Of a DNA stretch of 64,000 nucleotides, positions 1 through 64,000 are shown piece by piece. This DNA is from Acanthococcus lagerstroemiae (taxonomy: Eukaryota; Arthropoda; Insecta; Hemiptera; Eriococcidae). The stretch covers positions 22,217,312 through 22,281,311 of the forward strand of contig CM063113.1 in the NCBI GenBank assembly GCA_031841125.1, in the 5' to 3' direction. Numbering within the stretch: the first letter of the stretch is position 1; each line of letters starts with the position of its first letter. The notes below the pieces were generated by a model. That model made no database searches and was not told where the DNA came from. It worked only from the letters and a program-made list of their open reading frames with translations. The position numbers were made by a program, and so were the translations under genes.

Positions 1-2
1 AA

Positions 3-676
3 TCAAAGATTGACTTATCCAAATTAGTCCCTGTTCAGAACCCTGAATCTAGTTGGGGTATAATGGCAGACGATACTTCAATAGTTAGGATCAATTTAAC
101 CGCGGTAGATCCTAAGGAAATACCGAACAACTTGTCAATAAAAGACAATCAAATAATGAAAGCCATAGACTTACATTTGCTCACCCACCTAAATATGACT
201 GCCTCCAGATACAGTGCAAAAATTAGAAATGCTTTCAAAACACTCAAATATGCCAGAACTTCATCTGCTGTAGATCATCCAAGGAAAAAATGGTTTGGGG
301 CTGCTGCAACAGCAGCGTCTACCAACCTAGTACAGGCAGCAGCCACAAGCCGTACGAAGCAGGTAAGACAATCTCCAAACTGCAGGAAGAAATATCAGTC
401 ATTAAAGAACAATTACTTTGGATGAAATCACAGATGGTAGAAAATCACTTGAATTACCTACAAGGTGTGGAGATTCTTGTAAAAAAGTCACAAATTTAAG
501 GACTGGAAGGCATGTTTTTGTACAATCGACTTAAAGAACTAAGTAAGGCAATAAAACAAGTCAATTCCACAGATGCGGCTAAGATCTGGATCGACGAAAT
601 CTTGGAAGATCATGCCCAAGATACAACGACTTCATTACTGCTTCTTAAATCTGTGATAATCACGACAGTTCTCTGA
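3..676 (+). pseudogene. Broken envelope-like or unknown protein remnant
   Basis: A protein-like reading runs from the window edge to about 365, shifts frame, continues to a stop at 497-499, and resumes in the same frame from 500 to the TGA at 674-676. The first block carries potential N-glycosylation sites (NLS, NLT, NMT), then a basic PRKK stretch followed directly by an Ala/Gly-rich segment (WFGAAATAAS). The later blocks are rich in Leu, Ile, Gln, Glu and Lys and look coiled-coil. A basic site, a small-residue segment and a coiled coil in that order recall class I fusion or envelope proteins of endogenous viral elements. I do not recognise the family, and a retroelement structural protein is also possible. 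It is clearly non-functional because of the frameshift and stop, and it is cut by the window edge. Confidence 0.3.
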
Positions 677-739
677 CATCTTACTATACAAGAAGCGTTT
701 GTCTCTGAACATTTGGGTGTTTCTTGTGTAAAGAAGATC

Positions 740-1225
740 CCCACCATCTGTCGCATGGATGACAGGTGTTCACGCCATCTGAGCCTCGAGTCAATGTATC
801 TCGTCAAACTATCTATGAATATTACTGATCCCAGGGTGCCTACAGGTGTCCTGGTGTTCACGCTATCTGAGTCTCGGGCCAATCACACTGTCACTGCCGA
901 CACACATCCAGGTAAAAGAGAGAATTCGCATTTTACTCCCCTCTCATCAAGTCATCTCAACTTACAAGTGGTGGCTGGATTACAGTGCGAAGTTGACAAG
1001 GGTTCTGATCACGCCATCTGAGTCTCAATACAAAGTATTCAGTCACACTACCTATGGATACCATTGATCCCACTGCACCTCTGTCTGTAGGTGTTAACAT
1101 GTTCGCGCTATCTGAGCCTCAATCAAATACTGTTTCTATCTACAGCAATACATCCGTTAAAAGTAATTCTGCATTTCAATCCTCTCATATCGAGTAAACT
1201 TATGGATGGTGGTGTGATTACAACG
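740..1225 (+). repeat. Diverged tandem duplication, period about 239 bp
   Basis: Two adjacent copies of about 239 bp can be aligned by eye. CACGCCATCT occurs at 771 and 1010, a GGTGTTCACGCTATCTGAG-like block recurs near 850 and 1093, and a GATTACA block recurs at 978 and 1216. The copies have diverged substantially. The open readings across them are not conserved between copies, so this looks like non-coding duplication. Confidence 0.7.
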
Positions 1226-1807
1226 CATGGTTGGAAAGGTTTGTCTTTAAGAATATTCGAACTAAAACGTGCCCAATTCTACGCGAAACGTATTTGCTAT
1301 ACAATATGTCATCGTGCAGAAAATGCGGCGATGTTAGGAAGTACTTTTTGTTTTCACTGCGTGTGGCTTCTTGTACATAAGTATAGAAAGTTTTTATTAA
1401 CTTTTGGCCCGCCAGTTGCGTGTAAACTTCAGTCACACGGTGCTAGGGCGCATCTACAGGCGTACTTATAAAAACCTTATACACACGAATCATCGTCGCT
1501 GATCCGAGGAACAAACAGCAGCGCTCTACCCACTTTCGTCGAAATTCGAAAAACTTTTTGTGGCAAACGGCGAACTAATCGTACTGCATTTCAACCGAGC
1601 TATATACTCAAAGGCGGAGGGTGACAAGTGCAGTTCTTCACAGTTCTACAACTCGAGAACTCATCGTACTTATATCACTTTCTCCGTCGGGTAAGTTGAA
1701 ATCCGCGACGCTTCGAGATGAAAAAAAGGAAAAAATAATTCACAAATTTTCTGGGAAACATAAACCCATAATAAACTATTCATTTGATGAATGTTCAGCA
1801 CAGCGCT
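1226..1807. other. No gene recognised
   Basis: Mixed-composition unique-looking sequence with short open readings on both strands. None has a splice context or similarity I can name. Confidence 0.5.
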
Positions 1808-1957
1808 ATGATAGGAATACATTTCGGTGGCAAAGATTCTGTTTTCCTCCTTGCACTCGCAATCAGCACCGCGGTTGGTCTGGCCTACAGAAACCACCAA
1901 ATGCGTCTCGAGCAATTACTTGGACTCAGGGGGGCCACAAAGGCTAGGAGGCAATAA
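1808..1957 (+). CDS. Possible 49-residue single-pass membrane microprotein
   Basis: An ATG at 1808 opens 49 codons ending in TAA at 1955-1957. The product has a short N-terminus, one hydrophobic helix (SVFLLALAISTAVGLAY, about residues 11-27), then a basic, Gln/Leu-containing tail ending in Arg-rich residues. This would fit a signal anchor or a small type II or III membrane protein. Nothing else supports it: there is no recognised family, and it lies on the strand opposite the Trpm exon 0.7 kb away, so it would sit inside a Trpm intron. It could be a chance reading. Confidence 0.22.
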   Translation: MIGIHFGGKDSVFLLALAISTAVGLAYRNHQMRLEQLLGLRGATKARRQ

Positions 1958-2687
1958 TTCCACATTAAAACCTTCACGAAGCTTCACAACGTATACACGG
2001 TAAATTCTCACCTAACTATTTTTTCGCTAATACCTTCCGCTCACGTACTTCAACGAACGTCTGCGTTTCCCACTACACGATACCTAACCACAAAAAAAGA
2101 AAAGGACACATACAAACCCACGGGACGGTAATGAAACTCATACTTCGGTACGCGCTATGAACTCGACAGGCAAGAAAATCTTGAGGATTGAAGAAGAGGC
2201 TCGCCATTCGGTCGTTTCACTTTCACCTTTTTGCGTTGTTTCTAACAGGAAGAAGTCCAAAATGTTCGACTTCTGGACTTTCCACCTCCATATTTTATGA
2301 TTATGTCCAGAGAAAGGAACCTAATGTAACAGAGTTTCAGGTACTTTTCCAAGGGCACCATTAGAGGCCTCTAGATTAAACAACAGAGAACATCAAATTT
2401 GACGGGTGGGGGAGGGGGAGAGTTGAAAATATTGGCTTCAGGTTTGAGCTTGTGGGTCCTTCGGCTTTCAGGGTTTTGTCTTCTGACAGCCGCAATTTCG
2501 GAATTTGCGGCTTACACTGTTCTATGGTCACAGGGAACACTCCAGACGAAGCATAACAGTGCGAGTACAAATATTACGATGCAAAATTACATTGCGCCAT
2601 ACCAAAGTCGACCACAGATTTGGCGAATTCAAATTCGAACACGTCGGCCGGTTCCGAAGAAGAATGAAATCAAACACGTTCACTTAC
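1958..2687 (-). other. Start of the Trpm intron after the SWIE exon; no further exon seen
   Basis: On the minus strand this follows the donor of the 2688-2770 exon. I searched it for the Cys-rich continuation expected next in TRPM proteins (CCCG motif, then the LSDAT/MHR region) and did not find it, so the next exon lies beyond position 1 or in sequence I could not recognise. Confidence 0.5.
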
Positions 2688-2770
2688 CGTTGAGGATCCT
2701 TTGGGTTCGGTATGTATTTCGAGCACTCCCGCTTGTGGAATGTGGCCTCGATCCAGCTTCGAGCTGCAAG
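2688..2770 (-). CDS. Trpm: TRPM cation channel, N-terminal SWIE/KREC exon
   Basis: Read on the minus strand, a pyrimidine-rich tract and CAG acceptor (2773-2771) precede an 83-bp exon that ends at a GTAAGTG donor (2687-2681). It translates as LAARSWIEATFHKREC then SKYIPNPKDPQR. This is the conserved N-terminal block of TRPM channels, in which an S-W-I-E...K-R-E-C...I-P-x-x-K-D-P-x-R pattern precedes the cysteine-rich stretch and the cytoplasmic MHR domains. TRPM proteins are tetrameric six-helix cation channels; insect TRPM is linked to zinc and magnesium handling. The exon starts in phase 0 and ends two bases into an Arg codon (CG), so the next exon must supply one base. A second possible acceptor lies 7 bp inside (CTTGCAG). 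Confidence 0.85.
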
Positions 2771-4003
2771 CTGAAAACAAAAGAAAAAAAAAGAACACGT
2801 AAATAACTAGCAGAAAGGTGCCTGCAACTGCATTTCAGTAACTAAGTTTATGAGGTACTTTACATAGAACAAATTCACACGTGATTTCATTGTTATCTAC
2901 TTTGGTTTATGTGTTGAGAGCCTGAAGAGCCATCGTTTCTGAGGGGAGGGGGGTAGATGGGATTACCTGCCACGCTTTAGTAATGTTTGATGACGTGAAA
3001 TAATCTTATGTAAGCACAGTAATATTACAATCCAAAAATTCATACGTCATATATTACGATTTATACAAATTTATGAAAGGGTGGAAATAAAGATTATTTC
3101 AGCCAATTAATTTGTTATGAAAGCTATATTTGATGTAGTGGAAGACTCGTGATGAGCTTTTATTGCCCGCTCAATGACTAGGCAATATTGTTTATGTACT
3201 GAGAGTCACTATTACAGGAATTAAAAGCCATGGTATGCTAACAAACGTACATTATAAGGAATTTGAATAAGGAACTTAAATAATATGCTTCTAGATCATA
3301 GGACCTTTTGGCTTCGGCGTCTTCTTTTAGTTCGGGGTTGCATCATCTAACAGTACATGGAACAAACACATATACTGTCAGTCATAAGATGTCAAGATAA
3401 CGCTAAAATTAACTAGGTAAAGCGCCAATATAGGTAGTATTCTAAAGGCGGTTCGTGAAGTCAATACGAAGCGGCGAGAGGCGGCTCGAGTGATTTGTGA
3501 CTTGTACTAGTGGTCAACATAACAAAAACCTACTTGGGAAAACTTATAGGTGGATTCAATGTCAACAGACTGCTTGAAAATTAAATGCACAACAATTCAA
3601 GGTAGACTCGGAGTCAAAGATTTCTCGAACACCAAGCGCTACTTGAAAGGTTAATTTAATGTTGGTCGACACGAAGAGTCGTTAGATATATTGCAGGGTC
3701 CGTTGAGGTTGGCATTTGCCTAACTTGTAACAGCGCCTGTCAACGTTTGCCAGCAGATGGCTGGTAAGAAGGCGAGCGTTAGTGAGATCAACTGTATAAA
3801 AATCTTGATTAATGCAACGGTTATCTGACCTGTAAATCTTCACGAACTTGCTTCAAACACTAACACAAACACTAGCACACGAGCTTGCTGCTTATTGCAC
3901 GAACAGAAACACTAGCACAAACAAAATTACTAGTAACACGAGCGAATCACGATCTTGCTTAGTCTTTGCAGAAAACCGCACTTCTCAACTACATAAAGTT
4001 CAA
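2771..4003. other. No gene or clear element
   Basis: AT-rich intronic sequence. A low-complexity stretch of repeated CACTAGCACAAACA-like units lies at about 3855-3935. Nothing else is supported. Confidence 0.5.
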
Positions 4004-4335
4004 CACAGAAATGAGACGGGTCTCTTGTCGGCTAACAGGTACCACAGTGACTGGTATGAACAAGATCATGACTCATTGGTTTATCGTTAGTTTTGGAAAA
4101 TCAGGCTCAAGCGATTTGGCTTTGATGAAATATTTGAGGCTGTCGGTACGGGGAATTACAATAGGGACTGAACCTTTTTTATCTTACCTGTCGGCTATCA
4201 ACGATAACGAAACACTAATGCTGGTATAGTCGAAGTTGAAACATATGCTTTGCCTTTGTTGAAGCATCCGAGGCTATCGCATGTTCAAGATATATCACGT
4301 TCGAGATATTGATTGACCACATGAATATAATATTT
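4004..4335 (+). repeat. Dispersed repeat, copy 1 (second copy at 56668)
   Basis: It shares a series of blocks in the same order with 56668-57040: ATGAGAC, GACTGGTA, ATGACTCATTGGTT, CAGGCTCAAGCG, GAGTTACAATAG-like, GACCGGACCTTTTTT-like, ACGAAACACTA, and a final ATATTTCGACTATTAATTA-like block. The copies are diverged and contain gaps. There is no coding capacity, and I cannot assign the class. Confidence 0.6.
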
Positions 4336-5324
4336 CGACCATTAATTACACAGCTCAACAAATCTAAATCTGTTGCAATTCTCCGGGCATGGAATAGATT
4401 CAACACTGATTCCAATTCCAAGCTTCATTTTTTGCAAAGGGCTCGACATTTTCATTCGTTTATTAGGAATTTTATTATTTGTATTAAGAATTTCAGAAGC
4501 GTTATGTTGGTCACACTGATTGTGTTAAGGACGTCTGCGCACACGCTATCAGGTGATACTGCGGAGCGCTGAAGGATGCTTGTTTTCGGCTGCAGAGATG
4601 CGTGCATCTTTGGTGACCTTACTAACTTATGCCCACCCAGTAGTTGCAGTGCGTCCATTTTGCGTACTTCAGAATGACCAAACAAAGGGAACAATCAGAG
4701 AATTTCTGTAGGATCTTTTTATTCTCTTTGGAATAAATCGAGCCATTTACGAAAAATTAAGCTTGGCATTGAATTCAGCGTTCGAAATACTTCTAGAATC
4801 ATCTATTGATATACCGCAGAATTTTTGACTGTTGAGTTGTGTTATTATAGTGAGACACTAGTAACTGAAGTCGAATTTTTTCAACAGATGGGATGTACGG
4901 TGATGTACACAAGCCCAAGTGACCCTGGCAACAGTGAAACTCAAGACCTGGAGTGTATCTATTCGGGCATCGCATCAGAGATCCGGGGGGTACATGCCTC
5001 TAGTATTACACCACAGCTAAGTAACATATCTGCAACTCCAGAACTAACTCGATAACCTACATAGTTTCGCTTCAGTTAATTTTATTCTCCTTCCAAATTC
5101 CAGGCTGCTACAGCGGCTGACAAGTTATCGTAGTCCGATCCAAGAAAGGTACAGCTGTTAATTAAACTGTTCCTTGCAAATCTACTGATCAACATGCAAT
5201 TTGTAGACGCCCATCAAACAACAATTCGTCTTCTTCGACGGTGTAATATGTGTGCTTCAAAAAGTCATGTCAGATGAGATTCTACTCGGCTGCCATTCAG
5301 TTGAATATACATTCCACTTTTGAT
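4336..5324. other. No gene; possible retroelement pol scrap at 4600-4710
   Basis: One short plus-strand reading near 4600 contains SLVTLLTYAHPVVAV. This loosely resembles the start of the RNase H region of gypsy-type polyproteins (a T-L-L-x-Y-x-x-P pattern), but it is too short to call. The rest has no recognisable content. Confidence 0.2.
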
Positions 5325-5838
5325 CAATGAAAGTGGTACGAAGGAGACACGAATAACTACAGACCCATCACGCTTACCTCCAAGCTGTGTCAAATGTTCT
5401 CAAAAATCGTAAAAAATCGCATTTATAACCAGCTGAACTGGAACCGAAGTCCAGAGCAGACCAGGTTCCAGAAAGATAGGTCTACAATAGATCAAATTTT
5501 CATCATCAATCAATTGATAGGGGGAAAAAACGAATACGGGCACCCTCTTAATCTCCTCTTCGCAGTTTTTCAAAAGAGGTTCGACTCGATATATTCATCA
5601 TATCTCTGGGAAACACTACACAGATAAGGAATTCCAGACAAAATAATAAAAATTCCTGGGAAATACGTACGAAGAATCGGAAGAAAGGCTAAAGCTAGAC
5701 AAAATAGGGCAAAAATTCAAAAGGGTAAAACGAAAATAACAGCATAAAAATTGCCAGAAAGTGGCTCTACGATTTCTGGTTTGCAACAAACAGCAAATGA
5801 GCTCCAACAAGTGCTGGACGAATTCTGCAATGTTACCG
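5325..5838 (+). mobile_element. RTE-like non-LTR retrotransposon, RT core fragment
   Basis: The translation contains DTNNYRPITLTSKLCQMFSKI, SPEQTRFQKDRSTIDQIF and LLFAVFQKRFDSIYSS. These match the RT fingers and palm: N-Y-R-P-I, E-Q-x-G-F with G replaced, R-S-T-I-D, and F-V-D-x-x-K-A-F-D-S, in which the first catalytic Asp is lost. A stop follows at 5625-5627 and the reading continues with GIPDKIIKI and, near 5790, ELQQVLDEFCN, the thumb region after the missing second catalytic box. It is broken by stops and a central deletion, and is interrupted at 5839 by the next feature; its 3' part resumes at about 6590. The RTE-type assignment is from memory of the family pattern. Confidence 0.8.
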
Positions 5839-6589
5839 ACTTTTCGGCCTTCGGCCGAAAAGCACTCGGAACTCGCTTCGCTCGTTCCTCGCAGTAGTAA
5901 CTAAAAGTACTCGGAACTCGCTTCGCTCGTTCCTCGCGAAATCAAGACACTGTCGACACGTTTTAAGTCGTTAACGTTTTAAAAAACGCAAATGTCGACA
6001 AGGACTAGTGGTATTCGGCTGAAATGTTTAAGGCCATTCACGTTTTAAAAAACGCAACTCTCGACAGGGAATAGTATTATAAAAATATAAAACTACCCGG
6101 CTATCAAAATTAGAGTTCGTATAAATTTGAAATCGATACATTCAAGGCGGAAACGTGTAAGACCGAAACATTTGTATAATACAACAAAACTACGCGGCTA
6201 TCAAAATTTGATTTCGTATAAATTAAATCCCAAACAACATCGAGTACATAAGTCGCCTCGCGCTTCTTATGCTGAACTTAAATCGAGGAAACTCGTGAAC
6301 GACTCAACCGATTGTCATCAAACTTTCACCAATACAACTTCGAGTACTTCTCTATAATGTACCAAAATTTGGAATCAAATGATTCGATAGTTCCTGAGAT
6401 TTTTGTGCCACAAATTTTGTCCTCAAGGAAAACTCACGAACGGCTCGACCGATTGCCTTCAAAAGCTTATTTTAACAACTTCGAGTACTTCTCCATAATA
6501 TACCAAAATTTGGAATCAATTGATTCAATAGTTTCTGAGATTTTCTTCCCACAATAAGTCACATATTTCGGTCAAATTACATACATCAT
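5839..6589 (+). repeat. Modular repeat inserted in the RTE-like element
   Basis: The insert opens with a palindrome (CTTTTCGGCC-TTC-GGCCGAAAAG, 5839-5861). It then has two copies of a CTCGGAACTCGCTTCGCTCG module (about 5871 and 5910), two copies of a GTTTTAAAAAACGCAA-TCGACA module (about 5976 and 6040), two copies of a CGGCTATCAAAATT-TTCGTATAAAT module (about 6096 and 6192), and two copies of an ACGAACGGCTCGACCGATTG...TACCAAAATTTGGAATCAA module (about 6295 and 6428). A third copy of the last module is at 48785. Every internal piece is doubled, and no protein is coded. Confidence 0.65.
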
Positions 6590-6845
6590 TTCAAAAAAGC
6601 TTGGATACGAAATAAGTAGAACAAACTCATGGAAAAACTCTTGGAGCTTAAAAGATATTTACAAAAGCAAATGGTAATAAAACTAAAAATCCACGCGTTG
6701 GAAAAATGTACCATTCTAGTACTCGCATATGGGACGCAATCTTGGGCCGCAACTGACAATCAACTATGGAAAATTGGAGACACTCAATGGTGAGCTAGCA
6801 TGGAGCAGAGATGCCATGCCAGAGCAAAGGAACGCTGGACCAATA
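6590..6845 (+). mobile_element. RTE-like retrotransposon, C-terminal fragment
   Basis: The translation reads KLGYEISRTNSW, then SLKDIYKSKMVIKLKIHALEK, LAYGTQSWAATDNQLWKI and, after a stop, AKERWTNIRE. This is the region after the RT thumb in RTE-type ORFs, where S-L-K-D-I-F-K-S-K-x-P-I-K-L-K-I and Y-G-x-Q-T-W are conserved. It continues the 5325-5838 fragment in order and orientation, so the two are one copy split by the modular repeat. Confidence 0.75.
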
Positions 6846-7389
6846 TAAGGGAGACCTATGCATAAGGTGGGCGCACTAAAATGAAGAAATTGCGTTGTTC
6901 GTAGCTTTATTGTAAATCCTGTTTTTGTGTTAGTTGTCAAAGAATATTCAAACGATGGCAATACTCTCTTAAGGTTAATGAAAGTCGTCGTCGCCATAAT
7001 ATTTAAAACTGGGGGGGTGGGGGGGGGGGGTAAATTTTATTTGCTCAGTCAAATAAAGATGATAATGAAAACATAATGAAACGTTTGTAAACATTATTCC
7101 GATAAGAAAAACATCAACTTGAGATGAACAGAGATCCAGTTTTGTTTTTGCTAGTCAATTACAACTTTCATAATTTTTGTACTCCCTTACATGAAAAATG
7201 TTCCGACGCCATAAACACACAGAACATATCAGAACGATTATAGTATGAAGACAGGGCGTCACTTCCCCAACACCGTACACTGTAATAACTCACTAGACAT
7301 TGAACCAACCAACAGGACGACAGACACACCATACTTACTATACGGTATTACTCTAACTTCATCAAGGGCTAATTAGTCTCAGGATTCAC
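6846..7389. other. No gene; poly-G run
   Basis: A G-rich tract lies at about 7010-7031. The remainder is AT-rich with no recognisable feature. Confidence 0.5.
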
Positions 7390-9034
7390 AGTAATAAAAC
7401 GAATGTAAATCGCGGATGAGCTTCGCGCTCTTTTCCCCCTTTCTGCCCCTACTGCCGTCGTACCATGACCACCTGTGGAGCCGACCAGGGGAGCCTGTCC
7501 TAGTTATGGGGAGTCATCGCCCTAGACCTACTGCGTGAATTCTCATACACGCTCGGCATCCTCCTTGGCCCGCGACACTTTGCCGGCGAACTGGATCATC
7601 GCTGACCAATTCTGCGGGCTAGCCAGCATCACTTCAAACATTGTCTCGGGAGTGATGTGGCTGCCTCAGACGCCTCGAGCGCTGCTTGTGCATCATTCCA
7701 CACAGTGCAGCAAAAGATGGTATGCTGTCCGCCGTGGAACTTAGCTAGATAATGCGTACCTTGTTACAACGGTTAAAATGACCGTTGCAGCATCCCCAAT
7801 GAGCATTTGCGTAAGATGGTACGTCAGCTCACTGTGCCGCTGGGAAAGCCATGCATCGAGATCGTGTACTAGCCTCGTGGTCCAGCGGCCATGGACGGAC
7901 TCTTAAAGGCGAGCCACCCACTCTTGAAGTATCTGCCGCAGACTTCTCTCTCAATTTGTTCCTCTGCTCCTTTCTTTTTTCTATCAGCTGGAGAGAGTTT
8001 CTGGAAGCGCGATCAAGTGAAGCGTTCCCCCTGGTCAGCAGATCAATAGGAGGCATTCGAGCTAGTACAAGGGCCGTTTCATATGAGACAATTCTATACG
8101 CGCAGATTATGCGTAGTGCCCGTAATCCGCTGGACCCTTCCTATGTCTTCTCTGTTCTCGCGGAATGTCGCGACTGACGCCAAACTGGAGGCCCCACAGA
8201 GAAGAACCGAGTGAATTACTGTCGAATACTACCTTCTTCGATTCTCACTCAGCTCCCGGAGATTCGGCATAAGCTGACGCAACACCATCAGCGTCCGCTC
8301 TACTTTCTCTGCCATTGTAAAGAGATGCGGTTTCCAACACAGCTCACCTAGGTACATCATCCGGGGTTGTATGGGTACCGGTTCGCTCAATACCGCTAGA
8401 TCAAACGGCTGTGACCTGCCCCCATTCCCTCTTGGGAAAGGACGAATTCTGTCTCCTGGGCAGCCACCTCTGAGCCATTCACCTGCATCTAGCGAGACAC
8501 CTACCATCTCGACGCTGAGCGTGGAACTGCTGCGAATTTCCTGCTCTGACCTCTCCTCTATAAAAAGGAGAGTGTTGTCGGCAAAGCAGATTGCCTGGGT
8601 TCCTCTCGAAAGTGTAAGCCGTAGAACCCCATCAAAAGACAAGTTTCACAACCCAGATCCTAAGACCGATCCCTGGGGTACACCCGGCAAAATGATCTTC
8701 AGAACCTAGCGGCCTTCTTCGTCTATGTATGCTATTTTACTGTCCACCAGGTAGTTCCTGATGATCACTAATAGGTACCCGAAAGATCCCACTCATGTAT
8801 CGCTTTCAGGATACGCTTCCGAGGCAGTATATTGAAAGCGCCTCTCACGTCAAGACCAACGGCTGCACATAAACCACTTTGGCTGCATACAGTGTTGACG
8901 ATCTTTTGCACACACAACACTGAGTTATTGGTCGACCGACCCGCTTGAAACCCGTAAGACTGAGATTTCGACAGTCCACCTTCAGAAGCGGTATGTGCTT
9001 CCATGCAATAACCCGCTCCAGTAACTTGCCTATG
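7390..9034 (-). mobile_element. R1-like non-LTR retrotransposon, RT to C-terminus
   Basis: Reading leftward from 9034 the frames give GKLLERVIAW, SYGFQAGRSTNNSVLCVQ, GLDVRGAFN (first catalytic block), GVPQGSVLG at about 8650-8690, and CFADNTLLF (8574-8585), where the canonical D-D has become D-N. Next come MMYLGELCWKPHLFTMAEK, a basic helical region, ELTYHLTQMLIG, and FCCTVWNDAQAALE, followed by ETMFEVMLASPQNWSAMIQ and KVSRAKEDAERV, with a stop at 7543-7545. This order and the C-terminal zinc-knuckle/R-A-K-E pattern fit R1-clade ORF2. Several frameshifts make it dead. Its RT is split by a MITE at 9035-9425. Confidence 0.85.
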
Positions 9035-9425
9035 CAGGGTTGCCACTTTTTTTCAGGATTGGTTTTCCCTGACTTTTCCCGGTTTTCCAGGCCAACTTTT
9101 CCAATTTTCCCTGACTTTTTTACAGGATTCCGAGAAAGCCCAGAGGGAGGAGAGTCACAGAAATTTTTTACAATACAGATTTTTAAAAAATCGCTATCGA
9201 GAAGAAGAAGGTACAGATGTAATTTATGTAATATTTTTCAATATTAGAAATACTTAAAGAAAGTTGGAGTCCATTCCAACAGATAAAAAAAGTTTACTCT
9301 GATAAAATACGAACTCGTTTGTTATTTTCAGAAAATTTCCCTGACTTCAATGAAAATTCCCTGACTTTTCCCTGACTGACCAAATTCCCTGGCTTTTCCC
9401 GGTTTTCCAGAAAGTGCCAACCCTG
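9035..9425. mobile_element. 391-bp MITE, CAGGGTTGCCACTTT ends, 5-bp TSD CTATG
   Basis: The left end is CAGGGTTGCCACTTT and the right end is AAAGTGCCAACCCTG. The flanks are the direct repeat CTATG at 9030-9034 and 9426-9430. The interior is built of CCCTGACTTTTCCC-like repeats in both arms and has no coding capacity. The insertion interrupts the RT domain of the R1-like element, whose reading continues on either side, so the empty site is known. Confidence 0.93.
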
Positions 9426-9430
9426 CTATG

Positions 9431-9541
9431 TCATCCAGTAGTCATAGGAGGAGGTACGAGGGGGCACGTCCTCGGGTATGTCATTGCCTTTGAGGAGCAG
9501 GACCAGCCTCGCTGTCTTCTATATCGCCAGGAAAACTCGAA
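9431..9541 (-). mobile_element. R1-like retrotransposon, RT segment upstream of the MITE
   Basis: On the minus strand this reads KTARLVLLLKGNDIPEDVP followed by TSSYDYW-like residues. This is the R1-type block immediately before the G-K-L-L-E-R motif found on the other side of the MITE. A stop lies just before KTAR, and no further upstream homology is recognisable beyond about 9541. Confidence 0.75.
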
Positions 9542-10244
9542 ACCGTTTCGTCGAATGTATCGACAACGCAAGTGAAATACATACTTCTATTCTTCAAGTC
9601 ATGGACAGTAACCTAATAATGCGATAGATTCCTACTGCCACTGTCCGTCGCGCATGCTTTTCGGCACGTGCGACCAGTCTCCGACTTACTCAGCCATCAC
9701 TCTCGTGAAAGCAGAATATAAGGACGAACATACGTATATTCTGCACAATGCAAACGGGCACAGGCACCGAACTACAACTTCGAATGTTTCCAACATCGAC
9801 AATTAACACACCCGGGAGGTTCTAAACTTTTTATTATCGCCGTACACGAACGAGCATCTCTGTCCCGAGTTGTCCGCTCAATAAATAAATAAAAAAAAAG
9901 TACAAGAGATAGACGCGTACATGACAGCATTCTCCAAGTAGAATGCCGCGAGTTATGTTCCAACTTTGTGAACGGCGGTTACAAAATCTTCTGCGGCTGA
10001 GTGGTGGAAATAACCATAAAAAATTCAACGTATACGTCATCCTGTAACAGAAATTTTTCGCGCGAATGGAAACACCTCAAAGATTTAAAAACCCCGTTCA
10101 TTGCCTACATAAAAAGAAAGAAGAAGAAGAAAAAAAAACACCTATAATTCCGTGCCCTGGTTTACGATTTCTCAATAATTCATGGTTTCTTTGCCCCCAC
10201 CCCTCCACACCTAAGTATTAAGTACGCGTAGTTTTTACGTCGTT
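9542..10244. other. No gene recognised
   Basis: Mixed sequence with an A/G-rich run at about 10112-10140. Short open readings only. Confidence 0.5.
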
Positions 10245-11240
10245 TGTTATACACGTTCGTTATATACAACGGCATTCTGCACTCGCGCAGCAGCCCAGGT
10301 TTTCGTAATGCGATCATCATTTTTGGTTTTCGAAGTGCCTGGTGAGACGCGACCGAATTTTAATACGAAAAATGACAGCGGCGCGGGCTCGCTGATGCGA
10401 AGGACCATCTGTGCTCCGGAGCGAGTCACGAACGCGTTATAAAAGTTGATTTGAAGACGTGAACATCACACGGTATGAACGGAGAGCGTCTTCGAGAGCC
10501 CACTTTCCGTCTCGCCTATATTCGCTTCGGATATTACACGAAAAATGGCGTTTTCATGGCTGTCCCGAAATTTCGAACGCAGCGCGAATCCGCGACCTCG
10601 GTCATTTTCATTGGCCGGGCTGGCGTGACTTCGAAATTTCGGCTTAAGCCGCGCGTTAATTTCATTTTCTCCCTGCGCTGTCAATCAAGAGGCATTCTTC
10701 GGTCGTGCCAACCTCGCCTCGGCTTCACAAAGCGGCAGTATTAAATTCCAAACTTCGTTAAAGAAAAGTTACGATACAGTGTGCAACGCCGTTCGCACAC
10801 ACACCCACGCATTCAGCAGCACCGAGTACGCTCTGAATGCGATATCATTCCTGGAATACATCTGCACTTGCTGTATGTAGGCCGTTACATCGGAATTTCA
10901 GCAAGCTAAATTGTCGAACGTGTAACTTCGATGTCGTACAGCCGCTTCAATCAAAGGATGATTCAGAAATGTATCAGAAAGGTACGTACGCATAACACAC
11001 GCACGCACCAGATACGTACATGGGCATCGGTACGCTCAGAAAGTCTCGACCTTCATGGAGAAGATGCAGACAAGGTCAAGGCAGAGGGCCGACAGCAAAG
11101 CTCGGCGCACACCATCGAGCACAACAACTCTGTACCGTGTACCATCCTAGAAAAGCTGCGGCGGAACGCCCGGCAGGGCTCCCCAAAATGTTGCCTTTTG
11201 CTGCTGAAAATTCTGGGTCTCCCGCTCACCATTTAAATGT
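10245..11240. other. CpG-rich unique intronic block, function unknown
   Basis: The stretch is richer in G, C and CpG than its surroundings and has none of the repeats seen elsewhere. It has open readings on both strands but no recognisable domain. It could be a conserved regulatory block or an alternative exon. A weak candidate donor (AAAG-GTACGT) lies at about 10980. Confidence 0.3.
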
Positions 11241-11925
11241 CTAGTTTGACTGAATGAGTGGTAAATTTCTTTCTCAAAATTTTCAAACTTTTGACGCATC
11301 TTATCAGTTTCCCTTCATCCCAACAAGACAACAACATGACCTCACCAGAACGTCACACCTCATGGTTACACATATCAAAGACTAAGGTATCCTTTCTAAG
11401 ACTTCATGTATGTTAAGAAACACGAACTCACGAATTATATGTCAGTCCTACATTTACAAACCCAATGAATGAATGAATACATTCAAGTACTTTTTCCAAG
11501 TCATTTCTATTATTCCTGTCAAAACTTTAAACTTTCATACCTCAGAAGTTCAACTTTTTCAGCTATATTTGTACACATAAACTTTCTCAGGAACTGCATT
11601 AACATATTTCTGCTCGTTCTATTCAGCCGTTTACTTGCAGCTAAAAAAATACGACTCTTTTTTGTACCTGCCAAGTATGTACATAATAATTTGTAGATTT
11701 ATACAACGGTAAGTTCCTGGGATTGCCTAACCGGCCCGCCGTGAAAACACACTGAATTCTTTTTAACACTTCTAGAAGAAGCGGAATAATAACTTTTCAA
11801 CGTCTCCATTAACTTCCTGTAGCTCAGAGATTCCATGTAATTTTACACTTTCTGAAGAGGGTGTTGTTGGCAGGAAATAGTGAAATACGATATTTGCGTC
11901 ACAGCGCCTTCATATTCATAATCGC
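11241..11925. other. No gene recognised
   Basis: AT-rich sequence without recognisable elements. Confidence 0.5.
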
Positions 11926-12172
11926 CCGCCTGACATTTGCCGACAGAAATCCGACAATGCCAAAACTGTCAATTCTGATATTATAATCGACACAAATGAC
12001 AATTGCTTCAGCCAATCAGAATGCTGCTATGCACTTTCTGACGCAAAAACACGGTTCTAAACCGGCAACATACTGGCGAAGCAGGCGGGGCATGCTTCCT
12101 TTGTCAGAAATTTGACGGTCCGACAGTGTCATTACTGTTGGCCGACAGAAATTTCATCAGACGGGCATATTT
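11926..12172. mobile_element. Short TIR-type element, GCCCGCCTGA ends
   Basis: GCCCGCCTGACATTTGCCGAC near the left end is mirrored by GGCCGACAGAAATTTCATCA-GACGGGC at the right. CCGACAGAAAT occurs in both arms, and CTGTCGG/CCGACAG motifs recur inside. About 247 bp, non-coding. I could not settle a target-site duplication. Confidence 0.45.
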
Positions 12173-12213
12173 CACTTTCTTTTCCACACACGACAAATTT
12201 TCAGTGGACTATT

Positions 12214-13335
12214 CAGGCGCGGATTCAAGGGGGGCACAGGAGATATCTCCTCCCACCTAACTCCAAGAAAAAGTTTAAAAAAAAGGAAGACAAAAAAGAA
12301 AGAAAAAGGAAAGGCCGAAGAGAGAAAGCTACGAGCATTAATGAACTTCCCATTATTTTTAATAAGAGACCAAATTTCTATTTTTGGTCTAGAAACTTGT
12401 CTTCAAAAAAACAGTAAATACCACTGACGGCTTGGTATGAGAATGAACGGATATTTGCCAATCGAAGCTCTGACGAATGCAAAGATGAAACTTGTCTGCC
12501 AACGTTGCACGGATTTCCTTGTTGGATTATGTTGCTTGAGTGACATTTTATCCCTCAAGCAGTCCCTGAGCGTTATTTTACATAAAAAATCAATTGATGT
12601 ATCACGAGCGTCGAATCTTGTTCGCTCCATAATTGAAGTTATGGAAGTCAAACATCAGGAAGCGACAGGAGATTTTAATACCCTTTTTACTCGAATAACA
12701 GCAACGGGTGAAAAATGAGGGATTGAAATAACAAAACCTCGTACTTGCGGTCGCACAGACATTGAAGAATATTATCGAATTTCAATAAACATGCCTCCAC
12801 TAGATCAAGTTATTCAAAACTTGATGGAGCGATTTTCCACAGAAACATTAGACTCCTTCAACTTATCTAACTTGATAGTTGATACCTAAAAAAATAACTG
12901 AATTCGAAAGTAGCGAAATTCTTTTTTTTGGTTTCTATGCTTGCTGGGCGATTTGGAAGACTATCAAATCTGCCTACAAACAACTTCGCCACTGATGGCA
13001 GAATTAGATAGTCGGAAAAACCACCGCATGAGAATGGATGAGGCTGAACTCGAGTCAGATGCAATTGATGCTCTCAAATCATGCGAGGAAGACATCTACC
13101 CAACAATTTCAAAACTGCTTTAAATTTTATGCACTCTGCCAGTAACAAACGCTTCTGCAGAAAGATCGTTTTCTCCTCTGAAGCTTCTCAAAACGTGGCT
13201 ACAGACCACAATGCTCGAAGGACGACTCACAGGACTTGCTTTATTAAACTGTCACTATGATTAGAATATAAAACCCAAAAATGTAGTTGAACGTTTTTCT
13301 AAATTGTATAAAAATAATAAATGGGGCGTAACACG
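12214..13335 (+). pseudogene. hAT transposase relic (ZMYM-like/DUF4371 type)
   Basis: A hAT-like left end (CAGGCGCGGATTCAAGG at 12214, followed by the palindrome AGGAGATATCTCCT) precedes the coding relic. From 12437 the reading includes KLVCQRCTDFLVGLC and EVKHQEATGDFNTLF, passes one in-frame TGA (12716-12718), and continues as TDIEEYYRISINMPPLDQVI and NLMERFS. After several breaks comes EEDIYPTISKLL, a stop, then LPVTNASAERSFSPLKLLK and GRLTGLALLNCHYD. The last part is the hAT C-terminal dimerisation domain (P-V-T-x-A-x-x-E-R-x-F-S-x-L-x-x-L-K). Few stops over about 800 bp suggest moderate age. No right end was found before the next element at 13425. Confidence 0.85.
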
Positions 13336-13424
13336 TTATGAGAAAATTTGTTCATATAATTAAAATTATTGTCTTCTATTTCATTAATAAGACCCTCTTA
13401 GCTATCAATTGACTGAAGTTTAAA

Positions 13425-14388
13425 TGAGGAGCGATTTTCCAAAACGGACTCTGTCCACTTTTGCATTTTTTACAGGAGGCGATAAAAACTTGGTACACGG
13501 AGTTAGGTGATTTAAAAATCTTGGGCGACGGATTGGTTGCCTAGTAGAACACTTACTGGAATACCTCTCGTTCAAACATTTCGTTTTTGTTGCGCCATGT
13601 GTTCGTGAATGCGTCACAAAGTTGGGTCTTACCTAGACGGAGGCCGTTTTGGAATGATTTTTTATGCCGAATTCGGAAACAGAATGTTAAGTGAATGTTT
13701 AAAAATCATTTCAAAACGGCCTGTATCTTTCTGAAAAGAGCCTCGAACATAATGGAATGCTGTAAAATTGATTATTCAGCAAAATCGAAGTAAAAATCCA
13801 CTAAATTGATGTTTTATGAAATATCAAAAAATTAGTAAAATTTAAATTTTATGTTTAAAAAAGTATCAAAGTACAGGCAAAAATAAAATAAATTACTCGC
13901 GACGTCGTTTCTTCGAGGTGGCATCACGCTTTTCAACATTTTGTCTTTTAATGGATGCCTTCTTTGCTGCTGGTGTTTCTGTAAGTTCAGGTTCTACAGC
14001 AACTTTTGGTTTTGCAACAGCTTTTCGTTGTGACGTCGGTTTTTCCGAAGGGTTTTATGCAGTACTTTTTCGAGGAGAATCCTTGGGTTCAACGATTTTG
14101 GTTTTTTATATTATGATGATGGTTTTAAATCGATAGCCCAAGTCAGATCGTCTTTCCTCGCAGATGGTTTATTCAATTCAGTATGATAAAAGTTTTTTTG
14201 GATTAGGGCCATTTTGGAACAACTTTTTTTAAATGTGAAATTCTTGTGGCTTTCTATAGAGGTTCAAACGCTGCAAATAGGTAGTTTGATGATGCAGGTA
14301 TTTGCCTGACAGTATCCACCACCAGATGGCGCCAAAAAACGAGATTCGAAAAAAATGGACCTAGTCCGGTTTGGAAAATCGCTCCTCA
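13425..14388. mobile_element. 964-bp TIR element, TGAGGAGCGATTTTCCAAA ends
   Basis: The left end is TGAGGAGCGATTTTCCAAAA and the right end reads as its inverse, with CGGACT and GTCCA also mirrored. On the minus strand, 14110-13890 holds a Lys/Arg-rich reading ending KKRRRE and a stop, with KPTSQRKAVAKPKV upstream. This looks like the basic tail of a mobile-element protein. No catalytic domain remains. A diverged relative of the right end lies at about 31990-32080. No clear TSD. Confidence 0.65.
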
Positions 14389-16153
14389 AATGAATGACAA
14401 AGAAGTTCCGGTCGCAATCTCACCAATGTAATACAAATATCAAAACACAAATACACAGGGACTTCAAATTAAAGGAAAATTGCTGTAAATATGGTAAGAG
14501 TATATCATATTCATTGCCCAATATTTGAAAAAATTTCATTATTGCCCCTTTCCCTTCTAAGGTATCACTTCAAGTTGTCCCCCCAGTAATGACTTTCTGG
14601 AACCTCTTCTTGCATTTTGTTCAACAGAAATCCGAAAAATGTTATTTTAATGATCACAAGTTGATTTCTGTAAACTAGAAGCATAACAGAATACGAGATT
14701 TTAACCCAAATCATCACAGCATTCACAGCTCTATGGACTGGTAAATTGAAGATGAGTAGCAACTATTGTGTTGTGACAGATGAGACTTTGTCTGCACATT
14801 TTTTAATTTCAAAATTCGTTCTTTTGGATAGATTCCTTTTGGCCAAAATACGCGTAGCAACCTAGGTTAGATTTATTTTCTTCTTTCTTTCTCGAGTAAT
14901 TATGTTTTAGCCGTTTGACCATCTAAATTGCTCGAAATCGCGGGCGGACTGTATACATGTACGTTTCGTTCTCCATGCGTGAAATCGAACGTCAAGATGA
15001 TTACATTCAATTTTTCGAGTATTTTTCACATGTTCCATTTTATTGACGTAATGGGCGGTTAAAGTTTTCGGTTCTACATGGCTAAATGAACGATGGCTTG
15101 CCTGAAAATGTGAGTGCAGGCAAACGAATTGACGCGTTTGTGGGCAAGATTCATGATGCAGTTACTCAGTTGTTGCGACCTGAGGATCATGCTGATGAAC
15201 GAAGGTTGAGCAGAGCAATTTTTGGCTCATCTCATTAGTGAAACACAAACATATTTCAAATTTCAGCCGTCACAGATTAAATTACTTTCTAATTTTACAG
15301 TCTAATGCTCCTGCCGAGTTTTCTTATGTCAATATTAGATTAATTTTCAATTCTGTACTGACCCAGCATATTCAGTATTTTGTTTGTATTTGTGAGCAGG
15401 AGGGCGAACAGGGTTCTGCAGACTCGAGAACACCTTCTTTTTCCCAGGATGTTTCGCTGATGTCCACATACTGTAACCCAATAGGTTTCTTATTACTGTT
15501 TTTTTCAATTTTCCTTCTTTTGTTCAACTTTTTCCATCTTCCTTTTTCCTCATTCTTTTTACAAGTTCTGTGACTGTTCTGCACGATGCTTCTAGTTACA
15601 GGGATTCAATTTAGCTCGTTTTTTCAGTACAGATTTGAAACTATTTCATTAGAGTGTTGTATACGAATCAACATTTTAAGGTTTTTATACAACAATGTGC
15701 AGTTTGGCAGTCTATCCGGGACTTATTTTAGCCAACCTGACACCAGTTTCTTTTCGGTTGCATGCTAATGCTGATTACAATAGCTGCAGGAACTCTGCAT
15801 TCACTCATTCTACCATGTCGCAATACGACTCATTATAATCTGCAATGCTTCAAATATTCAGGTATCAACTCTTGATCGTCACAGGAACATTTACGCGAAT
15901 CCTACTTCGGAAAATGTAAGATCAAGTCGGATTCCTCATAGAAAAAACACAGGCTATTCAAACATTAATGTGACGTACATATTTCGTGTTTTCCTCCCTG
16001 CGCTTATGTAGTTTTCGGCCCTCCTCTAAAAAATTGGCGCTCTATGACTCCGTACACTGTCTCCTATCAGATACAATTTTTTCCGCCCATTTCATCTTTT
16101 GAATACTGCGAAAAAAATCACGTGTTAAAATATTAATCTGACTCACTGTGTGA
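14389..16153. other. No gene recognised
   Basis: AT-rich; a pyrimidine-rich tract (15485-15570) generates the longest open readings here. Nothing codes convincingly. Confidence 0.5.
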
Positions 16154-16448
16154 GTCCACACGAGGATGATTTGCGTGCTCTACTTGGATGATCAGCTTGG
16201 GTTGACCAGCCGTGAATGAAAATCTGTCCATGTCCACACTTGTTCAGCTCTTTGCATTCAGCCACACTTTCAAGAAAATGGCAGAATAATGCTGAATGAA
16301 TATTGAAAACATCCACACTGTTTATCATCTTTTGAACAGACCTATATCAGGTCGATCAAAGATGAAAGACTGATTGTGGCTGTTCGGCTCCAATTAGCTG
16401 ATCATCTCAACGTCCACACTAACTTCCGCTGATCGTCTTCGTGTGGAC
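16154..16448. mobile_element. 295-bp MITE with GTCCACACGARGAYGAT ends
   Basis: GTCCACACGAGGATGAT at 16154-16170 is mirrored by ATCGTCTTCGTGTGGAC at 16432-16448. CCACAC motifs and GATCA/TGATC blocks recur internally in both orientations. It is non-coding and the TSD is unclear. Confidence 0.65.
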
Positions 16449-16728
16449 CCAACTTTAAGGGAACGTACGAAATAAATCTACTCTCATTTGGAATAAAAAC
16501 AGTTCCATCGGAATTTAACAGCACGTTTGATCAAATTCCATGAGGCTGTCTGCAAACGCTTGTCGGTGGATATATCTGGTGGACAAGGGGTCGTAAGACC
16601 GATAACCTTCAAACAAATTAATAAATAAATAAACAGAAACAAGAAGTCATGCTATCTGGCATGTGGAGCAATTGCTCCGCGCTTCATACGGGTTTGGTGC
16701 CAATGCTGGTGAAAGACAAAAGTTTCAA

Positions 16729-16791
16729 TATCTGTCAAAAGGGTGCTTGACATATGGGAATCCCATATGTCAAGCGCCCTTTTGACAGATA
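16729..16791. repeat. 63-bp near-perfect palindrome
   Basis: The arms at 16729-16759 and 16761-16791 are each 31 bp with one central base and one mismatch. The core is CTTGACATATGGGA-A-TCCCATATGTCAAG. It would extrude a very stable cruciform or fold into a loop-less hairpin. It is not flanked by a recognisable element. Confidence 0.9.
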
Positions 16792-17340
16792 ACTCCTCGT
16801 ATATGAAACCAAACATCCTACTGGTAAAATGACGCCGATCATTGTGACCAAAGATATACTGTCGTTGGATCCACTTTTGCAAACGCTACCACAAACCTTC
16901 TTCGTCGAATCACTATCGCGCGCCGTGCCCTGTAGGGCCAAGGAGCAACTAGAGAAGAATGCAGAGGGAAGATAAGAGAGCCGCCAGTCTCAGAGACTCA
17001 TAGCTCAAGACTGGGTGATACGTAGATTCGTACACGCATCGACACTCATCCCTCACTGAACAAAAAAAGTAGTGTTCAAACTTTGTAAAACGCCTAGGTC
17101 CATATTAGATACAAGTTAAGGTACTAAACGATAATGCTGCAATACTCCGAGATCCGTTCAAGTTTGAGAAAGAGAAAAAGCACAGCTTCCGCAACCTGTT
17201 TCCGTGCACAATGATAAAGCCACTGGCTATTCTATCTCACTCTACTCTCCTCCGCGAAACTTCCTAGCTGCAGCGTAATACTCCGTATTTTCAACTCTTT
17301 CATAATCTACCCCCCCCCCCGGTTATTGTACAGTCTTTAC
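16792..17340. other. No gene recognised
   Basis: Unique-looking sequence with a poly-C run at about 17311-17321. No feature supported. Confidence 0.5.
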
Positions 17341-17652
17341 TTATTCAGGGTGTCTACCGGGTCCAAATTTTCCAATTTCTTGACTTTTCCTAGACCTTTT
17401 CTCACTTTTTTCATAACCGTTTTACACACATACAACAATTATCTTATTCGTAGAACCTTACCAAGATGGGGGGGGGGGGCCTCACAATAAATGAATGCTA
17501 GAAATGCAAAGTATGCTAAGTGCCAAAAATCAAATTTCACAGGAGCGGAAAAAACAAATTTGCAGTGCATATAACGCAATCTGATAACGTCGTGTTGTTC
17601 AGCGTAGACTTGGATAGCACTTTGCATGGTTTGCCTGAAAATAAGGTTATGG

Positions 17653-17805
17653 AAGTGGCGTAGCGTGGGGGGGGGCACGTACCCCAGTATTTTTACATAG
17701 TCCTTTAATATCGGCGACTTTTAGAAAATACCTCAATTTTCGACTTTTTCTCCCTTGAAAACCTTATTGTGTCCCCCCTTTGGGAAACCCCTAGCTACGC
17801 CACTG
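17653..17805. mobile_element. 153-bp hAT-type MITE, 8-bp TSD GGTTATGG
   Basis: The left end is AAGTGGCGTAGC (first C mutated to A) and the right end is GCTACGCCACTG. GGTTATGG flanks it at 17645-17652 and 17806-17813. Poly-G and poly-C blocks sit just inside the termini. An 8-bp duplication with a CAGTGGCG end is characteristic of hAT. It is nested in the 17346-18976 element. Confidence 0.93.
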
Positions 17806-17927
17806 GGTTATGGAGTTACAGACTACGAAATCTTCTGGTGGAAATATGAACCTCTTTGAATAGTGTTCCGAAACTTCACTGAAAAATACTATGAAACAGG
17901 ATATTATGTAATCATCTGAAAATAATT

Positions 17928-18775
17928 AAGGTAAAGTGACCTAATTCCACCTAGTGCCTAATTCCAACCACTTTCAATATATGGTCTGTTGATGACGCTA
18001 CCTAGCATGCGTTTGGGGAACTACGTTTCTTAAAGTGACAAACGATGACGTACAACACGTCGGGAGTCGCAAGCCAAATAGAAAAAGAATTATCAACAAA
18101 GAATTATTTCGTAAAATTGCGACTTCCAAAGTGTATTTTCAGAAAAATTTCGAGTGAATTTTTTTGAAGGTGTTTCTCGTTAAATGGGGTGAATACATAT
18201 ATTGATATATTATATTTGCGGTATTAATTTGTAAAAGCTGATCACAAAAGAACTATTTATTTCATCATTTTTAAAACTCAGAGGAGGTCCTAATTCCATC
18301 TACCAACAAATGTGTAATTACGCGTCTTCCGTCGATAGCGAAGATTTTAAGTCGTTAAATTCTAATTATGATGAAGAATGTTGAAATTCTGTTGTTGTTT
18401 TTTACTAAATTTTGTTTTTTACTAAGCTCAAAAATGCTCATACGTGGCATGTGATACTTTGATAATGAGTGAAGAGTTTATTACTTTTGTATTTAACAAA
18501 TAAACATTGTTTTTTTTTTTGAGATTTACAACGATTCTTTTTAAATTAAATTGGGAGGATGGAATTAGGCACCCCATTTTGAAAATTGACTATATTTCTC
18601 ATCACACTAGAATTCAAATATTGTTTTCTGAGGAAGGTATTTTGGCAAGGTATCATAGTAAATGTATCTTCAATAGTAACTTTATCACCTTGTATTGCAA
18701 ACTTTCAAAAAATCACACTTCAAATACAAAAAAAATTTTTGAAAAAAAGTGGTTGGAATTAGGTCGCCTTACCTT
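17928..18775. mobile_element. 848-bp nested TIR element, AAGGTAAAGTGACCTAATTCC ends
   Basis: AAGGTAAAGTGACCTAATTCC at the left is mirrored by GGAATTAGGTCGCCTTACCTT at the right. CCTAATTCCA motifs recur internally at about 17960, 18290 and 18560, the last inverted. It is AT-rich without a transposase. It sits inside the 17346-18976 element; no clean TSD was identified. Confidence 0.75.
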
Positions 18776-18985
18776 ACGTTACTTTAAATTTACTTGTAAT
18801 TTTAAAAAAAAAATTCGTGATACCTAATAATTTTGAGGAAACTTAAATGAAAAATTTATGACTTTTCATGACCACTATTCAAAATACTTGACTTTTCCTT
18901 TACTTCCTTGACTTTCTTTGACCACTCTCCAAAATACTTGACTTTTCCTTGACTTCCTTGACCGGTAGACATCCTGTTATTAATA

Positions 18986-19487
18986 CAAGGTGTCTACAGA
19001 AATTGAAAAGTAAAAGTGAAGTACTTTTTCAAGACCCTTTGCAGGACCGTAGCCGACACATTTTCCACCTTTTCCTCAAGCGTGCAAATCTTTTTTTTTG
19101 TTTCCGATTGTTTTATACCCTTTACCACTCACTCCTGTTTGCTCTCTCCACTTCCCTCCTCCTTGTGAATATAGATCCTGCGATACACTTTTTAATGACC
19201 AATCATAGGAATGACAAAAAATTCATTTTCAAGCATTAAAAACAAATTTATTATCTGTAAAATAAATTTACAATGACTTGAAATTTTTGGAAGAAAACTA
19301 AAAGGAACAAATAACTTAGAAGAGGATTTTTAAATTGAAGTTTTAGACACGTGTGGTTTTGAAAATATTAACGAAAATGAAGAACTTTTCAATTTTTTTT
19401 TTTAAATTTTAGCACTTTTTAGGACTTTTAGAACCTACTTTCGAAATTCAGAACTTGAAGGACTTTTCAGCACCTGTAGACACCCTG
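18986..19487. mobile_element. 502-bp MITE, CARGGTGTCTACAG ends, 5-bp TSD TAATA
   Basis: CAAGGTGTCTACAG at the left and CTGTAGACACCCTG at the right are inverted repeats. TAATA flanks at 18981-18985 and 19488-19492. It abuts the TTATT duplication of the preceding element, sharing base 18981, so two relatives inserted side by side. Non-coding. Confidence 0.93.
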
Positions 19488-19492
19488 TAATA

Positions 19493-20465
19493 ACAATATC
19501 GCCTACCAACAGGTGAGCATCAAGACTTCAAGTTGTGGATGATTGCTCATTGAAGATGATACCTAGGTACTTTTCTACATATATAGTTTCAAATTTGTTT
19601 TTTTTTTGCAGGATCACTTTTTTTTTTTTTAAATTATATAAATTCCTCAGTTGATCGAGGATTCCTACTAGTCACGATTTTTTGTTGCTCTGTTGTGTGC
19701 GGATACTGGTATCACCGATGTACGTGTATTTCTAAAACATCAACCGATTGATCCAGGGCTGACTCTTTCGCACAATCACGAAATACTGACCAATTGAAAC
19801 CACCTCAAATTGCCGGCTCGAGATGCGAACTTCGCGAATACGAAAATAGAATGCGCGGGGACCTATTCCTTATTTATCTGCCATAAATCAGCACCTCGTT
19901 TTAAACAATATTCACAAAACGCGAACGCCGAATCGATCTGCAATCATTTTTTTTTTCGTCATTCGGAGCCAACACCACAACAGCCCAAGATAACCGAAGG
20001 CCGCGGCCGAAATTAAGATAAACCGAAAAATGATTCAACACTCGCGTGTTCTATTCGTCTTCAATTGGCAATTAAACGCGCGCGTTATTTTGATCGTCAG
20101 CTAAAAAAAGCGGTCACATCACACAGGGCAGGGTGCGCGTGCATACACTATTTATTGTTCGACAGTCAAGACATTTGTTTTAGAATCGACCCGATTCATT
20201 GTCAATTAATTTTAACCGAGATGTTGACCTCCGCACAGCTAGTCGGTTCAATTATCCTCACTCGCTGCATACAAAGCATCTTCATCGTAATAATCACGCC
20301 GATCTAAACACAAGAGTGCGGCTGAAAAGTAAATTTGAAGGTACAAGACCACATGGGTGATAGAGACCCTTTTTCAAAAACATACAGGCATCTTCGCCCG
20401 CTGATCGAAACTTACGTTTTAAAAGCCTTTTCAATGGTTAATGGTTACAGTTACAGTTCATGAAT
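19493..20465. other. Unique intronic block, no gene recognised
   Basis: Poly-T runs lie near 19600-19630. From about 19800 to 20330 the sequence is richer in CpG and free of the repeats seen elsewhere. No domain or splice-flanked exon was recognised. Confidence 0.4.
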
Positions 20466-22627
20466 ATTAGGGTGGCACTTATTTACTCTTGGTGAAAGAA
20501 AATTTCGTATTTTCGATCTGGCCATCCTGCAGTTTGGTTCCATAGGCTGAAAAAACGTTTTCTGCGAAGTCTGGGTTAAGTCGAAAAAGGTTTGGAATTT
20601 AGGTTTCAGTCGTTGGGGGAGCATTCCTATTTTAGCCTGAAATGATTTAAATTCTCCGAACAGAGGCTGAATCAATTTCAGGGGTATCGAAAAAGGTTAA
20701 CCCGTGCCACAAGGTGGGAGAAGTTCTCATGAAGGTGGGAGAAGTTCTCATGAAAATGAACATTGATTTTTGGAACTCAAGTTTCAGTCGTCGGGGGAGC
20801 ATTCCCATTTTAGCTTGAAAATGATTTAATTTTCCGAATGGAGGCTGAATTCATTTCAGGGGTTATTTCCATCTCCCCTAAACCATTCACGCTCTACGGA
20901 GGACTAATTTCCATTTACTCCGATTTTCCTCAATTTCTACTTTTTTTACGACAAAAATTCGAGTTTTTGGGTCGCTGAATCCGTTTTTGGGGTTATTTCT
21001 CCTTTCCTCTATCCTTGAGACTCCACGGGAGCTAATCTTCAATTACTCCGACTTCCCTGGAATATAAACTTTTTAGTGTCGCTGAATCTGTTTCCAGGAT
21101 TATTTCCGCTCTCCTCTTCGCCCTTGAGTCTCCAAGGGAATTGATCCCATTTCCTCAACAGTTGAATCCTCTATGTAATTAGGATTTTGATTCCTTGAAT
21201 TCATTTTCAAATTTGTGTCATTCCTCTGCCATATCTTTTTAGGGTTCCCACATAAGGGTAACCTGCGACTAATTATTAAATTTTAAAATTCTTTAAGCAC
21301 AGTGAATGTGTAGGGGTTTGTGGGTTGCTGACTTGAAAATGAAGAAGGTGTATCATATTGCACATTATATATTAGCACACCATACCTAATGCATTTTACT
21401 CATCTTGTATACGAAATTAATCATTAATAGAACAAGATTTGGGATATGCAGTTAAATTTTGCTCTTCGAGGTCACACTGGTTGTGAGAATACCGAATTTG
21501 AAAAATCGATGTTAATTTCCATAATAACTTCATTCCCTTGCAACGTAAGTTAACCTTTTCTGATTTTCCTCAAATTTTGCTTAAAATATTTTATCAACTC
21601 ATGGAATCTCTCCACGGGATGATCCACTAAAAAAAAAATCAGAAGTCGCGAGTAAAGACCACATTCGTGCATGCTAATTTCAGTAACAGGGTGTCTCCCA
21701 AATACGAATTTTCCACTAGTATGACTTTTGTATGACCTTTTTTCGGACTATTTTCATGTCTGAACAAAAGAATCCAATAATATCCAAAAGTCTGGATCCC
21801 GAGACCGAGCCAACAGTTTAGAAGATAATAATACCTTTGGTACTTCTTTAAAACCGTCAATTTTTATGTTTCATAAATTTAAGTTATACTCAAAATTTCG
21901 ATTTCATCTGGTAAACGTTTTCACTAGTGGAACTAAATTTAGACAGGGCCTTTTCCCTTAAGTATTGACGTAACTCCCCCTAGGTTTAAACGATCCAGAA
22001 TCCTCTTCAGGTTTACAAATTTACGTCAAATAGCAGAGGAGACAGAAGAAAGGAACTCAGAAACGGATTCAGATATTCAGAAAACACAACTGACAACGCA
22101 ATTCGGAAATTCGATTAATTGAAGATCAGCTTCCGGTAGTGGAGTCTCAAGGGTAGATGAGAGGGGGGAAATGACCCTTAAAACGGATTCAGCGACCAGA
22201 AAAATTGTATTAAAGAACTTGAAAATCGGGGAAACTAAAGTAATTGAAAATTTCCCCTCCCCCGTGGAAACTCAAGAAAGTACACTAAAAAAGAAAAAAC
22301 TCCTGAAACATGAAACAAGACTCATCCCCCACGCCAACAAAAAAAAAATTCTAAACGAAAATCACTTCTATGCTCATATGAGAAGCCTCCCTCCGCAACT
22401 GAAACTCAAATCCCAAAAATTAATGGTAATTTCCATAAGAACTTCTCCCCCTTTGCGGCATTGGTTAACCTTTCTTTAAGAACTTCTCCCCCTTTGCGGC
22501 ATTGGTTAACCTTTCTTGATTTTGCTCACACTTAGCAGATTTTTGATCTTCAAATAGTTGGAACCGATCTAGGGAGTGGCCTATTAGGTAATTAGAATCA
22601 GGAATCGGAAACAAAGGCCACCCTAAT
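20466..22627. mobile_element. 2.16-kb foldback element with tandem-repeat arms
   Basis: ATTAGGGTGGC opens the left end and GCCACCCTAAT closes the right. The left arm is made of degenerate units of about 120 bp containing ATTTCCATTTACTCCGATTTTC-like, TCGCTGAATCCGTTT-like and GAGGCTCCACAGGG-like blocks. The right arm carries the same blocks in reverse (GGATTCAGCGAC, CTCAAG-GTAGATGAG). AAGGTGGGAGAAGTTCTCATG is doubled in the left arm, and AAGAACTTCTCCCCCTTTGC is doubled in the right (22435-22516). No protein remains. Confidence 0.75.
21687..21860 (+). mobile_element. 5' end of a CAGGGTGTCT element nested in the foldback
   Basis: CAGGGTGTCTCCCAAATACG followed by TTTTCCACTAGTATGAC matches the body of the element at 50195-50448. 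No matching right end is present, so it is truncated or broken. The right limit is approximate. Confidence 0.55.
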
Positions 22628-24147
22628 GGCGACTTACTGAAGATGTGACATACTATTCAGGGTGAAGCAACACGCGCTTGAAATACATGTATGATGTTTT
22701 GCCAAGCCTACCCTAAGAACAAAGCAGTAGTAAACTTAGAAAACAATTTTCAGATTCATACTAATTCAACTTATTTATTTCCCCTCAATACTTATACCAG
22801 ATCTATTCTAATTGTTGAACTGAGAACATTTCAATTTCAACCTACGAAATAATGCAGATCCGAGTACACACTGAACCTTCAACCGCGAAACTGGTTGAAG
22901 TGGCAGAGAGAGGTGCCAGAGGAAACCAAAAGTACACGAGTTCGAATCCAAAGACTGTGAATAAAAATGGCAGGAATTCACACGCATATCTTGAGTTTAC
23001 TAGCTCGTCGACTGGACTCAAAACCTGCCAGCAAACGAGAAGGAACTAAAAAATCACATCATCACCGAAATAGGGCATAATGCATAATAATCATGGCATA
23101 ATTGAGTCGGCTCGTTTCAATTGAATACACTGAGCATGTTGCATGTTGATTTTGATGACCAGTTTGAAAATAACTTCTACCATTCGTTTCACGAAACATT
23201 GGAGATGAATGGTTAGACTGAATTTTTCAAATTCGGTAATTAAAGCAGATACATGAGCGGGGTTTCTTTGACCGGAAGAGAGGAAGAGGAGGTACGATGA
23301 AACATCAACTGAAAGAATTAACTCACGATGTGTGAGAGGTTCTTTTCCTTCTTTAATAACAAAATTCTTTATAAATTTCCACCTGTCAATCGATCTACGG
23401 AATTTCTCATTCTCTTAATGATAAGTGTTTCATTTTAGTGGAATTCACACGCCACTCTTCAAGATGTATAAATTTTCTGGTACATTTTCTAAAAGAAAAT
23501 AGACGATGGCATAAAATCAAAAGGACATTTTCCAAATGTACTATGTACTACGTATTTTGCTTCAAGATGTATGCTAGAAAACATCAGACACGCAAGGTTC
23601 ACCAGTTCACCTAATGTCATCTTATGCTGCGTGGCAGAACTTCACTAAATCACCCGGCAGTCACTGTCACTACAGACACACAGTGTCTCAAAGTACATGA
23701 CACCCCTTCAACCGGGTAAGTAGTTAACTTATCTTGACAACTAGTAGATAAGTTTGCAAACTCTGATACTTGAAGGGGCACAGATTTGGTTATTGGAAGA
23801 ATTTATGCACAGCATTAATGGAATTTATTTCTCAGCATTGCTTACAGATAGATCGGTAGAATTGGTATAGAAGGCAGTTACAGCGACTATTAAAAAGAAG
23901 AAGAAATACCAATATCGGGTCCACACGGTGTTCTACAACACCCATTTTGGATACAAACTACACACAAGAATCTTCAAATTTTTCAATGTTCCACGAAATT
24001 TGTTCTGTGGATCCAGTGAATTTTCATAGTACACAATTCGACTTGACAGATCGTACCTAGAAGTCGGATTGCAGTATCGCCAGGGAACTAATTAATACAG
24101 TTTAGCAGTCTTCATATTTTTTTAAACATATACTGCACAAAAACACA
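22628..24147. other. No gene recognised
   Basis: AT-rich sequence; one open reading at 22852-23049 has no recognisable features. Confidence 0.5.
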
Positions 24148-24820
24148 ATGCAACTGCTGCTGAAAATATTAGCCACTGCCGGTTTCAATCAACAAGGAGA
24201 CGGGGTCGCATCAGCGAATAATTCTCTTCGCCGACAAGGAAGGGTACGCAAGGTGGCTGCAGGAGGTCGCTACCTCTGGCGACAAACCAACCCCCTCTGT
24301 GTGGTCGCTACATCTGCCGTCGTTTCCACCTTCTCAGCTAAAAGGAACCGAAGGCAACCTCCAGTCGTGCGCGCGACTATCGTGAGGTGGTGGAGGCCAC
24401 CTACCTTCCAAGAGGTCGCTGTCTCGGAGATAGCACCATTCTGTTCTCGTCTAACACGAGAAAGCCTCGTGATCCCGTTCCTGTAAGGGGCCGCTCATAC
24501 GTGGAAGTCACCATCAGTGGATGCACTCGGGCGAGACTTTGGAAGCCTCTCTGTCGAGGCAATCAACCGAGAGGCTGGGACCATCCTGCTCCAGGATCGA
24601 GAACACACAGAGGAATTCGCCATGGAGGGAGGCCTTCTGAGTTCTACATCGATACGCACCGGGGCTCGTCCGACCCGCGATTAAGGGAGGCCGCCCGCCA
24701 CCTAGCCAGGATCTCGGCACCAAAGGGGACCGACGTAAACCACACCATAACCTGCGATGGTGTCGTAAAACTGCTGCCTACAGTAAGACTGCTGAGAGAA
24801 GCTAATGGGCAGAATTAAAA
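24148..24820 (+). mobile_element. Possible R1-type endonuclease fragment
   Basis: The GC content is clearly higher than in the flanks. Readings in two frames overlap, which suggests a frameshifted coding relic. The second contains VRGRSYVEVTISG, which resembles the R-G-x-S-Y-I-D-V-T-x-S block of the apurinic endonuclease domain of R1-like elements. SSDPRL downstream could be the degenerate S-D-H-x-x-I motif. The other motifs are not clear, so the class is tentative. Confidence 0.4.
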
Positions 24821-24892
24821 AAGTAAAGTAGAAAATTACTTTCTGCTGTCTGAGGAGTCGATTTTGAACAGTTAAAAGAAAGACACTGCTCA

Positions 24893-26476
24893 AGATGGCA
24901 CTTATTTACTCTTGATGAAAAAAATTTCATGTTCATAACACCCCCCTCGCTCACTCAGGCTTGGTTCCCAATATTTAGAACAATGCTGCAAAGGATCAGC
25001 ACAATCGAAGAAGCTCAACCTCTGTTGCAAGGAAGAGGTTCTTATGAGAATGAACCCTAAATTTGGGATCTGAGATTCAGTCGCTGAGGGAGGCTCCGCA
25101 TATGAGCTTAGAATCATTTTATTCTTCATATCCAAGTTTTAAGGGTTCTTGAATTCACTTCAGGAATATTTCCCTGTCTCCTAAACAATACAAGTTTCGT
25201 CGGATAGGGAAACTAACTTCCAGTTACTATATAATTTTCCACAATTTCCGACCTCTTCACAGTAGCAGTAAGGTTTCCTAGGTCACTGAATTCATTTCAG
25301 GTGTTTTTTCTCATCTCTCCTCGACCCTCGAGGCTCTACAGGGTGCTGATCTCCAATACCTACAACGACCCCGATTTCCAAATTTATTGGGGACGCTAAG
25401 TCTGTTTCAGAAATTCTTTCTTTCCCTTTAACCATTGAGGCTCTGCAAAGGCTTACTCTCCAATTACTACAATGTCCTCAATTTTCAAACTGTTCAAATC
25501 GACGGTACTTTTTTTAGGGGGGGGGGGGGGTGTCACTGATTCCGTTTTAGGAATTCTTTCTTCCCTACCGCCAACCCTCGAGGCTCCACAGGAGGCTGGT
25601 TCAACCATACCAACTAGAAATTTGGGTAAATTTGAGTAATTGGACATTAATCATCCGTAAAACCTCACGAGTTGAGGAGAAGGGAGAAAAAAAAACTCTG
25701 AAATGGATTCAGCGACTCAAAAAACCGTAATATTGTGACGAACGCTCCCGAACATTCAAGATAAGTGAAGAACAATCCCCTTCGAGAAGATCGATAACGA
25801 GAGCGATAAGAAGTTTCGCAATAACGTCGGGGTATATAAAGGCCGCTTGCCGTCGCCGAGTTTTTTAGGTGATAATTTGTGCGTTTTCAAATCGATTTTG
25901 CTACTGTGCTTAGTGCTTTGGTGTGTTCGTGCAGGAATAAGCGTCGTTATTCCATCTCCTGAGACTTTTAGTGCGAATTCCGTTACAATCTTGACATAAA
26001 GAACTCGGAAATGGGGAACATTGGAATAATTAAAGATTAGCACCCCTGTGGAGCCACAAAGGTAGATGGAACGAAGAAACAACTTTTGCAATCGATTTAG
26101 CGATTCAAAAACTGTACTATCGATGTAAAACTCCAAAATTGGGGGAAAGAGGAATGATTGGAAATTAATCCTCGTGGACTCGAATGGATTAAGGGGAAAG
26201 GGAAAATAACTGCTGAAATTAATTCAGTGATTTACAAGACCTCTATATGAGGGGGTGTGGGAAATAATTTTTCGAGGCTCCCCTAGCGACTGAAACTCAA
26301 ATTTCAAAAATCAATATCAATTCCTATAAGAACTTTTCCCCCTTACAGCACGGGTTGATCATTTTGGATTTTGCGCACACATTGCAAAACTTTTTTTTTT
26401 GTTGTAATATTAAGAGCCGATTTGGGGAGTGGTCCATTAAGGGGGGAAAAACAGAAGTCAAAAATAAGGACCACCC
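24893..26476. mobile_element. Second foldback element, containing a solo LTR
   Basis: It begins GATGGCACTTATTTACTCTTG, matching the start of the 20466 element, and ends GGACCACCCTAAT. Left-arm units (TCACTGAATTCATTTCAGG-like, CTCGAGGCTC-ACAGG) and reverse-orientation right-arm units (GGATTCAGCGACTC, TGGAGCCACAAAGG-like) repeat the architecture of the first copy. A 254-bp LTR interrupts it at 25734-25987. It is non-coding. Confidence 0.7.
25734..25987 (+). mobile_element. Solo LTR of an LTR retrotransposon
   Basis: The 254-bp block begins TGTGACGAACGCTCCCG and ends GCGAATTCCGTTACA, giving the TG...CA boundaries of LTRs. It has a TATATAAA box at 25833-25840 and is compositionally distinct from the surrounding repeat. 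Flanking ATAT (25730-25733) and ATCT (25988-25991) may be a decayed 4-bp target duplication. No internal gag-pol is present, so it is a solo LTR left by recombination. The terminal TGTGACGAA recalls gypsy-type LTRs, but that is only a resemblance. Confidence 0.75.
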
Positions 26477-29469
26477 TAATACTACCACTCCACATACTAT
26501 ATAACTATGTAGATATTGAAAATAATTCTGATAAATACATGCACTATTGATGAAGCAGAAATAATAGATGGTGAAGAGGATGAGTTGGCTGACACGAATA
26601 AAATGCATAAGATATAAACTACTGAAAACTGAAGAGGTTGAGGTAACCGAAATCCAGATCAATTAAAAGTACACATCATTTGTAAAGTACCCATCCATCT
26701 ACTTGCACTGTCAAAGCCAGACAAAGAATGAAATTCATTGATTTCTAAATCAATATTAACCAGCTTTAAAAGACTTGCGATGCCACGTACAAGATGTTGC
26801 GAACGTACATCACAATTAACTCAATTATTCTTATGTATCCTCCATTAAAAATTGGTAAGAAGCTGAAACAAGGAAAAACCTTTTCTATATTGGTTTCTTA
26901 TTCTCAAAATGCTACTAGTAGGATGGAGCATACGAACGAGCTGAGCGGAATACAAATTAGAAATAATAAAAAAGTGGAATATCCTTACTTCAACGTTTCG
27001 AAGTACAATGAAAATGTTAAAAACAACCGTAATCAAATTATGACGGTTAAATATCCGATCACCAAAAGATATTGTAACGATAAAGTAACTGTTAACCGGA
27101 TAAATACGGTTATGACAGTCTGAGGGTTCTGTTTCATACAGAAATAAAAATAAAAGTTCTCATTTTCAGCCTCGTTTCTGCCTCAATTTACCCATCCATC
27201 AAGGATTACTGTCTCGCCTTCGGAGAAGTATTCTACAACCTCCTGGCAATTTTCCACCAAAATCTTGCCCACCTCTATATAAATACTGAAAGTTGCCGCC
27301 CAAGACTATGATACCCATCTGGCAGTTGCAAAGGCTACAGAACATTCTACATAGATATCGGGTCGCGTACGAATCCACGACCAAAGTCAGAAGCGACTTA
27401 AAAGGCGAAGCCGGGCATAACTAACAGAGCAGACGAAAGTTACACCCGTGAAAAAGTTTCCTCCGATTCCGGGAGACGGGGTCTTATTCGAGATTAGCCT
27501 AATTTATTAGGCCAAGTATATATATGAGACTAAATACGCCACTTTTTCATTCAAACGGAAACCACCGCAGAGTTCTGCAACTAAGTATACGTAAGTTTGG
27601 CGCGAATTTTTTGTTCTAGTTACTTACAGGACGTCAAGGGAGGTGGAAGGGTCACAGTAATTTAGCCGAAAAATGGCGCACCACATAACGGTAATTCAGG
27701 AGATTACGAGGTAATGAATTTTCTATTCGATGACAGCAGAAGCTTTTCGAGCGAGGAAAGTTACAGTTCTTTTTCCCCCGCATTGAAAAACGCGCTTTCA
27801 GAAAAGCGAAACCAATGACATCGTTATAGGAGAGATATTAGAAGCCACTAATCCCCCATTCGCTTGGCAGCGTCCAACCTCGAGTAAGCGCACAACCCTC
27901 GACATGTACTCCAGTATAAACAGACAAAAAATTTCTTATACAGACGATTAGAAAGTTCGAGATATCAAGTTGACTGGACATACAGGGTACAGCACGAAAA
28001 ACCCCTTCCTCCAAATCTTTTCCTTTTATTAGGAAGTCGGGGGAAAATGGCGTAAACAGGTATCTTTAAGAAGTAAGGTCTAGTTTATTGTGACAAAAAA
28101 TCTTCCCACCCTCTGAAGGAGGCTGCAATATGCTACCAACGTTTGAATTTTACACAAAAGGCTAACTCAATCCAGATATACTGACAAGTTTAAATACGAA
28201 GAACATTGAGTTGAAGAGATACATGTAGGAAAGAGGCCTCTTTTCCAATACGGCGCTTTATGAAGTTTTCTATCAAAATTGTCGCGGGTTTTCAAATCAC
28301 ACTAAGCATAGAAATCAGGGACACGATGTAATTTAAATAATCGTCTAGATCATCTGCTGAAATTGCTGAGTCCCAAATCCGGTTTCTCGCCTAATACTCA
28401 CAATGTAAACTCATTTTTAGCATCGCTGCCTACTCATGTTCCCCAAATAGCAGAATGTTCTCCTAATCCACAATTAATACGCCATAACAGGAAATCCCTG
28501 CTATTCTTTGATCTTCCTACAGATACCAAAGGTTTGTGGTAAGCCTATCCTCTCCAATGTTCATTTTTGTATAAACTGTCCTGCCTGACAACTTTCTGCA
28601 ATAAACAGTGCGACCGTCTTAGAAATGTCTTCTGTCGGCTGCATACCGATACTTCCTGTATGTGATCTTTTCCCAACTGCTCTTCTTCTCAAACGTCCTT
28701 TTTCGCCCTCGATCGGTCAGGCAGGACATCCGTTTAATTCAGTTACAGTTCATGTTTCAGCAATCTAGGTTAAATCTATTCTTCCTATCGACTGATCGAT
28801 ACACGCGTTTTCTTTACACACTCACGTTTCTTCAACTTCGAATTTTTCGGTCGGGACTAAACACTTCTTATACAATTACCAAAAACCCGCAGGGTGTTAT
28901 GGCTAGCAAACCCATAATTGATTGCCGAAATGAAGAAACGAAATTTATATTCTATTGATGGCACTAGTAAGACTCCTGAATCAAGTATTTCTACTGAAAA
29001 TGTCAGCTATGATTTTGTTACATTGTACAGAAATGAAATGGATGCCGATGATTTGAATCGAATTTACCAGCAAGGTACATGACCAGCCTTTCACAACGAC
29101 AATCTGCAGCTGTATTATCATTCACAGGCATTTGCAGCATTTGAAACATTCGAGATTAGTTGATGAACAATGTGCTACCCAATTTACAATACTTCACTTG
29201 AGGCAATGGTTTTCAGACGAAGAATTTCCATACCTGAGACCTGCCTCAAAATTGCGTTAGCTCCGCCTATTCTAAGATGAACTTGCATCCTGATTTGTGG
29301 AACATGAGACACTTTCCTGTCATAAGTCTTATCTGTGGCGTTTTTAAACACTGACACCTCAGGCTCTGTGACGAAGTTTTCGTCGATCGGATAATACAAG
29401 ACACTTTCTAATCCTGGCTACTTGCTCGAGTTTCGAACTCTGAAGTACCAATACCCAGAAAGGACTTAC
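26477..29469. other. No gene recognised; small reading at 28930-29082
   Basis: AT-rich intronic sequence. One 50-codon plus-strand reading at 28930-29082 (MKKRNLYSIDGTSK..., ending NRIYQQGT) looks protein-like but has no splice context or known family. The other readings are short. Confidence 0.4.
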
Positions 29470-29612
29470 CGTTGGGTCCATCGAAACGTAGAAGAAGTCA
29501 TCGGACTCGTCGGAAACTTCATCGCACGACACAGTCGAAGCACCAAACATTTTCACAAAACTGCACTTCCAAGTGTCTCAAATCAACCTCCAACACTCAT
29601 TACTTCCAAACT
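29470..29612 (-). CDS. Trpm: Probable Trpm first exon (5' UTR and 27 codons)
   Basis: On the minus strand an ATG at 29550-29548 in a GTGAAAATG context, with an in-frame TGA upstream in GATTTGAGAC, opens 27 codons. They read MFGASTVSCDEVS, then DESDDFFYVSMDPT, acidic and low in hydrophobics, and end at ACG followed by a GTAAGTCC donor (29469). The exon ends in phase 0. The TRPM exon at 2770 starts in phase 0, and TRPM N-termini upstream of SWIE are short and variable, so the two join naturally. I infer the link, because no conserved residue in these 27 proves it. The 5' end is set at an initiator-like TCAGTT. Coding part: 29470-29550. Confidence 0.55.
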
Positions 29613-29640
29613 GACTGTTCCACGAAACCGTGGTCAGCTA
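29600..29640 (-). promoter_or_regulatory. Initiator-like site upstream of the first exon
   Basis: The minus strand reads AACAGTCAGTTTGG, with the arthropod initiator TCAGTT at 29614-29609, about 62 bp before the ATG. No TATA box lies at the expected distance. A dyad CCACG-AAAC-CGTGG at 29620-29633 sits just upstream. It is predicted from motif and position only. Confidence 0.35.
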
Positions 29641-30700
29641 CTCGCATTATCGTGTTCGTGTTTTGGCACAAGAAACAGCTAGATAAACAAGTCCGCGGTA
29701 CCTACTGTTTGCGTCCGCACACAAATACTATTGTAATTCTATTTAGACTAATCGCCCTCTACGTCCTCATAATAACGACCGCTGATAACCGCTATCGAGT
29801 CGAGTACAAGTTGTCTTCATTTTACATTGTTTTAAAATACACTTACAACCAGTTCGGACTATCTCGTACATTTTTTCGGGCACTTACACAGACACCTCGA
29901 GCATAAAAAGCGGAACATCAACGACCATTCTTCGGTCTCTAGATGGCACGCTCTTTTTTTATGACTCAATAAACGTCGGCCGGGTAGAGTAACAGAAAAC
30001 GCGCTTTTATATTCCCCATTTCGCGGAAAATCGGAAGCCATCAAGAAGGCGAGCTTCAGGTTGCGAAAGGGGAAAAAAAGGTATCACTTTTTAACAACAC
30101 GATTTTCAACGACCTCGATGTGTCGGGTGTATGTAATGGACGCCTCCTCTGGTTACCAAAATTTAATTGCATCCGCCGTACAGTAATTTCCATAACAACG
30201 GAGACCGAAAGAAACGCTCCTTGAAAATCTCGTTCGTGTCAAACTCCAAAAAGAAAAAAATCACGGGCGCGTCAAAAATTCGCGCGCGCGCGAGTACAAA
30301 TGAAAAATGTCAATGAGACGGCGAAGGACGCAAAAATCCAACTCAATAAATTGCAATTCACTCACAGGTCGCCGCATTTGAGCATCGATTTTGTCTCAAA
30401 CGCGTTTTCGCCATCAACGTCGCAGACGATTCCATTTCACCTTTTTCAACGGCCGCTCCAAACGGCCAATTAATTTAAATACGGTTTAATGACTCGGGTT
30501 AAGTGATCGCCGGGCGGCACAGTGGCAATGTCCACGACCGCAGAATAATCGCCGCTCGCCAAATCCGAGTACGTCGGAAATTTTCGTAAACTGAAAATCC
30601 AATTCTGAGGGTGAGGGTGAAGTGACGAACTGAAAGTGATGCTCGGCTATTTCGTGAACTGTATACGCATTACGCAGTAGCAACTGTTACACACGTTTTG
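29641..30700. other. CpG-rich promoter-proximal region
   Basis: Unique sequence with elevated CpG, including a CGCGCGCG run at 30281-30292 (AATTCGCGCGCGCGCGAG). It contains none of the window's repeats. It lies immediately upstream of the putative first exon on the minus strand, so promoter or 5' regulatory function is the natural guess. No factor sites can be assigned. Confidence 0.4.
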
Positions 30701-32284
30701 CAGACACAAGGCAGAAAATGGTGACGCAGGACTTGCCAGATCTGGTGGCTACTTGTTGCCAGTTCTGGCTATTTGCGTGTTCAAATTTGGGGACGCGACT
30801 TTTTATACTGGTTAAATTGCATCATGCGGCTACTTTGAAATTGGACTGGCTTTCTCCCTCCATTCTCTGCGAGTGCTACCTTGGCATAGTGAAAGGGCTT
30901 AGAGAAAAGCTGAAAGCACAATAGGAGAAGGAAAACTCCGACAGATAAACACTGATGAAAGCAAGGTGCATTTATATCAGTATTTTGCCCTGGTGATGCG
31001 TCTCCACCACATGATGGCAACTGACAGAATAAATAATAATTCCTGATGTAAAAAATCTCATTCGGATGTCCGAGCGGAGACTACCTAGTGAGAAACCACT
31101 GAGAAACTTTCAGAATTGAGAATATGGGCACGGAATGTAAGGACCAGTAAGGACACTGAATGAGGTAAAAAAATCAGAAAACTTAACCGTTAAATGGCAC
31201 ACTGGCGCGTTTTCACGCACACCATGCGTGTATGAATGGTGGTATATACACGCATGCGAGGGCGCTTACCTGGTTTATCCCTTGCAAGTTACAAATGCAG
31301 CAGGACTTAAACAAAACTTAATTTCAATTGTAAGATGTTTGGAAATTTTGTAGTGAGGGGTAGGGGAATTCAAGTCTTTTTAGATACTAAATTTTTTAAA
31401 CGTGTTTTTATCTCTGTAATTATTGTTTGTATAGTGTATTTTGTTTTGTTTCGATTTTTATGCCAATGACCCTTGGTTCTTTATGAAAAAAAATTCACCC
31501 CTCTCGGGAGTTCTACAGGGGGTTTATATCAACACGAATTCAAAGCTAATGTTGAAATACTTACCAAATTTCTTATTATTTTAGCCTATAATTGTAGTAA
31601 TAACTTATTCCCTTGAAAAAATTTTTATTCCCCCTCAACCAGTTCAGACTATGTATCTAGGTATACATATATTATGCTTCTTTTATCATAATGTAAGAAG
31701 ATTTGCATGATAGGTTTTTTAATTTAATGATCGGCAAAATTCGCCGATGTGTGCCATTTACGTAACATTCTATGTGCGCTACATAAGGGTTAAAGAAGGA
31801 AATCAAAAGATTAAAATTAGATATAATAAGAATGAAGAGCTGACTTTCAAAGTGCCCTTAGTCCAAAAGACAGAAGTTTAGGAAATTAAGAAAATGTAAT
31901 TAAGGTCCCATTTCATTATCATACTGTATCAGTGTTTTGAACACATATAACTCGCCTTCTAAGAGACAGAAATTCGCGGTGAACGCTGGAATGTGCATTT
32001 TCTTCTTCTCCACCAGATAGTGCTAAAATCCCAATTTCGTTAATTTTGGACTAAGCTCGTTTTGGAAGTCAGGTCCTCAATTAGTAACGTGATGGCTAGA
32101 AAAAAATGATTTTTGGACGGGGGAGTATAGAATAATTAATCAGCAGCGAAAAGATAGCAAGTAGGCGTAGGTATTACTATGAATAAAACTGTAGGGAATT
32201 GAGTGTAAAGTTATACCCAACATAGTGAGAGTATTAATGGTGAGAATTTCAAAAACATCAGTATCTTTAGTGATAGTCAAGTAT
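30701..32284. other. No gene; diverged relative of a TIR end at 31990-32080
   Basis: CACCAGATAG, TTTTGGACTAAGCTCGTTTTGG and GGTCCTCAAT at 31990-32080 parallel the right end of the 13425-14388 element, without a matching left end. A dyad of CACGCA/TGCGTG motifs lies at about 31214-31256. Otherwise empty. Confidence 0.4.
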
Positions 32285-32296
32285 TTGTATAAGCCT

Positions 32297-32482
32297 CTTT
32301 TCTAATTTTACTCTCAACCCGAGCCCTGGAATCCACCTTTTCGAGCATTACTTCGGGGAGGCTATCAGAGCTGCTTTAGCCCTCTTCTCGTCGTCGAAAT
32401 GTAGGGAGTTGCTACGTAGGCTTGAACCAGGGATCTCCGGATTCCGAGACCAGCGCGCTATCCACTCGGCCAACCAGACCTC
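32297..32482 (-). mobile_element. tRNA-derived SINE, copy 1
   Basis: On the minus strand it starts GGTCTGGTTGGCCGAGTGG (pol III A box TGGCCGAGTGG) and carries a B box, CTGGTTCAAGCC. It then has a shared body (CGTAGCAACTC, AAGAGGGCTAAAGCAGCTCT-like, AATGCTCGAAAAGG, TGGATTCCAGGGCTCGGGTT) and an A-rich tail. Imperfect flanking repeats TTGTATAAGCCT (32285) and GTTTATAAGCCT (32485) are a plausible target duplication. The head is of the Ser/Leu tRNA type. Same family as 41217-41449. Confidence 0.85.
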
Positions 32483-32554
32483 AAGTTTATAAGCCTACAG
32501 GAAGTTACAATGACGAAGAGTATTTAACGAAGTAAAAGGAAAAAAAATTCAATT

Positions 32555-32884
32555 CAGGGTGTTTACGGGATTTAGGAAACAAAATAGCATGCTTTTTCAT
32601 GACTATTATGGGGGATATAAAAAGGAAGTGGAGGGGGGGAACTCGTCGCTTCACGCCTCACCGGGGGCTCAATACAGAGCACGCTAAACTCCCACAATAA
32701 ACATTCAATCAAATTTTTTTTTCACATCAAATGAATAAAACTGATTCTTTTTCTGGTAATGGAAGCATATTGTGAACTATGACATATCATGACGTTTTCG
32801 AGTTTTGGTTGAAATATCATGACCTTCCAAAACTTTCACGACAAATTTTTGAAATCATGACTTTTCAAGCCAGTAGACATCCTG
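32555..32884. mobile_element. 330-bp MITE, CAGGGTGTTTAC ends, near-TSD CAATT/TAATT
   Basis: CAGGGTGTTTACGGG at the left is mirrored by CCAGTAGACATCCTG at the right. The flanks are CAATT (32550-32554) and TAATT (32885-32889), differing in one base. TTTTCATGACTAT and CATGACTTTTC repeats are present in the arms, and a poly-G tract is internal. Same group as 17346 and 18986. Confidence 0.8.
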
Positions 32885-33099
32885 TAATTCTAATGGGGAG
32901 ATTAGAACGCCAAAGTATGCGGAGGAAAAGAATAAGAAGTATGCGGAGAGTATCGTTTACGAGAATGAAATAAAAGAGGAGCGGGACTCATAGAATTTCG
33001 TGAAGAATCTTAATTAGTTACTGGAAACACTCTGTTTAAAAATCATGAGAGAAGAAAATACACTTGAAAAAGCCCAGGAGATGAAATGGGGAATTGGAA

Positions 33100-33454
33100 T
33101 TCGGTCTGTCGGATAAGCGAAAAGTCGAACAATACGGAGTTTTCCCCTCTCGAGGACGTAGCGAAGTTCTTTTCTGGAGGAGCGAAATTTGTTAAATTCC
33201 CAACTGACTTGAGTCAAAATTCCCAAGTACATATCAAAATTTGTTCGTATTGGCAGAAACAAACAACTACTTTCAATTTGTTGGATTTTCCCGAATTTGA
33301 ACCATCTAGTAAAATTTCACAGCTCCAGAGGAGGCTTGGGGGAGGAAGGCAAGCTTAGAATTGCCAATGATTGAAGGGTTGGATAACAGGGAGAGTTTTT
33401 TAGGTGCCGGATAATGAGGTGTCAATGAGGTATCAGATAATCGAGGTTCTACTG
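33100..33454. mobile_element. Truncated pogo-type MITE, right end
   Basis: It ends GATAATCGAGGTTCTACTG followed by TA (33455-33456), the typical right end of pogo/Tigger-like elements with a TA target. Repeated GGATAA, GGTGTCAATGAGG and CAGATAATC motifs precede it, with GTCGGATAAGCG near 33110. The left CAGTAGAAC end is missing. Confidence 0.45.
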
Positions 33455-34935
33455 TATAATATTATGACGAAAAGAAGACATAAAAATCAAATATCAGATT
33501 GTAAGACATACCTAAGAACGAATGTATGAAGACAATTTAATGATAGTGTGCACAACACTGCGTCCTGCCGGAAGGGTTTCGGATAGGACTTTTGCACGTT
33601 TTAGACCTTAAAATTATTGGAATCCAACGGTTTTTTTTTTTTTTTTCCCCGCTGCATGCATCTACATTTAACACTGAGTACAATGAGACGAACTGCAGTC
33701 CTGCTGGAAGGACAGTTATTTTCCTATTAATATGTGTAGGTGGTAGGACTGGTGTGGCGTAGAAACGTGCGATTACACGCGTCAAAATTAACGTCACCGG
33801 CATTAGCACGTCCTCTCTTCTCTCCTTTCCCGTAACCGCTTTTCCACCTTCCCCCTCGGTCTATCCTAATCATCCCGCATGAAAATTCTTGCTGTTTTCT
33901 TCCCTCTACCCCTACCGCACCGCGGTCATCACTGCTAATTGCACCGATGAGTGCGATACAGAAGTCTTTTCCGATGGTCTTAGCTATACGTTTTTTTCAT
34001 AGTTTTTCTTTTTCTTGAATAATTGTTGCCTACCTCTTACCGTGCTTGCCGTTTTTATAGGCCTTTTGTAAGTTTACTTCGGCTTTTCGAAATTTCTTTT
34101 GCATTTGGCAGTTTTCATTTTTTAAAGTTCTCACTGAGAATTTGAACAGTGGACCTTTTTCCACGTCGAATACCGCGACCAGCAGTGAATCTTTTTGAGT
34201 TTCCGCGACCTGCTGAACGTAGTAACTGCCGATTTTCTTTCTTTTCAACCGCGTGTTCGTGAACCTTCGTGTGGCCCTTTTGGCCAGCCGCCCACTTCGC
34301 GACCGCCACCGGCCGAAATCGAGTTACTTTTTCTCTTCCCCCCCCCCGTTTAATAAATTAATGTGTCTGCGTTGATGTGTAACCATGTCTGTTTCTTTTT
34401 CGAGCACCACATTGACCGCGACATGAGGTCGTAAGTACCCTTTTTTGTAAGAGAGAATGTACGGGACCATGGCTTAGAGAGAGAGATGTCTTAGCTTTTC
34501 TTTTTACTTTTCTTGCTTCTGGCTCCGGAACCATAGAATATTCAACATGTGATCTGCGTAACCGCCTTCCAAAGCCCTGGCACCTCCCGCTCCCTGGACA
34601 AGTCTCGTATGAGCTAGTCGTGGCTTTTCCCAGGCCCTTTCGGATGCCTGCTTTTTTTTTTGAGCGTTGACGCTGATTTTCTGACTTAAGCACGTACCCG
34701 CTGATAAACGGAAGGTATCAGCAGTACAATGTGCGCATGTTTGTGAGCGATCGAATTACCTTGGTTTTTCTTGGTTGGTCGTTCATAAAAATGCCACACT
34801 GGTAAGACGCAGCGTCCTGCCGGAAATACGTTGTACACTCTATAATTACATAATAATACTGAAATGTAGGTTTAAATTTTAAAAAATGAATAAGAAAACC
34901 GTGAAAACAAGGTGGAATTTGAAGTTATTGAGAAT
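33455..34935. other. No gene; a short motif recurs three times
   Basis: GCGTCCTGCCGGAA occurs at about 33560 and 34810, with a variant, AGTCCTGCTGGAAGGAC, near 33700. A poly-T run lies at 33631-33645. The open readings on the minus strand (34030-34700) are Lys/Arg-rich but unrecognised. Confidence 0.4.
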
Positions 34936-36320
34936 TTTAAAAAAAGAGAAGCATATTAAAAAGAAATAACGAAAGAACTCTGTAATTCACAGGAGAGAAA
35001 TGATATGAAAGGGGAATGGATAGCACAAAAAAAATAATAAAAATAAAGAAAGCTGGCAATGGGAAAGAAAATAGGTACTCAAATAACAGAAAGGAAAAGA
35101 CCATGGATAAAAAGTGAGATACTAGAGTTAACGAAAGAAAGTATACAAAAGACAAAGATGAAGAAAGTAAGGTCAAATATAAGGCTTTAAGATATCAAAT
35201 GAAGAGAAAATCTACGAAGGCCAAAGAAAAAATGATTAATCACAATTATGAGGACATTTCGAAGCAAATAAAAGCGCGAAAAATAAACTAAAAAGATATT
35301 TTGGAGCAAGAGGAAAAAAAGAACAAATAATTTATCGGATGAAAAAGGAAAACTATTAGATTCTAAAAAAGACAAAGTAAAAAGATAGGCGAGATATTTT
35401 GAAGAACAGCATAGTTTCGAGATCAGAATCTGATAATGCTCTGAAAGATATTGAAGCTGATAAAGTAAAAGGAGCTGATAAAGTTGCTAGTGAATTATAG
35501 AATGCACGAAGCAAGAGAAATACAGATATATTTCCAGAAAAAAGGTTATTAACTACAATCCTTAAAAAAACAAGAGCAAGCTTAAGTTTACCATCGTATG
35601 CATCAAAGATTCCAGTTAGAATAAAGAATAATAGAATTTAAAAAAGTGGAAGAAAGGGTGAGAAAAGATCATTTTGGATTCAGTGAGGTAGAGGAACTAG
35701 GGAAGCAATTCTATGTTTCGGGTTTTTTTTTTTTTGAAAAAAAACTGAAAAAAGGTTTGGATATTACGTAGCATTTATAGATTTAGAAACATTTTTTCAT
35801 AATGTTGAATGATCAAAAATTTCAAGTGTTGAAGAAATAGGAGTTAAGTATAAAGAAACTAGGGCGGTATGAAATTTGTAGAAGAATCAAAGGACTCGAT
35901 ACAAATGAAGGATGAAGTGGGAGAACCAAAAATTTAAAAAGATGTGAGATAAGGTAGCTGTTCATCACCAGTATAGTTTAACCTATTTGTAGAAAATGTA
36001 ATTGAAGATACGAATGAAAGGAAATCAAATGTGAAAATACAAAGGACGACGGTTACAATGATAAAGTTTGCAGATAACACTGCAATAGAGCGGAAAGAAG
36101 TAAAGAACTTTAAAAAAAGTTGAAAAAGTTGGAGGAAAAATTGAAAATGAAATATAAAATGAAGATGAAGAAGAATAAAACAAAAGTTATGGTAGTTAAA
36201 AGATGGAAACCAAATCCAATAAATATGGAAATAGGAGGCGAAAAAAGAAAGCAGATATTAAAGGAATTTATATACTTGGATAGTCTGATAACGCAAGATG
36301 GAAGAAGTAAACCAGGAACA
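34936..36320 (+). mobile_element. A-rich non-LTR retrotransposon RT relic
   Basis: The plus strand is extremely purine-rich. RT motifs are readable in shifting frames: DHFGFSE (the Q-x-G-F block), VAFIDLE near 35770 (first catalytic region), MIKFADNTAI near 36060 (the A-D-D box as A-D-N), then KLEEKLKMKYKMKM, KNKTKVMVVKR and ILKEFIYLDSLITQDG, the usual K-T-K-x-M and Y-L-G-S-x-I-T-x-D-G region after the palm. Many stops and frameshifts make it inactive. Lines of Leu, Phe and Ser in minus-strand readings are just its antisense. Clade unresolved. Confidence 0.7.
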
Positions 36321-36791
36321 GTCGACTTTACACCATTGTCTACGCGTAGACAACATTGGCGCAGACGCCGTTATTTTTCACGTAGACAATGTAAACTATG
36401 TGAACAAAACTGTTAAAATTGTTAAATAAAACTTGAAAATGAAGCAAAATGAAGACTTAATAAAAATTAATATTCTTGTCAAAACTCAAAATATGAATAA
36501 CAACTACATTAATAATTGTCACATCGATTTTCATCAGCAATTTTTAAGCTCCAGTAAGTATACGTGAATAGGCTTTGTACAAAGTACTCGTACGATCGAA
36601 CCACAATCTGCTTCTTGCTGGATTGTGTACAGATGATCAATTGGAAAAAAACTCGCTCTAGTTGAGCATTAGATGCTGAAATTTTCGACAGCATTGACCA
36701 AATGGTACTTTAAATTATACGTATTTTCTGAGAGAGCATTAAATTTAAGGTACATTCACATTGAAACACTTTCCTAGTAATCATAATCATA
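36321..36791. other. No gene recognised
   Basis: AT-rich sequence; TCTACGCGTAGACAA at about 36338-36352 is a short dyad, repeated as CACGTAGACAATG at about 36379. Nothing else. Confidence 0.45.
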
Positions 36792-37853
36792 CTAGGGGTG
36801 TCAAGTATTGAACAAAAAAGGTATCGATTGGGTGTTCAAGAGCATCGATAAGTATCGATTCACCTTACAAGGCAAAGTCAACAAGTTAAAAAAAACACAA
36901 AAAAAAACTGAAGAATCAAAATCAACTACAGTAGATGCCATCTATAACGACACACCATCTGAAATGAGACATTGAGCGTAACGAGCAGAGTGCCTGGTCC
37001 CGGCAGAAAACCCATTATACCCTGTACTAAAAAAAAGTGGCTATTACGAGTATGGAAGTAATGAGATATCGGACGAAACGAGCTTTTTTCACGCAAAAAT
37101 CGTTATACTGTACTGTCTTTAACGAGAAACAGAGTTGCCTTAACAAATGAAGAAGATGTAAATTATTTAAGTGCATTAGAAAATCAAATAGTGGCAGAGT
37201 TTTGTGAGAGTGTTTTGAAAAATTCGAAACAAACAACTTTGACTCGTTACTTGACCCACAAATAATGTAAGTTTGTCATTTTACACCTTGTACTTCATAT
37301 TATTGTGGCACGTATTAAATAATGTTGTTGTTGTTTTTTTATGTTGCGTCTATACTCCATAACGAGCTTCTCGTTAGAACCGGATGATGCGAGTTCCTCG
37401 TTACATCCCTTACAACGAGCAACTGGGTATTACGAGGAAAACTACTGGTGCCTTGAATCTCGTTAGAGGCGGCATCTACTGTATATCTATTTTTACTACA
37501 TAAAATTAAAGTTTGTGGTGCAAACCGATAGGTAAAATGGTCAGAATTACAAACTAAAAACTACAATACGCGGAGGAAACTAACGCGAACGAATCAATTT
37601 TTTTTTAATATGAAAACTAAAATTTTTCGTTTCAAATCACCGGGCAAAACTAAAAAGACTAAAAACTAAAATAATGGAACACTTAAAGAAACCACCAATG
37701 AAGAAAATATCACCCATTCAACTTAAATTTACAAAATTATCCCAGCATTAAAGAAATTATTAGGTATAGTATCGATACTCCAGCCAAAGTATCGCCAAGT
37801 ATCGAATCTAGTCCTCAAGTATCGATACTATCGTACCTTTTTGACACCACTAG
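36792..37853. mobile_element. hAT-like element, CTAGGGGTGTCAA ends, with pogo insertion
   Basis: The left CTAGGGGTGTCAA and right TTGACACCACTAG are inverted. Several TATCGAT/ATCGATA motifs sit just inside both ends (36831-36862 and 37772-37829), a common arrangement for transposase binding sites in hAT elements. It has no own transposase and is interrupted at 36929-37481. The flanking 8 bp are not clearly duplicated. Confidence 0.7.
36929..37481 (+). mobile_element. 553-bp pogo/Tigger-like element, TA target
   Basis: CAGTAGATGCC at the left and GGCATCTACTG at the right are inverted and flanked by TA (36927-36928, 37482-37483). Inside, a plus-strand reading at 37143-37265 gives NEEDVNYLSALENQIVAEF and KNSKQTTLTRYLTHK, then a stop. 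This resembles the C-terminus of pogo/Tigger transposases, which often end with a K-Q-x-T-x-x-x-F-F/Y-x-K motif. The DDE core is deleted. The element is nested in the hAT-like element, so it is younger. Confidence 0.85.
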
Positions 37854-38485
37854 ATCAAACCCACAATCTCACAATATACCAAAATCAAAAAATCTCTTAA
37901 CCTATTGCAAACTGGTGTCTCCTTCCTATCAGGTAGGTATTAGGTATCTGTAGTGTCTAACAAATTCGAAAATTAAAAATATTGGACTTTTACTGACTTT
38001 CATTGGACTCTTTCCGGGCTTTTTATATACGTAAAAATTGAGTTTGCAAGACACATCGTAATCGAAGCTGATTTTTCAACAACACTACATTATTATTATT
38101 ATTATTATTATTATTACTTATTTTTCAGTTTTCATTGAACCTGTATTAAAATTATTGAACTTTTATTGAACTTATTGGGCCATTTCTCAAATATTGGATT
38201 TTTATTGGACTTATCAGACTCACTGGCCCGGTACGACACCCAGTTCTATCAACTATTAAGGCGTTTTAATAAATTACGAGTGAAAATTCACTTTTTAGTA
38301 GACAGGCTCATTGTAATCCAATCGGACTCGAATTGTAGCTGAATAATTACTCAAAATGGAACGTAAATTCTGCGTTGAGCTTCATCACGAAGTAAGAGCT
38401 ACCCTAATGCTTACCACGGAAGCCCATAATTGGAAATGTTAACCCCATTCTGAATCGTTCTCTTTAAGCAAACGCATAATTTTAT
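37854..38485. other. No gene; ATT microsatellite
   Basis: A short (ATT)n tract of about nine units lies at 38090-38117. TTATTGGACTT-like motifs recur at 37980-38220. Otherwise empty. Confidence 0.6.
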
Positions 38486-38516
38486 GTTGGCAGGGAGGTA
38501 GCGAAGCGAACAGCAT

Positions 38517-38583
38517 TCAAGGGAAGGCTAAACCAATTTCCGAACTCGAATTTAAGGGAAGGCAAAACCAATTTCCGAACTCG
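38517..38583. repeat. Short tandem duplication
   Basis: AAGGGAAGGC-AAACCAATTTCCGAACTCG occurs twice in direct tandem with a period of about 36 bp, differing at one base (CTAA versus CAAA). Non-coding. Confidence 0.85.
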
Positions 38584-41216
38584 GTTACTTTTTGCAAGTG
38601 GCACTTGCGAGAAAATTGCTTTTTTAACTGATATTTCACGAATTCTGGACATGTTATTATAGAAATGTATACAACGTAAATATCGAACAAGTGGGTCTGG
38701 TAAGTAGTTCACTCATAACACGTTCGATTATCATGGCATCGGTCACTACCTTTATTTCTGATTATTTAAAAACTAAATAGGTAATGTTTTCACCTATACG
38801 TAAAAAGAAAATCATAAATTTAATTTCTCATGTTCGAAGGGTACATTAGCTACCTTACGCGATACACTGGAAGGGCCACGAAGGCAATTGCCCCTCAACA
38901 AAGCGAAATGTTTTCAATTGAAATGCTCCAAAAAGGTACTCAATTGCTAGGTACTTACGAATACACTGTTAAATTCGCAACCCTAGTTATATCATCAAGA
39001 AATAGACACTCACCTGAAACAAATAAAAACAGAGTACGTTAGAGCATTGAAAGTGCGTGTTACGTATGCAAATGAAATAACATGAGGTTTGGGCTTCGGC
39101 GCGAATACACAAGGAGGGCAGTGGGAGTAACTACCTCTTCTAGAGCAAAATACGCCAACTGAAAATGCTTCAAAACAGTGGACCAGAAAGATGATACAAT
39201 AAATTTTAACAATTCAAGAGTGTTGTATCAGTAATCAGTTCTCTATGATACGGAAAACCAAGCCTTCATCCCCTCGAAATAGAGGCGAAAACATTAGGGG
39301 AAGGGGGATGGGGAGGAAAAGAAAGAGTATTTTTATGCGTTTTTTTTTTAATGATTACCAATAAAGAACGCTCTTCAACTAAAAAGATTTGTGTTTTGAC
39401 TTCAATAAAATCGATTCAATCCGACATATTACCATTTTAAGCTGATCCTGGCTACAGAGGAGAAGAAATTCTTTTTTATGGCTGAAAAACTGAGTTCAGG
39501 CAGAAAAATAAACGTTTTATTTAGAAGCACCCCGGCTCAATGAGGCATCGGAGAAAAGATTGACGAAATACCAGAACCGGTACAATTTTTTTTCGAGAAA
39601 TTTTCATTTTCAACGGCTCGTATCTCGGAAATGGAAACAGTTAGGTAGGAACTTGGATGTAACTTTTCATAGGAAATTTTATGAACTTTAATTTAGAAAA
39701 GTATAAAATTTTCTGTACGATGCGCCGTTTTCGAGATAAGGTCCACAAACTGAAAAATGTGACGTTTGGGATCCCATCCCCGTAACGCCTGAAATAGAGA
39801 TTCAGCGTTGTTCAGGTCACCCCTTACACATTCCAGAAAAAATTAGAACACCCATGATTTAATGCGAGATGAAAACCTAATCTGAGTGGACTAGATGGAT
39901 AAGTATTCGTCAAAATCACTGCATCGACTTCAGCGGCTCCTATATGAATTTGACTTAAGATTCTGTTGAATTTATGCGGATGCCACATACAAATCAATTG
40001 GATTTTTCATCTCCGTGGCTAAATTTCTGTAGTCATCTTCATACATTCTATTTCCTTTTTAACACGTATTTCTGACACAGTTTCAATGCCCCAGAAGAGT
40101 GTTGTTATGACTGCAATTTCACGGACATCAACAATGTGTTATTCTGCCCCTCAGGACCTCCTGTCGGCCTCGGATTGGTAACGTGGTTCCTTATTTCCCC
40201 GTATAAGTTATTTTACAGGAAATGGGGTTGTGACAAAAAGCAGTCCGAATCATTTACAACCCAAAATGATTCTGGTCTCCCGAACTTCACAGTTTTTCGT
40301 TATGGGAAAGGTTGTCATCCTTAATGGGCGATCTTACCTCAGGTATATAAGGTAATTATACTTAGGGGACACCATCCTCAATGATCTGACACTGGTGAGC
40401 TTGCAATAAGTAAAGTACTACCAACATCACCGAGAGTGTCCGGACGAGGGAAAGGGATCACATAGGCTGAGCTATCTTGCGTTACAACTTTTGAGTACAA
40501 TTTCACAATTGGGGCGGGATTTGTCACACGCTTTAACCCCCCCCCCTCCTCTCATCCACACCGGCCTTAACATAAATCAACATAATAAGTATACTCGTTA
40601 TTCCCTAAACAGCGCAGCGAGATAGTACTGAGGAGAAAGACCAAGCCCGGGGAGGAAGGGTCGTAAGCGAAATCGAAATCAAGTAAAACAACGAGAAACG
40701 CAGAATTCGGAAAACTGCGTTCGACAGTCGTGGAAAGGGTCGTCTGAGGAATACATTACGTATAATTCTTTCCGAGCTCGAAAAGCAACGCCGATTACTT
40801 TTCTTCGCGTTTTCCAGCAATAGTATGCTTTTTACTTCAGATTGCAGCGTGGGCTGAGGGTATCCGAGACCCATAAATAACGAAATCGCAAAACCGAGTT
40901 CCGTTTACTCGCGAAATTGGTATACACGTTCACGTGACGGGAGGAAGGGCACAATGAAGTGCAAGTCCTCGAGGAGTTTTCCAAATTACATTCATCATTC
41001 GTGGTTTATTTTTTCGTGTCATCGAGATTTCCTTCGATGTAAGTACACAGTCGAATTGTAACGTTTAAAAATCAGCACCGGAAAACCGTTTTGCTACGAC
41101 ACACGGTCAACATAACCAAAAAAAGTTCCGAAGTCCGGAAATATTTCCTCGGCGCGGCGGCCCATTAACGAGAGTGGCAGCATGATAGCTGGGGACCCTC
41201 TGAGTAACCTTCTGAT
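38584..41216. other. No gene recognised
   Basis: Unique-looking sequence with a poly-C run at 40538-40547. The block 40600-41100 is richer in CpG, and its 89-codon minus-strand reading is not recognisable. 39590-39790 has GGCTCGTATCTCGGAAATGG and GCCGTTTTCGAGATAAGG, a composition common in insect repeats. Confidence 0.4.
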
Positions 41217-41449
41217 CCTAGGGGTCTGGTTGGCCGAGTGGAGAGCGTGTTGATCTCGGAATCCAGGGGTCCCGAGTTCGAGCCCACGTAGCAACTCACC
41301 AGATTTCAACCTCAGGCCGGTTTTTCGGCCAGAAGGAAGAGGGCTACGACAGCTCTAACAGCCTCCCCCACGTCTCGGAGGTAATGCTCGAAAGGGCGGA
41401 TTCCAGGGCTCGGGTTGAGAGCGAGTTTAAAAAAAATCTTGTAATCCTT
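41217..41449 (+). mobile_element. tRNA-derived SINE, copy 2, with 16-bp target repeats
   Basis: GGTCTGGTTGGCCGAGTGG (A box at 41231-41241) and GAGTTCGAGCC (B box at 41274-41284) form the tRNA-like head. The body runs CGTAGCAACTCACC, AAGAGGGCTACGACAGCTCT, TAATGCTCGAAAGGGCGGAT and CAGGGCTCGGGTTGAGAGCG, and ends in a short A tail. TGAGTAACCTTCTGAT (41201) and TGAGCAACCTTGCGAT (41450) flank it as a diverged target duplication. It is a SINE, not a tRNA gene, because the body and tail are shared with the minus-strand copy at 32297. Confidence 0.88.
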
Positions 41450-42345
41450 TGAGCAACCTTGCGATACCTCTTACTCCCCTGTCAAGTCAATCAGTCCATG
41501 TACGAACGGGGGGGGGGGCAAATTAGACTTACAAAGCTCCCACTACGCACGGTGCAACCAAAAGCCGATGTGAAGAAATCAAGACATAGAAGACGAATTC
41601 ACATAGCTGGGGCTTCATAGTTACATGAGTACAAAATCGATCCGCCGGTTTGACTGCAGAAAGTCACCTCAAAAATTAAACGCATTTCAAGAACTTCCAT
41701 TTTTTCGGCATTTTGACCGAAGTTTTTAATCCTACAATTCAAGGCGTGCCTCAGAATTATGTAGCAATTCGTGTCTATCCATTTTGATTTTTCATACTGA
41801 AAATTTCCAACAAAACATTAAATTGCGAACTTCAAAATTCAAGGTAGTCAAAATATTGTTCTATCGATTGGTTTCACATGATTCTATGGTATATCTGGAA
41901 CGCAGAATTCAAAACTTCAATCAAACTTTCGGAGAAGTTAAAAGTTCTTGGGATACAACGGTTTTGGAACCAACTTTTGCTGTAATCAAATTGGGGTCTC
42001 GATTGTACCCACGTCCCCATATGTAACTATGAGCCCTAACGCGGTTACATCAGCGATTGACAATGAAGGCAGACAAAGTGGTCGAAGATAAAGGTATTTC
42101 CAATACAGACGACGTAGCTTTTTTCTGTAACAAGGAGGATGAGACTCATCGGATACGGATTTTCTGCTGCATTCAATACAAAAATTGTGCATCGAAATAT
42201 ACAAGCAGTATCAAATGCCAGTGAGCGACCACAAAATCCAGATTCACAGTACTGAAGCTGCGAAAGCAATGATTCTGCCCATCGACATCATGCTGTCATA
42301 AGGCACAAGAAACCTGTAACAAGACTGACAATTGCGCATGGACAC
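41450..42345. other. No gene recognised
   Basis: A poly-G run lies at 41511-41518. Short open readings only. Confidence 0.45.
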
Positions 42346-42590
42346 AATACGGAACCTAGTCAATAGGCTGCTGGCAACTTGGAATTATCTGATCCAGCGA
42401 TTTCCTCATTTCCTCTGTACATGCTCACCTACCACCGAACAAAAGAAATGGCCAGGAGTTCATCCTCAATAAACGCGTACGAGCATGTCCCACTCGAAAA
42501 AATTCACGAGAGGAAACAACCCGGGACCTTATCAGTAGGATGCTGGTATCAACTATCCAGTGATTTTCTTTCAACATGAAGAATCGCCCC
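42346..42590. repeat. Imperfect duplication of an 80-bp block
   Basis: TCAATAGGCTGCTGGCAACT...ATCCAGCGATTTCCT (42358-42409) resembles TCAGTAGGATGCTGGTATCA...ATCCAGTGATTTTCT (42532-42570), with a period near 172 bp. Diverged, no protein. Confidence 0.45.
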
Positions 42591-43010
42591 GAAGAAGTTA
42601 ATCTTCTTCTGATGAACGTGATCCCAATCAAGTTATGATACGCGAGACACCAATGACAAAAGCAACACATTCGAAATCTGTACGAATCAGATTTCAGACC
42701 AGACAGGTGCCCTTTCTCCTCAGCGCCGAAGTTGCCATCACCTATTTCCCCTGTTATCACAATACAGGCACCTTTCATCTATTGCCCTGCCTCTCTCGTG
42801 GCGTTTTTCCTCAACAAAAACACGCAGTGGACTCCTATTTCGACCACACTTGGTGGAGCGTATGGCGATGCACGCATGCCAAAGTGGCTCCCCAGAAACC
42901 GCACCATTGACCCCAGAAACTACCCTTTCGAGTATCTCATCAGTGATCAGAGGGACGCATTGTGGCTAGCCCGAGTCCCCCTTTCGCCTCTCCGTTTCGG
43001 CCTATTTTAA
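42591..43010 (+). other. Unrecognised open readings
   Basis: Two overlapping plus-strand frames remain open; the second (42732-43010, 92 codons) includes GGAYGDARMPKWLPRN and FEYLISDQRDALWLARV. It reads more like a protein than its neighbours do, but I recognise no family, and no splice sites frame it convincingly. Confidence 0.2.
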
Positions 43011-45099
43011 CCTAGGGATCTGTAACTGCCGTTCTGAAGGCGGAAATGGACCTCTATCTACACAATTAATTAATGATGTATGCTGCAACTGGCTCACTGT
43101 CTTCAAAAGTTGTTGCGGTCCGAAAGTTTCAAATGAATGGTTTCAGCAATGCGAGCTACTGTAAAATATCCCACTTTGGCTAACTCCACGAGGCGACTAC
43201 TACTGACATAAGGTATGAATCTAGCTGAGTGAATTTTCGTTTCCATTTTCCCTTTGCATTTTCCAGGTTTTGGGAAAATCATGTCGACAACACCCGATTC
43301 GTGGTTTCTGGTTGCAATGATACCGAATCATCCTGCTATGGATTTCATAATGTATCTCAATTCACGAGGCCCTTCGAGCTTTAATGCAGAAATTCATTGT
43401 CAGCACATATCTATTCAACTTGACTAAGCATGTTACTGGAAGACTTAGGACAACCGCATCTCATGGGTAAGACAGTAGACTTGCGGGACTTAATAAAATA
43501 TCTCTGAATAGGTTACACTGGCGTCTTCGAACTCAGAAAATATTACGTTTTGCTTCCCTCTCTTCCCTCCAGGCATGTTTGTACTACCAACCTGACTCAA
43601 ATTTTGCATATTTTTCCTTAATAACCAATGGAATCGATCTGAGAGTGCTACACAGGAAAAATGTGTTTCGAAATATCTTTCACCATGGATTACCTTAATG
43701 CCGAGTCGGCGGAGAATATTCTAGAGCAGAAAATGCTGAGAGCACAAACATTTTCCAATCACATTCTTCGACTAAGCATGGAAAGAACAATCTATACATA
43801 CTGCAGTTCAGTTTCTTCAGTATTTTTTCTTTGCTACGTGTGTATGAGTGCGGGTGAGAAAGAATTCAGACACTGTTCGACTGTCAGCATACTCGAGAAT
43901 ATTTCCAACTTTTCAATCTGAACACTCTCAGTGAAAATCATCAAGGCATTCTGAAACCCCATGTGTTTGTGCACGAAAAAAGTTGTCAAGACTCGAAGAC
44001 TCAGTACGAGTTATGATCGGTCAGAGGGTATGTTTAGTTAGGACTCGTCCGAGAATATGCCAAAGGAAATTCCAAATTCAACGAGCGAGTTTTCAATCGC
44101 ATTCGCCGAATCAGAGAAAAATCGCACCTCATCCCCTTTGCTCCAAATACAGTTTTACAAGTTACTGAAGATATCGATACATTCCACTAGCAGTCAGACA
44201 AAGCAACGATACTCATCGCAGTATGCGTGCGTCACTAATGCACCAATATTCAACACGAGATTTCATCTCCCACTAGTAAACTGGAGAAATTCGCTGGCGA
44301 AATGGGAAACCTCGCCCATCGATTTAAGATTTAATGAAAATATACGCAGCTGGCATCGGCTCCAATTTCACATTGGCGCAGAGTGCGAAAAATCTTACTT
44401 CCAAATGGGCTCTCCTCAAGCCATTACGCTCCCTACAGGTATACACGTACTAACGACGATGATTATACGAGCAGAAATTGCGTTGAAATAACGACCAGCT
44501 TTTCGAAGAAATTTTTTATACCAAATTATCGTCTCGAAAAGCTCCTTCAAAATAGGACTACAAGAAGGGGAAAACACGAGCAAAGTAAAAAAGAGAAAAA
44601 AGTAAATCGGTTTTTCATTACAATTTACGAAAGCCGGCTACTTCGCCTTTCAGCTGCTTAAAAATGTAAAACGTTTACAGAGCAAGTGCGGGTTGAACAA
44701 GAAGAATTCAGATCATCAGCTCGTTAATTTTGCATACTTTAAGATAGCTACACCATTCATTGTACCGCCAATTCGATGAGAACGCGTCTTGTTCACGTTT
44801 GCAGGCCCTCCCCATCTTTCAGAAAGCGTTCGAAAACCGATGAAATAGTGAGCGGCTCAAATTAAATGAACGATCTTTCTCCCCGAAACATACATAAATG
44901 AAGGATACGACAGGGACAGACAGATTAGCAAAGGTTGAATATGCTGGTATGTATAGATTGCACATACCCAGTGGTAGTACACCTAAGGGTAACACTGCAG
45001 ACTGAAGAAGTTGGTTAACACTATCATTTCCCCCGAGATCGTCAACCACTTCCTCGACACGGAGCATCACTTTTCAAAATAAGGTACGTTCCTTACAAG
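43011..45099. other. No gene recognised
   Basis: Several open readings of 60-144 codons (for example 44057-44491), none with recognisable motifs. No repeats detected by eye. Confidence 0.4.
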
Positions 45100-45627
45100 A
45101 AACCAATGAAGAGTGTTAGAAAAAATAAAAGAGCGAAGTAGTTTCTGCGAGGAATTCGCAACTCGTGTGGAGCTCCCTCCCCAGGTATTTCAGGGGTGAA
45201 ACACATCAATTTCGAAGGTACCACAAGTAAGACCATGAAGATATTTGGAAATATTGGTGAAGGACCACCGCTTCTTTTTTAATTACTTTTTCGAAGGGTG
45301 GAGTCCTCCATCAGAGAGGAGTAATTTTATTGGACTAGCCATAAATAGAGTTGTGTCTACCGAGGTGGTTCAGCAGTGAAGCACATCGATGTTGAGAATG
45401 ACCAAAGAACGACCAGGATGGTACTTGGTAATAGCGATGCGTCTCTCCTCAGTACTTCCTCGCAGGTTTTAGAAAAGTGAATCAGTGAGATGCAACTGAA
45501 CTGAAGAAATGACACTTTGAACCGAGTTCCCTCTAACTGGTAGTTTAGCTATGAAACACTTCTATTCCGAAAATGCCAAAAATGCGATCACGGTGGCACT
45601 TAATACGACTGCTATGGACTAGAGTGA
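45100..45627 (+). repeat. Degenerate satellite S, array 1
   Basis: About three units of roughly 180 bp. Each has a GAGTTCCCTCTAAC-TGG-like block, GTGAAACACATC-ATTTCGAA-like, and CAGTACTTCCTCGCAGGTTT-like, followed by AATCAGTGAGATGCAACT. Units are well diverged. The same units form array 2 at 49915-50560. Confidence 0.65.
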
Positions 45628-46327
45628 ATCGTCAACATTTGTTTCCGAAATTTCTAACGCGACCCAGGTAAGAAGTTATCTTTGTTGAAAACAAAAATTG
45701 TTAAAAATTTTTTTTTTCAATTTGTATATTTTTCCTAAGGGATTTGTCCATGAAGTTATGTACTATAGGACTGAAAATTGAATGTTACGCAGCGCCTTAA
45801 AAATGTCCGTTATGCAAAATGTCTAAATAACGTTTCTAATAGCATTTATCGCAAACTTTAAATCAGATCATATACAGATTTTGCCTATCTGTGAAAATGA
45901 AGGTGCTAAAGCACTTACATTACTTTGTTGCTTTATAGCGTCCTCAGTATGGCAGCTAGGCAAAATTCACAGATAACCTTTACAGTTAGTATTGATTGAG
46001 ATAATATATAAAATTAATGAACTATGAACAAATTTAGCCTGTCTGTAATACTGAAGGCGCTAAAGCACTTACAATACTTTCGTTGCATTATGCGGCCTTC
46101 AATTTCACAGATAAGCAAAATTTGTACATGAACTAATTTAAATCTCGCGATGAATACTATTAAAAAGACTATATCTAAATTTGGTCCATTTCGCATACTG
46201 AAGGCGCTGGTAAAAATCAAAACGTTAAAAGAAAAGTGGTACGAGTTAAGATTATTCTTATGGCAAAATACTGATAGAGGTTCATTTTTGAACTAAATGG
46301 AACAAAATTAGACCCAATGTCAGGGGA
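45628..46327 (-). repeat. Double-hairpin module M, copy 1
   Basis: Reverse complement of the 49290 and 52318 copies. Each contains two imperfect hairpins of about 100 bp with stems of TTTTGCCTATCTGTGAAATT / AGATAGGCAAAATTTG and loops carrying AGCACTTACAATACTTTG. The module begins CATTGGGTCTAATTTTGTTC-like and ends past ATTCAATTTTCAGTCCTATA. It is non-coding and conserved enough to align by eye. Confidence 0.75.
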
Positions 46328-47007
46328 AATGCTTGGAAAAAGATATTTCTCTCACATACAGGTCATGCAAAAAATTCGTATATAATATTCCCTCGCTCCC
46401 TTTGATGGAGTTATGATGTGTCTTAGTTATCTCTCGCTTTCTTACGAAAGTAAGAATTTCATACGATATGTATTCTGCTTACTGTGCTAGACCTTGAAAA
46501 AATTACGTTTGACGCCGTATTTGATAAACTCAACTGTCCAACAAACTATACTACGCAGTATTTTTGCATCAATTCAACTGCCAAACAAAAGATTTCAAGT
46601 ATTTTTGCTTCGGAGATGCGTCCAAACTATCTGTGTTTTCCCAGTTCTCCCTCCCATGCCATATCATATATATCATACCATACCATACCCAATCAGTGGA
46701 CAGGCAGATTCGGTTGGTCAGTGAGACATCAGTAACAGTTTGTGGCGAAGAAAGACGTAATGGGTTCAAATAATTTCGCCTTGCTTACTTTTTATTTTAT
46801 TTTATTTAAAATAAAACACGTTCAATTTCCCTCATTTAATAGGAAAATTGTTCGGAATTTAAATTTAAAAAAAGGTTTCGCAGAAGCGAAAGCAAAACCG
46901 ACTTTTCCAAGCTACGTACGTATTATTGAACAAATATACTGAGGAATAAATAAAATCATGTACTCTGTAATCAAATTACGAGTAAATACAAATAGAACAA
47001 AAAAAAG
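46328..47007. other. No gene; short CATA-rich stretch
   Basis: 46655-46690 is a CATAT/CATAC low-complexity run that gives overlapping open readings in several frames. Nothing else. Confidence 0.5.
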
Positions 47008-47549
47008 CAGGAATGGCAAACGAAACGAAACGAAATAACGATTGATTTTTGTCTAAAATATTGAAACGAAATAACAAAACGAAATGAAAATGTAGCAAAA
47101 AACAAAATGAAAAATAGAGCAAAAGAAAAACGTAACGAAAAAACTAAACTGAATCATAGAGAATTTTCAACGTTTTTACTTTTTATCATATAATAAATTA
47201 AAATTAATAATTGTGAATCTTATTACTGTTTTTCACGAATCGTGACTGAAAAGTACAAAAAATGAAAGATACTATGAATGAAAATTAAAATTACATCAGT
47301 TTCTGAAACGCTGGGGAATAATTAATCCTTTGAACTAATATCTGTATTGTACCCAATGACATGAAAAAAAAACAAAAAACGAAATGATAACGAAATGATT
47401 CAGTTTCGTTATAAACAAAACGAATGAACACCGTCTGAAATAAACGAAACGGAAAACCAAACGAAAAATCGCTCATGAAAAACCGAAAATGTTGAAAATA
47501 ACGAAACGATTTAACAAAACGAAAAAAACTGTTTCGTTTGCCATCCTTG
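47008..47549. mobile_element. 542-bp A-rich TIR element, CARGGATGGCAAACG ends
   Basis: CAGGAATGGCAAACG at 47008 is mirrored by CGTTTGCCATCCTTG at 47549. The interior is dominated by AAACGAAACG-like motifs. hAT-like ends; the target duplication is obscured by poly-A. It forms the first unit of a tandem array. Confidence 0.7.
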
Positions 47550-47733
47550 CAAAAAAAAAAAAAAAAAAAAAAAAATATGAAATCGTATTAGAAATGAAAT
47601 AAACAGCTAAATTAAAATTACGTCAGTTTCTGAAACGCATGAGAATCATTAATCCTTTGAACTAATATCTGTATTGTACTCAATGACATGAAAAAATCGA
47701 AATGATAACGAAATGGTTTAGTTTTGTTAGAAA

Positions 47734-48161
47734 CGGGGCTGGCAAACGGTAACGAAAACGAAATAACAGAATAACGGAAAATTTTGGGCAAAAATGAAGA
47801 AACGGTAAACGAAAAACGAAACGAAAAAGTCGCGATTATTTGTAGGTTCGACAAATGATAATGAAATGGTGGATTTACACCAAAGTTATAAGCATACTTG
47901 TTAATTCTACCTTCATATTTTAACTGTAACGTACTTGTCACTAGCATTATGCTTATAACTTTGGTGTAAATCCAGCGTAACGGTAACGGAATAACGGAAA
48001 ATGTTGGGCAAAAATGAAGAAACGGTAAACGAAAAACGAAACGGAAAAAAAAATTGGGATATTGAAAAACCGAAAAATGAAACTGAAAAAAACATTTGAA
48101 GTATCGAAAAACGAAAAACGAAACGAAAAAGCCTAAAAAAAGATTTCGTTTGCCAGCCCTG
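47734..48161. mobile_element. 428-bp hAT-type element, 8-bp TSD GTTAGAAA
   Basis: The left end is CGGGGCTGGCAAACG and the right end CGTTTGCCAGCCCTG. GTTAGAAA flanks at 47726-47733 and 48162-48169. The 8-bp duplication and CAGGGCTGGCA end fit hAT. It splits unit 2 of the A-rich array, whose sequence resumes exactly. The interior is A-rich and carries a further palindromic insert. Confidence 0.93.
47871..47973. repeat. 103-bp palindromic insert inside the hAT-type element
   Basis: 26-bp perfect inverted arms at 47871-47896 and 47948-47973 (GGATTTACACCAAAGTTATA then AGCATA) enclose a 51-bp loop. The surrounding A-rich TAACGGAAAA pattern continues on both sides, so it is probably a third-level insertion. 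Confidence 0.8.
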
Positions 48162-48355
48162 GTTAGAAACAAAACGAGTGAATACCGGTCTGAAGTAAAC
48201 AAAACGGAAAACCAAACGAAAAATCGCTCATGAAAAACCGAAAATGTTGAAAATAACAAAACGAAAAAAAATTGTTTCGTTTGTCATCCCTGCAAAAAAT
48301 AAAATAAAAAAATTATGAAATCGTATTAGAAATGAAAAAAACAGCTAAACAGGTT

Positions 48356-48784
48356 CAAAAAGAACGTCTAAGAATCAAATTAAATACAACAGGGAAAAAT
48401 TATTGTGAAATCAAATGAATAATGAAAGCGCTGGAGAAATTTAAAAAAAAAAAGAGAGTGGATATAACAATAAAGCAAAACTTATATCTCCCAAAAAGAA
48501 ATCTTATATAAAAAAAATATAATATCAAAAGAAGTAACCGAGAGAAAAAAAAAAAGAACGAAAAGAAGAACACAGCTCCTTTTCTTTGTAAAGTCGGTGA
48601 AAAGGTATATCACATTGTACAAAGATAACAAAACAAATGGATAGCAAAACTTGGTGGAATGTGGTAACACTGACGATTGAGCGACTTATGAGTGACCCTG
48701 TAGTATACCTACAGTATCGGGTCCAACTAAACGGAGCGCACCGCGTAGTCAATTCGGCATCTACGGGCGCTCTTTATTCTGACC
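48356..48784. other. No gene recognised
   Basis: A/G-rich low-complexity sequence to about 48570, then unique-looking sequence. Confidence 0.5.
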
Positions 48785-48960
48785 TTAAATTGAGGAAAAC
48801 TCATGAACGACTCGACCAATTATCATCAAACTTCAACGGGCACAATTTCAGGTACTTCTCCGTAATATACCAAACTTTGGAATCAATTGATTCATTACTT
48901 TTTGAGATTTTCGTGCTACAAATTTTGTCCGTACATATATACATAAATATATATATATAT
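48785..48960 (+). repeat. Third copy of the module found at 6295-6555, then (TA)n
   Basis: AAACTCATGAACGACTCGACC, CAGGTACTTCTCCGTAATAT and CCAAACTTTGGAATCAATTG align with both copies in 5839-6589, including the upstream CTTAAATTGAGG. A short TA repeat follows at 48946-48961. Confidence 0.75.
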
Positions 48961-49027
48961 AAGGAAACCTGAAATTCAGCCACCATTACAGTTGCATTCT
49001 ACACACTCTGAAACGTAAAAAAAACAT

Positions 49028-49163
49028 TGCCCCCACCCCCATATCGACAGCTGTGACGGGTATAATACCTGACTTTTCTGTAGAAAAGTCGGTAATGCCC
49101 CCACCCCCATATCGACAGCTGTGACGGGTATAATACCTGACTTTTCTGTAGAAAAGTCGGTAA
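49028..49163. repeat. Perfect 68-bp tandem duplication
   Basis: TGCCCCCACCCCCATATCGA through GAAAAGTCGGTAA occurs at 49028-49095 and again at 49096-49163 with no difference that I can see. Identity implies a very recent duplication or an assembly artefact. Each unit contains the small dyad GACTTTTC-TGTA-GAAAAGTC. Confidence 0.92.
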
Positions 49164-49289
49164 AAAACGTTTTTCGGGTAATTTAGCCTAATTATTTGTA
49201 TTTTTTTCTTCTAAATTTAAAATAAAATTTGTTTAATTTCACTGATGTTCGTATGTTATAGTTCTTCACCTCCTACCTCTTTTCCTTCG

Positions 49290-49897
49290 GAGTTTCGATT
49301 TTTACCAGTACTTCTTTTCAATGATCTACCGCCTCCAATCTGCGAGATGGACCAAATTTGCACATAACCTTTCTAGTTCTACTAATTAATAGTAAAAAAA
49401 GTCATATTCAAATTTTGCCTACCTATGAAATTGAAGGTGCTAAAACACTTACAATACTTTGATCCTTTATAGAGCCTTCAGTAGGCAGATAGGCAAAATT
49501 TGTACATAATTCATTTTGTAGATCTCAATAATTACTTTTTAAGGTTCTACGTGAATTTTGCCGATCTTCCATACTAAAGGCTCTATAAAGGGACAAAGTA
49601 TTGTAAGTGCTTCAGTGCCTTCAATTTCACAGATAGGCAAAACTTGTAGATGAACTAATTCAAAGTTAGCGATGAATACTATTAAAAAGGATATGTGAAA
49701 ATTTTGGATAACCGGCATTTTTAAGACGCTGTGTGACATTCAATTTTCAGCCCCGATAGTACGCAACTTCAAGGACAAATAATTCCTTCAGAAAAATTAA
49801 AAAAAAAATTAACGCTTTTTTCCTTAACGAAAGGCAACGTTTCAACTAGGTCGCACTCAAAAACTCGAAATTTTTTTGGCCTATGCATGACGATCCG
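49290..49897 (+). repeat. Double-hairpin module M, copy 2
   Basis: Same architecture as 45628-46327: a GTTTCGATTTTTACCAGTAC-like start, hairpin 1 at about 49408-49503, hairpin 2 at about 49553-49645, then GACATTCAATTTTCAGCCCC and ACTTCAAGGACAAAT. Followed by satellite S. Confidence 0.75.
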
Positions 49898-49914
49898 ACA
49901 CCTAATGTGAATTC

Positions 49915-50560
49915 CCCAGCCCTCTTTCCCTCTCTAAGGACTTCCCCAAAGGTTTCAGAAAAGACTATCAGTGAGGTGCAATTTCACTGAAGAAATTACA
50001 CCTTGAATCGAGTTCCCTCTACCGAGGTACTTAAACGGCGAAACATTTCAATCTTAAAAATGGCAAAAATGTATCCCAGGTGAAATTTGATAATACTGAT
50101 CCCCCCCCCCCTCCATCCATCCAGTACTTCCTCAAAAACTTCAAAAAAGTAGATCAATGATGCTCAGTTTAATTGAAAGAAAAACACACATCGGATCGGA
50201 ATTTTCCAAAAGTATGACCTTTGTATGACTTTGGTGACATTTTTGTACTCGTACAACCTTTTTTAGAAGCTTAAACAATAACAAACGAATTACTGCAAAG
50301 AATATTGCAAAAAACACAATTTTTCGATTAAATTTTGATTTGGCCATAGTTATTTTGATAAGAAATATTGCGATTGTTTAGGAAGCATTACCAAATTTGT
50401 AAGCAATCAGAGACAATCGTATAACTTGTATGACCGGTAGACACCCTGAAACTTGACACTACTGGTGCCCTCCCCATTATTTCTTTCAAAACTCCGGGAA
50501 ATGTACCATAAAGGTGTACCTTTTTGAAGAATTTACGCTTCAAATCGAGTTCCCTTCCAA
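49915..50560 (+). repeat. Degenerate satellite S, array 2, split by a MITE
   Basis: Units carry GAATCGAGTTCCCTCTACCG, GCGAAACATTTCAATCTT and CCAGTACTTCCTCAAAAACT blocks like array 1, with a poly-C run at 50101-50110. The array is broken at 50195-50448 and resumes with CAAATCGAGTTCCCTTCC. Confidence 0.6.
50195..50448 (+). mobile_element. Left-truncated CAGGGTGTCT-group element
   Basis: GAATTTTCCAAAAGTATGAC matches the body of the 21687 element, and the right end ACCGGTAGACACCCTG (to 50448) matches the group terminus. The left CAGGGTGTCTCCC is missing. It lies within satellite S. Confidence 0.65.
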
Positions 50561-51712
50561 GGATGGGTGGACGTAAGTGCTAGGCGATAAAAAAAGCAGC
50601 AGCAAAGAGGGGATGCCTTCAAATCAACCTCAACGGATGCCGCGTAGCGCAGGATAGCTTTACGGAGTGCCATTCGCACTGACCTGGGCATTGGATTAGT
50701 CTGGCACGGCCCATCAAGAATATCCAGCCACTGATGCCTCAACTTTAAGACAGCCAAAAAGAGAGGCGATCAAGATAAATTCGATCACATTTTGGGCCCG
50801 GCCCAAGGCTAATCAGCCATCCGGAAAGGATTCGTAGTGACTTATCACACTTGGCATCGCATATGCAACTAGGGTACCGGGCCACACGACTGACAACTGC
50901 TATATGCATCACCGACGGGCTAGCTCGCTCTGGTTGCACCCACCGTGCACCCTGCCCAACTCTTCGCAATTTTTGTACGCCTATATACGTAGTCATGCTG
51001 TACGTACAATTTGTACATGCATACTGCTGTGTGCATGTATTTCAATTATTTTTTGAACGAACAAACGAAGGTACTCTTGGCGAAACGTACACACAAATAC
51101 AAATGTATGTAGCTGCGCGTACACACGCCAGACATGGGAGCACATCTAACGAATTCAGCCGCGTTAATTACTGCTCCGGCGGCCTCTAAACTCGAGTGGC
51201 GTTTAAAATAATGAATAATTAAACGCCAGAAATCATAGTACGTATATACGAATTTTCGTGGCTGAAAATACGAAAATTCACACGTGCTTCCCGGAATAAC
51301 ACCCGTGTTGTATACATGTACATCGACTACATAAAAACGTATTACCATTTTGCGTTCTAAGTACTCGGCTAGATAATAATTAGCTGATATTTGTTATGTA
51401 AACTATTATTAGGTGTATACAGAGTTCGGAGACGGAGAATACGTTTCTGTTGTGGTTTTTCACGCTTGCATTATGTAACCGGGTACACATATATACAGAC
51501 GACGCTCGTGTGTACTACATAGAAAACGAGCGAAATATTATCAGGAAACTCAGCCATTCGGTGTCCTTCGAGGAAGAACAATCTCGACCAAGGGCGCCAC
51601 ATACATGTGTACCCGGTTTCCTCTTCGCATACTGGCGAATACAGGATATACCGTGTCTGATGCCAATCGCAAATCCAAACCTAGCCATCTACATGAAATA
51701 ATATTAACCAGA
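50561..51712. other. Unique CpG-richer block, no gene recognised
   Basis: Overlapping open readings on both strands, none recognisable. GGCGTTTAAA...TTTAA-ACGCC at about 51197-51228 and TACGAATTTTCG...CGAAAATTC at about 51247-51279 are short dyads. Confidence 0.4.
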
Positions 51713-51713
51713 C

Positions 51714-51851
51714 CAGTGGCGTAGTTATACTTTTTTCTTGGAGGGGTGGGAGGAGGAGGAATGTGTATCAATCTTTGAAAATCTTTCTTTATTTATTTTT
51801 TCAGTGGCGTAGTTATATCAAAATCTCGCTCCCTGTATGACTATACCACTG
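51714..51851. mobile_element. hAT-like MITE, CAGTGGCGTAGTTATA ends, double left end
   Basis: CAGTGGCGTAGTTATA occurs at 51714 and again at 51803. The inverse TATGACTATACCACTG ends at 51851. Either a copy inserted next to another, or the left end duplicated. Flanking 8-mers do not match, so the boundaries are imperfect. Confidence 0.55.
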
Positions 51852-51871
51852 GACTAAGCAATATCTGCAGG

Positions 51872-51974
51872 GTGGCCACTCAAACATTTCCTTTTTAAAA
51901 AATTGAAAAAAAGCGACCAAAATTCACAGAAAAGTGACCTAAACCTGACCAAACTTTAAAATTCTATATGTAGT
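51872..51974 (+). mobile_element. Left end of a CAGGGTGGCCACT element
   Basis: CAGGGTGGCCACTCAAAC with AAGTGACC/GACCAAA repeats resembles the ends of the CAGGGT group, but no right end is found nearby. The right limit is arbitrary. Confidence 0.35.
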
Positions 51975-52054
51975 GTGTGCCAATTCACAATTTCTTCATT
52001 CTGTAGCCGAAAGCGCTCTGGGTTACAGAAGGAAGAAATTGTGAATTGGCACAC
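51975..52054. repeat. 80-bp hairpin with 31-bp stem
   Basis: Arms at 51975-52005 and 52024-52054 (GTGTGCCAATTCACAATTTC and its inverse) pair with a single mismatch. The 18-nt loop is GCCGAAAGCGCTCTGGGT. The size matches a precursor microRNA or small-RNA hairpin, but a tiny MITE or a chance palindrome is equally possible. Confidence 0.85.
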
Positions 52055-52317
52055 CATACACACACAATTTACCAAGTTCACTCACACTCCACCATGGGCA
52101 CCAAAATTTCAAAAGTTTTAGCCTATTGTGTACCAATTTTTGTGGGGCAGCGTACTTTGTCGGAACAGAATTCTAATTATTATCTTTCTCCATAAAGCAC
52201 GCTAAACTCAAAAAGCAATCATTTGAAGTGAAAAGAAAGAAAAAAAACTATTAATGCACGAATTTGAAAAATAATGTACAGATTAGGGTACTTTTCAAAC
52301 CCCGATTCATATTCCAA

Positions 52318-53035
52318 AATAAATGTTCCGACATTGGGTCTAACTTTGTTCCATTCAGTCCAAAAATGAACCTCTATCAATATATTTTGTCGTAAGAATG
52401 ATCTTGACCCATGCCACTTTTCTTCCGAGGTTTTGATTTTTACCAGTATTTTATTCAATGGTCTCCGCCTTCAATATATGAGATGAACCAAATTGACACA
52501 TAACCTTTTTAATAGTATTCATCGCGAACTCCAAATTAGTTCATATAAAAAATTAGCCTATCTGTGAAATTTAAGGCGCTATAAAGCAACAAAATATTAT
52601 AAGAACTTTAGCGCCTTCAATATTGCAGACAGGCAAAATTCGTACAGATCTCATTTTGTATATCTCAATCATTACTACTGTTAAGGTTATATATGAATTT
52701 TGCCTATCTGCTATACTGAAGGCGCTATAAAGCAACAGAGTATTGTACGTGCTTCAGCGCCTTCAATTTCACCGATAGGCAAAATTTGTATATGAACTAA
52801 TTTAAAGTTAGCCGTGAATACTATTAAAGAGGCTATGTAAAAATTTTAGAAAATCGGAATTTTTAAGGCGCTGTGGGACATTCAGTTTTCAGCACTACAG
52901 TACATAACTTCAAGGACGAATCCCTCGGGGAAAATTTACAAATTAAAAAGAAATGTAAAACATTTTTCCCCACTAAGGCAACTTTTTTCCTTGGTCACGT
53001 TAGAAATTTCGAAGAAAAAAAATTGACGATCCACC
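52318..53035 (+). repeat. Double-hairpin module M, copy 3 (longest)
   Basis: It starts TTCCGACATTGGGTCTAAC and AATGAACCTCTATCAATAT, which match copy 1 in inverse. Hairpin 1 lies at about 52545-52640, hairpin 2 at about 52688-52790. It ends with CATTCAGTTTTCAGCACTAC, ACTTCAAGGACGAAT and CACGTTAGAAATTTCG. Confidence 0.75.
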
Positions 53036-53419
53036 CTACTCCTCAATCGATTTACAATCAAGAGGAGACAGCGACTGCGTTCAATCATTTCAAATACCAT
53101 CACGTTCAAATTCATCGACCCCGTTATTCGTGAAGACTCACAAAGCCAAAGGTCAATAGGTACCTGTTTTATTTATGAAATAAAATCGTTTGAACTAACT
53201 TTTCCTTTCAAGATAGTTACACGTACCTAGCGTAAATGTAAACGGAAACAATATTTAAATCATCTTGTTTTTCGAACTGCTATGAACGCATTAATGTACA
53301 TGGCTGTCAACGAAACCCTGAAGTTTCTGTAATTCCGACGGATTTCAGCAATATGCAAAAATGTAATTGCCTTATTTCGAACATCTGAGTTCTACTAGTC
53401 TTACGCAAACATTGGACAA
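53036..53419. other. No gene recognised
   Basis: AT-rich sequence with no element or exon. Confidence 0.5.
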
Positions 53420-53439
53420 AAAATACAACACACTTCTCC

Positions 53440-53960
53440 TACCGTAAAAGCTCAAATATTGAAGAGCAAAAGCGTTCTCACAAAATGGGGGTTTCCGATT
53501 GACAAAGTTGCAGCCGTTGTTACCGACAGCGCCGCGAATATCAAGAAAGCCTCCAAAACTTTTTTTGGTAACAAAACATTTGGGATGCCGTCTGTGAAGG
53601 CATGACCTATGTAGGAAAAATTTTTTTTTTTTTTGTTGAGAATTTGTAGAGAAGAATTTCGGTAACATTTTAAGACCAAGAGCGAGTTTCTAGCCTCAAC
53701 AGATGGCCCAATACAAGCAGCCGAAGTTTGCAGGAACAAAATTATCATTTCGAGAAAAACGCGTTTGAAGTTTATGACTCGGACAATACAATAAAAAATC
53801 GATTTCACAGCTTCTACCAAATCGATTCAGCTGAAATTTGGATATGATGTTTCCGAAAGACAGATGAAGCAGTCCTGAAAGGTCCATACAACATCATCCA
53901 TACGTTGGTTGTTGAGTTACTGCAATTTGAAGGTGGAGATGTCTGCAAGTGAATGCTTCA
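53440..53960 (+). pseudogene. hAT transposase relic, catalytic-region block
   Basis: A plus-strand frame reads KWGFPIDKVAAVVTDSAANI and KKASKTFFGNKTFGM before a stop. This matches the W-x-I-x-D-K-V-x-x-V-V-T-D-x-A-x-N block around the second catalytic Asp of hAT transposases. Downstream frames are broken; possible remnants of the following region extend to about 53960. TATCGAT-rich sequence at 54008-54043 resembles the subterminal repeats of the 36792 element, so it may be the coding partner of that family. Confidence 0.7.
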
Positions 53961-55530
53961 GATTGTGAATCAATAACAAACTATTGAAAGATATGTCTGC
54001 CGATGGTTATCGATAGTAATATCGACAGTTATTGATAGTATCGATTGTAAAACCATTTCTAATAAGAACAAAACAACAGGCCGACTTAGGTCATGTTTTT
54101 TGCCATAGCTCACTTTTACTTTGTTCGCCCCTCCTACATGAAACAACACATCGAGAAGGTAAAATTCATATTGTGCATTGTTACCAAACGTTTCTAGAAT
54201 GATTTTCCGTAAAAACCTGGAAATCGACTTTTTTTGACTGCAATCCGTAATTTTTCTATAGCGCCAAATTACATTTTCCGGCATAGGTCATGTTTTCACA
54301 GACGGCATCACATTTGTACTATTATGGCCATCTTTTGAACATCGTCCTACGCCACGTATTCAACAAAAAGTGAGAAATTTATCGATTCTGTGTAAACTAC
54401 GACAAAGGATAATTCTTTTAAAGAAAATATGTTTAGAGAAAATTAATACGATTCGGTTTACGCTGCTTATCTGTTTACTCTTGAAATCGAAGTTTTGTCG
54501 TACCGAGAAAGGAAAGAAAATGATACCATTGAAGAATATTTTAGCGTGTGATGCGAATCAAAAAATGGACTGTCAAGATTAAAAAATTGCATATTCACAA
54601 AAAAAACAAAAAAAAAACCCTACACAAGAGATTATACAACGAAGCGGCATTCCACTGGTTCGAACCATTGTTAAGGAAAGAGCGAGAGGATAGACAGGGT
54701 GGACAAAAGAAAGATCAAGATCTTTAAACCACGGGCGAGGGTTGCCGAAGACAAGGTCATGAGAAAGAAATCGAAAGGCAACTGAAACAGGCTGACAGCG
54801 AAAAGAAAGATTTCATAGACCATACATTCCTGGCATAGGCGAAGAAGATAGGTAAGCCGAGTCGCTACAAATATGTTCGACGGAGGAATCGAGTGCCACT
54901 TTTTCACAGGGTGTTTTATGCATAATATGAAAACCAAACAAATTATAAAACGACATTATTCATAATTTTTCACAGACTTTGAATTGTACATCAGCAATCT
55001 ACAAATATCCTAAAGAATACAACGTGTAAATTGGACGTTTACAATTCAAAATAAGCATAACGCACGGGAGACAAATGGTAAAAATACAGTGTGGGTACAA
55101 TTTTTTTTTTTCATTAAATATACCTGATATCTCTACTATAGTTTTTTTTACAGCAATTAGACGCTTTAGCGGTTTCAACCCTTAAAATGCCAGCCAGTTT
55201 CTAATAATTTCATCAAGAATTGCCAAATACAGCGCCGCAATATACAGAGCCTGACAAAAAATTTTACGGGTCTGATCTTCCTGTCACTGAAGTTGCCACG
55301 AACAAGAAGTTTCTGCCGAAAAGACACACGTAGCACACACGTTAAAATCTTGAAACAGTGTATCAACGCATGATACATTAGTTCTATTACCATGAAAATA
55401 TGTACATAGCTCATTTGTCCGAATGATACACAAGTTGTGTGTTCATATACCGAAATATTTTCCCGACTGCAAACAAAGTGACACAGTGTGACTCATAATA
55501 GAAAGGTACAAGTGTCGTTGTTTGAGTGTC
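53961..55530. other. No gene; TATCGAT cluster at 54008-54043
   Basis: The cluster has four or five TATCGAT/ATCGATA-like motifs and may be a hAT subterminal region. The remaining sequence has only short open readings. Confidence 0.45.
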
Positions 55531-55716
55531 TATGCGAGGAGCGAAACAAAGGGGGGTGATTGGTGTTACACCCCCCAGGGTCGTCAGTGCAGTTGGAAAA
55601 TTCGGCAAATCGTAAAGTTTACTGGCCACACGGCAAAATATTCATTTTCAATTCATTTTATTCGGTAAATTTTCAGTTGTCACCCCCCTAGAAAAAACAG
55701 CTAGTTTCGCCCCTGG
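55531..55716. mobile_element. Small hAT-like MITE, GGAGCGAAAC / GTTTCGCCCCTGG
   Basis: GAGGAGCGAAAC-AAAGGGGGGT on the left is mirrored by CACCCCCC-TAG...TAGTTTCGCCCCTGG on the right, with poly-G and poly-C just inside the ends as in the other hAT-type MITEs here. The left terminus is decayed and no TSD can be read. Confidence 0.45.
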
Positions 55717-56339
55717 TCTTTGCAAAACAAGTCTAAAGATTTAAAGGAGTATCTTGCCTCGAGTAGGCCATATAAGGACAAATAAATAAATTTCTTTTTA
55801 TAATCAACTACGAAGTCTACATCGTGGTAATGACACGAAGTTCATACATCCAATTTCTGATGAGTTGAAGTAACACACATTCATTTTTGAGTGTTTTCTT
55901 TGCCTATGTGAGTCCGTGAAACACAAGAAGGAACGCAGTATGACTCATCATCTACATAAAAGCCACAGGTTGGTGCAAATAATGGCAACTGTCTGTCTTT
56001 TCAACGAACGTCTGGTAAATAAATACCGGAGGTGACTATCGAGTCGAAGAGAAAGGCCGGTAACGGAAAAATTAAGGAGAGAACGGGAATTTTGGTTGAC
56101 CGAAGAGATTTCATTTAAAATTACGTTAACTAACTAATTTTGGTTACTGAACAATATGAACATATGTAGAAACCTTCTGTGGATGCGAGGGTCGGATCGC
56201 AGTGCGCACCAGGATTCGAAGTCTGGCCAGACATGCAAAACTGGGAAGTATGACCTCATGACCTGTCCCGTGGCTTCGATTCAAGCCACACTGCCTTGTC
56301 AGCCAGTGCTAGGTATCACAATTAGACACGCCGCCGCTA
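55717..56339. other. No gene recognised
   Basis: Unique-looking sequence with short open readings. Confidence 0.45.
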
Positions 56340-56480
56340 ATCCACCATGACCACACTTGTGCGGAGTTAGGGGAACCTTCGCCTTAGAGCCTACGTACTC
56401 TACATCCTGAGGACGGGCCGCCCTGCTACGTGTGACCGCTCACGTGAGGGTTGCAAGTCGAATTCTCATCTGAACTTCTC
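56340..56480 (-). mobile_element. Possible 3'-end scrap of the R1-like family
   Basis: CCACCATGACCACACTTGTGCGGAG then TTAGGGGAACCTTCGCCTTAGAGCCTAC parallels ACCATGACCACCTGTGGAG and TTATGGGGAGTCATCGCCCTAGACCTAC at 7461-7531, the region after the R1-like stop. The matches are short and imperfect. Confidence 0.4.
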
Positions 56481-56596
56481 GTTCTGCATAGCGTACGTCG
56501 ATACCTGGCAATACAGTTCGAGTATGCGCAATTCTTTAGCCTGGTTAATATAATAAAGCAATTCGGTATCTAAGAGGAGGTAGCCTAACCAGGATT

Positions 56597-56639
56597 GAGG
56601 GAGAGATGAGAGAGAGAGGAGAGAGAGAGAGAGAGAGAA
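56597..56639. repeat. (GA)n microsatellite
   Basis: Almost uninterrupted GA dinucleotides. No gene lies nearby. Confidence 0.9.
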
Positions 56640-56667
56640 AACTCACATTTGAACCATACATCTGAAC

Positions 56668-57040
56668 AGAAATGAGACTAAGGTCACTTACTGGCTATCA
56701 GGTACCTAATGACTGGTACAAACATGATCATGAATGACTCATTGGTTCAACGTTAGCTTTCGGTTAACAGGCTCAAGCGTCCCGTATGAGGAGTTACAAT
56801 AGAGACCGGACCTTTTTTACCTTATCTACTTCATCGTTTCGGCTATTAACAATAGCGAAACACTATCGCTATCAGTCGAAGTCGAATTTTCCGGTTACAG
56901 GCTGAAGTGCTTTGCTCGGTGAAAGCATTCGAGGCTGTCCTTTCCGGGATATTAACTGATCGCATGAATTCAATATTTCGACTATTAATTATAGTGGGCT
57001 ACTATAATAATTAATGTCGAAGTTGGAATTTTTTCGACAA
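56668..57040 (+). repeat. Dispersed repeat, copy 2 (see 4004-4335)
   Basis: Aligned blocks in the same order as copy 1: ATGAGAC, GACTGGTACAA, ATGACTCATTGGTT, CAGGCTCAAGCG, CCTTTTTTACCTTAT, CGAAACACTA, GAGGCTGTC and ATATTTCGACTATTAATTA. Slightly longer than copy 1. Confidence 0.6.
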
Positions 57041-57257
57041 GGGTGTATTACCTGCTCTTCAGTCAGGCACGAGCCAGAGAAATGACAATCGCTGCAGCAA
57101 ATGCTATCTGCAGTGTTTCCGAACATAATGAAGCCATGCATCCCAAAATTAGGCAACTAGAATTTACAATTTCTTTACAGTCTGAAAATTCATAGTGGTA
57201 CAGCTGCCTCTATTGGGTCATAAAAGGAGTGCGAAAATCTATTTTTACATATATTCA

Positions 57258-57948
57258 CAGTGGCGGATCCAGGGGGGGGGCTAAAGGGGCTATAGCCCCC
57301 CCCCCAAAAAAAAAAAAATTCACTCGCTTTTCCACTTATTTTAGCCACCGATGTTTTTAATGACAGTAGCGCTCATACAGCACAGTTCGTGAATACATAT
57401 CGCGTAATCAATGAATCAACATTATCACTTATCAACAATCATGCATTCATGCTTGAATTCAACGGTTCAAAGGAAAATATAGAGAAATAATTCCTTTAGA
57501 AAAATTGATTCCAAAGAATGCACACATGATTACGGAGAGTTTACCGCAGCTATTAGCAGCAGCACGGATTTACAGAAATGATTTACCATTCATCACTGAG
57601 ACTGAACTCTGCAGCGAAATAGAGTTGTGGCAGCAGCGATGGAAAAATGATAAGATACTGCCACAGAGTGCGGTAGAAGCAATGGACTATTACGTTTTTT
57701 ACCCAAATATTAAAATATTGCTCAACTTGCTTGCTGTGATTCCGGTAACTTCGGCAACACCTTAACGAACCTTTTCTGCATTAAGAAGGTTGAAAACATA
57801 TTTAAGAGCAACTATGTTAGAAACCAGATTGAATGGCTTAGCGCTCGCGAATATCCATAAAGATATTACCATTTCCGCCGAAGAATGTGTGGATGCATTT
57901 ATTGCATTAAAACCTCGACGAATGGAGGTAGAAAATTGGAATATATAA
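57258..57948 (+). pseudogene. hAT element relic with transposase C-terminus (ZMYM1-like)
   Basis: The left end CAGTGGCGGATCCAGG at 57258 is followed by a G-rich run and the palindrome GGGGCTATAGCCCC, then by a large internal deletion. From 57505 one frame reads PQLLAAARIYRNDLPF, ELWQQRWKNDKILPQSA and LLAVIPVTSATP. One frame slip later it continues RTFSALRRLKTYLRATMLE, LNGLALANIHKDI and ALKPRRMEVENWNI, then a stop near 57946. This is the hAT C-terminal dimerisation domain. No right terminus is visible. Confidence 0.85.
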
Positions 57949-58166
57949 AATAAAATAAATAAAAAAATTTCCATGTGCTCTTTTTTTCTCCAACATTTAC
58001 CCCCATCCAGATATTCCAGTTCTAGCCTTTGTGTTGAAATGACACATGAGGCTCATGCATTCAAATGACGCACATTCATTTCGAAAGGCGTGTCTGCCTG
58101 CACGCACACGCGCACACACCAAAATTATACACAAGCTTGTGCGTTAAAACGACGCACATCCCACTA

Positions 58167-58531
58167 CAAGGTGTCTATAAAAATGGAAAAATATAAATTC
58201 CTAACTTTTTCCAAACTTTTTCTTTTCTCTTCTTTAAACCTTTACAGTATAGGCAGTATATATTTATGTTTATACTACTATACGCTATGGTTAAAATGAA
58301 CCGAAATTTGAACTTGATTTTTGGGTGAAAGCATTAGGAAGGTGTTCACAAATATACATATAGAGTGCTGAAGTAAAATTAAACGACAAAAAATTTTCCG
58401 TGAGTTCATTCTTTGTTTTTTTTCCAAACTTCCTAAAAATATTGTTGAATTTCCTGACTATTTACTAACTTCCTTACCTACTTTTCAAATTCCTGACTTT
58501 TTCCAAACTTTCCAAACCTGTAGACACCTTG
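58167..58531. mobile_element. 365-bp MITE, CAAGGTGTCTA ends, 5-bp TSD CACTA
   Basis: CAAGGTGTCTATAAAAATGG on the left is mirrored by CTGTAGACACCTTG on the right. CACTA flanks at 58162-58166 and 58532-58536. Both arms contain TCCTAACTTTTTCCAAACTT-like repeats. No coding capacity. Same group as 18986-19487. Confidence 0.93.
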
Positions 58532-58536
58532 CACTA

Positions 58537-59631
58537 AATAAAAGATACCTTTTCCTATGCAACTATCACATCCACCTCATCCATCGATTTGTTATCTAAT
58601 GAGAATAGTCCACAGCACCTATGTAAATTTCACACGTGGTCCTTCTAGCACTCAAGGCCTCTCTCGATCCGCACTGTCCTCGTCGAAACTGCAACAGGAT
58701 TACATTTAAAAAAAAATTCTATCACGTTAAAACCATTCACAGAATTCGCCAGTTCTCCCAAAGCGTTCTATTAGTTTGGTACACAAAAAATATTGCAATT
58801 TTCGCGCGCGCATAATTACGTTATCCGCAATTAGCAACCCCTTGGCCGAGTCACAGCCTCGCAGCGTACGTCGGACACTAGCTACAGGCTCATTACGGGT
58901 TCGTTTACCATTTCATATTTGCTAAACCTAGGACGCGGAGACGAGGAGGCGAAAAAGCAGCAATACACTCTCAAAAAAGGACGCGAATATCTCACCTCGC
59001 CTGAACACGCGCAATAATGGCGTAATTATCCGAACTATACATCCGAAAATTATGATTTTCATTCCGGCCGAAAGTTTTCCATAACCTCGTTACGGTTTAT
59101 CGCGTACGGCTCGAATTTTAGAAAAGTTTTCCCAACTGTTTCCATTGTAGCCGACGGCGAAATGCGTTTTTTCAAGTCGTGTACTTACGTAATATATAAA
59201 GCAACTCGACCCCTGTCTTTTTTCTTCCCTTTTTGCGCCGTTCTATACATACGTTGAGCCCGTGTTTTGCCACATCCAGCGCATCATACATTATTTTCTC
59301 TCCTAAAAAAATTGTGAAAATGTGACTTATTCCAAGTATGCGTATAGCCATCCATACATTATCCACATCAATTTTATATACAAAAAAAAAAGTTTTACCG
59401 ACCAGATACTACATTTTCATCATCATTCTGTATACTAATTTTCATACTCAGTTAATTTATGTGATGTATAATACCGACTGCTAGAGAACACCCATAGAGT
59501 AATGAACACTGACAACACCGCCACGGCTGAACCACTCACAGCTGGGGCATACCAGACGGTCAGAGTCATGGCCACCTTTTCAGGCCCAATACATTTCTAG
59601 GAAATTCAATAACTTCATTGCACTGCTACTT
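58537..59631. other. CpG-richer unique block, no gene recognised
   Basis: 58600-59180 has more CpG (for example TTTTCGCGCGCGCATAATTA) and none of the repeats. It has no recognisable exon. It may be regulatory DNA of a gene outside the window. Confidence 0.35.
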
Positions 59632-60215
59632 AGCGGACTGTCAGACCAAAGCAACTAGCAATACATCACCCGCAATATCACTTCAAAAGAAAGCACTGCA
59701 AGTTGATAAAATTGTGCACACTAGAGCAACGCAATATCACAAGTTGTTGAGTTGCCGTGATAATACGTGCACCAGGTGAGATATGACGTAGGAGTCGCCA
59801 AGTGATAAATTGTTGGATTATCAAGCGGGCTGTCACACTGAAGCAACTAGCAATTCATCATGAGCGACATCTCAATGCGACGTCAGGCCTAAAAAGTGGG
59901 CACACCACAGCAATATGACTTGTGATGAATTGATGAAATCGCCGTGATAATGCAGCAATTTTTCACTTGGCAACTTGGCAGGTCATATCACCTGGTGCAC
60001 GTATTATCACAGCAACTCAACAACTGGTGATATTGCGTTGCTCTAGTGTGCACAATTTTGTCAACTCTCAATGCTGTCTTTTGAATCAATATCGCGGGTC
60101 ATGAACTGCGCTAGTTGCTTTGGTCTGACAGACTGCTTGGCAACCTTATCAATTCAACACAAATCATGTTGCTCTAGTACGCGCACTTTTTAGGCATGAT
60201 ATCACTGGTTAGTTG
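59632..60215. mobile_element. Foldback structure, AGCGGACTGTCAGACC ends, order A-B-A'-B'
   Basis: Arm A (59632-59820) pairs with A' (59945-60136) at high identity: for example TGTGCACACTAGAGCAACGC and TGATAATACGTGCACCAGGT occur in A and inverted in A'. Block B (59824-59940) opens with a second end-like sequence, AGCGGGCTGTCACACTGAAG, and its inverse B' lies at 60137-60215. CAACTAGCAAT and CCTAAAAAGTG are shared. It is probably one MITE inserted in a relative. Confidence 0.85.
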
Positions 60216-61382
60216 CTGGTTGCAGTTGGATGAGGGAAAACGTAAAGAAATCCAGCAACTGGTAAGAAAACACGATTCCTTCTATGCAGATCCATAAAAA
60301 AAAAATCAAGGCAGTCACAGGCAAAGGTTTTCGACATAAGTCTGCCAGACTACTGGATAGCCAGGGTGTACCCCGAATTGAGGAAAAGGCCTAAGGAAAA
60401 GCTTGGAAATTCTACTTGAAGAAACTATTTTCAGATGTCAGAACTAGTAACCCCCAATACAGTAACAACTTAGAGGAAAGCACACCAATTTTAGAATTTG
60501 AAGTAAGACACGCTCTCAAGCTAATACAAAACCGAAAAACTACTGGGCCGGATAAAATTCCAGGAGACATAATTCGACTCCTAGATGAAGAGAATATTAA
60601 ACATCTAACAAAACTTTTCAATCAAATCTATAGCTCTGATCTTCAATATCTGGTTAACAGGCTGAATACAGAAGGAAAAATCTATACCTTGAACATCAAT
60701 GTCAAGAAAACCAAATGGATGGTAGTCAGTAAAAATTAATTTAACCCAGTACCGGTCACCATCAACAATGAAGAAGTTGAGAAGTTTTAATGCCTGGGTA
60801 CTACATAAGAGAATCTTGATTTAGACACAGAAGTAAAGATGGGGTATGGCTATGCAACACCTGCATTTAATAACATGAAAAATTTGCTTTGTGATCGCTC
60901 CCTATGCCTGAACATTCGACAGCATGTAGTACAATGCTTCATCTACCCAATTCTTCTGTAAGACATAGAAATAGAAACCCTACATAAAAGGCAAATAGAC
61001 TGACTGAAGGCTATGGAGATGTGGCTGTATAGGAGGATGCTGAAGATATCATGGATCACCAGAACATCTAATAGAAAAGTCCGGGAACTAGTCAAAGCTG
61101 AGAGAATGTGGATTGAGTGGATCAAAAGCAGAAAAATAGGACATTTCGGGCATCTCATACGAGAACGAAATTACAAGATCATGCAGCTTATCATCCAGGG
61201 GAAAAGTGAGGGGAAAATTGAGAGGAAAATATGTGCTGGAAGACGCAGAACAGATGGGATCCATAACACGACAGAATGGACCGGTACTGCCTCAATACTT
61301 GTCCGGGATGCAAGGGCACGCAAAATCCGACTGCCGACTGATCGCTTGCGCTCTGAGAAGAGTACAATACGCAAATGAGAAG
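60216..61382 (+). mobile_element. Non-LTR retrotransposon relic with internally deleted RT
   Basis: The reading starts near 60300 with KSARLLDSQGVPRIEEKA. It continues ESTPILEFEVRHALKLIQNR, KTTGPDKIPGDIIRLLDEEN and LTKLFNQIYSS, the early RT block, then jumps to LQYLVNRLNTEGKIYTLNIN and KKTKWMVVSKN, which lie after the catalytic palm. The catalytic core is therefore deleted. From 61013 the C-terminal block reads MWLYRRMLKISWITRTSNRK, KSRKIGHFGHLIR and LIIQGKSEGKIERKICAGRR, the usual tail of endonuclease-reverse transcriptase elements. A second stretch with stops lies between. Clade not resolved. Confidence 0.8.
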
Positions 61383-61405
61383 TTGCTTTGGTCTGACAGT
61401 CCGCT
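61383..61405. mobile_element. Orphan right terminus matching the foldback end
   Basis: GTTGCTTTGGTCTGACAGTC-CGCT is the exact inverse of the first 24 bases of arm A at 59632-59655. It directly follows the retrotransposon relic, so the relic lies between two inverted copies of the same terminus. Confidence 0.85.
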
Positions 61406-64000
61406 TTTGATACAGCAAAGCATTTCCAAATAGATATACTGACTTGAAATTTCAAAGCCAATAACACACACTTTCAGAACCAAAACTCCACACAAGTCGT
61501 GAAAATTTCAGTTAGCCTAAATGTGTGCAGAGCCATCGACATACAGAGTTAGCTATAGGATGGCCGTTACTTTCGACCATTGGAATTTCTTCAGATTTCA
61601 GATTTCTCCCTGAAATCGGTTCCCATTAAATAAATAAATTGTACAAAATATCACATCAATCGGATTATGGGAAACTTTGCCACAAATCTCCTCCTCTTCT
61701 CACGGAAAAAATATACGTAAGATTGACTTTCTTTTACCAAAAATTAGCTTTCTTGGTAATTCAAATGGGTTACTAACTTGAATTACGTCATTTTCCAATA
61801 CAAAATAGTACGACTGCACAACAGGGTGGTCCTTATTCTTCTGGAAACTGCGCGTCAAACTGATAATTTTGGTTCCTGCTATAAGCGCAATTTCAATTTT
61901 GTGGACTGAAACCAGATCATATCAAAGATACACTGGCGTATTCAAAACCAGAAATCAAAAGTCTCTATATCGGTTCAATTTTTCAACCACAAAATTGAAT
62001 AAATTTAGAGGTTAAAATTCGGATTCTGAGAGCCCAATCAGAGCTACATCAAAAACCAAATGAGATATTTTAAATCAGTGATCCAAAAAATGCTGTTTGA
62101 GACCTTCTCATTCAACTTCCCTAGTTGAGAGTACATTCGAACCTTCTTTTACAGAAGAGAATATTCTTTCAGCCAGAAACAAATTAGATTGCTCGTTTGA
62201 TCGTCTCCCATCGAGGGCTTCCCTAGTTCGTAGGATCACCTCAATAAGAAAATTTCAAAAACTGATGTAATCATTTGAATTTTCATTTTTTTCCCCTTGG
62301 ATTCTACGTCCATTCCTCTATTCACTGCCGCAGCAAAGCACTACGTACTTCTTTTGTGAATCTGGGGAGGCATATTGAAGAGAAAAATCAAACGTTTGAA
62401 TCGCTGCTGTGGCAACACTAGCGAATATTAATCAAGAAAATTTGCAGGCTTCATGTACTGACCTCATACAACAACTCATCCGAGTTTCATCAAATCCCCC
62501 CCCCTCTCCTTCAAGTATTTTCATTCAAAAGTCCAATTTTGATCGAAAAACTAGTCCAGCGTGATAACTCGAAATTTCAGAAGAAACAAAAATGGAAAGG
62601 TGATCTTATTAAACATTAAAACGACCAATATTGGAGATCATTGGCAATTTTCCCATCTTTTTTCGTACTTGTCTCTTTACACACTACCTGTCATCATACA
62701 TCTTCAACATCCTATTGACTAGCTAGAAGTGCGTAGAAAGTTTTCGCTACAATTTGCCTGAAACTATAATTTATTTACACTGCACAGCGGAAGCACAAAA
62801 TAACAGAAACAATCTTCATGATCAGGAGAATTTTCAGAATTTAAAGGAGAAACTTCCGCAAAAATGATTTAAACGACCATTTTAGAGAGGAAATAACCAT
62901 AGATGATTTAAAATGGATAAAATGACCAAGTGGTCACCTTACTGGAGTAGTCACTGTGTCAAAGAAGATATGTATATCTGATGGCAATATTGTTGGACCT
63001 GCATGGGGTTAAAAAAATTGCCGATTATTAGTTCAGAAAATTTTGACAATAGTATGAAATACAAGATTGAAGAAGTTCGATAAAGCACTGAGCTTAGTAA
63101 AAAAATGCAGAAACAAGAGATAAGCTTAGTGGAATGAATAATATGTTAAATGACCATATAGTCGATGTACAGGAAGCTAAGAAAAAAATTCAGTCGAAAA
63201 ACAACAAATCGAAAATGCAAAACAACAAATCAAAGATGCCAAGGTGAGCTATATCATTTTTCAAGAACCCATTTAGAATTACTTAGTCTGTTAAGTGACT
63301 AATACACCTCGATTTTCGCCGTGAAGTCGACATCTTCCTTTATTTCATACATGGAGAAACGATAGAATGGAAATTATAAAAATTTCTCTGGGGTCAACTT
63401 ATGTCGACATTATAATATGTAGCGGGAATCAATTGATAAGATTTAAGAAATTTGCGTTTTGGTCTTTGTACAGCTGATTCATACAATCAATAATGAAAGT
63501 GAATGTTGTTCTTGTTCCAGTTTTCTTGCATTACTCGATGAACGCACATGAAAACAACCCGCAGCCAAATAATCATACAGCTGAAACGCACATCATTGTA
63601 CACTTCACCACTTCGTGTTTCACAACTGAATCATAAAAACCAGTAAGACACCTTTACAAATCTGGAAAAATCAAAAAGTATATACTCCGTACATGCTGGT
63701 CTAGCATTAGAATATTTGAGCATTCCGAGCTCCAGTTGTTCGGTTGAAAGATTAATCTGTCAACTACTATATCGAAACTATCAGTTTTACTTCTGGAATA
63801 TCGCAACCATCAATAGTCCGTGACTTCCATCGACTACATATCACTAGCAGTAAAGCTCACTGCAGCTATTGTATTTTCAAAAAAGAAACCTAACCTGGAA
63901 CTTCTAAATTACGAAATAGTAATTTAGTAATTGACTTAGAATCACCCCTGTCAAATTTAGGGACAAATATCACAGGAAACACGGACTTCACTGCGGTATT
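61406..64000. other. No gene or element recognised
   Basis: AT-rich sequence. A possible splice donor (CCAAG-GTGAGC) lies at 63239-63248 after a Lys/Asn/Gln-rich reading, but no acceptor or family supports an exon. A poly-C run lies at 62497-62505. Confidence 0.4.

Follow-up and report, generated by a model that had tools for sequence, protein, structure and literature searches.

A group of short inverted-repeat elements with 5-bp target duplications in Acanthococcus lagerstroemiae, probably hAT5-like MITEs mobilised in trans

The stretch of Acanthococcus lagerstroemiae DNA analysed here (64,000 nucleotides, hereafter the window) holds several short elements with terminal inverted repeats (TIRs) that are flanked by direct repeats of 5 bp, which raises the question of whether they form one group and which transposase has moved them. 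The initial annotation had described them as related TIR elements and had argued that a duplication of 5 bp excludes the hAT superfamily, so that the mobilising enzyme might be an unrecognised one. The members of the group in the window, together with the sequences nested in one of them, are the following:

9035..9425, + strand: 391-bp MITE with ends CAGGGTTGCCAC / GTGCCAACCCTG and the exact target site duplication (TSD) CTATG, one of the many near-identical members of an abundant family.
17346..18976, + strand: MITE of about 400 bp grown to 1631 bp by nested insertions, with ends CAGGGTGTCTACCGGG / CCGGTAGACATCCTG and the exact TSD TTATT.
17494..17876 (borders approximate), unstranded: insert in the 17346 element, another repeat that has copies with long inverted arms.
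17653..17805, unstranded: 153-bp hAT-type MITE (AAGTGGCGTAG...CTACGCCACTG) with the 8-bp TSD GGTTATGG, lying inside the first insert and serving as an internal control.
17928..18774 (borders approximate), unstranded: second nested inverted-repeat element of about 847 bp with GGTAAAGTGACCTAATTCC-like ends.
18986..19487, + strand: 502-bp MITE with ends CAAGGTGTCTAC / GTAGACACCCTG and the exact TSD TAATA.
21687..21767, + strand: truncated relative, left end (CAGGGTGTCTCC...TATGACTTTTGTATGACC).
32555..32884, + strand: 330-bp MITE with degenerate ends, flanked by CAATT/TAATT (four of five bases the same).
50199..50448 (start approximate), + strand: relative of the 21687 type, with the right end CCGGTAGACACCCTG intact at 50448 and the left end lost.
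58167..58531, + strand: 365-bp MITE with ends CAAGGTGTCTAT / GTAGACACCTTG and the exact TSD CACTA.

The exact repeats that had been claimed for four elements were read directly in the sequence, and the fifth element, at 32555-32884, was confirmed with its single mismatch. Since two random 5-mers of the window agree with a probability of approximately 0.0015, exact 5-bp duplications in four of five elements are far beyond chance. The two truncated relatives, originally placed at 21687 and 50195, were found to retain only a left end and only a right end (the latter reaching 50448), respectively; for the former, a right end was sought up to about position 30000, where none was convincing. The end motifs are themselves strongly enriched: allowing one mismatch at most, CARGGTGTCTAC occurs at 11 places in the window and CAGGGTTGCCAC at three, whereas 20 random sequences built with the dinucleotide transitions of the window gave a mean of 0.15 per sequence for either motif. 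One of the 11 CARGGTGTCTAC-type matches, at position 832, is tied to no element. Degenerate TGACTTTTCC-like repeats are present in the arms, as had been noted. The main end types read CAGGG or CAAGG, while the degenerate ends at 18976 and 32884 read CAGGA. hAT-like termini carry an A at position 2 and a G at position 5, as do the main end types of these elements. Additionally, the 5-bp duplication is common to different end types, namely CARGGTGTCTAC and CAGGGTTGCCAC, each with several to many copies, and CAGGGTGGCCAC, with a single one.

The duplications were then tabulated in the host assembly (G000, 658 Mb) for 37 elements, comprising the five of the window, the 27 other best-scoring copies of the 9035 family, three elements from a 200-kb sample drawn at round-number positions and two longer relatives, with the 9035 copy of the window counted once. 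An exact 5-bp duplication was present in 29 of the 37 and a 6-bp one in two, and an 8-bp one was found in none, in support of the grouping first proposed. The 9035 family accounts for 28 of these elements (22 with exactly 5 bp, two with 6 bp and none with 8 bp), and four of its copies have no exact duplication, one of them showing a single matching base. These copies were read from 40 scored ones (97-100% identical) among 1658 first-look candidates, and their mean divergence from the consensus, 0.6%, is biased low because they are the best-scoring copies only. In the 200-kb sample, the duplication was exact in two of three paired elements and shared four of five bases in the third, and four more end-like matches had no partner; both longer relatives, of 721 and 724 bp, have exact 5-bp duplications. 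The same genome also harbors canonical hAT-type elements with CAGTGGCG ends, such as the one at 17653-17805, which resemble the group in being short TIR elements with CAG-type ends, but differ from it in the sequence of their ends and in their 8-bp duplications, observed in all three such elements found in 310 kb (the window, the sample and other loci, with one small overlap) and in none of the 37 elements tabulated. These controls demonstrate that the reading method separates 5 from 8 bp. Of the 140 bases lying directly upstream of the 28 copies of the 9035 family, five per copy, 42 are G or C, the G+C content of the window being 39%. The elements thus belong together, apart from the 8-bp type, and use a 5-bp stagger.

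Regarding their anatomy, the initial annotation had taken 17346-18976 as one element, of which the ends and the TTATT duplication were upheld; its 1,631-bp length is not native, the sequence being a MITE of about 400 bp enlarged by nested inserts. A 398-bp relative from the 200-kb sample (L037:813-1210) aligns to it in three blocks, 17346-17493, 17877-17928 and 18774-18976, which reveals two interrupting inserts and shows that it is not a long member of the group; the first insert is a 383-bp piece of another repeat. An open frame inside this element was considered as a transposase remnant and rejected, as it belongs to the inserted repeat. The 18986 element also has a relative elsewhere (L031:2842-3215, TSD TGTAT). 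Reading frames within five elements, one of them truncated, are short, reaching 83 residues at most. The consensus of the 28 copies of the 9035 family contains an open stretch of about 112 codons, a 74-residue piece of which matched no Pfam family above the cut-off (best DUF5903, E 0.14) and no homologue in a search restricted to proteins of similar length.

The group is also numerous. Exact matches in the assembly number 323 for the right-end 18-mer of the 17346 family and 156 for the left-end one, and neither pattern occurs when read backwards; a crude estimate, extrapolated from the three paired elements in 200 kb, gives about ten thousand elements of the group in the genome. Pairing of exact ends on contigs C1-C3, which covered 100 of the 323 right and 47 of the 156 left 18-mers in overlapping ranges and misses copies with any change in either end, yielded 18 pairs, of which 16 measure 328-401 bp and two are the 721- and 724-bp copies, and no element longer than 724 bp was found among these 18 pairs, sought up to 20 kb. 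A search with the interior of the 724-bp copy gave five full or nearly full matches besides partial ones, and none of the 40 candidates scored, out of 46, was interrupted by a long insert. The elements are, in sum, non-autonomous MITEs with terminal arms and no recognisable gene, and a single family comes in several size classes.

The exclusion of hAT on the basis of duplication length turned out to be wrong, since hAT5 elements with 5-bp duplications are described in the accessible portions of two papers (PMC12730594, PMC9004415), and the list of known duplication lengths used in the initial annotation was consequently incomplete. In the first of these texts, as far as available, the names hAT5 and hAT6 are given to hAT families whose duplications measure 5 and 6 bp, with reference to Kapitonov & Jurka 2007, Repbase Reports (PMC12730594), and the second, in its available part, presents hAT5 as unusual for its 5-bp duplications (PMC9004415). 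According to the available part of a third study, DNA-hAT5 is, among the DNA transposon types of six whitefly genomes, the most widespread (PMC10357772). hAT5 is an already described, rare branch of the common hAT superfamily, and the 5-bp duplications fit it. The elements of the window resemble hAT5, as described, in these duplications, and their CA..G ends are hAT-like. Their C-A-R-G-G ends also resemble those of two other elements, as given in the excerpts seen of the respective papers: BuT2, for which the primers CAGTGCTGCC are listed (PMC3942097), and Mar, a Drosophila hAT MITE family with the published hAT ends CAG(G/A)GGTAGGC (PMC3517528). Mar is thus alike in being a MITE with CAG(G/A)GG ends, but differs by its 8-bp duplications and its assignment to the Buster group in the same excerpt. 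Judging from the accessible text of each source, the amoeba 'hAT-5' has 8-bp TSDs (PMC6004678), the 5-bp TSD of PMC3630058 belongs to a retroelement, and the portions of PMC9017028 and PMC12220107 that were available contain nothing bearing on these ends. A full-text literature search for the end sequences returned no transposon paper, by title, among the matches listed.

The elements are therefore probably hAT5-like MITEs mobilised in trans by a hAT5-like transposase encoded elsewhere, a reading favoured by the 29 of 37 exact 5-bp duplications, the hAT-like ends and the published 5-bp hAT5 group. The MITEs would be internal-deletion derivatives that kept their terminal arms, and a hAT5-like transposase supplied from elsewhere would bind the TGACTTTTCC-like arm motifs and the CARGG ends, excise the element and insert it at a target cut with a 5-bp stagger; repair of the staggered strands would leave the 5-bp duplication. 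Membership of hAT5 is putative, because the searches made connected no hAT transposase with these elements. A search of the assembly for the hAT dimerisation domain (PF05699) gave 150 scored matches among 2179 first-look candidates, and in the DNA downstream of the domain at 46 of these 150 loci, read over about 0.9 kb at 40 loci and 0.55 kb at six, so that farther ends are missed, these ends with one mismatch at most were present in none. The 46 loci are partly redundant; L049, L050 and L051, for example, are close relatives, as are L080, L081, L083 and L098. The reading was able to find ends, since CAGTGGCGTAGCC right ends are visible at L080, L083 and L098. Hits at two mismatches of a loose end pattern at eight hAT loci were judged to be due to chance. 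Three end patterns were also scanned against viral contigs and matched 0, 1 and 0 stretches; the single one (L095, 55% G+C) was likewise judged a chance match, its partner end being represented by loose-pattern hits of which none was convincing. Besides the absence of the ends at the 46 hAT loci, further observations disfavour the hAT5 reading, namely the 6-bp repeats in two of the 28 copies of the 9035 family, with four others lacking an exact repeat longer than one base, and the peptide of a coding relative, which does not resemble a typical hAT C-terminus and has its genomic matches away from the 150 listed hAT domains.

This relative lies at L104, where a second element starting with CAGGGTGTCTACTAGAATGTG adjoins one MITE of the 17346 family. 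On the opposite strand of this second element, a broken C-terminal peptide resembling a coiled coil was pieced together from three frames, accompanied by a stop codon and the poly(A)-like signal CAATAAAA. The peptide had no Pfam match above the cut-off, only weak ones (best E 0.033), and five matches in the assembly including itself; three of the others reach 63-68% identity across 58-60 residues, and the fourth is weak and partial. These further matches support a real coding sequence, and none of the five coincides with any of the 150 listed hAT domains. The search for a longer element with the same termini, as the initial annotation had proposed, brought to light the 721- and 724-bp copies and this coding relative, known from one end; the mobilising enzyme itself was not found.

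Less likely than hAT5-like MITEs is a group moved by an enzyme from an undescribed transposase superfamily with a 5-bp target stagger, in which the coding relatives carry a protein with a coiled-coil C-terminus, and we regard this as rather improbable. Such a non-hAT enzyme would come from rare, long CAGGGTGTCTAC-ended relatives, for which the L104 fragment and the four further peptide loci are the candidates, and would form a lineage of its own, in which hAT-like ends and the 5-bp stagger arose by convergence, a reading that is likewise doubtful. The absence of the ends at all 46 hAT loci read speaks for it, as do the stop codon, the CAATAAAA signal and the peptide of L104, whose four further matches fall at none of the listed hAT domains. 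However, a 5-bp group with hAT-like ends is already described, the hAT check covered 46 of the 150 scored matches and only the higher-scoring domains, and the L104 element is known from one end only; its peptide may also come from an accessory protein or form the poorly conserved tail of a hAT5 transposase.

Two known superfamilies were also considered. Transib makes 5-bp duplications, in agreement with the length observed here. However, Transib/RAG-type ends start with CAC and Transib prefers GC-rich targets, whereas the ends of this group read CARGG and its target sites are AT-rich (42/140 G or C). A Transib-like origin, which the ends already disfavour, is accordingly the most improbable of the explanations weighed. 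Coiled-coil C-termini can occur in the accessory Myb/SANT-like proteins of PIF/Harbinger-type two-gene elements, from which the L104 peptide could derive if the group consisted of PIF/Harbinger-related elements with an unusual 5-bp stagger. This is nevertheless very unlikely, as Harbinger and its relatives make duplications of 0, 2 or 3 bp according to the available part of PMC12730594, in contrast to the 5 bp of the window group.

The present case illustrates that the length of the duplication is not in itself an argument sufficient to exclude hAT. Should the L104 protein be a non-hAT transposase, a new superfamily would stand behind many copies in this genome. If, on the other hand, the explanation is the ordinary one of hAT5-like MITEs, the finding consists of a clean hAT-like group with 5-bp duplications beside hAT elements with 8-bp duplications, and the presence of two hAT staggers in one genome would be useful for asking what sets the length of the stagger.

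In the 17346-18976 element, the nesting at window positions 17653-17805 represents three successive insertion events, with an 8-bp-duplication element sitting in a repeat that itself sits in the 5-bp-duplication MITE. This repeat and two further features of the window are as follows:

17492-17876 (also host assembly loci L089-L094): repeat with long inverted arms
57259-57960: degraded C-terminal end of a hAT transposase, identified by eye and interrupted by a shift of frame
5331-5624: piece of a reverse transcriptase matching PF00078 at E 4.4e-08, perhaps left over from a LINE

Copies of the repeat align with one another in both orientations across hundreds of bases, and they share a conserved open-looking stretch within which one TAG is often found.

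The putative hAT remnant encodes a peptide in two pieces split by the frame break (AVEAMDYY..YPNIKILLNLLAVIPVTSATP / RTFSALRRLKTYLRATMLETRLNGLALANIH), which was judged by eye to be similar to the C-terminus at L080, a hAT dimerisation-domain locus of the host assembly, and an end like CAGTGGCGGATCCAG lies on its left side. A Pfam search with the first part of this peptide returned no match.

An additional end-like site, CAGGGTGGCCAC, was observed at 51868, carrying one mismatch relative to CAGGGTTGCCAC, the end type of the host locus L037:9176-9608; the end-motif scan of the window detected no partner end close to it.

Among the 28 copies of the 9035 family, two (L008 and L013) are flanked by exact 6-bp duplications instead of 5-bp ones. 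In the 724-bp member, a relative of the 17346-18976 MITE, a TATA-like and an initiator-like stretch, together with AATAAA, were recognized by eye on the minus strand (L102:225-565), and these signals look as if they were the retained flanks of a deleted gene.
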